This document shows positions 1 to 64,000 of a stretch of 64,000 bases of DNA, piece by piece. The stretch lies in the NCBI GenBank assembly GCA_949317995.1, contig OX439049.1, forward strand, positions 65,461,247 to 65,525,246, in the 5' to 3' direction. This DNA is from Acholoe squamosa (taxonomy: Eukaryota > Annelida > Polychaeta > Phyllodocida > Polynoidae). Every line of letters starts with the position of its first letter. The stretch's first letter is position 1. Made by a program: the position numbers and the translations under genes. The notes under the pieces were generated by a model. It made no database searches and was not told the origin of the DNA. It worked only from the letters and a program-made list of their open reading frames with translations.

Positions 1-830
1 TCATACCTACGAGTGCATCATACCTAGGAGTGCATCATACCTAGGAGTGCATCATACCTACGAGTGCCTCATACCTACGAGTGCATCATACCTACGAGTG
101 CATCATACCTAGGAGTGCATCATACCTAGGAGTGCATCATACCTAGGAGTGCCTCGTACCTAGGAGTGCATCATACCTACGAGTGCATCATACCTAGGAG
201 TGCATCATACGTAGGATTGCATCATACCTAGGAGTGCATCATACCTAGGAGTGCCTCATACCTAGGAGTGCCTCATACCTAGGAGTGCCTCATACCTAGG
301 AGTGCCTCATACCTAGGGGTGCATCATACCTACGAGTGCATCATACCTACGAGTGCATCATACCTACGAGTGCATCATACCTAGGAGTGCATCATACGTA
401 GGAGTGCATCATACCTAGGAGTGCCTCATACCTAGGAGTGCATCATACCTAGGAGTGCCTCATACCTACAAGTGCATCATACCTAGGAGTGCATCATACC
501 TAGGAATGCATCATACCTAGTAGTGCATCATACCTAGGAGTGCATCATACCTACGAGTGCATCATACCTAGGGGTGCATCATACCTAGGAGTGCATCATA
601 CCTAGTAGTGCATCATACCTAGCAGTGCCTCATACCTAGAAGTGCATCATACCTAGGAGTGCATCATACCTAGGGGTGCATCATACCTAGGAGTGCCTCA
701 TACCTACGAGTGCATCATACCTAGGAGTGCATCATACCTACGAGTGCCTCATACCTAGGAGTGCATCATACCTAGGAGTGCATCATACCTAGGAGTGCAT
801 CATACGTAGGAGTGCCTCGTACCTAGGAGT

Positions 831-846
831 GCATATACCTAGGAGT
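831..846 (+). repeat. 16-bp monomer variant GAGTGCATATACCTAG (about 114 copies)
   Basis: One base is missing (GCATCATACC becomes GCATATACC). The form appears at about 831, 1,036, 2,003, 2,206, 3,391, 4,169, 4,379 and so on to 63,401 and 63,978. Distances between markers taken modulo 17 give 110 copies between 1,210 and 62,640, and direct counting agreed in the intervals checked (2, 3, 4, 7 and 11 copies). It usually follows a GCCTCGTACC monomer, which shows that it spread by copying the local order and not by repeated deletion. Confidence 0.9.
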
Positions 847-1130
847 GCATCATACCTAGGAGTGCATCATACCTAGGGGTGCATCATACCTACGAGTGCA
901 TCATACCTACGAGTGCATCATACCTACGAGTGCATCATACCTACGAGTGCATCATACCTAGGAATGCATCATACCTACGAGTGCATCGTACCTAGGAGTG
1001 CATCATACGTAGGAGTGCCTCGTACCTAGGAGTGCATATACCTAGGAGTGCCTCATACCTAGGAGTGCATCGTACCTAGGAGTGCATCATACGTAGGAGT
1101 GCCTCGTACCTAGGAGTGCATCATACCTAC

Positions 1131-1283
1131 GAGTGCATCATACGTAGGAGTGCATCATACGTAGGAGTGCATCATACGTAGGAGTGCATCATACGTAGGA
1201 GTGCATCATGCATATGAGTGCATCATACCTAGGGGCGCATCATACCTAGGGGTGCATCATACCTAGGAGTGCCTCGTACCTAG
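1131..1283 (+). repeat. Marker cassette (first of 27), nine monomers
   Basis: The cassette is four ACGTAG monomers, then the most divergent monomer of the array, GAGTGCATCATGCATAT (changes at positions 12, 14 and 17), then a consensus monomer, GGGCGC, GGGTGC and GCCTCG monomers. It recurs with the same core at all 27 places. The G of ATGCATATG lies at 1210, 2381, 4554, 5725, 7882, 9274, 10768, 12158, 13650, 15144, 16517, 18009, 19299, 22964, 24730, 28090, 32061, 32977, 37947, 39441, 43106, 44872, 47909, 51574, 53340, 57090 and 62640. Each cassette runs from 79 bp before to 73 bp after that base. It contains the overlapping palindromes ATGCAT and CATATG and a cluster of TACGTA. A function is not shown. 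Confidence 0.9.
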
Positions 1284-2777
1284 GAGTGCATCATACCTAC
1301 GAGTGCATCATACCTACGAGTGCATCATACGTAGGAGTGCATCATACCTAGGAGTGCCTCATACCTACGAGTGCATCGTACCTACGAGTGCATCATACCT
1401 ACGAGTGCATCATACCTAGGAGTGCATCATACCTAGGAGTGCATCATACCTACGAGTGCCTCATACCTACGAGTGCATCATACCTACGAGTGCATCATAC
1501 CTAGGAGTGCATCATACCTAGGAGTGCATCATACCTAGGAGTGCCTCGTACCTAGGAGTGCATCATACCTACGAGTGCATCATACCTAGGAGTGCATCAT
1601 ACGTAGGATTGCATCATACCTAGGAGTGCCTCATACCTACAAGTGCATCATACCAAGGAGTGCATCATACCTAGGAATGCATCATACCTAGTAGTGCATC
1701 ATACCTAGGAGTGCATCATACCTACGAGTGCATCATACCTAGGGGTGCATCATACCTAGGAGTGCATCATACCTAGTAGTGCATCATACCTAGCAGTGCC
1801 TCATACCTAGAAGTGCATCATACCTAGGAGTGCATCATACCTAGGGGTGCATCATACCTAGGAGTGCCTCATACCTACGAGTGCATCATACCTAGGAGTG
1901 CATCATACCTAGGAGTGCCTCATACCTAGGAGTGCATCATACCTAGGAGTGCATCATACCTAGGAGTGCATCATACGTAGGAGTGCCTCGTACCTAGGAG
2001 TGCATATACCTAGGAGTGCATCATACCTAGGAGTGCATCATACCTAGGGGTGCATCATACCTACGAGTGCATCATACCTACGAGTGCATCATACCTACGA
2101 GTGCATCATACCTACGAGTGCATCATACCTAGGAATGCATCATACCTACGAGTGCATCGTACCTAGGAGTGCATCATACGTAGGAGTGCCTCGTACCTAG
2201 GAGTGCATATACCTAGGAGTGCCTCATACCTAGGAGTGCATCGTACCTAGGAGTGCATCATACGTAGGAGTGCCTCGTACCTAGGAGTGCATCATACCTA
2301 CGAGTGCATCATACGTAGGAGTGCATCATACGTAGGAGTGCATCATACGTAGGAGTGCATCATACGTAGGAGTGCATCATGCATATGAGTGCATCATACC
2401 TAGGGGCGCATCATACCTAGGGGTGCATCATACCTAGGAGTGCCTCGTACCTAGGAGTGCATCATACCTACGAGTGCATCATACCTACGAGTGCATCATA
2501 CGTAGGAGTGCATCATACCTAGGAGTGCCTCATACCTACGAGTGCATCGTACCTACGAGTGCATCATACCTACGAGTGCATCATACCTAGGAGTGCATCA
2601 TACCTAGGAGTGCATCATACCTACGAGTGCCTCATACCTACGAGTGCATCATACCTACGAGTGCATCATACCTAGGAGTGCATCATACCTAGGAGTGCAT
2701 CATACCTAGGAGTGCCTCGTACCTAGGAGTGCATCATACCTACGAGTGCATCATACCTAGGAGTGCATCATACGTAG

Positions 2778-2880
2778 GATTGCATCATACCTAGGAGTGC
2801 CTCATACCTAGGAGTGCCTCATACCTAGGAGTGCCTCATACCTAGGAGTGCCTCATACCTAGGAGTGCCTCATACCTAGG
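2778..2880 (+). repeat. GATTGC monomer followed by a variable GCCTC run
   Basis: GATTGC is followed by five GCCTC monomers and then a GGGTGC monomer. The same place in other units has a different number: one at about 1,606, three at about 12,672, four at about 25,244 and five at about 28,605. The run length changes in whole monomers while the flanks stay the same, as expected for slippage or unequal exchange among identical neighbours. Confidence 0.8.
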
Positions 2881-3438
2881 GGTGCATCATACCTACGAGT
2901 GCATCATACCTACGAGTGCATCATACCTACGAGTGCATCATACCTAGGAGTGCATCATACGTAGGAGTGCATCATACCTAGGAGTGCCTCATACCTAGGA
3001 GTGCATCATACCTAGGAGTGCCTCATACCTACAAGTGCATCATACCTAGGAGTGCATCATACCTAGGAATGCATCATACCTAGTAGTGCATCATACCTAG
3101 GAGTGCATCATACCTACGAGTGCATCATACCTAGGGGTGCATCATACCTAGGAGTGCATCATACCTAGTAGTGCATCATACCTAGCAGTGCCTCATACCT
3201 AGAAGTGCATCATACGTAGGAGTGCATCATACCTAGGAGTGCATCATACCTAGGAGTGCCTCATACCTACGAGTGCATCATACCTAGGAGTGCATCATAC
3301 CTACGAGTGCCTCATACCTAGGAGTGCATCATACCTAGGAGTGCATCATACCTAGGAGTGCATCATACGTAGGAGTGCCTCGTACCTAGGAGTGCATATA
3401 CCTAGGAGTGCATCATACCTAGGAGTGCATCATACCTA

Positions 3439-6400
3439 CGAGTGCATCATACCTAGGAGTGCATCATACCTAGGAGTGCATCATACCTAGGAGTGCCTCG
3501 TACCTAGGAGTGCATCATACCTACGAGTGCATCATACCTAGGAGTGCATCATACGTAGGATTGCATCATACCTAGGAGTGCCTCATACCTAGGAGTGCCT
3601 CATACCTAGGAGTGCCTCATACCTAGGAGTGCCTCATACCTAGGAGTGCCTCATACCTAGGGGTTCATCATACCTACGAGTGCATCATACCTACGAGTGC
3701 ATCATACCTACGAGTGCATCATACCTAGGAGTGCATCATACGTAGGAGTGCATCATACCTAGGAGTGCCTCATACCTAGGAGTGCATCATACCTAGGAGT
3801 GCCTCATACCTACAAGTGCATCATACCTAGGAGTGCATCATACCTAGGAATGCATCATACCTAGTAGTGCATCATACCTAGGAGTGCATCATACCTACGA
3901 GTGCATCATACCTAGGGGTGCATCATACCTAGGAGTGCATCATACCTAGTAGTGCATCATACCTAGCAGTGCCTCATACCTAGAAGTGCATCATACCTAG
4001 GAGTGCATCATACCTAGGGGTGCATCATACCTAGGAGTGCCTCATACCTACGAGTGCATCATACCTAGGAGTGCATCATACCTACGAGTGCCTCATACCT
4101 AGGAGTGCATCATACCTAGGAGTGCATCATACCTAGGAGTGCATCATACGTAGGAGTGCCTCGTACCTAGGAGTGCATATACCTAGGAGTGCATCATACC
4201 TAGGAGTGCATCATACCTAGGGGTGCATCATACCTACGAGTGCATCATACCTACGAGTGCATCATACCTACGAGTGCATCATACCTACGAGTGCATCATA
4301 CCTAGGAATGCATCATACCTACGAGTGCATCGTACCTAGGAGTGCATCATACGTAGGAGTGCCTCGTACCTAGGAGTGCATATACCTAGGAGTGCCTCAT
4401 ACCTAGGAGTGCATCGTACCTAGGAGTGCATCATACGTAGGAGTGCCTCGTACCTAGGAGTGCATCATACCTACGAGTGCATCATACGTAGGAGTGCATC
4501 ATACGTAGGAGTGCATCATACGTAGGAGTGCATCATACGTAGGAGTGCATCATGCATATGAGTGCATCATACCTAGGGGCGCATCATACCTAGGGGTGCA
4601 TCATACCTAGGAGTGCCTCGTACCTAGGAGTGCATCATACCTACGAGTGCATCATACCTACGAGTGCATCATACGTAGGAGTGCATCATACCTAGGAGTG
4701 CCTCATACCTACGAGTGCATCGTACCTACGAGTGCATCATACCTACGAGTGCATCATACCTAGGAGTGCATCATACCTAGGAGTGCATCATACCTACGAG
4801 TGCCTCATACCTACGAGTGCATCATACCTACGAGTGCATCATACCTAGGAGTGCATCATACCTAGGAGTGCATCATACCTAGGAGTGCCTCGTACCTAGG
4901 AGTGCATCATACCTACGAGTGCATCATACCTAGGAGTGCATCATACGTAGGATTGCATCATACCTAGGAGTGCCTCATACCTACAAGTGCATCATACCTA
5001 GGAGTGCATCATACCTAGGAATGCATCATACCTAGTAGTGCATCATACCTAGGAGTGCATCATACCTACGAGTGCATCATACCTAGGGGTGCATCATACC
5101 TAGGAGTGCATCATACCTAGTAGTGCATCATACCTAGCAGTGCCTCATACCTAGAAGTGCATCATACCTAGGAGTGCATCATACCTAGGGGTGCATCATA
5201 CCTAGGAGTGCCTCATACCTACGAGTGCATCATACCTAGGAGTGCATCATACCTAGGAGTGCCTCATACCTAGGAGTGCATCATACCTAGGAGTGCATCA
5301 TACCTAGGAGTGCATCATACGTAGGAGTGCCTCGTACCTAGGAGTGCATATACCTAGGAGTGCATCATACCTAGGAGTGCATCATACCTAGGGGTGCATC
5401 ATACCTACGAGTGCATCATACCTACGAGTGCATCATACCTACGAGTGCATCATACCTACGAGTGCATCATACCTAGGAATGCATCATACCTACGAGTGCA
5501 TCGTACCTAGGAGTGCATCATACGTAGGAGTGCCTCGTACCTAGGAGTGCATATACCTAGGAGTGCCTCATACCTAGGAGTGCATCGTACCTAGGAGTGC
5601 ATCATACGTAGGAGTGCCTCGTACCTAGGAGTGCATCATACCTACGAGTGCATCATACGTAGGAGTGCATCATACGTAGGAGTGCATCATACGTAGGAGT
5701 GCATCATACGTAGGAGTGCATCATGCATATGAGTGCATCATACCTAGGGGCGCATCATACCTAGGGGTGCATCATACCTAGGAGTGCCTCGTACCTAGGA
5801 GTGCATCATACCTACGAGTGCATCATACCTACGAGTGCATCATACGTAGGAGTGCATCATACCTAGGAGTGCCTCATACCTACGAGTGCATCGTACCTAC
5901 GAGTGCATCATACCTACGAGTGCATCATACCTAGGAGTGCATCATACCTAGGAGTGCATCATACCTACGAGTGCCTCATACCTACGAGTGCATCATACCT
6001 ACGAGTGCATCATACCTAGGAGTGCATCATACCTAGGAGTGCATCATACCTAGGAGTGCCTCGTACCTAGGAGTGCATCATACCTACGAGTGCATCATAC
6101 CTAGGAGTGCATCATACGTAGGATTGCATCATACCTAGGAGTGCATCATACCTAGGAGTGCCTCATACCTAGGAGTGCCTCATACCTAGGAGTGCCTCAT
6201 ACCTAGGAGTGCCTCATACCTAGGGGTGCATCATACCTACGAGTGCATCATACCTACGAGTGCATCATACCTACGAGTGCATCATACCTACGAGTGCATC
6301 ATACCTAGGAGTGCATCATACCTAGGAGTGCCTCATACCTAGGAGTGCATCATACCTAGGAGTGCCTCATACCTACAAGTGCATCATACCTAGGAGTGCA

Positions 6401-6710
6401 TCATACCTAGGAATGCATCATACCTAGTAGTGCATCATACCTAGGAGTGCATCATACCTACGAGTGCATCATACCTAGGGGTGCATCATACCTAGGAGTG
6501 CATCATACCTAGTAGTGCATCATACCTAGCAGTGCCTCATACCTAGAAGTGCATCATACCTAGGAGTGCATCATACCTAGGGGTGCATCATACCTAGGAG
6601 TGCCTCATACCTACGAGTGCATCATACCTAGGAGTGCATCATACCTACGAGTGCCTCATACCTAGGAGTGCATCATACCTAGGAGTGCATCATACCTAGG
6701 AGTGCATCAT
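3439..6710. repeat. 3,344-bp higher-order unit, copy 2 (right end incomplete)
   Basis: Second member of the tandem pair that starts at 95. The match holds to about 6,710, where the order changes (extra consensus monomers before the ACGTAG monomer). One private difference in copy 1 is ACCAAGG at about 1,651 where copy 2 has the usual ACCTAGG. Copy 2 begins with a partial repeat of the 0.8-kb head of the unit: 3,439 also matches 2,658 at an offset of 781 bp. Confidence 0.78.
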
Positions 6711-9194
6711 ACCTAGGAGTGCATCATACGTAGGAGTGCCTCGTACCTAGGAGTGCATCATACCTAGGAGTGCATCATACCTAGGGGTGCATCATACCTA
6801 CGAGTGCATCATACCTACGAGTGCATCATACCTACGAGTGCATCATACCTACGAGTGCATCATACCTAGGAATGCATCATACCTACGAGTGCATCGTACC
6901 TAGGAGTGCATCATACGTAGGAGTGCCTCGTACCTAGGAGTGCATATACCTAGGAGTGCCTCATACCTAGGAGTGCATCGTACCTAGGAGTGCATCATAC
7001 GTAGGAGTGCATCATACCTAGGAGTGCATCATACCTAGGAGTGCCTCGTACCTAGGAGTGCATCATACGTAGGAGTGCATCATACGTAGGAGTGCATCAT
7101 ACGTAGGATTGCATCATACCTAGGAGTGCCTCATACCTACAAGTGCATCATACCTAGGAGTGCATCATACCTAGGAATGCATCATACCTAGTAGTGCATC
7201 ATACCTAGGAGTGCATCATACCTACGAGTGCATCATACCTAGGGGTGCATCATACCTAGGAGTGCATCATACCTAGTAGTGCATCATACCTAGCAGTGCC
7301 TCATACCTAGAAGTGCATCATACCTAGGAGTGCATCATACCTAGGAGTGCATCATACCTACGAGTGCCTCATACCTACGAGTGCATCATACCTACGAGTG
7401 CATCATACCTAGGAGTGCATCATACCTAGGAGTGCATCATACCTAGGAGTGCCTCGTACCTAGGAGTGCATCATACCTACGAGTGCATCATACCTAGGAG
7501 TGCATCATACGTAGGATTGCATCATACCTAGGAGTGCCTCATACCTAGGAGTGCCTCATACCTAGGAGTGCCTCATACCTAGGAGTGCCTCATACCTAGG
7601 GGTGCATCATACCTACGAGTGCATCATACCTACGAGTGCATCATACCTAGGAGTGCATCATACCTAGGAGTGCATCATACGTAGGAGTGCCTCGTACCTA
7701 GGAGTGCATATACCTAGGAGTGCCTCATACCTAGGAGTGCATCGTACCTAGGAGTGCATCATACGTAGGAGTGCCTCGTACCTAGGAGTGCATCATACCT
7801 ACGAGTGCATCATACGTAGGAGTGCATCATACGTAGGAGTGCATCATACGTAGGAGTGCATCATACGTAGGAGTGCATCATGCATATGAGTGCATCATAC
7901 CTAGGGGCGCATCATACCTAGGGGTGCATCATACCTAGGAGTGCCTCGTACCTAGGAGTGCATCATACCTACGAGTGCATCATACCTACGAGTGCATCAT
8001 ACGTAGGAGTGCATCATACCTAGGAGTGCCTCATACCTACGAGTGCATCGTACCTACGAGTGCATCATACCTACGAGTGCATCATACCTAGGAGTGCATC
8101 ATACCTAGGAGTGCATCATACCTACGAGTGCCTCATACCTACGAGTGCATCATACCTACGAGTGCATCATACCTAGGAGTGCATCATACCTAGGAGTGCA
8201 TCATACCTAGGAGTGCCTCGTACCTAGGAGTGCATCATACCTACGAGTGCATCATACCTAGGAGTGCATCATACGTAGGATTGCATCATACCTAGGAGTG
8301 CCTCATACCTAGGAGTGCCTCATACCTAGGAGTGCCTCATACCTAGGAGTGCCTCATACCTAGGAGTGCCTCATACCTAGGGGTGCATCATACCTACGAG
8401 TGCATCATACCTACGAGTGCATCATACCTACGAGTGCATCATACCTAGGAGTGCATCATACGTAGGAGTGCATCATACCTAGGAGTGCCTCATACCTAGG
8501 AGTGCATCATACCTAGGAGTGCCTCATACCTACAAGTGCATCATACCTAGGAGTGCATCATACCTAGGAATGCATCATACCTAGTAGTGCATCATACCTA
8601 GGAGTGCATCATACCTACGAGTGCATCATACCTAGGGGTGCATCATACCTAGGAGTGCATCATACCTAGTAGTGCATCATACCTAGCAGTGCCTCATACC
8701 TAGAAGTGCATCATACCTAGGAGTGCATCATACCTAGGGGTGCATCATACCTAGGAGTGCCTCATACCTACGAGTGCATCATACCTAGGAGTGCATCATA
8801 CCTACGAGTGCCTCATACCTAGGAGTGCATCATACCTAGGAGTGCATCATACCTAGGAGTGCATCATACGTAGGAGTGCCTCGTACCTAGGAGTGCATAT
8901 ACCTAGGAGTGCATCATACCTAGGAGTGCATCATACCTAGGGGTGCATCATACCTACGAGTGCATCATACCTACGAGTGCATCATACCTACGAGTGCATC
9001 ATACCTACGAGTGCATCATACCTAGGAATGCATCATACCTACGAGTGCATCGTACCTAGGAGTGCATCATACGTAGGAGTGCCTCGTACCTAGGAGTGCA
9101 TATACCTAGGAGTGCCTCATACCTAGGAGTGCATCGTACCTAGGAGTGCATCATACGTAGGAGTGCCTCGTACCTAGGAGTGCATCATACCTAC
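6711..9194. repeat. Mosaic satellite segment between two tandem pairs
   Basis: No gene. It continues the same variant alphabet but in a mixed order. The marker at 7,882 lies 2,157 bp from the previous one (the equivalent interval in the first unit is 2,173 bp) and 1,392 bp before the next. GATTGC monomers near 7,107, 7,516 and 8,279 are followed by different numbers of GCCTC monomers. The part from about 8.8 kb resembles the part from about 13.2 kb at the 4,376-bp offset, so the boundary with the next block is gradual. Confidence 0.7.
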
Positions 9195-11079
9195 GAGTGC
9201 ATCATACGTAGGAGTGCATCATACGTAGGAGTGCATCATACGTAGGAGTGCATCATACGTAGGAGTGCATCATGCATATGAGTGCATCATACCTAGGGGC
9301 GCATCATACCTAGGGGTGCATCATACCTAGGAGTGCCTCGTACCTAGGAGTGCATCATACCTACGAGTGCATCATACCTACGAGTGCATCATACGTAGGA
9401 GTGCATCATACCTAGGAGTGCCTCATACCTACGAGTGCATCGTACCTACGAGTGCATCATACCTACGAGTGCATCATACCTAGGAGTGCATCATACCTAG
9501 GAGTGCATCATACCTACGAGTGCCTCATACCTACGAGTGCATCATACCTACGAGTGCATCATACCTAGGAGTGCATCATACCTAGGAGTGCATCATACCT
9601 AGGAGTGCCTCGTACCTAGGAGTGCATCATACCTACGAGTGCATCATACCTAGGAGTGCATCATACGTAGGATTGCATCATACCTAGGAGTGCCTCATAC
9701 CTAGGAGTGCCTCATACCTAGGAGTGCCTCATACCTAGGAGTGCCTCATACCTAGGGGTGCATCATACCTACGAGTGCATCATACCTACGAGTGCATCAT
9801 ACCTAGGAGTGCATCATACCTAGGAGTGCATCATACCTAGGAGTGCATCATACCTAGTAGTGCATCATACCTAGGAGTGCATCATACCTACGAGTGCATC
9901 ATACCTAGGGGTGCATCATACCTAGGAGTGCATCATACCTAGTAGTGCATCATACCTAGCAGTGCCTCATACCTAGAAGTGCATCATACCTAGGAGTGCA
10001 TCATACCTAGGGGTGCATCATACCTAGGAGTGCCTCATACCTACGAGTGCATCATACCTAGGAGTGCATCATACCTAGGAGTGCCTCATACCTAGGAGTG
10101 CATCATACCTAGGAGTGCATCATACCTAGGAGTGCATCATACGTAGGAGTGCCTCGTACCTAGGAGTGCATATACCTAGGAGTGCATCATACCTAGGAGT
10201 GCATCATACCTAGGGGTGCATCATACCTACGAGTGCATCATACCTACGAGTGCATCATACCTACGAGTGCATCATACCTACGAGTGCATCATACCTAGGA
10301 ATGCATCATACCTACGAGTGCATCGTACCTACGAGTGCATCATACCTACGAGTGCATCATACCTAGGGGTGCATCATACCTACGAGTGCATCATACCTAC
10401 GAGTGCATCATACCTACGAGTGCATCATACCTAGGGGTGCATCATACCTAGGAGTGCCTCATACCTAGGAGTGCATCATACCTAGGAGTGCATCATACCT
10501 AGGAGTGCATCATACGTAGGAGTGCATCATACGTAGGAGTACATCATACCTAGGAGTGCATCATACCTAGCAGTGCCTCGTACCTAGGAGTGCATATACC
10601 TAGGAGTGCCTCATACCTAGGAGTGCATCGTACCTAGGAGTGCATCATACGTAGGAGTGCCTCGTACCTAGGAGTGCATCATACCTACGAGTGCATCATA
10701 CGTAGGAGTGCATCATACGTAGGAGTGCATCATACGTAGGAGTGCATCATACGTAGGAGTGCATCATGCATATGAGTGCATCATACCTAGGGGCGCATCA
10801 TACCTAGGGGTGCATCATACCTAGGAGTGCCTCGTACCTAGGAGTGCATCATACCTACGAGTGCATCATACCTACGAGTGCATCATACGTAGGAGTGCAT
10901 CATACCTAGGAGTGCCTCATACCTACGAGTGCATCGTACCTACGAGTGCATCATACCTACGAGTGCATCATACCTAGGAGTGCATCATACCTAGGAGTGC
11001 ATCATACCTACGAGTGCCTCATACCTACGAGTGCATCATACCTACGAGTGCATCATACCTAGGAGTGCATCATACCTAC

Positions 11080-11200
11080 GAGTGCCTTGTACCTAGGAGT
11101 GCATATACCTAGGAGTGCCTCATACCTAGGAGTGCATCGTACCTACGAGTGCATCATACATAGGAGTGCCCCGTACCTAGGAGTGCATATACCTAGGAGT
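11080..11200 (+). repeat. CCTTGT / ATACATAGG / GCCCCGT segment (first of about 14)
   Basis: A fixed series of about seven monomers: GCCTTGTACC, a 16-bp monomer, GCCTCATACC, ATCGTACC, ATACATAGG, GCCCCGTACC and another 16-bp monomer. It recurs near 12.48, 15.46, 16.83, 19.69, 25.05, 28.41, 33.29 (without the GCCCCGT part), 33.46, 39.83, 45.19, 48.29, 53.66 and 57.41 kb. It is absent from the first 11 kb, so it marks a later higher-order family. Confidence 0.8.
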
Positions 11201-12061
11201 GCATCATACCTAGGAGTGCCTCGTACCTAGGAGTGCATCATACCTACGAGTGCATCATACCTAGGAGTGCATCATACGTAGGATTGCATCATACCTAGGA
11301 GTGTCTCATACCTAGGAGTGCCTCATACCTAGGAGTGCCTCATACCTAGGAGTGCCTCATACCTAGGGGTGCATCATACCTACGAGTGCATCATACCTAC
11401 GAGTGCATCATACCTACGAGTGCATCATACCTAGGAGTGCATCATACGTAGGAGTGCATCATACCTAGGAGTGCCTCATACCTAGGAGTGCATCATACCT
11501 AGGAGTGCCTCATACCTACAAGTGCATCATACCTAGGAGTGCATCATACCTAGGAGTGCATCATACCTAGTAGTGCATCATACCTAGGAGTGCATCATAC
11601 CTACGAGTGCATCATACCTAGGGGTGCATCATACCTAGGAGTGCATCATACCTAGTAGTGCATCATACCTAGCAGTGCCTCATACCTACAAGTGCATCAT
11701 ACCTAGGAGTGCATCATACCTAGGGGTGCATCATACCTAGGAGTGCCTCATACCTACGAGTGCATCATACCTAGGAGTGCATCATACCTAGGAGTGCCTC
11801 ATACCTAGGAGTGCATCATACCTAGGAGTGCATCATACCTAGGAGTGCATCATACCTAGGAGTGCCTCGTACCTAGGAGTGCATATACCTAGGAGTGCAT
11901 CATACCTAGGAGTGCATCATACCTAGGAGTGCATCATACGTAGGAGTGCCTCGTACCTAGGAGTGCATATACCTAGGAGTGCCTCATACCTAGGAGTGCA
12001 TCGTACCTAGGAGTGCATCATACGTAGGAGTGCCTCGTACCTAGGAGTGCATCATACCTAC

Positions 12062-12231
12062 GAGTGCATCATACGTAGGAGTGCATCATACGTAGGAGTG
12101 CATCATACGTAGGAGTGCATCATACGTAGGAGTGCATCATACGTAGGAGTGCATCATGCATATGAGTGCATCATACCTAGGGGCGCATCATACCTAGGGG
12201 TGCATCATACCTAGGAGTGCCTCGTACCTAG
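12062..12231 (+). repeat. Marker cassette with five instead of four ACGTAG monomers
   Basis: Upstream of the marker at 12,158 there are five consecutive ACGTAG monomers; the other cassettes I checked have four (or four with one decayed to ATGTAG or ATGGAG). This one-monomer gain accounts exactly for the 17-bp difference between the 1,390-bp interval here and the 1,373-bp interval at 15,144-16,517. Confidence 0.85.
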
Positions 12232-13570
12232 GAGTGCATCATACCTACGAGTGCATCATACCTACGAGTGCATCATACGTAGGAGTGCATCATACCTAGG
12301 AGTGCCTCATACCTACGAGTGCATCGTACCTACGAGTGCATCATACCTACGAGTGCATCATACCTAGGAGTGCATCATACCTAGGAGTGCATCATACCTA
12401 CGAGTGCCTCATACCTACGAGTGCATCATACCTACGAGTGCATCATACCTACGAGTGCATCATACCTAGGAGTGCCTTGTACCTAGGAGTGCATATACCT
12501 AGGAGTGCCTCATACCTAGGAGTGCATCGTACCTACGAGTGCATCATACATAGGAGTGCCCCGTACCTAGGAGTGCATATACCTAGGAGTGCATCATACC
12601 TAGGAGTGCCTCGTACCTAGGAGTGCATCATACCTACGAGTGCATCATACCTAGGAGTGCATCATACGTAGGATTGCATCATACCTAGGAGTGCCTCATA
12701 CCTAGGAGTGCCTCATACCTAGGAGTGCCTCATACCTAGGGGTGCATCATACCTACGAGTGCATCATACCTACGAGTGCATCATACCTACGAGTGCATCA
12801 TACCTAGGAGTGCATCATACGTAGGAGTGCATCATACCTAGGAGTGCCTCATACCTAGGAGTGCATCATACCTAGGAGTGCCTCATACCTACAAGTGCAT
12901 CATACCTAGGAGTGCATCATACCTAGGAATGCATCATACCTAGTAGTGCATCATACCTAGGAGTGCATCATACCTACGAGTGCATCATACCTAGGGGTGC
13001 ATCATACCTAGGAGTGCATCATACCTAGTAGTGCATCATACCTAGCAGTGCCTCATACCTAGAAGTGCATCATACCTAGGAGTGCATCATACCTAGCAGT
13101 GCCTCATACCTAGAAGTGCATCATACCTAGGAGTGCCTCATACCTACGAGTGCATCATACCTAGGAGTGCATCATACCTAGGAGTGCCTCATCCCTAGGA
13201 GTGCATCATACCTAGGAGTGCATCATACCTAGGAGTGCATCATACGTAGGAGTGCCTCGTACCTAGGAGTGCATATACCTAGGAGTGCATCATACCTAGG
13301 AGTGCATCATACCTAGGGGTGCATCATACCTACGAGTGCATCATACCTACGAGTGCATCATACCTACGAATGCATCATACCTACGAGTGCATCATACCTA
13401 GGAATGCATCATACCTACGAGTGCATCGTACCTAGGAGTGCATCATACGTAGGAGTGCCTCGTACCTAGGAGTGCATATACCTAAGAGTGCCTCATACCT
13501 AGGAGTGCATCGTACCTAGGAGTGCATCATACGTAGGAGTGCCTCGTACCTAGGAGTGCATCATACCTAC

Positions 13571-16500
13571 GAGTGCATCATACGTAGGAGTGCATCATAC
13601 GTAGGAGTGCATCATACGTAGGAGTGCATCATACGTAGGAGTGCATCATGCATATGAGTGCATCATACCTAGGGGCGCATCATACCTAGGGGTGCATCAT
13701 ACCTAGGAGTGCCTCGTACCTAGGAGTGCATCATACCTACGAGTGCATCATACCTACGAGTGCATCATACGTAGGAGTGCATCATACCTAGGAGTGCCTC
13801 ATACCTACGAGTGCATCGTACCTACGAGTGCATCATACCTACGAGTGCATCATACCTAGGAGTGCATCATACCTAGGAGTGCATCATACCTAGGAGTGCC
13901 TCATACCTACGAGTGCATCATACCTACGAGTGCATCATACCTAGGAGTGCATCATACCTAGGAGTGCATCATACCTAGGAGTGCCTCGTACCTAGGAGTG
14001 CATCATACCTACGAGTGCATCATACCTAGGAGTGCATCATACGTAGGATTGCATCATACCTAGGAGTGCCTCATACCTAGGAGTGCCTCATACCTAGGAG
14101 TGCCTCATACCTAGGAGTGCCTCATACCTAGGGGTGCATCATACCTACGAGTGCATCATACCTACGAGTGCATCATACCTAGGAGTGCATCATACCTAGG
14201 AGTGCATCATACCTAGGAGTTCATCATACCTAGTAGTGCATCATACCTAGGAGTGCATCATACCTACGAGTGCATCATACCTAGGGGTGCATCATACCTA
14301 CGAGTGCATCATACCTAGTAGTGCATCATACCTAGCAGTGCCTCATACCTAGAAGTGCATCATACCTAGGAGTGCATCATACCTAGGGGTGCATCATACC
14401 TAGGAGTGCCTCATACCTACGAGTGCATCATACCTAGGAGTGCATCATACCTAGGAGTGCCTCATACCTAGGAGTGCATCATACCTAGGAGTGCATCATA
14501 CCTAGGAGTGCATCATACGTAGGAGTGCCTCGTACCTAGGAGTGCATATACCTAGGAGTGCATCATACCTAGGAGTGCATCATACCTAGGGGTGCATCAT
14601 ACCTACGAGTGCATCATGCCTACGAGTGCATCATACCTACGAGTGCATCATACCTACGAGTGCATCATACCTAGGAATGCATCATACCTACGAGTGCATC
14701 GTACCTACGAGTGCATCATACCTACGAGTGCATCATACCTAGGGGTGCATCATACCTACGAGTGCATCATACCTACGAGTGCATCATACCTACGAGTGCA
14801 TCATACCTAGGGGTGCATCATACCTAGGAGTGCCTCATACCTAGGAGTGCATCATACCTAGGAGTGCATCATACCTAGGAGTGCATCATACGTAGGAGTG
14901 CATCATACGTAGGAGTACATCATACCTAGGAGTGCATCATACCTAGCAGTGCCTCGTACCTAGGAGTGCATATACCTAGGAGTGCCTCATACCTAGGAGT
15001 GCATCGTACCTAGGAGTGCATCATACGTAGGAGTGCCTCGTACCTAGGAGTGCATCATACCTACGAGTGCATCATACGTAGGAGTGCATCATACGTAGGA
15101 GTGCATCATACGTAGGAGTGCATCATACGTAGGAGTGCATCATGCATATGAGTGCATCATACCTAGGGGCGCATCATACCTAGGGGTGCATCATACCTAG
15201 GAGTGCCTCGTACCTAGGAGTGCATCATACCTACGAGTGCATCATACCTACGAGTGCATCATACGTAGGAGTGCATCATACCTAGGAGTGCCTCATACCT
15301 ACGAGTGCATCGTACCTACGAGTGCATCATACCTACGAGTGCATCATACCTAGGAGTGCATCATACCTAGGAGTGCATCATACCTACGAGTGCCTCATAC
15401 CTACGAGTGCATCATACCTACGAGTGCATCATACCTAGGAGTGCATCATACCTAGGAGTGCCTTGTACCTAGGAGTGCATATACCTAGGAGTGCCTCATA
15501 CCTAGGAGTGCATCGTACCTACGAGTGCATCATACATAGGAGTGCCCCGTACCTAGGAGTGCATATACCTAGGAGTGCATCATACCTAGGAGTGCCTCGT
15601 ACCTAGGAGTGCATCATACCTACGAGTGCATCATACCTAGGAGTGCATCATACGTAGGATTGCATCATACCTAGGAGTGCCTCATACCTAGGAGTGCCTC
15701 ATACCTAGGAGTGCCTCATACCTAGGAGTGCCTCATACCTAGGGGTGCATCATACCTACGAGTGCATCATACCTACGAGTGCATCATACCTACGAGTGCA
15801 TCATACCTAGGAGTGCATCATACGTAGGAGTGCATCATACCTAGGAGTGCCTCATACCTAGGAGTGCATCATACCTAGGAGTGCCTCATACCTACAAGTG
15901 CATCATACCTAGGAGTGCATCATACCTAGGAGTGCATCATACCTAGTAGTGCATCATACCTAGGAGTGCATCATACCTACGAGTGCATCATACCTAGGGG
16001 TGCATCATACCTAGGAGTGCATCATACCTAGTAGTGCATCATACCTAGCAGTGCCTCATACCTACAAGTGCATCATACCTAGGAGTGCATCATACCTAGG
16101 GGTGCATCATACCTAGGAGTGCCTCATACCTACGAGTGCATCATACCTAGGAGTGCATCATACCTAGGAGTGCCTCATACCTAGGAGTGCATCATACCTA
16201 GGAGTGCATCATACCTAGGAGTGCATCATACCTAGGAGTGCCTCGTACCTAGGAGTGCATATACCTAGGAGTGCATCATACCTAGGAGTGCATCATACCT
16301 AGGAGTGCATCATACGTAGGAGTGCCTCGTACCTAGGAGTGCATATACCTAGGAGTGCCTCATACCTAGGAGTGCATCGTACCTAGGAGTGCATCATACG
16401 TAGGAGTGCCTCGTACCTAGGAGTGCATCATACCTACGAGTGCATCATACGTAGGAGTGCATCATACGTAGGAGTGCATCATACGTAGGAGTGCATCATA

Positions 16501-17929
16501 CGTAGGAGTGCATCATGCATATGAGTGCATCATACCTAGGGGCGCATCATACCTAGGGGTGCATCATACCTAGGAGTGCCTCGTACCTAGGAGTGCATCG
16601 TACCTACGAGTGCATCATACCTACGAGTGCATCATACGTAGGAGTGCATCATACCTAGGAGTGCCTCATACCTACGAGTGCATCGTACCTACGAGTGCAT
16701 CGTACCTACGAGTGCATCATACCTAGGAGTGCATCATACCTAGGAGTGCATCATACCTACGAGTGCCTCATACCTACGAGTGCATCATACCTACGAGTGC
16801 ATCATACCTAGGAGTGCATCATACCTACGAGTGCCTTGTACCTAGGAGTGCATATACCTAGGAGTGCCTCATACCTAGGAGTGCATCGTACCTACGAGTG
16901 CATCATACATAGGAGTGCCCCGTACCTAGGAGTGCATATACCTAGGAGTGCATCATACCTAGGAGTGCCTCGTACCTAGGAGTGCATCATACCTACGAGT
17001 GCATCATACCTAGGAGTGCATCATACGTAGGATTGCATCATACCTAGGAGTGCCTCATACCTAGGAGTGCCTCATACCTAGGAGTGCCTCATACCTAGGA
17101 GTGCCTCATACCTAGGGGTGCATCATACCTACGAGTGCATCATACCTACGAGTGCATCATACCTACGAGTGCATCATACCTAGGAGTGCATCATACGTAG
17201 GAGTGCATCATACCTAGGAGTGCCTCATACCTAGGAGTGCATCATACCTAGGAGTGCCTCATACCTACAAGTGCATCATACCTAGGAGTGCATCATACCT
17301 AGGAATGCATCATACCTAGTAGTGCATCATACCTAGGAGTGCATCATACCTACGAGTGCATCATACCTAGGGGTGCATCATACCTAGGAGTGCATCATAC
17401 CTAGTAGTGCATCATACCTAGCAGTGCCTCATACCTAGAAGTGCATCATACCTAGGAGTGCATCATACCTAGGGGTGCATCATACCTAGGAGTGCCTCAT
17501 ACCTACGAGTGCATCATACCTAGGAGTGCATCATACCTAGGAGTGCCTCATACCTACGAGTGCATCATACCTAGGAGTGCATCATACCTAGGAGTGCATC
17601 ATACGTAGGAGTGCCTCGTACCTAGGAGTGCATATACCAAGGAGTGCATCATACCTAGGAGTGCATCATACCTAGGGGTGCATCATACCTACGAGTGCAT
17701 CATACCTACGAGTGCATCATACCTACGAGTGCATCATACCTACGAGTGCATCATACCTAGGAATGCATCATACCTACGAGTGCATCGTACCTAGGAGTGC
17801 ATCATACGTAGGAGTGCCTCGTACCTAGGAGTGCATATACCTAGGAGTGCCTCATACCTAGGAGTGCATCGTACCTAGGAGTGCATCATACGTAGGAGTG
17901 CCTCGTACCTAGGAGTGCATCATACCTAC
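13571..17929. repeat. 4.36-kb higher-order unit, copy 2
   Basis: Tandem neighbour of the unit at 9,195, at offset 4,376 falling to 4,359 after the one-monomer difference in the middle interval. Markers are centred at 13,650, 15,144 and 16,517. Private differences include GTTCATC near 14,219 and ATGCC in place of ATACC near 14,617. The last kilobase, from about 16.95 kb, also begins the much larger block that recurs at 36.89 kb, so this unit and the macro block overlap. Confidence 0.82.
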
Positions 17930-19019
17930 GAGTGCATCATACGTAGGAGTGCATCATACGTAGGAGTGCATCATACGTAGGAGTGCATCATACGTAGGAG
18001 TGCATCATGCATATGAGTGCATCATACCTAGGGGCGCATCATACCTAGGGGTGCATCATACCTAGGAGTGCCTCGTACCTAGGAGTGCATCATACCTACG
18101 AGTGCATCATACCTACGAGTGCATCATACGTAGGAGTGCATCATACCTACGAGTGCCTCATACCTACGAGTGCATCGTACCTACGAGTGCATCATACCTA
18201 CGAGTGCATCATACCTAGGAGTGCATCATACCTAGGAGTGCATCATACCTACGAGTGCCTCATACCTACGAGTGCATCATACCTACGAGTGCATCATACC
18301 TAGGAGTGCATCATACCTAGGAGTGCATCATACCTAGGAGTGCCTCGTACCTAGGAGTGCATCATACCTACGAGTGCATCATACCTAGGAGTGCATCATA
18401 CGTAGGATTGCATCATACCTAGGAGTGCCTCATACCTAGGAGTGCCTCATACCTAGGAGTGCCTCATACCTAGGAGTCCCTCATACCTAGGGGTGCATCA
18501 TACCTACGAGTGCATCATACCTAGGAGTGCATCATACCTAGGAGTGCATCATACCTAGGAGTGCATCATACCTAGGAGTGCATCATACCTAGTAGTGCAT
18601 CATACCTAGGAGTGCATCATACCTACGAGTGCATCATACCTAGGGGTGCATCATACCTAGGAGTGCATCATACCTAGTAGTGCATCATACCTAGCAGTGC
18701 CTCATACCTAGAAGTGCATCATACCTAGGAGTGCATCATACCTAGGGGTGCATCATACCTAGGAGTGCCTCATACCTACGAGTGCATCATACCTAGGAGT
18801 GCATCATACCTAGGAGTGCCTCATACCTAGGAGTGCATCATACCTAGGAGTGCATCATACCTAGGAGTGCATCATACGTAGGAGTGCCTCGTACCTAGGA
18901 GTGCATATACCTAGGAGTGCATCATACCTAGGAGTGCATCATACCTAGGGGTGCATCATACCTACGAGTGCATCATACCTACGAGTGCATCATACCTACG
19001 AGTGCATCATACCTACGAG

Positions 19020-19040
19020 TGCATCATACCTAGGAGTGCA
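19020..19040. other. Breakpoint of a 204-bp (12-monomer) deletion
   Basis: Compared with 38.4-39.4 kb, the interval between the GTCCCTC monomer at 18,476 and the marker at 19,299 is 204 bp shorter, exactly 12 monomers. Here a run of CTAC monomers passes straight to ACGTAG monomers. The copies at 38.9, 14.6 and 10.2 kb carry the intervening GGAATGC/ATCGTA/GGGTGC series. Because several other copies have the longer form, loss here is more likely than gain elsewhere. The exact base cannot be fixed within the repeat. Confidence 0.75.
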
Positions 19041-22000
19041 TCATACGTAGGAGTGCATCATACGTAGGAGTACATCATACCTAGGAGTGCATCATACCTA
19101 GCAGTGCCTCGTACCTAGGAGTGCATATACCTAGGAGTGCCTCATACCTAGGAGTGCATCGTACCTAGGAGTGCATCATACGTAGGAGTGCCTCGTACCT
19201 AGGAGTGCATCATACCTACGAGTGCATCATACGTAGGAGTGCATCATACGTAGGAGTGCATCATACGTAGGAGTGCATCATACGTAGGAGTGCATCATGC
19301 ATATGAGTGCATCATACCTAGGGGCGCATCATACCTAGGGGTGCATCATACCTAGGAGTGCCTCGTACCTAGGAGTGCATCATACCTACGAGTGCATCAT
19401 ACCTACGAGTGCATCATACGTAGGAGTGCATCATACCTAGGAGTGCCTCATACCTACGAGTGCATCGTACCTACGAGTGCATCATACCTAGGAGTGCATC
19501 ATACCTAGGAGTGCATCATACCTAGGAGTGCATCATACCTACGAGTGCATCATACCTACGAGTGCATCATACCTAGGAGTGCATCATACCTAGGAGTGCA
19601 TCATACCTACGAGTGCCTCATACCTACGAGTGCATCATACCTACGAGTGCATCATACCTAGGAGTGCATCATACCTACGAGTGCCTTGTACCTAGGAGTG
19701 CATATACCTAGGAGTGCCTCATACCTAGGAGTGCATCGTACCTACGAGTGCATCATACATAGGAGTGCCCCGTACCTAGGAGTGCATATACCTAGGAGTG
19801 CATCATACCTAGGAGTGCCTCGTACCTAGGAGTGCATCATACCTACGAGTGCATCATACCTAGGAGTGCATCATACGTAGGATTGCATCATACCTAGGAG
19901 TGCCTCATACCTAGGAGTGCCTCATACCTAGGAGTGCCTCATACCTAGGAGTGCCTCATACCTAGGGGTGCATCATACCTACGAGTGCATCATACCTACG
20001 AGTGCATCATACCTACGAGTGCATCATACCTAGGAGTGCATCATACGTAAGAGTGCATCATACCTAGGAGTGCCTCATACCTAGGAGTGCATCATACCTA
20101 GGAGTGCCTCATACCTACAAGTGCATCATACCTAGGAGTGCATCATACCTAGGAGTGCATCATACCTAGTAGTGCATCATACCTAGGAGTGCATCATACC
20201 TACGAGTGCATCATACCTAGGGGTGCATCATACCTAGGAGTGCATCATACCTAGTAGTGCATCATACCTAGCAGTGCCTCATACCTACAAGTGCATCATA
20301 CCTAGGAGTGCATCATACCTAGGGGTGCATCATACCTAGGAGTGCCTCATACCTAGGAGTGCATCATACCTAGGAGTGCATCATACCTAGGAGTGCCTCA
20401 TACCTAGGAGTGCATCATACCTAGGAGTGCATCATACCTAGGAGTGCATCATACGTAGGAGTGCCTCGTACCTAGGAGTGCATATACCTAGGAGTGCATC
20501 ATACCTAGGAGTGCATCATACCTAGGGGTGCATCATACCTAGGAGTGCATCATACCTACGAGTGCATCATACCTACGAGTGCATCATACCTACGAGTGCA
20601 TCATACCTAGGAATGCATCATAACTACGAGTGCATCGTACCTACGAGTGCATCATACCTACGAGTGCATCATACCTAGGGGTGCATCATACCTACGAGTG
20701 CATCATACCTAGGAGTGCATCATACCTACGAGTGCATCATACCTAGGGGTGCATCATACCTAGGAGTGCCTCATACCCAGGAGTGCATCATACCTAGGAG
20801 TGCATCATACCTAGGAGTGCATCATACGTAGGAGTGCATCATACGTAGGAGTACATCATACCTAGGGGTGCATCATACCTAGGGGTGCATCATACCTAGG
20901 AGTGCCTCATACCTAGGAGTGCATCATACCTAGGAGTGCATCATACCTAGGAGTGCATCATACCTAGGAGTGCCTCGTACCTAGTAGTGCATATACCTAG
21001 GAGTGCCTCATACCTAGGAGTGCATCGTACCTAGGAGTGCATCATACCTAGGAGTGCATCATACCTACGAGTGCATCATACCTAGGGGTGCATCATACCT
21101 ACGAGTGCATCATACCTAGGGGTGCATCATACCTACGAGTGCATCATACCTAGGAGTGCCTCATACCTAGGGGTGCATCATACCTACGAGTGCATCATAC
21201 CTAGGAGTGCATCATACCTATGAGTGCATCATACCTAGGGGTGCATCATACCTACGAGTGCATCATACCTACGAGTGCATCATACCTAGTAGTGCATCAT
21301 ACCTACGAGTGCATCATACCTAGGAGTGCATCATACCTAGTAGTGCATCATACCTACGAGTGCATCATACCTACGAGTGCATCATACCTAGGAGTGCATC
21401 GTACCTAGGGGTGCATCATACCTACGAGTGCATCATACCTAGGAGTGCATCATACCTAGGAGTGCCTCATACCTAGGGGTGCATCATACCTAGTAGTGCA
21501 TCATACCTACGAGTGCATCATACCTACGAGTGCATCATACCTAGGAGTGCATCATACCTAGGGGTGCATCATACCTACGAGTGCATCATACCTAGGAGTG
21601 CATCATACCTAGGAGTGCCTCGTACCTAGGAGTGCATCATACCTACGAGTGCATCATACCTAGGGGTGCATCATACCTACGAGTGCATCATACCTAGGAG
21701 TGCCTCATACCTAGGGGTGCATCATACCTAGGAGTGCATCATACCTAGGAGTGCCTCATACCTAGGGGTGCATCATACCTACGAGTGCATCATACCTACG
21801 AGTGCCTCATACCTAGGAGTGCCTCATACCTACGAGTGCATCATACCTACGAGTGCATCATACCTAGGAGTGCCTCATACCTAGGAGTGCATCATACCTA
21901 CGAGTGCATCATACCTACGAGTGCATCATACCTACGAGTGCATCGTACCTAGGAGTGCATCATACCTAGGAGTGCATCATACCTAGGAGTGCATATACCT

Positions 22001-22884
22001 AGGGGTGCATCATACCTAGGAGTGCCTCATACCTACGAGTGCATCATACCTACGAGTGCATCATACCTAGGAGTGCATCATACCTACGAGTGCATCATAC
22101 GTAGGAGTGCCTCGTACCTAGGAGTGCATCATACCTAGGAGTGCCTCATACCTAGGGGTGCATCATACCTAGGAGTGCATCATACCTAGGAGTGCATCAT
22201 ACCTAGGAGTGCATCATACGTAGGAGTGCATCATACCTAGGAGTGCCTCATACCTAGGAGTGCATCATACCTAGGAGTGCCTCATACCTACAAGTGCATC
22301 ATACCTAGGAGTGCATCATACCTAGGAGTGCATCATACCTAGTAGTGCATCATACCTAGGAGTGCATCATACCTACGAGTGCATCATACCTACGAGTGCA
22401 TCATACCTAGGGGTGCATCATACCTACGAGTGCATCATACCTAGGGGTGCATCATACCTAGGGGTGCATCATACCTACGAGTGCATCATACCTAGGAGTG
22501 CCTCATACCTAGGGGTGCATCATACCTAGGGGTGCATCATACCTAGGAGTGCCTCGTACCTAGGAGTGCATATACCTAGGAGTGCATCATACCTAGCAGT
22601 GCCTCATACCTAGGAGTGCATCATACCTAGGAGTGCATCATACCTAGGAGTGCATCATACCTAGGAGTACATCATACCTAGGGGTGCATCATACCTAGGA
22701 GTGCCTCATACCTAGGAGTGCCTCATACCTAGGAGTGCATCATACCTAGGAGTGCATCATACGTAGGAGTGCCTCGTACCTAGGAGTGCATATACCTAGG
22801 AGTGCCTCATACCTAGGAGTGCATCGTACCTAGGAGTGCATCATACGTAGGAGTGCCTCGTACCTAGGAGTGCATCATACCTAC

Positions 22885-23037
22885 GAGTGCATCATACGTA
22901 GGAGTGCATCATATGTAGGAGTGCATCATACGTAGGAGTGCATCATACGTAGGAGTGCATCATGCATATGAGTGCATCATACCTAGGGGCGCATCATACC
23001 TAGGGGTGCATCATACCTAGGAGTGCCTCGTACCTAG
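22885..23037 (+). repeat. Marker cassette subtype with ATGTAG in the second monomer
   Basis: The second ACGTAG monomer before the marker reads ATATGTAGG here and at the cassettes centred at 28,090, 43,106, 51,574, 57,090 and 62,640. At 32,061 and 32,977 the same place reads ATATGGAGG. The cassettes before 19.3 kb keep ATACGTAGG. The nested states order the cassettes: CG first, then TG, then TGG. The first step is a C-to-T change within a CpG. Confidence 0.82.
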
Positions 23038-26000
23038 GAGTGCATCATACCTACGAGTGCATCATACCTACGAGTGCATCATACGTAGGAGTGCATCATA
23101 CCTACGAGTGCCTCATACCTACGAGTGCATCGTACCTACGAGTGCATCATACCTACGAGTGCATCATACCTAGGAGTGCATCATACCTAGGAGTGCATCA
23201 TACCTACGAGTGCCTCATACCTACGAGTGCATCATACCTACGAGTGCATCATACCTAGGAGTGCATCATACCTAGGAGTGCATCATACCTAGGAGTGCCT
23301 CGTACCTAGGAGTGCATCATACCTACGAGTGCATCATACCTAGGAGTGCATCATACGTAGGATTGCATCATACCTAGGAGTGCCTCATACCTAGGAGTGC
23401 CTCATACCTAGGAGTGCATCATACCTAGGAGTGCCTCATACCTAGGGGTGCATCATACCTACGAGTGCATCATACCTACGAGTGCATCATACCTAGGAGT
23501 GCATCATACCTAGGAGTGCATCATACCTAGGAGTGCATCATACCTAGGAGTGCCTCATACCTAGGAGTGCATCATACCTAGGAGTGCCTCATACCTACAA
23601 GTGCATCATACCTAGGAGTGCATCATACCTAGGAGTGCATCATACCTAGTAGTGCATCATACCTAGGAGTGCATCATACCTACGAGTGCATCATACCTAG
23701 GGGTGCATCATACCTAGGAGTGCATCATACCTAGTAGTGCATCATACCTAGCAGTGCCTCATACCTAGAAGTGCATCATACCTAGGAGTGCATCATACCT
23801 AGGGGTGCATCATACCTAGGAGTGCCTCATACCTACGAGTGCATCATACCTAGGAGTGCATCATACCTAGGAGTGCCTCATACCTAGGAGTGCATCATAC
23901 CTAGGAGTGCATCATACCTAGGAGTGCATCATACGTAGGATTGCCTCGTACCTAGGAGTGCATATACCTAGGAGTGCATCATACCTAGGAGTGCATCATA
24001 CCTAGGGGTGCATCATACCTACGAGTGCATCATACCTACGAGTGCATCATACCTACGAGTGCATCATACCTACGAGTGCATCATACCTAGGAATGCATCA
24101 TACCTACGAGTGCATCGTACCTACGAGTGCATCATACCTACGAGTGCATCATACCTAGGGGTGCATCATACCTACGAGTGCATCATACCTACGAGTGCAT
24201 CATACCTACGAGTGCATCATACCTAGGGGTGCATCATACCTAGGAGTGCCTCATACCTAGGAGTGCATCATACCTAGGAGTGCATCATACCTAGGAGTGC
24301 ATCATACGTAGGAGTGCATCATACGTAGGAGTACATCATACCTAGGAGTGCATCGTACCTAGCAGTGCCTCGTACCTAGGAGTGCATCATACCTAGGAGT
24401 GCATCATACCTAGGAGTGCATCATACCTAGGAGTGCATCATACCTAGGGGTGCATCATACCTAGGAGTGCCTCATACCTAGGAGTGCCTCATACCTAGGA
24501 GTGCATCATACCTAGGAGTGCATCATACGTAGGAGTGCCTCGTACCTAGGAGTGCATATACCTAGGAGTGCCTCATACCTAGGAGTGCATCGTACCTAGG
24601 AGTGCATCATACGTAGGAGTGCCTCGTACCTAGGAGTGCATCATACCTACGAGTGCATCATACGTAGGAGTGCATCATACGTAGGAGTGCATCATACGTA
24701 GGAGTGCATCATACGTAGGAGTGCATCATGCATATGAGTGCATCATACCTAGGGGCGCATCATACCTAGGGGTGCATCATACCTAGGAGTGCCTCGTACC
24801 TAGGAGTGCATCATACCTACGAGTGCATCATACCTACGAGTGCATCATACGTAGGAGTGCATCATACCTAGGAGTGCCTCATACCTACGAGTGCATCGTA
24901 CCTACGAGTGCATCATACCTACGAGTGCATCATACCTAGGAGTGCATCATACCTAGGAGTGCATCATACCTACGAGTGCCTCATACCTACGAGTGCATCA
25001 TACCTACGAGTGCATCATACCTAGGAGTGCATCATACCTAGGAGTGCCTTGTACCTAGGAGTGCATATACCTAGGAGTGCCTCATACCTAGGAGTGCATC
25101 GTACCTACGAGTGCATCATACATAGGAGTGCCCCGTACCTAGGAGTGCATATACCTAGGAGTGCATCATACCTAGGAGTGCCTCGTACCTAGGAGTGCAT
25201 CATACCTACGAGTGCATCATACCAAGGAGTGCATCATACGTAGGATTGCATCATACCTAGGAGTGCCTCATACCTAGGAGTGCCTCATACCTAGGAGTGC
25301 CTCATACCTAGGAGTGCCTCATACCTAGGGGTGCATCATACCTACGAGTGCATCATACCTACGAGTGCATCATACCTACGAGTGCATCATACCTAGGAGT
25401 GCATCATACGTAGGAGTGCATCATACCTAGGAGTGCCTCATACCTAGGAGTGCATCATACCTAGGAGTGCCTCATACCTACAAGTGCATCATACCTCGGA
25501 GTGCATCATACCTAGGAGTGCATCATACCTAGTAGTGCATCATACCTAGGAGTGCATCATACCTACGAGTGCATCATACCTAGGGGTGCATCATACCTAG
25601 GAGTGCATCATACCTAGTAGTGCATCATACCTAGCAGTGCCTCATACCTACAAGTGCATCATACCTAGGAGTGCATCATACCTAGGGGTGCATCATACCT
25701 AGGAGTGCCTCATACCTACGAGTGCATCATACCTAGGAGTGCATCATACCTAGGAGTGCCTCATACCTAGGAGTGCATCATACCTAGGAGTGCATCATAC
25801 CTAGGAGTGCATCATACGTAGGAGTGCCTCGTACCTAGGAGTGCATATACCTAGGAGTGCATCATACCTAGGAGTGCATCATACCTAGGGGTGCATCATA
25901 CCTAGGAGTGCATCATACCTACGAGTGCATCATACCTACGAGTGCATCATACCTAGGAGTGCATCATACCTAGGAATGCATCATACCTACGAGTGCATCG

Positions 26001-26174
26001 TACCTACGAGTGCATCGTACCTACGAGTGCATCATACCTAGGGGTGCATCATACCTACGAGTGCATCATACCTAGGAGTGCATCATACCTACGAGTGCAT
26101 CATACCTAGGGGTGCATCATACCTAGGAGTGCCTCATACCCAGGAGTGCATCATACCTAGGAGTGCATCATACC

Positions 26175-26195
26175 TAGGAGTGCATCATACCTATG
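26175..26195. other. Breakpoint of a 390-bp (23-monomer) deletion
   Basis: The spacing from the marker at 24,730 to the CTATGAG monomer at about 26,192 is 390 bp shorter than the equivalent spacing from 53,340 to about 55,192. 390 bp is 23 monomers with one 16-bp form. The missing part contains the ACGTAG, GAGTACATC and TAGTAGTGCATATACC series seen near 54.8-55.0 kb. It joins the left and right halves of the macro block in copy 1. Confidence 0.78.
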
Positions 26196-29100
26196 AGTGC
26201 ATCATACCTAGGGGTGCATCATACCTACGAGTGCATCATACCTACGAGTGCATCATACCTAGTAGTGCATCATACCTACGAGTGCATCATACCTAGGAGT
26301 GCATCATACCTAGTAGTGCATCATACCTACGAGTGCATCATACCTACGAGTGCATCATACCTAGGAGTGCATCGTACCTAGGGGTGCATCATACCTACGA
26401 GTGCATCATACCTAGGAGTGCATCATACCTAGGAGTGCCTCATACCTAGGGGTGCATCATACCTAGTAGTGCATCATACCTACGAGTGCATCATACCTAC
26501 GAGTGCATCATACCTACGAGTGCATCATACCTAGGGGTGCATCATACCTACGAGTGCATCATACCTACGAGTGCATCATACCTAGGAGTGCCTCGTACCT
26601 AGGAGTGCATCATACCTACGAGTGCATCATACCTAGGGGTGCATCATACCTACGAGTGCATCATACCTAGGAGTGCCTCATACCTAGGGGTGCATCATAC
26701 CTAGGAGTGCCTCATACCTAGGAGTGCCTCATACCTAGGAGTGCATCATACCTAGGAGTGCCTCATACCTAGGAGTGCATCATACCTATGAGTGCATCAT
26801 ACCTAGGAGTGCCTCATACCTAGGAGTGCATCATACCTACGAGTGCATCATACCTAGGAGTGCCTCATACCTAGGAGTGCATCATACCTAGGAGTGCATC
26901 ATACCTAGGAGTGCATCATACCTACGAGTGCCTCATACCTAGGAGTGCCTCATACCTACGAGTGCATCATACCTACGAGTGCATCATACCTAGGAGTGCC
27001 TCATACCTAGGAGTGCATCATACCTACGAGTGCATCATACCTACGAGTGCATCATACCTACGAGTGCATCGTACCTAGGAGTGCAGCATATCTAGGAGTG
27101 CATCATACCTAGGAGTGCATATACCTAGGGGTGCATCATACCTAGGAGTGCCTCATACCTACGAGTGCATCATACCTACGAGTGCATCATACCTAGGAGT
27201 GCATCATACCTACGAGTGCATCATACGTAGGAGTGCCTCGTACCTAGGAGTGCATCATACCTAGGAGTGCCTCATACCTAGGGGTGCATCATACCTAGGA
27301 GTGCATCATACCTAGGAGTGCATCATACCTAGGAGTGCATCATACGTAGGAGTGCATCATACCTAGGAGTGCCTCATACCTAGGAGTGCATCATACCTAG
27401 GAGTGCCTCATACCTACAAGTGCATCATACCTAGGAGTGCATCATACCTAGGAGTGCATCATACCTAGTAGTGCATCATACCTAGGAGTGCATCATACCT
27501 ACGAGTGCATCATACCTAGGGGTGCATCATACCTACGAGTGCATCATACCTAGGAGTGCCTCATACCTAGGGGTGCATCATACCTAGGGGTGCATCATAC
27601 CTACGAGTGCATCATACCTAGGAGTGCCTCATACCTAGGGGTGCATCATACCTAGGGGTGCATCATACCTAGGAGTGCCTCGTACCTAGGAGTGCATATA
27701 CCTAGGAGTGCATCATACCTAGCAGTGCCTCGTACCTAGGAGTGCATCATACCTAGGAGTGCATCATACCTAGGAGTGCATCATACCTAGGAGTGCATCA
27801 TACCTAGGGGTGCATCATACCTAGGAGTGCCTCATACATAGGAGTGCCTCATACCTAGGAGTGCATCATACCTAGGAGTGCATCATACGTAGGAGTGCCT
27901 CGTACCTAGGAGTGCATATACCTAGGAGTGCCTCATACCTAGGAGTGCATCGTACCTAGGAGTGCATCATACGTAGGAGTGCCTCGTACCTAGGAGTGCA
28001 TCATACCTACGAGTGCATCATACGTAGGAGTGCATCATATGTAGGAGTGCATCATACGTAGGAATGCATCATACGTAGGAGTGCATCATGCATATGAGTG
28101 CATCATACCTAGGGGCGCATCATACCTAGGGGTGCATCATACCTAGGAGTGCCTCGTACCTAGGAGTGCATCATACCTACGAGTGCATCATACCTACGAG
28201 TGCATCATACGTAGGAGTGCATCATACCTACGAGTGCCTCATACCTACGAGTGCATCGTACCTACGAGTGCATCATACCTACGAGTGCATCATACCTAGG
28301 AGTGCATCATACCTAGGAGTGCATCATACCTACGAGTGCCTCATACCTACGAGTGCATCATACCTACGAGTGCATCATACCTAGGAGTGCATCATACCTA
28401 GGAGTGCCTTGTACCTAGGAGTGCATATACCTAGGAGTGCCTCATACCTAGGAGTGCATCGTACCTAGGAGTGCATCATACATAGGAGTGCCCCGTACCT
28501 AGGAGTGCATATACCTAGGAGTGCATCATACCTAGGAGTGCCTCGTACCTAGGAGTGCATCATACCTACGAGTGCATCATACCTAGGAGTGCATCATACG
28601 TAGGATTGCATCATACCTAGGAGTGCCTCATACCTAGGAGTGCCTCATACCTAGGAGTGCCTCATACCTAGGAGTGCCTCATACCTAGGAGTGCCTCATA
28701 CCTAGGGGTGCATCATACCTACGAGTGCATCATACCTACGAGTGCATCATACCTAGGGGTGCCTCATACCTAGGGGTGCATCATACCTACGAGTGCATCA
28801 TACCTACGAGTGCATCATACCTACGAGTGCATCATACCTAGGAGTGCATCATACCTACGAGTGCATCATACCTAGGGGTGCATCATACCTAGGAGTGCAT
28901 CATACCTAGTAGTGCCTCATACCTAGGAGTGCCTCATACCTAGGGGTGCATCATACCTACGAGTGCATCATACCTACGAGTGCATCATACCTACGAGTGC
29001 ATCATACCTACGAGTGCATCATACGTAGGAGTGCATCATACCTAGGAGTGCCTCATACCTAGGAGTGCATCATACCTAGGAGTGCCTCATACCTAAAAGT

Positions 29101-31848
29101 GCATCATACCTAGGAGTGCATCATACCTAGGAGTGCATCATACCTAGTAGTGCATCATACCTAGGAGTGCATCATACCTACGAGTGCATCATACCTAGGG
29201 GTGCATCATACCTAGGAGTGCATCATACCTAGTAGTGCATCATACCTAGCAGTGCCTCATACCTACAAGTGCATCATACCTAGGAGTGCATCATACCTAG
29301 GGGTGCATCATACCTAGGAGTGCCTCATACCTACGAGTGCATCATACCTAGGAGTGCATCATACCTAGGAGTGCCTCATACCTAGGAGTGCATCATACCT
29401 AGGAGTGCATCATACCTAGGAGTGCATCATACGTAGGAGTGCCTCGTACCTAGGAGTGCATATACCTAGGAGTGCATCATACCTAGGAGTGCATCATACC
29501 TAGGGGTGCATCATACCTAGGAGTGCATCATACCTACGAGTGCATCATACCTACGAGTGCATCATACCTAGGAGTGCATCATACCTAGGAATGCATCATA
29601 CCTACGAGTGCATCGTACCTACGAGTGCATCATACCTACGAGTGCATCATACCTAGGGGTGCATCATACCTACGAGTGCATCATACCTAGGAGTGCATCA
29701 TATCTACGAGTGCATCATACCTAGGGGTGCATCATACCTAGGAGTGCCTCATACCCAGGAGTGCATCATACCTAGGAGTGCATCATACCTAGGAGTGCAT
29801 CATACGTAGGAGTGCATCATACGTAGGAGTACATCATACCTAGGGGTGCATCATACCTAGGGGTGCATCATACCTAGGAGTGCCTCATACCTAGGAGTGC
29901 ATCATACCTAGGAGTGCATCATACCTAGGAGTGCATCATACCTAGGAGTGCCTCGTACCTAGTAGTGCATATACCTAGGAGTGCCTCATACCTAGGAGTG
30001 CATCGTACCTAGGAGTGCATCATACCTAGGAGTGCATCATACCTACGAGTGCATCATACCTAGGGGTGCATCATACCTACGAGTGCATCATACCTAGGGG
30101 TGCATCATACCTACGAGTGCATCATACCTAGGAGTGCCTCATACCTAGGGGTGCATCATACCTACGAGTGCATCATACCTAGGAGTGCATCATACCTATG
30201 AGTGCATCATACCTAGGGGTGCATCATACCTACGAGTGCATCATACCTACGAGTGCATCATACCTAGTAGTGCATCATACCTACGAGTGCATCATACCTA
30301 GGAGTGCATCATACCTAGTAGTGCATCATACCTACGAGTGCATCATACCTACGAGTGCATCATACCTAGGAGTGCATCGTACCTAGGGGTGCATCATACC
30401 TACGAGTGCATCATACCTAGGAGTGCATCATACCTAGGAGTGCCTCATACCTAGGGGTGCATCATACCTAGTAGTGCATCATACCTACGAGTGCATCATA
30501 CCTACGAGTGCATCATACCTAGGAGTGCATCATACCTAGGGGTGCATCATACCTACGAGTGCATCATACCTAGGAGTGCATCATACCTAGGAGTGCCTCG
30601 TACCTAGGAGTGCATCATACCTACGAGTGCATCATACCTAGGGGTGCATCATACCTAGGAGTGCATCATACCTAGGAGTGCCTCATACCTAGGGGTGCAT
30701 CATACCTAGGAGTGCCTCATACCTAGGAGTGCCTCATACCCAGGAGTGCCTCATACCTAGGAGTGCCTCATACCTAGGAGTGCATCATACCTACGAGTGC
30801 ATCATACCTAGGAGTGCCTCATACCTAGGAGTGCATCATACCTACGAGTGCATCATACCTAGGAGTGCCTCATACCTAGGAGTGCATCATACCTAGGAGT
30901 GCATCATACCTAGGAGTGCATCATACCTACGAGTGCCTCCTACCTACGAGTGCATCATACCTACGAGTGCCTCATACCTACGAGTGCATCATACCTACGA
31001 GTGCATCATACCTAGGAGTGCATCATACCTAGGAGTGCATCGTACCTAGGAGTGCATCATACCTAGGAGTGCATCATACCTAGGAGTGCATATACCTAGG
31101 GGTGCATCATACCTAGGAGTGCCTCATACCTACGAGTGCATCATACCTACGAGTGCATCATACCTAGGAGTGCATCATACCTAGGAGTGCATCATACGTA
31201 GGAGTGCCTCGTACCTAGGAGTGCATCATACCTAGGAGTGCCTCATACCTAGGGGTGCATCATACCTAGGAGTGCATCATACCTAGGAGTGCATCATACC
31301 TAGGAGTGCATCATACGTAGGAGTGCATCATACCTAGGAGTGCCTCATACCTAGGAGTGCATCATACCTAGGAGTGCCTCATACCTACAAGTGCATCATA
31401 CCTAGGAGTGCATCATACCTAGGAGTGCATCATACCTAGTAGTGCATCATACCTAGGAGTGCATCATACCTACGAGTGCATCATACCTAGGGGTGCATCA
31501 TACCTACGAGTGCATCATACCTAGGAGTGCCTCATACCTAGGGGTGCATCATACCTAGGGGTGCATCATACCTACGAGTGCATCATACCTAGGAGTGCCT
31601 CATACCTAGGGGTGCATCATACCTAGGGGTGCATCATACCTAGGAGTGCCTCGTACCTAGGAGTGCATATACCTAGGAGTGCATCATACCTAGCAGTGCC
31701 TCGTACCTAGGAGTGCATCATACCTAGGAGTGCATCATACCTAGGAGTGCATCATACCTAGGAGTGCATCATACCTAGGGGTGCATCATACCTAGGAGTG
31801 CCTCATACCTAGGAGTGCCTCATACCTAGGAGTGCATCATACCTAGGA
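26190..31848. repeat. Macro block, right half, copy 1 (about 5.66 kb)
   Basis: Matches 55.19-60.85 kb at a constant offset of exactly 29,000 bp. Shared private variants prove the pairing: GCAGCATATCT near 27,083 and 56,083, CTCATACATAGG at 27,831 and 56,831, and CTAAAAGTGC near 29,096 and 58,096. I noted about seven single-base differences over the block (for example GGAATGC near 28,071 against GGAGTGC near 57,061). The match ends at about 31,848, where this copy continues into ACGTAG and the other continues into GGGTGC. Confidence 0.87.
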
Positions 31849-32280
31849 GTGCATCATACGTAGGAGTGCCTCGTACCTAGGAGTGCATATACCTAGGAGT
31901 GCCTCATACCTAGGAGTGCATCGTACCTAGGAGTGCATCATACGTAGGAGTGCCTCGTACCTAGGAGTGCATCATACCTACGAGTGCATCATACGTAGGA
32001 GTGCATCATATGGAGGAGTGCATCATACGTAGGAGTGCATCATACGTAGGAGTGCATCATGCATATGAGTGCATCATACCTAGGGGCGCATCATACCTAG
32101 GGGTGCATCATACCTAGGAGTGCCTCGTACCTAGGAGTGCATCATACCTACGAGTGCATCATACCTACGAGTGCATCATACGTAGGAGTGCATCATACCT
32201 ACGAGTGCCTCATACCTACGAGTGCATCGTACCTACGAGTGCATCATACCTACGAGTGCATCATACCTAGGAGTGCATCA
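31365..32280. repeat. 916-bp tandem duplication, copy 1
   Basis: Paired with the next 916 bp. CTACAAG monomers lie at 31,385 and 32,301, and markers at 32,061 and 32,977. Both copies carry a variant seen nowhere else in the window, ATATGGAGG at 32,011 and 32,927, so the duplication came after that mutation. 916 bp is 54 monomers, two of them the 16-bp form. Confidence 0.85.
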
Positions 32281-33200
32281 TACCTAGGAGTGCCTCATAC
32301 CTACAAGTGCATCATACCTAGGAGTGCATCATACCTAGGAGTGCATCATACCTAGTAGTGCATCATACCTAGGAGTGCATCATACCTACGAGTGCATCAT
32401 ACCTAGGGGTGCATCATACCTACGAGTGCATCATACCTAGGAGTGCCTCATACCTAGGGGTGCATCATACCTAGGGGTGCATCATACCTACGAGTGCATC
32501 ATACCTAGGAGTGCCTCATACCTAGGGGTGCATCATACCTAGGGGTGCATCATACCTAGGAGTGCCTCGTACCTAGGAGTGCATATACCTAGGAGTGCAT
32601 CATACCTAGCAGTGCCTCGTACCTAGGAGTGCATCATACCTAGGAGTGCATCATACCTAGGAGTGCATCATACCTAGGAGTGCATCATACCTAGGGGTGC
32701 ATCATACCTAGGAGTGCCTCATACCTAGGAGTGCCTCATACCTAGGAGTGCATCATACCTAGGAGTGCATCATACGTAGGAGTGCCTCGTACCTAGGAGT
32801 GCATATACCTAGGAGTGCCTCATACCTAGGAGTGCATCGTACCTAGGAGTGCATCATACGTAGGAGTGCCTCGTACCTAGGAGTGCATCATACCTACGAG
32901 TGCATCATACGTAGGAGTGCATCATATGGAGGAGTGCATCATACGTAGGAGTGCATCATACGTAGGAGTGCATCATGCATATGAGTGCATCATACCTAGG
33001 GGCGCATCATACCTAGGGGTGCATCATACCTAGGAGTGCCTCGTACCTAGGAGTGCATCATACCTACGAGTGCATCATACCTACGAGTGCATCATACGTA
33101 GGAGTGCATCATACCTACGAGTGCCTCATACCTACGAGTGCATCGTACCTACGAGTGCATCATACCTACGAGTGCATCATACCTAGGAGTGCATCATACC
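32281..33200. repeat. 916-bp tandem duplication, copy 2
   Basis: Second copy of the unit at 31,365. It diverges at about 33,200, where the order turns to CTAC monomers and then CTATGAG. The marker centred at 32,977 belongs to this copy. I saw no difference between the two copies in the stretch around the marker. Confidence 0.83.
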
Positions 33201-33538
33201 TACGAGTGCATCATACCTACGAGTGCATCATACCTATGAGTGCCTCATACCTACGAGTGCATCATACCTACGAGTGCATCATACCTAGGAGTGCCTTGTA
33301 CCTAGGAGTGCATATACCTAGGAGTGCCTCATACCTAGGAGTGCATCGTACCTAGGAGTGCATCATACATAGGAGTGCATCATACCTACGAGTGCATCAT
33401 ACCTATGAGTGCCTCATACCTACGAGTGCATCATACCTACGAGTGCATCATACCTAGGAGTGCCTTGTACCTAGGAGTGCATATACCTAGGAGTGCCTCA
33501 TACCTAGGAGTGCATCGTACCTAGGAGTGCATCATACA
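33201..33538. repeat. 169-bp tandem duplication (two copies)
   Basis: The CTATGAGTGCCTC monomer occurs at 33,235 and again at 33,404, 169 bp apart (ten monomers, one of 16 bp). Each copy is followed by the CCTTGT, GCATATACC and CATACATAGG series; in the first copy that series runs back into the start of the second, and only the second goes on to GCCCCGT. This is the smallest clear segmental duplication in the window. Confidence 0.78.
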
Positions 33539-36500
33539 TAGGAGTGCCCCGTACCTAGGAGTGCATATACCTAGGAGTGCATCATACCTAGGAGTGCCTC
33601 GTACCTAGGAGTGCATCATACCTACGAGTGCATCATACCTAGGAGTGCATCATACGTAGGATTGCATCATACCTAGGAGTGCCTCATACCTAGGAGTGCC
33701 TCATACCTAGGAGTGCCTCATACCTAGGAGTGCCTCATACCTAGGGGTGCATCATACCTACGAGTGCATCATACCTACGAGTGCATCATACCTACGAGTG
33801 CATCATACCTAGGAGTGCATCATACGTAGGAGTGCATCATACCTAGGAGTGCCTCATACCTAGGAGTGCATCATACCTAGGAGTGCCTCATACCTACAAG
33901 TGCATCATACCTAGGAGTGCATCATACCTAGGAGTGCATCATACCTAGTAGTGCATCATACCTAGGAGTGCATCATACCTACGAGTGCATCATACCTAGG
34001 GGTGCATCATACCTAGGAGTGCATCATACCTAGTAGTGCATCATACCTAGCAGTGCCTCATACCTACAAGTGCATCATACCTAGGAGTGCATCATACCTA
34101 GGGGTGCATCATACCTAGGAGTGCCTCATACCTACGAGTGCATCATACCTAGGAGTGCATCATACCTAGGAGTGCCTCATACCTAGGAGTGCATCATACC
34201 TAGGAGTGCATCATACCTAGGAGTGCATCATACGTAGGAGTGCCTCGTACCTAGGAGTGCATATACCTAGGAGTGCATCATACCTAGGAGTGCATCATAC
34301 CTAGGGGTGCATCATACCTAGGAGTGCATCATACCTACGAGTGCATCATACCTACGAGTGCATCATACCTAGGAGTGCATCATACCTAGGAATGCATCAT
34401 ACCTACGAGTGCATCGTACCTACGAGTGCATCATACCTACGAGTGCATCATACCTAGGGGTGCATCATACCTACGAGTGCATCATACCTACGAGTGCATC
34501 ATACCTACGAGTGCATCATACCTAGGGGTGCATCATACCTAGGAGTGCCTCATACCTAGGAGTGCATCATACCTAGGAGTGCATCATACCTAGGAGTGCA
34601 TCATACGTAGGAGTGCATCATACGTAGGAGTACATCATACCTAGGGGTGCATCATACCTAGGGGTGCATCATACCTAGGAGTGCCTCATACCTAGGAGTG
34701 CATCATACCTAGGAGTGCATCATACCTAGGAGTGCATCATACCTAGGAGTGCCTCGTACCTAGTAGTGCATATACATAGGAGTGCCTCATACCTAGGAGT
34801 GCATCGTACCTAGGAGTGCATCATACCTAGGAGTGCATCATACCTACGAGTGCATCATACCTAGGGGTGCATCATACCTACGAGTGCATCATACCTAGGG
34901 GTGCATCATACCTACGAGTGCATCATACCTAGGAGTGCCTCATACCTAGGGGTGCATCATACCTACGAGTGCATCATACCTAGGAGTGCATCATACCTAC
35001 GAGTGCATCATACCTAGGGGTGCATCATACCTACGAGTGCATCATACCTACGAGTGCATCATACCTAGTAGTGCATCATACCTACGAGTGCATCATACCT
35101 AGTAGTGCATCATACCTAGTAGTGCATCATACCTACGAGTGCATCATACCTACGAGTGCATCATACCTAGGAGTGCATCGTACCTAGGGGTGCATCATAC
35201 CTACGAGTGCATCATACCTAGGAGTGCATCATACCTAGGAGTGCCTCATACCTAGGGGTGCATCATACCTAGTAGTGCATCATACCTACGAGTGCATCAT
35301 ACCTACGAGTGCATCATACCTAGGAGTGCATCATACCTAGGGGTGCATCATACCTACGAGTGCATCATACCTAGGAGTGCATCATACCTAGGAGTGCCTC
35401 ATACCTAGGGGTGCATCATACCTAGGAGTGCCTCATACCTAGGAGTGCATCATACCTAGGAGTGCATATACCTAGGAGTGCATCATACCTAGCAGTGCCT
35501 CGTACCTAGGAGTGCATCATACCTACGAGTGCATCATACCTAGGGGTGCATCATACCTATGAGTGCATCATACCTAGGAGTGCCTCATACCTAGGGGTGC
35601 ATCATACCTAGGAGTGCCTCATACCTAGGAGTGCCTCATACCTAGGAGTGCATCATACCTAGGAGTGCCTCATACCTAGGAGTGCATCATACCTACGAGT
35701 GCATCATACCTAGGAGTGCCTCATACCTAGGAGTGCATCATACCTACGAGTGCATCATACCTAGGAGTGCCTCATACCTAGGAGTGCATCATACCTAGGA
35801 GTGCATCATACCTAGGAGTGCATCATACCTACGAGTGCCTCATACCTAGGAGTGCCTCATACCTACGAGTGCATCATACCTACGAGTGCATCATACCTAG
35901 GAGTGCATCATACCTAGGAGTGCATATATCTAGGGGTGCATCATACCTAGGAGTGCCTCATACCTACGAGTGCATCATACCTACGAGTGCATCATACCTA
36001 GGAGTGCATCATACCTACGAGTGCCTCATACCTACGAGTGCATCATACCTACGAGTGCATCATACCTAGGAGTGCATCATACCTAGGAGTGCATCATACG
36101 TAGGAGTGCCTCGTACCTAGGAGTGCATCATACCTAGGAGTGCCTCATACCTAGGGGTGCATCATACCTAGGAGTGGATCATACCTAGGAGTGCATCATA
36201 CCTAGGAGTGCATCATACGTAGGAGTGCATCATACCTAGGAGTGCCTCATACCTAGGAGTGCATCATACCTAGGAGTGCCTCATACCTACAAGTGCATCA
36301 TACCTAGGAGTGCATCATACCTAGGAGTGCATCATACCTAGTAGTGCATCATACCTAGGAGTGCATCATACCTACGAGTGCATCATACCTAGGGGTGCAT
36401 CATACCTACGAGTGCATCATACCTAGGAGTGCCTCATACCTAGGGGTGCATCATACCTAGGGGTGCATCATACCTAGGAGTGCCTCATACCTAGGAGTGC

Positions 36501-36889
36501 ATCATACCTTGAAGTGCATCATACCTACGAGTGCATCATACCTAGGAGTGCATCATACGTAGGAGTGCATCATACCTAGGAATACATCATACCTAGGAGT
36601 GCATCATACCTAGGAGTGCATCATACGTAGGAGTGCCTCGTACCTAGGAGTGCATATACCTAGGAGTGCCTCATACCTAGGAGTGCATCGTACCTAGGAG
36701 TGCATCATACGTAGGAGTGCCTCGTACCTAGGAGTGCATATACCTAGGAGTGCATCATACCTAGCAGTGCCTCATACCTACGAGTGCATCATACCTAGGA
36801 GTGCATCATACCTAGGGGTGCATCATACCTAGGAGTGCCTCATACCTACGAGTGCATCATACCTAGGAGTGCATCATACCTAGGAGTGC
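33539..36889. repeat. Mosaic satellite segment, 33.5-36.9 kb
   Basis: No gene. The first part, to about 35,400, matches about 39.90-41.76 kb at offset 6,363 (GCCCCGT at 33,547 and 39,910; TAGTAGTGCATATAC at 34,761 and 41,124). The rest is a mixture of the usual monomers with private changes: GTGGATC near 36,176, CTTGAAGTG near 36,510 and GGAATACATC near 36,590. No marker cassette lies between 32,977 and 37,947, the second longest marker-free interval in the window. It contains eleven 16-bp monomers. Confidence 0.75.
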
Positions 36890-39800
36890 CTCATACCTAG
36901 GAGTGCCTCGTACCTAGGAGTGCATCATACCTACGAGTGCATCATACCTAGGAGTGCATCATACGTAGGATTGCATCATACCTAGGAGTGCCTCATACCT
37001 AGGAGTGCCTCATACCTAGGAGTGCCTCATACCTAGGAGTGCCTCATACCTAGGGGTGCATCATACCTACGAGTGCATCATACCTACGAGTGCATCATAC
37101 CTACGAGTGCATCATACCTAGGAGTGCATCATACGTAGGAGTGCATCATACCTAGGAGTGCCTCATACCTAGGAGTGCATCATACCTAGGAGTGCCTCAT
37201 ACCTACAAGTGCATCATACCTAGGAGTGCATCATACCTAGGAATGCATCATACCTAGTAGTGCATCATACCTAGGAGTGCATCATACCTACGAGTGCATC
37301 ATACCTAGGGGTGCATCATACCTAGGAGTGCATCATACCTAGTAGTGCATCATACCTAGCAGTGCCTCATACCTAGAAGTGCATCATACCTAGGAGTGCA
37401 TCATACCTAGGGGTGCATCATACCTAGGAGTGCCTCATACCTACGAGTGCATCATACCTAGGAGTGCATCATACCTAGGAGTGCCTCATACCTACGAGTG
37501 CATCATACCTAGGAGTGCATCATACCTAGGAGTGCATCATACGTAGGAGTGCCTCGTACCTAGGAGTGCATATACCTAGGAGTGCATCATACCTAGGAGT
37601 GCATCATACCTAGGGGTGCATCATACCTACGAGTGCATCATACCTACGAGTGCATCATACCTACGAGTGCATCATACCTACGAGTGCATCATACCTAGGA
37701 ATGCATCATACCTACGAGTGCATCGTACCTAGGAGTGCATCATACGTAGGAGTGCCTCGTACCTAGGAGTGCATATACCTAGGAGTGCCTCATACCTAGG
37801 AGTGCATCGTACCTAGGAGTGCATCATACGTAGGAGTGCCTCGTACCTAGGAGTGCATCATACCTACGAGTGCATCATACGTAGGAGTGCATCATACGTA
37901 GGAGTGCATCATACGTAGGAGTGCATCATACGTAGGAGTGCATCATGCATATGAGTGCATCATACCTAGGGGCGCATCATACCTAGGGGTGCATCATACC
38001 TAGGAGTGCCTCGTACCTAGGAGTGCATCATACCTACGAGTGCATCATACCTACGAGTGCATCATACGTAGGAGTGCATCATACCTAGGAGTGCCTCATA
38101 CCTACGAGTGCATCGTACCTACGAGTGCATCATACCTACGAGTGCATCATACCTAGGAGTGCATCATACCTAGGAGTGCATCATACCTACGAGTGCCTCA
38201 TACCTACGAGTGCATCATACCTACGAGTGCATCATACCTAGGAGTGCATCATACCTAGGAGTGCATCATACCTAGGAGTGCCTCGTACCTAGGAGTGCAT
38301 CATACCTACGAGTGCATCATACCTAGGAGTGCATCATACGTAGGATTGCATCATACCTAGGAGTGCCTCATACCTAGGAGTGCCTCATACCTAGGAGTGC
38401 CTCATACCTAGGAGTCCCTCATACCTAGGGGTGCATCATACCTACGAGTGCATCATACCTAGGAGTGCATCATACCTAGGAGTGCATCATACCTAGGAGT
38501 GCATCATACCTAGGAGTGCATCATACCTAGTAGTGCATCATACCTAGGAGTGCATCATACCTAAGAGTGCATCATACCTAGGGGTGCATCATACCTAGGA
38601 GTGCATCATACCTAGTAGTGCATCATACCTAGCAGTGCCTCATACCTAGAAGTGCATCATACCTAGGAGTGCATCATACCTAGGGGTGCATCATACCTAG
38701 GAGTGCCTCATACCTACGAGTGCATCATACCTAGGAGTGCATCATACCTAGGAGTGCCTCATACCTAGGAGTGCATCATACCTAGGAGTGCATCATACCT
38801 AGGAGTGCATCATACGTAGGAGTGCCTCGTACCTAGGAGTGCATATACCTAGGAGTGCATCATACCTAGGAGTGCATCATACCTAGGGGTGCATCATACC
38901 TACGAGTGCATCATACCTACGAGTGCATCATACCTACGAGTGCATCATACCTACGAGTGCATCATACCTAGGAATGCATCATACCTACGAGTGCATCGTA
39001 CCTACGAGTGCATCATACCTACGAGTGCATCATACCTAGGGGTGCATCATACCTACGAGTGCATCATACCTACGAGTGCATCATACCTACGAGTGCATCA
39101 TACCTAGGGGTGCATCATACCTAGGAGTGCCTCATACCTAGGAGTGCATCATACCTAGGAGTGCATCATACCTAGGAGTGCATCATACGTAGGAGTGCAT
39201 CATACGTAGGAGTACATCATACCTAGGAGTGCATCATACCTAGCAGTGCCTCGTACCTAGGAGTGCATATACCTAGGAGTGCCTCATACCTAGGAGTGCA
39301 TCGTACCTAGGAGTGCCTCGTACCTAGGAGTGCCTCGTACCTAGGAGTGCATCATACCTACGAGTGCATCATACGTAGGAGTGCATCATACGTAGGAGTG
39401 CATCATACGTAGGAGTGCATCATACGTAGGAGTGCATCATGCATATGAGTGCATCATACCTAGGGGCGCATCATACCTAGGGGTGCATCATACCTAGGAG
39501 TGCCTCGTACCTAGGAGTGCATCATACCTACGAGTGCATCATACCTACGAGTGCATCATACGTAGGAGTGCATCATACCTAGGAGTGCCTCATACCTACG
39601 AGTGCATCGTACCTACGAGTGCATCATACCTACGAGTGCATCATACCTAGGAGTGCATCATACCTAGGAGTGCATCATACCTACGAGTGCATCATACCTA
39701 CGAGTGCATCATACCTAGGAGTGCATCATACCTAGGAGTGCATCATACCTACGAGTGCCTCATACCTACGAGTGCATCATACCTACGAGTGCATCATACC

Positions 39801-42800
39801 TAGGAGTGCATCATACCTACGAGTGCCTTGTACCTAGGAGTGCATATACCTAGGAGTGCCTCATACCTAGGAGTGCATCGTACCTACGAGTGCATCATAC
39901 ATAGGAGTGCCCCGTACCTAGGAGTGCATATACCTAGGAGTGCATCATACCTAGGAGTGCCTCGTACCTAGGAGTGCATCATACCTACGAGTGCATCATA
40001 CCTAGGAGTGCATCATACGTAGGATTGCATCATACCTAGGAGTGCCTCATACCTAGGAGTGCCTCATACCTAGGAGTGCCTCATACCTAGGAGTGCCTCA
40101 TACCTAGGGGTGCATCATACCTACGAGTGCATCATACCTACGAGTGCATCATACCTACGAGTGCATCATACCTAGGAGTGCATCATACGTAGGAGTGCAT
40201 CATACCTAGGAGTGCCTCATACCTAGGAGTGCATCATACCTAGGAGTGCCTCATACCTACAAGTGCATCATACCTAGGAGTGCATCATACCTAGGAGTGC
40301 ATCATACCTAGTAGTGCATCATACCTAGGAGTGCATCATACCTACGAGTGCATCATACCTAGGGGTGCATCATACCTAGGAGTGCATCATACCTAGTAGT
40401 GCATCATACCTAGCAGTGCCTCATACCTACAAGTGCATCATACCTAGGAGTGCATCATACCTAGGGGTGCATCATACCTAGGAGTGCCTCATACCTAGGA
40501 GTGCATCATACCTAGGAGTGCATCATACCTAGGAGTGCCTCATACCTAGGAGTGCATCATACCTAGGAGTGCATCATACCTAGGAGTGCATCATACGTAG
40601 GAGTGCCTCGTACCTAGGAGTGCATATACCTAGGAGTGCATCATACCTAGGAGTGCATCATACCTAGGGGTGCATCATACCTAGGAGTGCATCATACCTA
40701 CGAGTGCATCATACCTACGAGTGCATCATACCTAGGAGTGCATCATACCTAGGAATGCATCATACCTACGAGTGCATCGTACCTACGAGTGCATCATACC
40801 TACGAGTGCATCATACCTAGGGGTGCATCATACCTACGAGTGCATCATACCTAGGAGTGCATCATACCTACGAGTGCATCATACCTAGGGGTGCATCATA
40901 CCTAGGAGTGCCTCATACCCAGGAGTGCATCATACCTAGGAGTGCATCATACCTAGGAGTGCATCATACGTAGGAGTGCATCATACGTAGGAGTACATCA
41001 TACCTAGGGGTGCATCATACCTAGGGGTGCATCATACCTAGGAGTGCCTCATACCTAGGAGTGCATCATACCTAGGAGTGCATCATACCTAGGAGTGCAT
41101 CATACCTAGGAGTGCCTCGTACCTAGTAGTGCATATACCTAGGAGTGCCTCATACCTAGGAGTGCATCGTACCTAGGAGTGCATCATACCTAGGAGTGCA
41201 TCATACCTACGAGTGCATCATACCTAGGGGTGCATCATACCTACGAGTGCATCATACCTAGGGGTGCATCATACCTACGAGTGCATCATACCTAGGAGTG
41301 CCTCATACCTAGGGGTGCATCATACCTACGAGTGCATCATACCTAGGAGTGCATCATACCTATGAGTGCATCATACCTAGGGGTGCATCATACCTACGAG
41401 TGCATCATACCTACGAGTGCATCATACCTAGTAGTGCATCATACCTACGAGTGCATCATACCTAGGAGTGCATCATACCTAGTAGTGCATCATACCTACG
41501 AGTGCATCATACCTACGAGTGCATCATACCTAGGAGTGCATCGTACCTAGGGGTGCATCATACCTACGAGTGCATCATACCTAGGAGTGCATCATACCTA
41601 GGAGTGCCTCATACCTAGGGGTGCATCATACCTAGTAGTGCATCATACCTACGAGTGCATCATACCTACGAGTGCATCATACCTACGAGTGCATCATACC
41701 TAGGGGTGCATCATACCTACGAGTGCATCATACCTAGGAGTGCATCATACCTAGGAGTGCCTCGTACCTAGGAGTGCATCATACCTACGAGTGCATCATA
41801 CCTAGGGGTGCATCATACCTACGAGTGCATCATACCTAGGAGTGCCTCATACCTAGGGGTGCATCATACCTAGGAGTGCATCATACCTAGGAGTGCCTCA
41901 TACCTAGGGGTGCATCATACCTACGAGTGCATCATACCTACGAGTGCCTCATACCTAGGAGTGCCTCATACCTACGAGTGCATCATACCTACGAGTGCAT
42001 CATACCTAGGAGTGCCTCATACCTAGGAGTGCATCATACCTACGAGTGCATCATACCTACGAGTGCATCATACCTACGAGTGCATCGTACCTAGGAGTGC
42101 ATCATACCTAGGAGTGCATCATACCTAGGAGTGCATATACCTAGGGGTGCATCATACCTAGGAGTGCCTCATACCTACGAGTGCATCATACCTACGAGTG
42201 CATCATACCTAGGAGTGCATCATACCTACGAGTGCATCATACGTAGGAGTGCCTCGTACCTAGGAGTGCATCATACCTAGGAGTGCCTCATACCTAGGGG
42301 TGCATCATACCTAGGAGTGCATCATACCTAGGAGTGCATCATACCTAGGAGTGCATCATACGTAGGAGTGCATCATACCTAGGAGTGCCTCATACCTAGG
42401 AGTGCATCATACCTAGGAGTGCCTCATACCTACAAGTGCATCATACCTAGGAGTGCATCATACCTAGGAGTGCATCATACCTAGTAGTGCATCATACCTA
42501 GGAGTGCATCATACCTACGAGTGCATCATACCTACGAGTGCATCATACCTAGGGGTGCATCATACCTACGAGTGCATCATACCTAGGGGTGCATCATACC
42601 TAGGGGTGCATCATACCTACGAGTGCATCATACCTAGGAGTGCCTCATACCTAGGGGTGCATCATACCTAGGGGTGCATCATACCTAGGAGTGCCTCGTA
42701 CCTAGGAGTGCATATACCTAGGAGTGCATCATACCTAGCAGTGCCTCATACCTAGGAGTGCATCATACCTAGGAGTGCATCATACCTAGGAGTGCATCAT

Positions 42801-45800
42801 ACCTAGGAGTACATCATACCTAGGGGTGCATCATACCTAGGAGTGCCTCATACCTAGGAGTGCCTCATACCTAGGAGTGCATCATACCTAGGAGTGCATC
42901 ATACCTAGGAGTGCCTCGTACCTAGGAGTGCATATACCTAGGAGTGCCTCATACCTAGGAGTGCATCGTACCTAGGAGTGCATCATACGTAGGAGTGCCT
43001 CGTACCTAGGAGTGCATCATACCTACGAGTGCATCATACGTAGGAGTGCATCATATGTAGGAGTGCATCATACGTAGGAGTGCATCATACGTAGGAGTGC
43101 ATCATGCATATGAGTGCATCATACCTAGGGGCGCATCATACCTAGGGGTGCATCATACCTAGGAGTGCCTCGTACCTAGGAGTGCATCATACCTACGAGT
43201 GCATCATACCTACGAGTGCATCATACGTAGGAGTGCATCATACCTACGAGTGCCTCATACCTACGAGTGCATCGTACCTACGAGTGCATCATACCTACGA
43301 GTGCATCATACCTAGGAGTGCATCATACCTAGGAGTGCATCATACCTACGAGTGCCTCATACCTACGAGTGCATCATACCTACGAGTGCATCATACCTAG
43401 GAGTGCATCATACCTAGGAGTGCATCATACCTAGGAGTGCCTCGTACCTAGGAGTGCATCATACCTACGAGTGCATCATACCTAGGAGTGCATCATACGT
43501 AGGATTGCATCATACCTAGGAGTGCCTCATACCTAGGAGTGCCTCATACCTAGGAGTGCCTCATACCTAGGAGTGCCTCATACCTAGGGGTGCATCATAC
43601 CTACGAGTGCATCATACCTACGAGTGCATCATACCTAGGAGTGCATCATACCTAGGAGTGCATCATACCTAGGAGTGCATCATACCTAGGAGTGCCTCAT
43701 ACCTAGGAGTGCATCATACCTAGGAGTGCCTCATACCTACAAGTGCATCATACCTAGGAGTGCATCATACCTAGGAGTGCATCATACCTAGTAGTGCATC
43801 ATACCTAGGAGTGCATCATACCTACGAGTGCATCATACCTAGGGGTGCATCATACCTAGGAGTGCATCATACCTAGTAGTGCATCATACCTAGCAGTGCC
43901 TCATACCTAGAAGTGCATCATACCTAGGAGTGCATCATACCTAGGGGTGCATCATACCTAGGAGTGCCTCATACCTACGAGTGCATCATACCTAGGAGTG
44001 CATCATACCTAGGAGTGCCTCATACCTAGGAGTGCATCATACCTAGGAGTGCATCATACCTAGGAGTGCATCATACGTAGGATTGCCTCGTACCTAGGAG
44101 TGCATATACCTAGGAGTGCATCATACCTAGGAGTGCATCATACCTAGGGGTGCATCATACCTACGAGTGCATCATACCTACGAGTGCATCATACCTACGA
44201 GTGCATCATACCTACGAGTGCATCATACCTAGGAATGCATCATACCTACGAGTGCATCGTACCTACGAGTGCATCATACCTACGAGTGCATCATACCTAG
44301 GGGTGCATCATACCTACGAGTGCATCATACCTACGAGTGCATCATACCTACGAGTGCATCATACCTAGGGGTGCATCATACCTAGGAGTGCCTCATACCT
44401 AGGAGTGCATCATACCTAGGAGTGCATCATACCTAGGAGTGCATCATACGTAGGAGTGCATCATACGTAGGAGTACATCATACCTAGGAGTGCATCATAC
44501 CTAGCAGTGCCTCGTACCTAGGAGTGCATCATACCTAGGAGTGCATCATACCTAGGAGTGCATCATACCTAGGAGTGCATCATACCTAGGGGTGCATCAT
44601 ACCTAGGAGTGCCTCATACCTAGGAGTGCCTCATACCTAGGAGTGCATCATACCTAGGAGTGCATCATACGTAGGAGTGCCTCGTACCTAGGAGTGCATA
44701 TACCTAGGAGTGCCTCATACCTAGGAGTGCATCGTACCTAGGAGTGCATCATACGTAGGAGTGCCTCGTACCTAGGAGTGCATCATACCTACGAGTGCAT
44801 CATACGTAGGAGTGCATCATACGTAGGAGTGCATCATACGTAGGAGTGCATCATACGTAGGAGTGCATCATGCATATGAGTGCATCATACCTAGGGGCGC
44901 ATCATACCTAGGGGTGCATCATACCTAGGAGTGCCTCGTACCTAGGAGTGCATCATACCTACGAGTGCATCATACCTACGAGTGCATCATACGTAGGAGT
45001 GCATCATACCTAGGAGTGCCTCATACCTACGAGTGCATCGTACCTACGAGTGCATCATACCTACGAGTGCATCATACCTAGGAGTGCATCATACCTAGGA
45101 GTGCATCATACCTACGAGTGCCTCATACCTACGAGTGCATCATACCTACGAGTGCATCATACCTAGGAGTGCATCATACCTAGGAGTGCCTTGTACCTAG
45201 GAGTGCATATACCTAGGAGTGCCTCATACCTAGGAGTGCATCGTACCTACGAGTGCATCATACATAGGAGTGCCCCGTACCTAGGAGTGCATATACCTAG
45301 GAGTGCATCATACCTAGGAGTGCCTCGTACCTAGGAGTGCATCATACCTACGAGTGCATCATACCTAGGAGTGCATCATACGTAGGATTGCATCATACCT
45401 AGGAGTGCCTCATACCTAGGAGTGCCTCATACCTAGGAGTGCCTCATACCTAGGAGTGCCTCATACCTAGGGGTGCATCATACCTACGAGTGCATCATAC
45501 CTACGAGTGCATCATACCTACGAGTGCATCATACCTAGGAGTGCATCATACGTAGGAGTGCATCATACCTAGGAGTGCCTCATACCTAGGAGTGCATCAT
45601 ACCTAGGAGTGCCTCATACCTACAAGTGCATCATACCTAGGAGTGCATCATACCTAGGAGTGCATCATACCTAGTAGTGCATCATACCTAGGAGTGCATC
45701 ATACCTACGAGTGCATCATACCTAGGGGTGCATCATACCTAGGAGTGCATCATACCTAGTAGTGCATCATACCTAGCAGTGCCTCATACCTACAAGTGCA

Positions 45801-46730
45801 TCATACCTAGGAGTGCATCATACCTAGGGGTGCATCATACCTAGGAGTGCCTCATACCTACGAGTGCATCATACCTAGGAGTGCATCATACCTAGGAGTG
45901 CCTCATACCTAGGAGTGCATCATACCTAGGAGTGCATCATACCTAGGAGTGCATCATACGTAGGAGTGCCTCGTACCTAGGAGTGCATATACCTAGGAGT
46001 GCATCATACCTAGGAGTGCATCATACCTAGGGGTGCATCATACCTAGGAGTGCATCATACCTACGAGTGCATCATACCTACGAGTGCATCATACCTAGGA
46101 GTGCATCATACCTAGGAATGCATCATACCTACGAGTGCATCGTACCTACGAGTGCATCGTACCTACGAGTGCATCATACCTAGGGGTGCATCATACCTAC
46201 GAGTGCATCATACCTAGGAGTGCATCATACCTACGAGTGCATCATACCTAGGGGTGCATCATACCTAGGAGTGCCTCATACCCAGGAGTGCATCATACCT
46301 AGGAGTGCATCATACCTAGGAGTGCATCATACGTAGGAGTGCATCATATGTAGGAGTACATCATACCTAGGGGTGCATCATACCTAGGGGTGCATCATAC
46401 CTAGGAGTGCCTCATACCTAGGAGTGCATCATACCTAGGAGTGCATCATACCTAGGAGTGCATCATACCTAGGAGTGCCTCGTACCTAGTAGTGCATATA
46501 CCTAGGAGTGCCTCATACCTAGGAGTGCATCGTACCTAGGAGTGCATCATACCTAGGAGTGCATCATACCTACGAGTGCATCATACCTAGGGGTGCATCA
46601 TACCTACGAGTGCATCATACCTAGGGGTGCATCATACCTACGAGTGCATCATACCTAGGAGTGCCTCATACCTAGGGGTGCATCATACCTACGAGTGCAT
46701 CATACCTAGGAGTGCATCATACCTACGAGT
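36890..46730. repeat. Macro block, left half, copy 2
   Basis: Counterpart of 16.95-26.19 kb. It keeps the 12 monomers missing near 19,030, and the part before the junction near 46,730 retains sequence missing at 26,19x. From about 38,270 to 46,730 it is also the first copy of an 8,468-bp tandem duplication. A shared private variant, CTAAGAG at 38,561 and 47,029, is absent from the 16.95-kb copy (CTACGAG there), so it arose before the tandem duplication but after the macro duplication. Confidence 0.85.
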
Positions 46731-49700
46731 GCATCATACCTAGGAGTGCCTCGTACCTAGGAGTGCATCATACCTACGAGTGCATCATACCTAGGAGTGC
46801 ATCATACGTAGGATTGCATCATACCTAGGAGTGCCTCATACCTAGGAGTGCCTCATACCTAGGAGTGCCTCATACCTAGGAGTCCCTCATACCTAGGGGT
46901 GCATCATACCTACGAGTGCATCATACCTAGGAGTGCATCATACCTAGGAGTGCATCATACCTAGGAGTGCATCATACCTAGGAGTGCATCATACCTAGTA
47001 GTGCATCATACCTAGGAGTGCATCATACCTAAGAGTGCATCATACCTAGGGGTGCATCATACCTAGGAGTGCATCATACCTAGTAGTGCATCATACCTAG
47101 CAGTGCCTCATACCTAGAAGTGCATCATACCTAGGAGTGCATCATACCTAGGGGTGCATCATACCTAGGAGTGCCTCATACCTACGAGTGCATCATACCT
47201 AGGAGTGCATCATACCTAGGAGTGCCTCATACCTAGGAGTGCATCATACCTAGGAGTGCATCATACCTAGGAGTGCATCATACGTAGGAGTGCCTCGTAC
47301 CTAGGAGTGCATATACCTAGGAGTGCATCATACCTAGGAGTGCATCATACCTAGGGGTGCATCATACCTACGAGTGCATCATACCTACGAGTGCATCATA
47401 CCTACGAGTGCATCATACCTACGAGTGCATCATACCTAGGAATGCATCATACCTACGAGTGCATCGTACCTACGAGTGCATCATACCTACGAGTGCATCA
47501 TACCTAGGGGTGCATCATACCTACGAGTGCATCATACCTACGAGTGCATCATACCTACGAGTGCATCATACCTAGGGGTGCATCATACCTAGGAGTGCCT
47601 CATACCTAGGAGTGCATCATACCTAGGAGTGCATCATACCTAGGAGTGCATCATACGTAGGAGTGCATCATACGTAGGAGTACATCATACCTAGGAGTGC
47701 ATCATACCTAGCAGTGCCTCGTACCTAGGAGTGCATATACCTAGGAGTGCCTCATACCTAGGAGTGCATCGTACCTAGGAGTGCATCATACGTAGGAGTG
47801 CCTCGTACCTAGGAGTGCATCATACCTACGAGTGCATCATACGTAGGAGTGCATCATACGTAGGAGTGCATCATACGTAGGAGTGCATCATACGTAGGAG
47901 TGCATCATGCATATGAGTGCATCATACCTAGGGGCGCATCATACCTAGGGGTGCATCATACCTAGGAGTGCCTCGTACCTAGGAGTGCATCATACCTACG
48001 AGTGCATCATACCTACGAGTGCATCATACGTAGGAGTGCATCATACCTAGGAGTGCCTCATACCTACGAGTGCATCGTACCTACGAGTGCATCATACCTA
48101 CGAGTGCATCATACCTAGGAGTGCATCATACCTAGGAGTGCATCATACCTACGAGTGCATCATACCTACGAGTGCATCATACCTAGGAGTGCATCATACC
48201 TAGGAGTGCATCATACCTACGAGTGCCTCATACCTACGAGTGCATCATACCTACGAGTGCATCATACCTAGGAGTGCATCATACCTACGAGTGCCTTGTA
48301 CCTAGGAGTGCATATACCTAGGAGTGCCTCATACCTAGGAGTGCATCGTACCTACGAGTGCATCATACATAGGAGTGCCCCGTACCTAGGAGTGCATATA
48401 CCTAGGAGTGCATCATACCTAGGAGTGCCTCGTACCTAGGAGTGCATCATACCTACGAGTGCATCATACCTAGGAGTGCATCATACGTAGGATTGCATCA
48501 TACCTAGGAGTGCCTCATACCTAGGAGTGCCTCATACCTAGGAGTGCCTCATACCTAGGAGTGCCTCATACCTAGGGGTGCATCATACCTACGAGTGCAT
48601 CATACCTACGAGTGCATCATACCTACGAGTGCATCATACCTAGGAGTGCATCATACGTAGGAGTGCATCATACCTAGGAGTGCCTCATACCTAGGAGTGC
48701 ATCATACCTAGGAGTGCCTCATACCTACAAGTGCATCATACCTAGGAGTGCATCATACCTAGGAGTGCATCATACCTAGTAGTGCATCATACCTAGGAGT
48801 GCATCATACCTACGAGTGCATCATACCTAGGGGTGCATCATACCTAGGAGTGCATCATACCTAGTAGTGCATCATACCTAGCAGTGCCTCATACCTACAA
48901 GTGCATCATACCTAGGAGTGCATCATACCTAGGGGTGCATCATACCTAGGAGTGCCTCATACCTAGGAGTGCATCATACCTAGGAGTGCATCATACCTAG
49001 GAGTGCCTCATACCTAGGAGTGCATCATACCTAGGAGTGCATCATACCTAGGAGTGCATCATACGTAGGAGTGCCTCGTACCTAGGAGTGCATATACCTA
49101 GGAGTGCATCATACCTAGGAGTGCATCATACCTAGGGGTGCATCATACCTAGGAGTGCATCATACCTACGAGTGCATCATACCTACGAGTGCATCATACC
49201 TAGGAGTGCATCATACCTAGGAATGCATCATACCTACGAGTGCATCGTACCTACGAGTGCATCATACCTACGAGTGCATCATACCTAGGGGTGCATCATA
49301 CCTACGAGTGCATCATACCTAGGAGTGCATCATACCTACGAGTGCATCATACCTAGGGGTGCATCATACCTAGGAGTGCCTCATACCCAGGAGTGCATCA
49401 TACCTAGGAGTGCATCATACCTAGGAGTGCATCATACGTAGGAGTGCATCATACGTAGGAGTACATCATACCTAGGGGTGCATCATACCTAGGGGTGCAT
49501 CATACCTAGGAGTGCCTCATACCTAGGAGTGCATCATACCTAGGAGTGCATCATACCTAGGAGTGCATCATACCTAGGAGTGCCTCGTACCTAGTAGTGC
49601 ATATACCTAGGAGTGCCTCATACCTAGGAGTGCATCGTACCTAGGAGTGCATCATACCTAGGAGTGCATCATACCTACGAGTGCATCATACCTAGGGGTG

Positions 49701-52700
49701 CATCATACCTACGAGTGCATCATACCTAGGGGTGCATCATACCTACGAGTGCATCATACCTAGGAGTGCCTCATACCTAGGGGTGCATCATACCTACGAG
49801 TGCATCATACCTAGGAGTGCATCATACCTATGAGTGCATCATACCTAGGGGTGCATCATACCTACGAGTGCATCATACCTACGAGTGCATCATACCTAGT
49901 AGTGCATCATACCTACGAGTGCATCATACCTAGGAGTGCATCATACCTAGTAGTGCATCATACCTACGAGTGCATCATACCTACGAGTGCATCATACCTA
50001 GGAGTGCATCGTACCTAGGGGTGCATCATACCTACGAGTGCATCATACCTAGGAGTGCATCATACCTAGGAGTGCCTCATACCTAGGGGTGCATCATACC
50101 TAGTAGTGCATCATACCTACGAGTGCATCATACCTACGAGTGCATCATACCTAGGAGTGCATCATACCTAGGGGTGCATCATACCTACGAGTGCATCATA
50201 CCTAGGAGTGCATCATACCTAGGAGTGCCTCGTACCTAGGAGTGCATCATACCTACGAGTGCATCATACCTAGGGGTGCATCATACCTACGAGTGCATCA
50301 TACCTAGGAGTGCCTCATACCTAGGGGTGCATCATACCTAGGAGTGCATCATACCTAGGAGTGCCTCATACCTAGGGGTGCATCATACCTACGAGTGCAT
50401 CATACCTACGAGTGCCTCATACCTAGGAGTGCCTCATACCTACGAGTGCATCATACCTACGAGTGCATCATACCTAGGAGTGCCTCATACCTAGGAGTGC
50501 ATCATACCTACGAGTGCATCATACCTACGAGTGCATCATACCTACGAGTGCATCGTACCTAGGAGTGCATCATACCTAGGAGTGCATCATACCTAGGAGT
50601 GCATATACCTAGGGGTGCATCATACCTAGGAGTGCCTCATACCTACGAGTGCATCATACCTACGAGTGCATCATACCTAGGAGTGCATCATACCTACGAG
50701 TGCATCATACGTAGGAGTGCCTCGTACCTAGGAGTGCATCATACCTAGGAGTGCCTCATACCTAGGGGTGCATCATACCTAGGAGTGCATCATACCTAGG
50801 AGTGCATCATACCTAGGAGTGCATCATACGTAGGAGTGCATCATACCTAGGAGTGCATCATACCTAGGAGTGCATCATACCTAGGAGTGCCTCATACCTA
50901 CAAGTGCATCATACCTAGGAGTGCATCATACCTAGGAGTGCATCATACCTAGTAGTGCATCATACCTAGGAGTGCATCATACCTACGAGTGCATCATACC
51001 TACGAGTGCATCATACCTAGGGGTGCATCATACCTACGAGTGCATCATACCTAGGGGTGCATCATACCTAGGGGTGCATCATACCTACGAGTGCATCATA
51101 CCTAGGAGTGCCTCATACCTAGGGGTGCATCATACCTAGGGGTGCATCATACCTAGGAGTGCCTCGTACCTAGGAGTGCATATACCTAGGAGTGCATCAT
51201 ACCTAGCAGTGCCTCATACCTAGGAGTGCATCATACCTAGGAGTGCATCATACCTAGGAGTGCATCATACCTAGGAGTACATCATACCTAGGGGTGCATC
51301 ATACCTAGGAGTGCCTCATACCTAGGAGTGCCTCATACCTAGGAGTGCATCATACCTAGGAGTGCATCATACGTAGGAGTGCCTCGTACCTAGGAGTGCA
51401 TATACCTAGGAGTGCCTCATACCTAGGAGTGCATCGTACCTAGGAGTGCATCATACGTAGGAGTGCCTCGTACCTAGGAGTGCATCATACCTACGAGTGC
51501 ATCATACGTAGGAGTGCATCATATGTAGGAGTGCATCATACGTAGGAGTGCATCATACGTAGGAGTGCATCATGCATATGAGTGCATCATACCTAGGGGC
51601 GCATCATACCTAGGGGTGCATCATACCTAGGAGTGCCTCGTACCTAGGAGTGCATCATACCTACGAGTGCATCATACCTACGAGTGCATCATACGTAGGA
51701 GTGCATCATACCTACGAGTGCCTCATACCTACGAGTGCATCGTACCTACGAGTGCATCATACCTACGAGTGCATCATACCTAGGAGTGCATCATACCTAG
51801 GAGTGCATCATACCTACGAGTGCCTCATACCTACGAGTGCATCATACCTACGAGTGCATCATACCTAGGAGTGCATCATACCTAGGAGTGCATCATACCT
51901 AGGAGTGCCTCGTACCTAGGAGTGCATCATACCTACGAGTGCATCATACCTAGGAGTGCATCATACGTAGGATTGCATCATACCTAGGAGTGCCTCATAC
52001 CTAGGAGTGCCTCATACCTAGGAGTGCCTCATACCTAGGAGTGCCTCATACCTAGGGGTGCATCATACCTACGAGTGCATCATACCTACGAGTGCATCAT
52101 ACCTAGGAGTGCATCATACCTAGGAGTGCATCATACCTAGGAGTGCATCATACCTAGGAGTGCCTCATACCTAGGAGTGCATCATACCTAGGAGTGCCTC
52201 ATACCTACAAGTGCATCATACCTAGGAGTGCATCATACCTAGGAGTGCATCATACCTAGTAGTGCATCATACCTAGGAGTGCATCATACCTACGAGTGCA
52301 TCATACCTAGGGGTGCATCATACCTAGGAGTGCATCATACCTAGTAGTGCATCATACCTAGCAGTGCCTCATACCTAGAAGTGCATCATACCTAGGAGTG
52401 CATCATACCTAGGGGTGCATCATACCTAGGAGTGCCTCATACCTACGAGTGCATCATACCTAGGAGTGCATCATACCTAGGAGTGCCTCATACCTAGGAG
52501 TGCATCATACCTAGGAGTGCATCATACCTAGGAGTGCATCATACGTAGGATTGCCTCGTACCTAGGAGTGCATATACCTAGGAGTGCATCATACCTAGGA
52601 GTGCATCATACCTAGGGGTGCATCATACCTACGAGTGCATCATACCTACGAGTGCATCATACCTACGAGTGCATCATACCTACGAGTGCATCATACCTAG

Positions 52701-55195
52701 GAATGCATCATACCTACGAGTGCATCGTACCTACGAGTGCATCATACCTACGAGTGCATCATACCTAGGGGTGCATCATACCTACGAGTGCATCATACCT
52801 ACGAGTGCATCATACCTACGAGTGCATCATACCTAGGGGTGCATCATACCTAGGAGTGCCTCATACCTAGGAGTGCATCATACCTAGGAGTGCATCATAC
52901 CTAGGAGTGCATCATACGTAGGAGTGCATCATACGTAGGAGTACATCATACCTAGGAGTGCATCATACCTAGCAGTGCCTCGTACCTAGGAGTGCATCAT
53001 ACCTAGGAGTGCATCATACCTAGGAGTGCATCATACCTAGGAGTGCATCATACCTAGGGGTGCATCATACCTAGGAGTGCCTCATACCTAGGAGTGCCTC
53101 ATACCTAGGAGTGCATCATACCTAGGAGTGCATCATACGTAGGAGTGCCTCGTACCTAGGAGTGCATATACCTAGGAGTGCCTCATACCTAGGAGTGCAT
53201 CGTACCTAGGAGTGCATCATACGTAGGAGTGCCTCGTACCTAGGAGTGCATCATACCTACGAGTGCATCATACGTAGGAGTGCATCATACGTAGGAGTGC
53301 ATCATACGTAGGAGTGCATCATACGTAGGAGTGCATCATGCATATGAGTGCATCATACCTAGGGGCGCATCATACCTAGGGGTGCATCATACCTAGGAGT
53401 GCCTCGTACCTAGGAGTGCATCATACCTACGAGTGCATCATACCTACGAGTGCATCATACGTAGGAGTGCATCATACCTAGGAGTGCCTCATACCTACGA
53501 GTGCATCGTACCTACGAGTGCATCATACCTACGAGTGCATCATACCTAGGAGTGCATCATACCTAGGAGTGCATCATACCTACGAGTGCCTCATACCTAC
53601 GAGTGCATCATACCTACGAGTGCATCATACCTAGGAGTGCATCATACCTAGGAGTGCCTTGTACCTAGGAGTGCATATACCTAGGAGTGCCTCATACCTA
53701 GGAGTGCATCGTACCTACGAGTGCATCATACATAGGAGTGCCCCGTACCTAGGAGTGCATATACCTAGGAGTGCATCATACCTAGGAGTGCCTCGTACCT
53801 AGGAGTGCATCATACCTACGAGTGCATCATACCTAGGAGTGCATCATACGTAGGATTGCATCATACCTAGGAGTGCCTCATACCTAGGAGTGCCTCATAC
53901 CTAGGAGTGCCTCATACCTAGGAGTGCCTCATACCTAGGGGTGCATCATACCTACGAGTGCATCATACCTACGAGTGCATCATACCTACGAGTGCATCAT
54001 ACCTACGAGTGCATCATACGTAGGAGTGCATCATACCTAGGAGTGCCTCATACCTAGGAGTGCATCATACCTAGGAGTGCCTCATACCTACAAGTGCATC
54101 ATACCTAGGAGTGCATCATACCTAGGAGTGCATCATACCTAGTAGTGCATCATACCTAGGAGTGCATCATACCTACGAGTGCATCATACCTAGGGGTGCA
54201 TCATACCTAGGAGTGCATCATACCTAGTAGTGCATCATACCTAGCAGTGCCTCATACCTACAAGTGCATCATACCTAGGAGTGCATCATACCTAGGGGTG
54301 CATCATACCTAGGAGTGCCTCATACCTACGAGTGCATCATACCTAGGAGTGCATCATACCTAGGAGTGCCTCATACCTAGGAGTGCATCATACCTAGGAG
54401 TGCATCATACCTAGGAGTGCATCATACGTAGGAGTGCCTCGTACCTAGGAGTGCATATACCTAGGAGTGCATCATACCTAGGAGTGCATCATACCTAGGG
54501 GTGCATCATACCTAGGAGTGCATCATACCTACGAGTGCATCATACCTACGAGTGCATCATACCTAGGAGTGCATCATACCTAGGAATGCATCATACCTAC
54601 GAGTGCATCGTACCTACGAGTGCATCGTACCTACGAGTGCATCATACCTAGGGGTGCATCATACCTACGAGTGCATCATACCTAGGAGTGCATCATACCT
54701 ACGAGTGCATCATACCTAGGGCCGCATCATACCTAGGAGTGCCTCATACCCAGGAGTGCATCATACCTAGGAGTGCATCATACCTAGGAGTGCATCATAC
54801 GTAGGAGTGCATCATATGTAGGAGTACATCATACCTAGGGGTGCATCATACCTAGGGGTGCATCATACCTAGGAGTGCCTCATACCTAGGAGTGCATCAT
54901 ACCTAGGAGTGCATCATACCTAGGAGTGCATCATACCTAGGAGTGCCTCGTACCTAGTAGTGCATATACCTAGGAGTGCCTCATACCTAGGAGTGCATCG
55001 TACCTAGGAGTGCATCATACCTAGGAGTGCATCATACCTACGAGTGCATCATACCTAGGGGTGCATCATACCTACGAGTGCATCATACCTAGGGGTGCAT
55101 CATACCTACGAGTGCATCATACCTAGGAGTGCCTCATACCTAGGGGTGCATCATACCTACGAGTGCATCATACCTAGGAGTGCATCATACCTATG
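46730..55195. repeat. 8,468-bp tandem duplicate of 38.27-46.73 kb
   Basis: Every landmark of 38.27-46.73 kb recurs 8,468 bp later: GTCCCTC 38,414/46,882, markers 39,441/47,909, 43,106/51,574 and 44,872/53,340. 8,468 bp is 499 monomers, 15 of them the 16-bp form. The junction is near 46,725-46,735, where a CTAC monomer is followed by the GCCTCG...GATTGC series. I noted about seven base differences, including GGCCGCATC near 54,720 against GGGTGCATC near 46,252. Identity is therefore above 99.8 per cent by eye. Confidence 0.87.
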
Positions 55196-58100
55196 AGTGC
55201 ATCATACCTAGGGGTGCATCATACCTACGAGTGCATCATACCTACGAGTGCATCATACCTAGTAGTGCATCATACCTACGAGTGCATCATACCTAGGAGT
55301 GCATCATACCTAGTAGTGCATCATACCTACGAGTGCATCATACCTACGAGTGCATCATACCTAGGAGTGCATCGTACCTAGGGGTGCATCATACCTACGA
55401 GTGCATCATACCTAGGAGTGCATCATACCTAGGAGTGCCTCATACCTAGGGGTGCATCATACCTAGTAGTGCATCATACCTACGAGTGCATCATACCTAC
55501 GAGTGCATCATACCTACGAGTGCATCATACCTAGGGGTGCATCATACCTACGAGTGCATCATACCTACGAGTGCATCATACCTAGGAGTGCCTCGTACCT
55601 AGGAGTGCATCATACCTACGAGTGCATCATACCTAGGGGTGCATCATACCTACGAGTGCATCATACCTAGGAGTGCCTCATACCTAGGGGTGCATCATAC
55701 CTAGGAGTGCCTCATACCTAGGAGTGCCTCATACCTAGGAGTGCATCATACCTAGGAGTGCCTCATACCTAGGAGTGCATCATACCTATGAGTGCATCAT
55801 ACCTAGGAGTGCCTCATACCTAGGAGTGCATCATACCTACGAGTGCCTCATACCTAGGAGTGCCTCATACCTAGGAGTGCATCATACCTAGGAGTGCATC
55901 ATACCTAGGAGTGCATCATACCTACGAGTGCCTCATACCTAGGAGTGCCTCATACCTACGAGTGCATCATACCTACGAGTGCATCATACCTAGGAGTGCC
56001 TCATACCTAGGAGTGCATCATACCTACGAGTGCATCATACCTACGAGTGCATCATACCTACGAGTGCATCGTACCTAGGAGTGCAGCATATCTAGGAGTG
56101 CATCATACCTAGGAGTGCATATACCTAGGGGTGCATCATACCTAGGAGTGCCTCATACCTACGAGTGCATCATACCTACGAGTGCATCATACCTAGGAGT
56201 GCATCATACCTACGAGTGCATCATACGTAGGAGTGCCTCGTACCTAGGAGTGCATCATACCTAGGAGTGCCTCATACCTAGGGGTGCATCATACCTAGGA
56301 GTGCATCATACCTAGGAGTGCATCATACCTAGGAGTGCATCATACGTAGGAGTGCATCATACCTAGGAGTGCCTCATACCTAGGAGTGCATCATACCTAG
56401 GAGTGCCTCATACCTACAAGTGCATCATACCTAGGAGTGCATCATACCTAGGAGTGCATCATACCTAGTAGTGCATCATACCTAGGAGTGCATCATACCT
56501 ACGAGTGCATCATACCTAGGGGTGCATCATACCTACGAGTGCATCATACCTAGGAGTGCCTCATACCTAGGGGTGCATCATACCTAGGGGTGCATCATAC
56601 CTACGAGTGCATCATACCTAGGAGTGCCTCATACCTAGGGGTGCATCATACCTAGGGGTGCATCATACCTAGGAGTGCCTCGTACCTAGGAGTGCATATA
56701 CCTAGGAGTGCATCATACCTAGCAGTGCCTCGTACCTAGGAGTGCATCATACCTAGGAGTGCATCATACCTAGGAGTGCATCATACCTAGGAGTGCATCA
56801 TACCTAGGGGTGCATCATACCTAGGAGTGCCTCATACATAGGAGTGCCTCATACCTAGGAGTGCATCATACCTAGGAGTGCATCATACGTAGGAGTGCCT
56901 CGTACCTAGGAGTGCATATACCTAGGAGTGCCTCATACCTAGGAGTGCATCGTACCTAGGAGTGCATCATACGTAGGAGTGCCTCGTACCTAGGAGTGCA
57001 TCATACCTACGAGTGCATCATACGTAGGAGTGCATCATATGTAGGAGTGCATCATACGTAGGAGTGCATCATACGTAGGAGTGCATCATGCATATGAGTG
57101 CATCATACCTAGGGGCGCATCATACCTAGGGGTGCATCATACCTAGGAGTGCCTCGTACCTAGGAGTGCATCATACCTACGAGTGCATCATACCTACGAG
57201 TGCATCATACGTAGGAGTGCATCATACCTACGAGTGCCTCATACCTACGAGTGCATCGTACCTACGAGTGCATCATACCTACGAGTGCATCATACCTAGG
57301 AGTGCATCATACCTAGGAGTGCATCATACCTACGAGTGCCTCATACCTACGAGTGCATCATACCTACGAGTGCATCATACCTAGGAGTGCATCATACCTA
57401 GGAGTGCCTTGTACCTAGGAGTGCATATACCTAGGAGTGCCTCATACCTAGGAGTGCATCGTACCTAGGAGTGCATCATACATAGGAGTGCCCCGTACCT
57501 AGGAGTGCATATACCTAGGAGTGCATCATACCTAGGAGTGCCTCGTACCTAGGAGTGCATCATACCTACGAGTGCATCATACCTAGGAGTGCATCATACG
57601 TAGGATTGCATCATACCTAGGAGTGCCTCATACCTAGGAGTGCCTCATACCTAGGAGTGCCTCATACCTAGGAGTGCCTCATACCTAGGAGTGCCTCATA
57701 CCTAGGGGTGCATCATACCTACGAGTGCATCATACCTACGAGTGCATCATACCTAGGGGTGCCTCATACCTAGGGGTGCATCATACCTACGAGTGCATCA
57801 TACCTACGAGTGCATCATACCTACGAGTGCATCATACCTAGGAGTGCATCATACCTACGAGTGCATCATACCTAGGGGTGCATCATACCTAGGAGTGCAT
57901 CATACCTAGTAGTGCCTCATACCTAGGAGTGCCTCATACCTAGGGGTGCATCATACCTACGAGTGCATCATACCTACGAGTGCATCATACCTACGAGTGC
58001 ATCATACCTAGGAGTGCATCATACGTAGGAGTGCATCATACCTAGGAGTGCCTCATACCTAGGAGTGCATCATACCTAGGAGTGCCTCATACCTAAAAGT

Positions 58101-60848
58101 GCATCATACCTAGGAGTGCATCATACCTAGGAGTGCATCATACCTAGTAGTGCATCATACCTAGGAGTGCATCATACCTACGAGTGCATCATACCTAGGG
58201 GTGCATCATACCTAGGAGTGCATCATACCTAGTAGTGCATCATACCTAGCAGTGCCTCATACCTACAAGTGCATCATACCTAGGAGTGCATCATACCTAG
58301 GGGTGCATCATACCTAGGAGTGCCTCATACCTACGAGTGCATCATACCTAGGAGTGCATCATACCTAGGAGTGCCTCATACCTAGGAGTGCATCATACCT
58401 AGGAGTGCATCATACCTAGGAGTGCATCATACGTAGGAGTGCCTCGTACCTAGGAGTGCATATACCTAGGAGTGCATCATACCTAGGAGTGCATCATACC
58501 TAGGGGTGCATCATACCTAGGAGTGCATCATACCTACGAGTGCATCATACCTACGAGTGCATCATACCTAGGAGTGCATCATACCTAGGAATGCATCATA
58601 CCTACGAGTGCATCGTACCTACGAGTGCATCATACCTACGAGTGCATCATACCTAGGGGTGCATCATACCTACGAGTGCATCATACCTAGGAGTGCATCA
58701 TATCTACGAGTGCATCATACCTAGGGGTGCATCATACCTAGGAGTGCCTCATACCCAGGAGTGCATCATACCTAGGAGTGCATCATACCTAGGAGTGCAT
58801 CATACGTAGGAGTGCATCATACGTAGGAGTACATCATACCTAGGGGTGCATCATACCTAGGGGTGCATCATACCTAGGAGTGCCTCATACCTAGGAGTGC
58901 ATCATACCTAGGAGTGCATCATACCTAGGAGTGCATCATACCTAGGAGTGCCTCGTACCTAGTAGTGCATATACCTAGGAGTGCCTCATACCTAGGAGTG
59001 CATCGTACCTAGGAGTGCATCATACCTAGGAGTGCATCATACCTACGAGTGCATCATACCTAGGGGTGCATCATACCTACGAGTGCATCATACCTAGGGG
59101 TGCATCATACCTACGAGTGCATCATACCTAGGAGTGCCTCATACCTAGGGGTGCATCATACCTACGAGTGCATCATACCTAGGAGTGCATCATACCTATG
59201 AGTGCATCATACCTAGGGGTGCATCATACCTACGAGTGCATCATACCTACGAGTGCATCATACCTAGTAGTGCATCATACCTACGAGTGCATCATACCTA
59301 GGAGTGCATCATACCTAGTAGTGCATCATACCTACGAGTGCATCATACCTACGAGTGCATCATACCTAGGAGTGCATCGTACCTAGGGGTGCATCATACC
59401 TACGAGTGCATCATACCTAGGAGTGCATCATACCTAGGAGTGCCTCATACCTAGGGGTGCATCATACCTAGTAGTGCATCATACCTACGAGTGCATCATA
59501 CCTACGAGTGCATCATACCTAGGAGTGCATCATACCTAGGGGTGCATCATACCTACGAGTGCATCATACCTAGGAGTGCATCATACCTAGGAGTGCCTCG
59601 TACCTAGGAGTGCATCATACCTACGAGTGCATCATACCTAGGGGTGCATCATACCTACGAGTGCATCATACCTAGGAGTGCCTCATACCTAGGGGTGCAT
59701 CATACCTAGGAGTGCCTCATACCTAGGAGTGCCTCATACCCAGGAGTGCCTCATACCTAGGAGTGCCTCATACCTAGGAGTGCATCATACCTACGAGTGC
59801 ATCATACCTACGAGTGCCTCATACCTAGGAGTGCATCATACCTACGAGTGCATCATACCTAGGAGTGCCTCATACCTAGGAGTGCATCATACCTAGGAGT
59901 GCATCATACCTAGGAGTGCATCATACCTACGAGTGCCTCCTACCTATGAGTGCATCATACCTACGAGTGCCTCATACCTACGAGTGCATCATACCTACGA
60001 GTGCATCATACCTAGGAGTGCATCATACCTAGGAGTGCATCGTACCTAGGAGTGCATCATACCTAGGAGTGCATCATACCTAGGAGTGCATATACCTAGG
60101 GGTGCATCATACCTAGGAGTGCCTCATACCTACGAGTGCATCATACCTACGAGTGCATCATACCTAGGAGTGCATCATACCTAGGAGTGCATCATACGTA
60201 GGAGTGCCTCGTACCTAGGAGTGCATCATACCTAGGAGTGCCTCATACCTAGGGGTGCATCATACCTAGGAGTGCATCATACCTAGGAGTGCATCATACC
60301 TAGGAGTGCATCATACGTAGGAGTGCATCATACCTAGGAGTGCCTCATACCTAGGAGTGCATCATACCTAGGAGTGCCTCATACCTACAAGTGCATCATA
60401 CCTAGGAGTGCATCATACCTAGGAGTGCATCATACCTAGTAGTGCATCATACCTAGGAGTGCATCATACCTACGAGTGCATCATACCTAGGGGTGCATCA
60501 TACCTACGAGTGCATCATACCTAGGAGTGCCTCATACCTAGGGGTGCATCATACCTAGGGGTGCATCATACCTACGAGTGCATCATACCTAGGAGTGCCT
60601 CATACCTAGGGGTGCATCATACCTAGGGGTGCATCATACCTAGGAGTGCCTCGTACCTAGGAGTGCATATACCTAGGAGTGCATCATACCTAGCAGTGCC
60701 TCGTACCTAGGAGTGCATCATACCTAGGAGTGCATCATACCTAGGAGTGCATCATACCTAGGAGTGCATCATACCTAGGGGTGCATCATACCTAGGAGTG
60801 CCTCATACCTAGGAGTGCCTCATACCTAGGAGTGCATCATACCTAGGG
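55195..60848. repeat. Macro block, right half, copy 2
   Basis: Matches 26.19-31.85 kb at offset 29,000. It follows the 8,468-bp duplicate without the 390-bp gap found in copy 1. Private changes include GAGTGCCTC near 55,841 (GAGTGCATC at 26,841) and CTATGAG near 59,944 (CTACGAG at 30,944). The match stops at about 60,848. Confidence 0.86.
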
Positions 60849-63272
60849 GTGCATCATACCTACGAGTGCATCATACCTAGGAGTGCATCATACCTATGAG
60901 TGCATCATACCTAGGGGTGCATCATACCTACGAGTGCATCATACCTACGAGTGCATCATACCTAGTAGTGCATCATACCTACGAGTGCATCATACCTAGG
61001 AGTGCATCATACCTAGTAGTGCATCATACCTACGAGTGCATCATACCTACGAGTGCATCATACCTAGGAGTGCATCGTACCTAGGGGTGCATCATACCTA
61101 CGAGTGCATCATACCTAGGAGTGCATCATACCTAGGAGTGCCTCATACCTAGGGGTGCATCATACCTAGTAGTGCATCATACCTACGAGTGCATCATACC
61201 TACGAGTGCATCATACCTAGGAGTGCATCATACCTAGGGGTGCATCATACCTACGAGTGCATCATACCTAGGAGTGCATCATACCTAGGAGTGCCTCGTA
61301 CCTAGGAGTGCATCATACCTACGAGTGCATCATACCTAGGGGTGCATCATACCTACGAGTGCATCATACCTAGGAGTGCCTCATACCTAGGGGTGCATCA
61401 TACCTAGGAGTGCATCATACCTAGGAGTGCCTCATACCTAGGGGTGCATCATACCTACGAGTGCATCATACCTACGAGTGCCTCATACCTAGGAGTGCCT
61501 CATACCTACGAGTGCATCATACCTACGAGTGCATCATACCTAGGAGTGCCTCATACCTAGGAGTGCATCATACCTACGAGTGCATCATACCTACGAGTGC
61601 ATCATACCTACGAGTGCATCGTACCTAGGAGTGCATCATACCTAGGAGTGCATCATACCTAGGAGTGCATATACCTAGGGGTGCATCATACCTAGGAGTG
61701 CCTCATACCTACGAGTGCATCATACCTACGAGTGCATCATACCTAGGAGTGCATCATACCTACGAGTGCATCATACGTAGGAGTGCCTCGTACCTAGGAG
61801 TGCATCATACCTAGGAGTGCCTCATACCTAGGGGTGCATCATACCTAGGAGTGCATCATACCTAGGAGTGCATCATACCTAGGAGTGCATCATACGTAGG
61901 AGTGCATCATACCTAGGAGTGCCTCATACCTAGGAGTGCATCATACCTAGGAGTGCCTCATACCTACAAGTGCATCATACCTAGGAGTGCATCATACCTA
62001 GGAGTGCATCATACCTAGTAGTGCATCATACCTAGGAGTGCATCATACCTACGAGTGCATCATACCTACGAGTGCATCATACCTAGGGGTGCATCATACC
62101 TACGAGTGCATCATACCTAGGGGTGCATCATACCTAGGGGTGCATCATACCTACGAGTGCATCATACCTAGGAGTGCCTCATACCTAGGGGTGCATCATA
62201 CCTAGGGGTGCATCATACCTAGGAGTGCCTCGTACCTAGGAGTGCATATACCTAGGAGTGCATCATACCTAGCAGTGCCTCATACCTAGGAGTGCATCAT
62301 ACCTAGGAGTGCATCATACCTAGGAGTGCATCATACCTAGGAGTACATCATACCTAGGGGTGCATCATACCTAGGAGTGCCTCATACCTAGGAGTGCCTC
62401 ATACCTAGGAGTGCATCATACCTAGGAGTGCATCATACGTAGGAGTGCCTCGTACCTAGGAGTGCATATACCTAGGAGTGCCTCATACCTAGGAGTGCAT
62501 CGTACCTAGGAGTGCATCATACGTAGGAGTGCCTCGTACCTAGGAGTGCATCATACCTACGAGTGCATCATACGTAGGAGTGCATCATATGTAGGAGTGC
62601 ATCATACGTAGGAGTGCATCATACGTAGGAGTGCATCATGCATATGAGTGCATCATACCTAGGGGCGCATCATACCTAGGGGTGCATCATACCTAGGAGT
62701 GCCTCGTACCTAGGAGTGCATCATACCTACGAGTGCATCATACCTACGAGTGCATCATACGTAGGAGTGCATCATACCTACGAGTGCCTCATACCTACGA
62801 GTGCATCGTACCTACGAGTGCATCATACCTACGAGTGCATCATACCTAGGAGTGCATCATACCTAGGAGTGCATCATACCTACGAGTGCCTCATACCTAC
62901 GAGTGCATCATACCTACGAGTGCATCATACCTAGGAGTGCATCATACCTAGGAGTGCATCATACCTAGGAGTGCCTCGTACCTAGGAGTGCATCATACCT
63001 ACGAGTGCATCATACCTAGGAGTGCATCATACGTAGGATTGCATCATACCTAGGAGTGCCTCATACCTAGGAGTGCCTCATACCTAGGAGTGCCTCATAC
63101 CTAGGAGTGCCTCATACCTAGGGGTGCATCATACCTACGAGTGCATCATACCTACGAGTGCATCATACCTAGGAGTGCATCATACCTAGGAGTGCATCAT
63201 ACCTAGGAGTGCATCATACCTAGGAGTGCCTCATACCTAGGAGTGCATCATACCTAGGAGTGCCTCATACCT
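60848..63272. repeat. Third copy of the 21.17-23.60 kb segment
   Basis: From 60,848 the sequence switches register and follows 21,172 onward at offset 39,676 (CTATGAG at 60,895 and 21,219; markers at 62,640 and 22,964). The same segment also lies at 41.3-43.7 and 49.8-52.2 kb. The match ends at about 63,272: this copy reads CTACGAG where the 23.6-kb copy reads CTACAAG. The marker at 62,640 is 5,550 bp from the previous one, the longest interval in the window. Confidence 0.83.
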
Positions 63273-64000
63273 ACGAGTGCCTCATACCTACGAGTGCATC
63301 ATACCTACGAGTGCATCATACCTAGGAGTGCATCATACCTAGGAGTGCATCGTACCTAGGAGTGCATCATACCTAGGAGTGCATCATACCTAGGAGTGCA
63401 TATACCTAGGGGTGCATCATACCTAGGAGTGCCTCATACCTACGAGTGCATCATACCTACGAGTGCATCATACCTAGGAGTGCATCATACCTAGGAGTGC
63501 ATCATACGTAGGATTGCCTCGTACCTAGGAGTGCATCATACCTAGGAGTGCCTCATACCTAGGGGTGCATCATACCTAGGAGTGCATCATACCTAGGAGT
63601 GCATCATACCTAGGAGTGCATCATACGTAGGAGTGCATCATACCTAGGAGTGCCTCATACCTAGGAGTGCATCATACCTAGGAGTGCCTCATACCTACAA
63701 GTGCATCATACCTAGGAGTGCATCATACCTAGGAGTGCATCATACCTAGTAGTGCATCATACCTAGGAGTGCATCATACCTACGAGTGCATCATACCTAG
63801 GGGTGCATCATACCTACGAGTGCATCATACCTAGGAGTGCCTCATACCTAGGGGTGCATCATACCTAGGGGTGCATCATACCTACGAGTGCATCATACCT
63901 AGGAGTGCCTCATACCTAGGGGTGCATCATACCTAGGGGTGCATCATACCTAGGAGTGCCTCGTACCTAGGAGTGCATATACCTAGGAGTGCATCATACC
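63272..64000. repeat. Third copy of the 30.96-31.69 kb segment
   Basis: Follows 30,962-31,690 at offset 32,310 to the last base of the window; it also matches 59.96-60.69 kb at offset 3,310. A landmark is the 16-bp monomer at 63,401, matched at 31,091 and 60,091. A private change is GATTGCCTC near 63,513 where the other copies read GAGTGCCTC. The array runs off the window here. Confidence 0.82.

Follow-up and report, generated by a model that had tools for sequence, protein, structure and literature searches.

Nested block duplications in a 17-bp satellite array near a chromosome end of the annelid Acholoe squamosa

The stretch of DNA that we analyzed, called the window below, is 64,000 bp long and corresponds to positions 65,461,247 to 65,525,246 of contig OX439049.1 (C15) of Acholoe squamosa. 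Tandem Repeats Finder reported it as a single row (positions 1 to 64000) with a period of 17, 91% matches, and 0% indels. The consensus monomer is TCATACCTAGGAGTGCA, and it is repeated head to tail, in a single orientation, across the entire window as one array. Wrap-around parsing divided it into 3,772 monomers of 67 types: 3,657 of 17 bp, 114 of 16 bp, and one 7-bp end piece. Monomers vary at position 10 (G to C), position 17 (A to C), position 7 (C to G), and positions 3 and 12 (A to G at both).

There are 58 open reading frames of at least 40 amino acids in the window, with a longest of 100 amino acids. Most have recurring lengths, which is expected from frame drift in a 17-bp repeat, and they were not taken as genes. 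A prokaryotic or viral origin was also rejected, because no exact 26-base match was found among prokaryote genome contigs or viral contigs. The predicted fold of window positions 1 to 200 was no better than the folds of shuffled sequences (z = 0.09). The 17-letter monomer string was absent from the open-access papers searched, and the open papers that matched a 17-bp satellite concern bacteria or viruses, going by their titles. Judged by open papers, the satellite is apparently undescribed.

The array extends past both ends of the window. Its full extent is C15:65,310,439-65,565,402 (254,964 bp), and its right end lies 0.75 Mb from the right telomere of the 66.3-Mb contig (66,314,732 bases; the genome comprises 1.48 Gb in 63 contigs). 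TTAGGG repeats are present at both ends of this contig, which runs from telomere to telomere, and the 264 kb of joined sequence that holds the array contains no N. This telomere repeat and the genome size would both be in keeping with an animal. The full array was parsed into 15,027 monomers of 97 types, two end pieces included, and there were no foreign inserts or inverted stretches in the monomer parse of the 254,964 bp. Monomers of 17 bp account for 14,544 of the 15,027, and another 481 are 16 bp long. Almost all of the latter (479/481) start with TATA and form one class of 1-bp deletion, with the base lost near the start; the other two lack a base elsewhere.

An initial annotation of the window had proposed a higher-order organization, in which neighboring monomers commonly differ at 1 to 3 of their 17 positions and distant units have the same monomer order. 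The first part of this was borne out. Among adjacent pairs of full-length monomers in the window, 2,859 of 3,656 have 1 to 3 differences, and 733 of 3,656 are identical. The mean number of differences per 17 positions is 1.40 for adjacent monomers versus 1.51 for random pairs, so neighbors are barely more similar than random monomers.

For the second part, each monomer was encoded as a letter and the letter string was compared with itself. The window string contains 1,242 diagonal runs of at least 10 monomers and 326 of at least 20, with a longest run of 154 monomers, whereas three shuffles of the string gave no run of at least 10 and longest runs of only 7 to 8. Runs of at least 20 take in 89% of the window monomers, and identity off the diagonal is better than identity between random monomers. 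All six of the lags that had been predicted are present, and they are among the 13 lags with the most matched monomers: 8,468 bp (491 matched monomers), 20,142 bp (401), 29,000 bp (313), 4,376 bp (192), 3,344 bp (158), and 19,938 bp (119). Further strong lags in the window are 28,610 bp (392) and 5,363 bp (227).

With mismatches allowed, the six best block pairs in the window have 99.76 to 99.89% base identity, and distant units do share their monomer order. The top pair, at lag 8,468, is 8,451 bp long and alike in 98.6% of its monomers and 99.89% of its bases. It is a tandem pair of an 8,468-bp (499-monomer) unit at window positions 38266 to 55184, with copies at 38266-46716 and 46734-55184 that differ in 7 monomers. 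A 7.2-kb block (7,161 bp, positions 19024 to 26184) has copies at 39166-46326 (lag 20,142) and 47634-54794 (lag 28,610), and a 5.7-kb block (5,669 bp, positions 26168 to 31836) has one at 55168-60836 (lag 29,000). Two shorter blocks are each alike in 95.9% of monomers with their copies: 3,277 bp at positions 86 to 3362, copied at 3430-6706 (lag 3,344), and 3,307 bp at positions 8830 to 12136, copied at 13206-16512 (lag 4,376). Finally, a 19.5-kb block at positions 41303 to 60836, which overlaps the 8,468-bp pair, is repeated beyond the right end of the window at a lag of 22,844 bp, with differences in 10 of 1,151 monomers. No tandem unit of fixed length was found in the window, where many spacings occur (499, 316, 69, 82, 88, 236 monomers, and others) and none is dominant. 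Adjacent monomers thus differ while the six best block pairs are nearly identical, and this contrast defines higher-order organization. Therefore, an array of 17-bp monomers with higher-order organization is confirmed.

Exact runs in the letter string of the full array reach 734 monomers. In single control runs, the maximum was 9 for a shuffled string and 12, 25, and 31 for first-, second-, and third-order Markov strings, respectively. The proportion of the 15,027 monomers that lie in a block pair is 98% for pairs of at least 50 monomers, 95% for at least 100, 67% for at least 500, and 41% for at least 1,000. The longest block pair spans 33.1 kb at a lag of 90,120 bp, with differences in 9 of 1,952 monomers, and one 11.6-kb pair is without any difference. 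Repeat levels of about 1 to 4 kb, 8.5 kb, 22.8 kb, and 44 to 46 kb can be distinguished, and they are irregular and nested.

The widest of these levels is represented by three tandem super-units of 44 to 46 kb each. Super-unit A (C15:65,351,921-65,397,904) is followed by B (C15:65,397,905-65,441,565) and then by C (C15:65,441,566-65,488,025; 46,460 bp). The right part of C occupies positions 1 to 26779 of the window, and A and B lie to the left of the window. Indels apart, the aligned parts differ in 5 of 2,257 monomers between A and B, 9 of 2,611 between A and C, and 4 of 2,285 between B and C; pairs of 17-bp monomers contain 4, 6, and 4 base differences, respectively. Six distinct indels distinguish the super-units, with sizes of 101, 2, 127, 186, 1, and 453 monomers, the large ones being summed from alignment fragments. 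(Sizes of 99 and 313 are sums or differences of these six; for example, 313 is 127 plus 186.) An indel count made by chaining block pairs was dropped, because 1,824 of its 2,117 junctions had lengths of 200 to 600 monomers and probably arose from spurious chaining across nested repeats.

Each super-unit has private indels and private base changes, and this bears on whether the structure might be an artifact of assembly. Satellite pieces that were duplicated or misjoined would make the super-units and the near-identical blocks partly false, and mixed reads would then account for the single-base swaps between copies that are described below. Long near-identical copies, such as the 11.6-kb pair without a difference and the 734-monomer exact run, are the hardest case for assembly, and the base differences are largely swaps of common alleles. 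However, private changes in the super-units argue against an artifact, as do copies at many graded levels of divergence rather than perfect copies alone, a contig that reaches both telomeres, and the lack of any N in the joined sequence. We regard this explanation as quite unlikely.

The median monomer divergence is 3.8% for block pairs of 50 to 100 monomers, 4.3% for 100 to 200, 2.4% for 200 to 800, and 0.4% for the five pairs of more than 800. The widest level of duplication looks youngest, in a link between size and age that is weakened by indels, which split old blocks into short ones.

Taken as a whole, the array is likely to be non-coding satellite DNA, located close to a chromosome end, that grew by repeated in-register segmental duplication. 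The sequence shows blocks of about 50 to 2,700 monomers in multiple copies and nested order, with the 17-bp phase preserved, and the copies are distinguished by large indels and a small number of base changes. There are no partial monomers at the many block joins, so the joins hold this phase. The copying would have involved homologous exchange out of register, either between sister chromatids or within the array, and unequal crossing-over and break-induced or slipped replication are candidate routes. The indels between super-units are informative here. Those of 101, 127, and 186 monomers fall on tandem pairs of equal size (116 to 179 monomers long, with 94 to 100% identity), which is the footprint of unequal exchange. 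However, those of 453, 2, and 1 monomers have no tandem pair of matching size. This suggests that exchange between aligned blocks explains only part of the changes and that some breaks used the likeness of monomers alone, which may suffice for exchange at some joins. Even so, block-scale duplication in register was probably brought about by unequal exchange. Ordinary point mutation would be superposed on this block copying and so, less certainly, would short-tract gene conversion, by which single monomers would exchange one common allele for another.

We also simulated duplication in an array of 6,000 monomers, starting from arbitrary frequencies and running each setting once with total turnover kept about equal, as a check of scale and not as a fit. 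The proportion of matching neighbors was 0.89 with single-monomer steps, 0.55 with 3-monomer steps, and 0.12 to 0.16 with steps of 30 to 250 monomers. In the full array it is 0.198, versus 0.136 at random. This is relevant to the idea that most of the growth of the array came from slippage in steps of one or a few monomers, the mode of a short minisatellite, with the block order as a by-product. Such growth would agree with a neighbor match somewhat above random and with the 1- and 2-monomer indels between super-units, but the simulated 1- and 3-monomer steps overshoot the observed match, and their longest runs were 62 and 69 monomers (in 6,000) compared with the 734 observed (in 15,027). Slippage as the main mode of growth is therefore extremely improbable, unless some other force interrupts stretches of equal neighbors. 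The observed value is slightly above those of the long-step runs, so it is likely that some short steps occurred in addition to block duplication.

To describe the edges of the array, we divided it into segments of 60 monomers and recorded the best match of each elsewhere. A perfect copy exists for 168 of 250 segments, whereas the best match is 0.35, 0.35, and 0.52 for the first three segments and 0.40 for the last. The array therefore has a homogeneous core and divergent edges. Nine segments have a best match below 0.7, and the five of these that are outside the four end segments may straddle block joins. A long unbroken array with a homogenized core and divergent edges is reminiscent of alpha satellite, and it might serve as the functional centromere of the chromosome, with selection or drive maintaining its homogeneity. 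We consider this most unlikely, because the array is so close to the telomere, the window has no CENP-B box with 2 or fewer mismatches (0 matches versus 28.2 expected by chance), and the one 200-base stretch that was folded showed no excess of hairpins. The array carries no implied function and may be passive heterochromatin.

The differences between block copies provide a view of events within single monomers. Homologous monomers of block copies were placed in 1,627 groups of at least three, and the rarer state was taken as derived if the commoner one was at least twice as frequent. This polarized 94 events: 89 single-base changes, 3 double changes, and 2 length changes. Swaps between alleles that are common at the position make up 43 of the 89 single-base changes, and 25 of these 43 are C/G swaps at position 10; the others are at position 17 (7 swaps), position 7 (6), position 3 (4), and position 12 (1). 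When all G/C changes are considered, 25 of 36 are at position 10, 6 are at position 7, and 5 are spread over six other G/C sites together. The probability that 25 or more of the 36 G/C changes fall on one of eight sites is about 3 × 10^-14. Swaps are also frequent in the 14 long pairs with the least divergence (1% or less), where 22 of the 38 base differences are of this type (a further 5, involving 16-bp monomers, were excluded). Therefore, misalignment of old copies is not their cause. Either a process at the scale of the monomer or below is also at work, or copies were mixed during assembly. Mixed reads would yield identical swaps, and copies this similar are hard to assemble. The initial annotation had homogenization acting on long segments and not on single monomers; the simulation and the block copies uphold the first half of that statement, but with 43 of 89 changes being swaps of common alleles, the second half is not established.

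A separate observation concerns CpG sites, where the per-base frequency of deamination-type changes is 6.7 times that of other sites (11 events at CpG, 14 elsewhere). This is suggestive of methylation, although the events are too few to build on.

The direction of swapping is balanced at position 10 (13/12), position 17 (3/4), and position 3 (2/2) and unbalanced at position 7 (5/1). A balanced flow is equally expected from mutation at equilibrium. Simple arithmetic on allele frequencies predicts about 13 swaps at position 10 and about 6 at position 12, versus 25 and 1 seen. In a search for donors among neighboring monomers, the new allele was shared at offset -1 in 29 of 89 cases versus 25.3 expected, without a clear excess, and the other offsets up to 3 ranged from 23 of 84 (23.1 expected) to 31 of 86 (25.3 expected). 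Differences between copies were not clustered either, with 20 of 351 gaps being 2 monomers or less versus 21.5 expected. Some of this could fit a mutation hot spot, in which position 10 in CCTAGG/CCTACG mutates both ways and exchange plays no part: position 10 has about twice the swaps that its allele frequencies predict, donor neighbors and clustering are both absent, and the flow is as balanced as equilibrium would make it. However, positions 17, 7, and 3 also swap between their own common alleles (7, 6, and 4 events), and the six remaining G/C sites contribute just 5 G/C changes together. A hot spot is thus possible but somewhat unlikely. In our view, short gene conversion would be the best explanation of the swaps. 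A more specific proposal is that two turnover processes can be separated base by base, one being nested block duplication and the other a short exchange focused on the C/G of position 10 in the CCTAGG palindrome. This is doubtful, but if true, it would mean that a site-preferring conversion or strand-switch process operates within the satellite and can be read from one assembled array.

The array cleanly exemplifies a type of repeated DNA that was already known rather than a new type, and it leaves the known picture of satellite evolution unchanged. Its value lies in a short monomer with few alleles, which makes copying events legible as a letter string and the array a good test bed for satellite turnover, including step size, break sites, the reach of conversion, and the age of the levels. 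It also illustrates that such units need not be regular and may be nested at several levels. A unit of 17 bp falls in the size range of minisatellites (VNTRs). Ordinary minisatellites are far shorter than 255 kb, and the array differs from them in its 255-kb length and in keeping monomer order over blocks.

Higher-order repeats of alpha satellite have a regular unit, are centromeric, and contain CENP-B boxes. The pattern in the window had been likened to them, and this holds for the higher-order pattern as such, but loosely, because the units here are irregular and nested and have no fixed length. The array is unlike alpha satellite in its 17-bp period over the window (it is set apart by period, not by sequence comparison), as well as in the absence of a CENP-B box and of a fixed unit. 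The alpha satellite monomer is 171 bp, according to PMC4585704. Alpha satellite is described in PMC11062924 as having a homogeneous core that is flanked by more divergent sequence, and as having expanded in layers. In human alpha satellite, according to PMC2853522, crossovers homogenize arrays, whereas conversion and mutation diversify them. The array studied here resembles these descriptions in its homogeneous core and divergent edges, and the same two processes that we propose are described there (PMC2853522).

The small monomer had been contrasted with the tenfold larger one of alpha satellite, but it is not unusual in itself, because HSat3 and deer satellite I precede it; both had already shown that higher-order structure can exist without a monomer of nucleosome size. 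Human DYZ1/HSat3 has a pentanucleotide basic unit, by a title cited in PMC4022460, and the same paper gives it a 3.6-kb repeat unit and gives HSat2 of human chromosome 1 a 1.77-kb unit. By these descriptions, the array is like DYZ1 and HSat2 in having kilobase units on a very short basic unit. With block copies of at least 1.2 kb on a 17-bp monomer, it works like HSat3, and we make no claim of descent. However, DYZ1 and HSat2 keep one unit length over megabases, whereas the units here are irregular, few in copy number, and nested, with sizes of up to 46 kb in an array of 255 kb. The satellite I of deer (cervids) has 31-bp subrepeats, which are more alike by position across species than inside one unit, as stated in PMC7835801. 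On that description, the two arrays share small subrepeats in a fixed order within a longer unit. They differ in scale and setting, since the deer unit is about 0.9 kb with 18 to 21 subrepeats, whereas the A. squamosa array is built of blocks of 50 to 2,700 monomers near a telomere.

Single-base swaps between block copies, which exchange alleles common at that monomer position, were unevenly spread over the 17-bp monomer. The C/G alternative at position 10 accounted for 25 of the 43 swaps in the whole array, against the approximately 13 expected by our own arithmetic from allele frequencies. Position 10 switches between copies more frequently than the other polymorphic positions. We also compared C-to-T and G-to-A changes across the array (C15:65310439-65565402, where C15 is the contig carrying it). 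Their per-base frequency at CpG was 6.7 times that elsewhere (11 events at CpG and 14 elsewhere). This bias in the sequence hints that the array might be CpG methylated.

Ten probes surrounding the array (C15, 65.00-66.10 Mb; L013, L014, L038, L039, L041, L047, L050, L054, L055, and L056) lie in other minisatellites, with periods of 11 to 85 bp. The word GTGCATCA of the 17-bp monomer recurs in two of these ten, the 11-bp repeat of L054 and the 42-bp repeat of L014.

A 511-aa open frame (L036:180-1712, in a stretch of C15) starts 24 bp past the right edge of the array. Pfam placed a reverse transcriptase domain in it (PF00078, E = 1e-39). The frame starts almost at the array edge; the element seems to have been either cut by the border or inserted there. 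The same contig carries another retroelement frame, with a reverse transcriptase match at L006:473-931 (PF00078, E = 4e-19, Pfam). To the right of the array lie L036:7686-8006 (minus strand) and adjoining frames. Pfam found no family for the single piece submitted from these; by eye, we take them to resemble the protein-primed type B DNA polymerases of Maverick elements. The retroelement frames in L007 and L009, also judged by eye, resemble DIRS-type elements.
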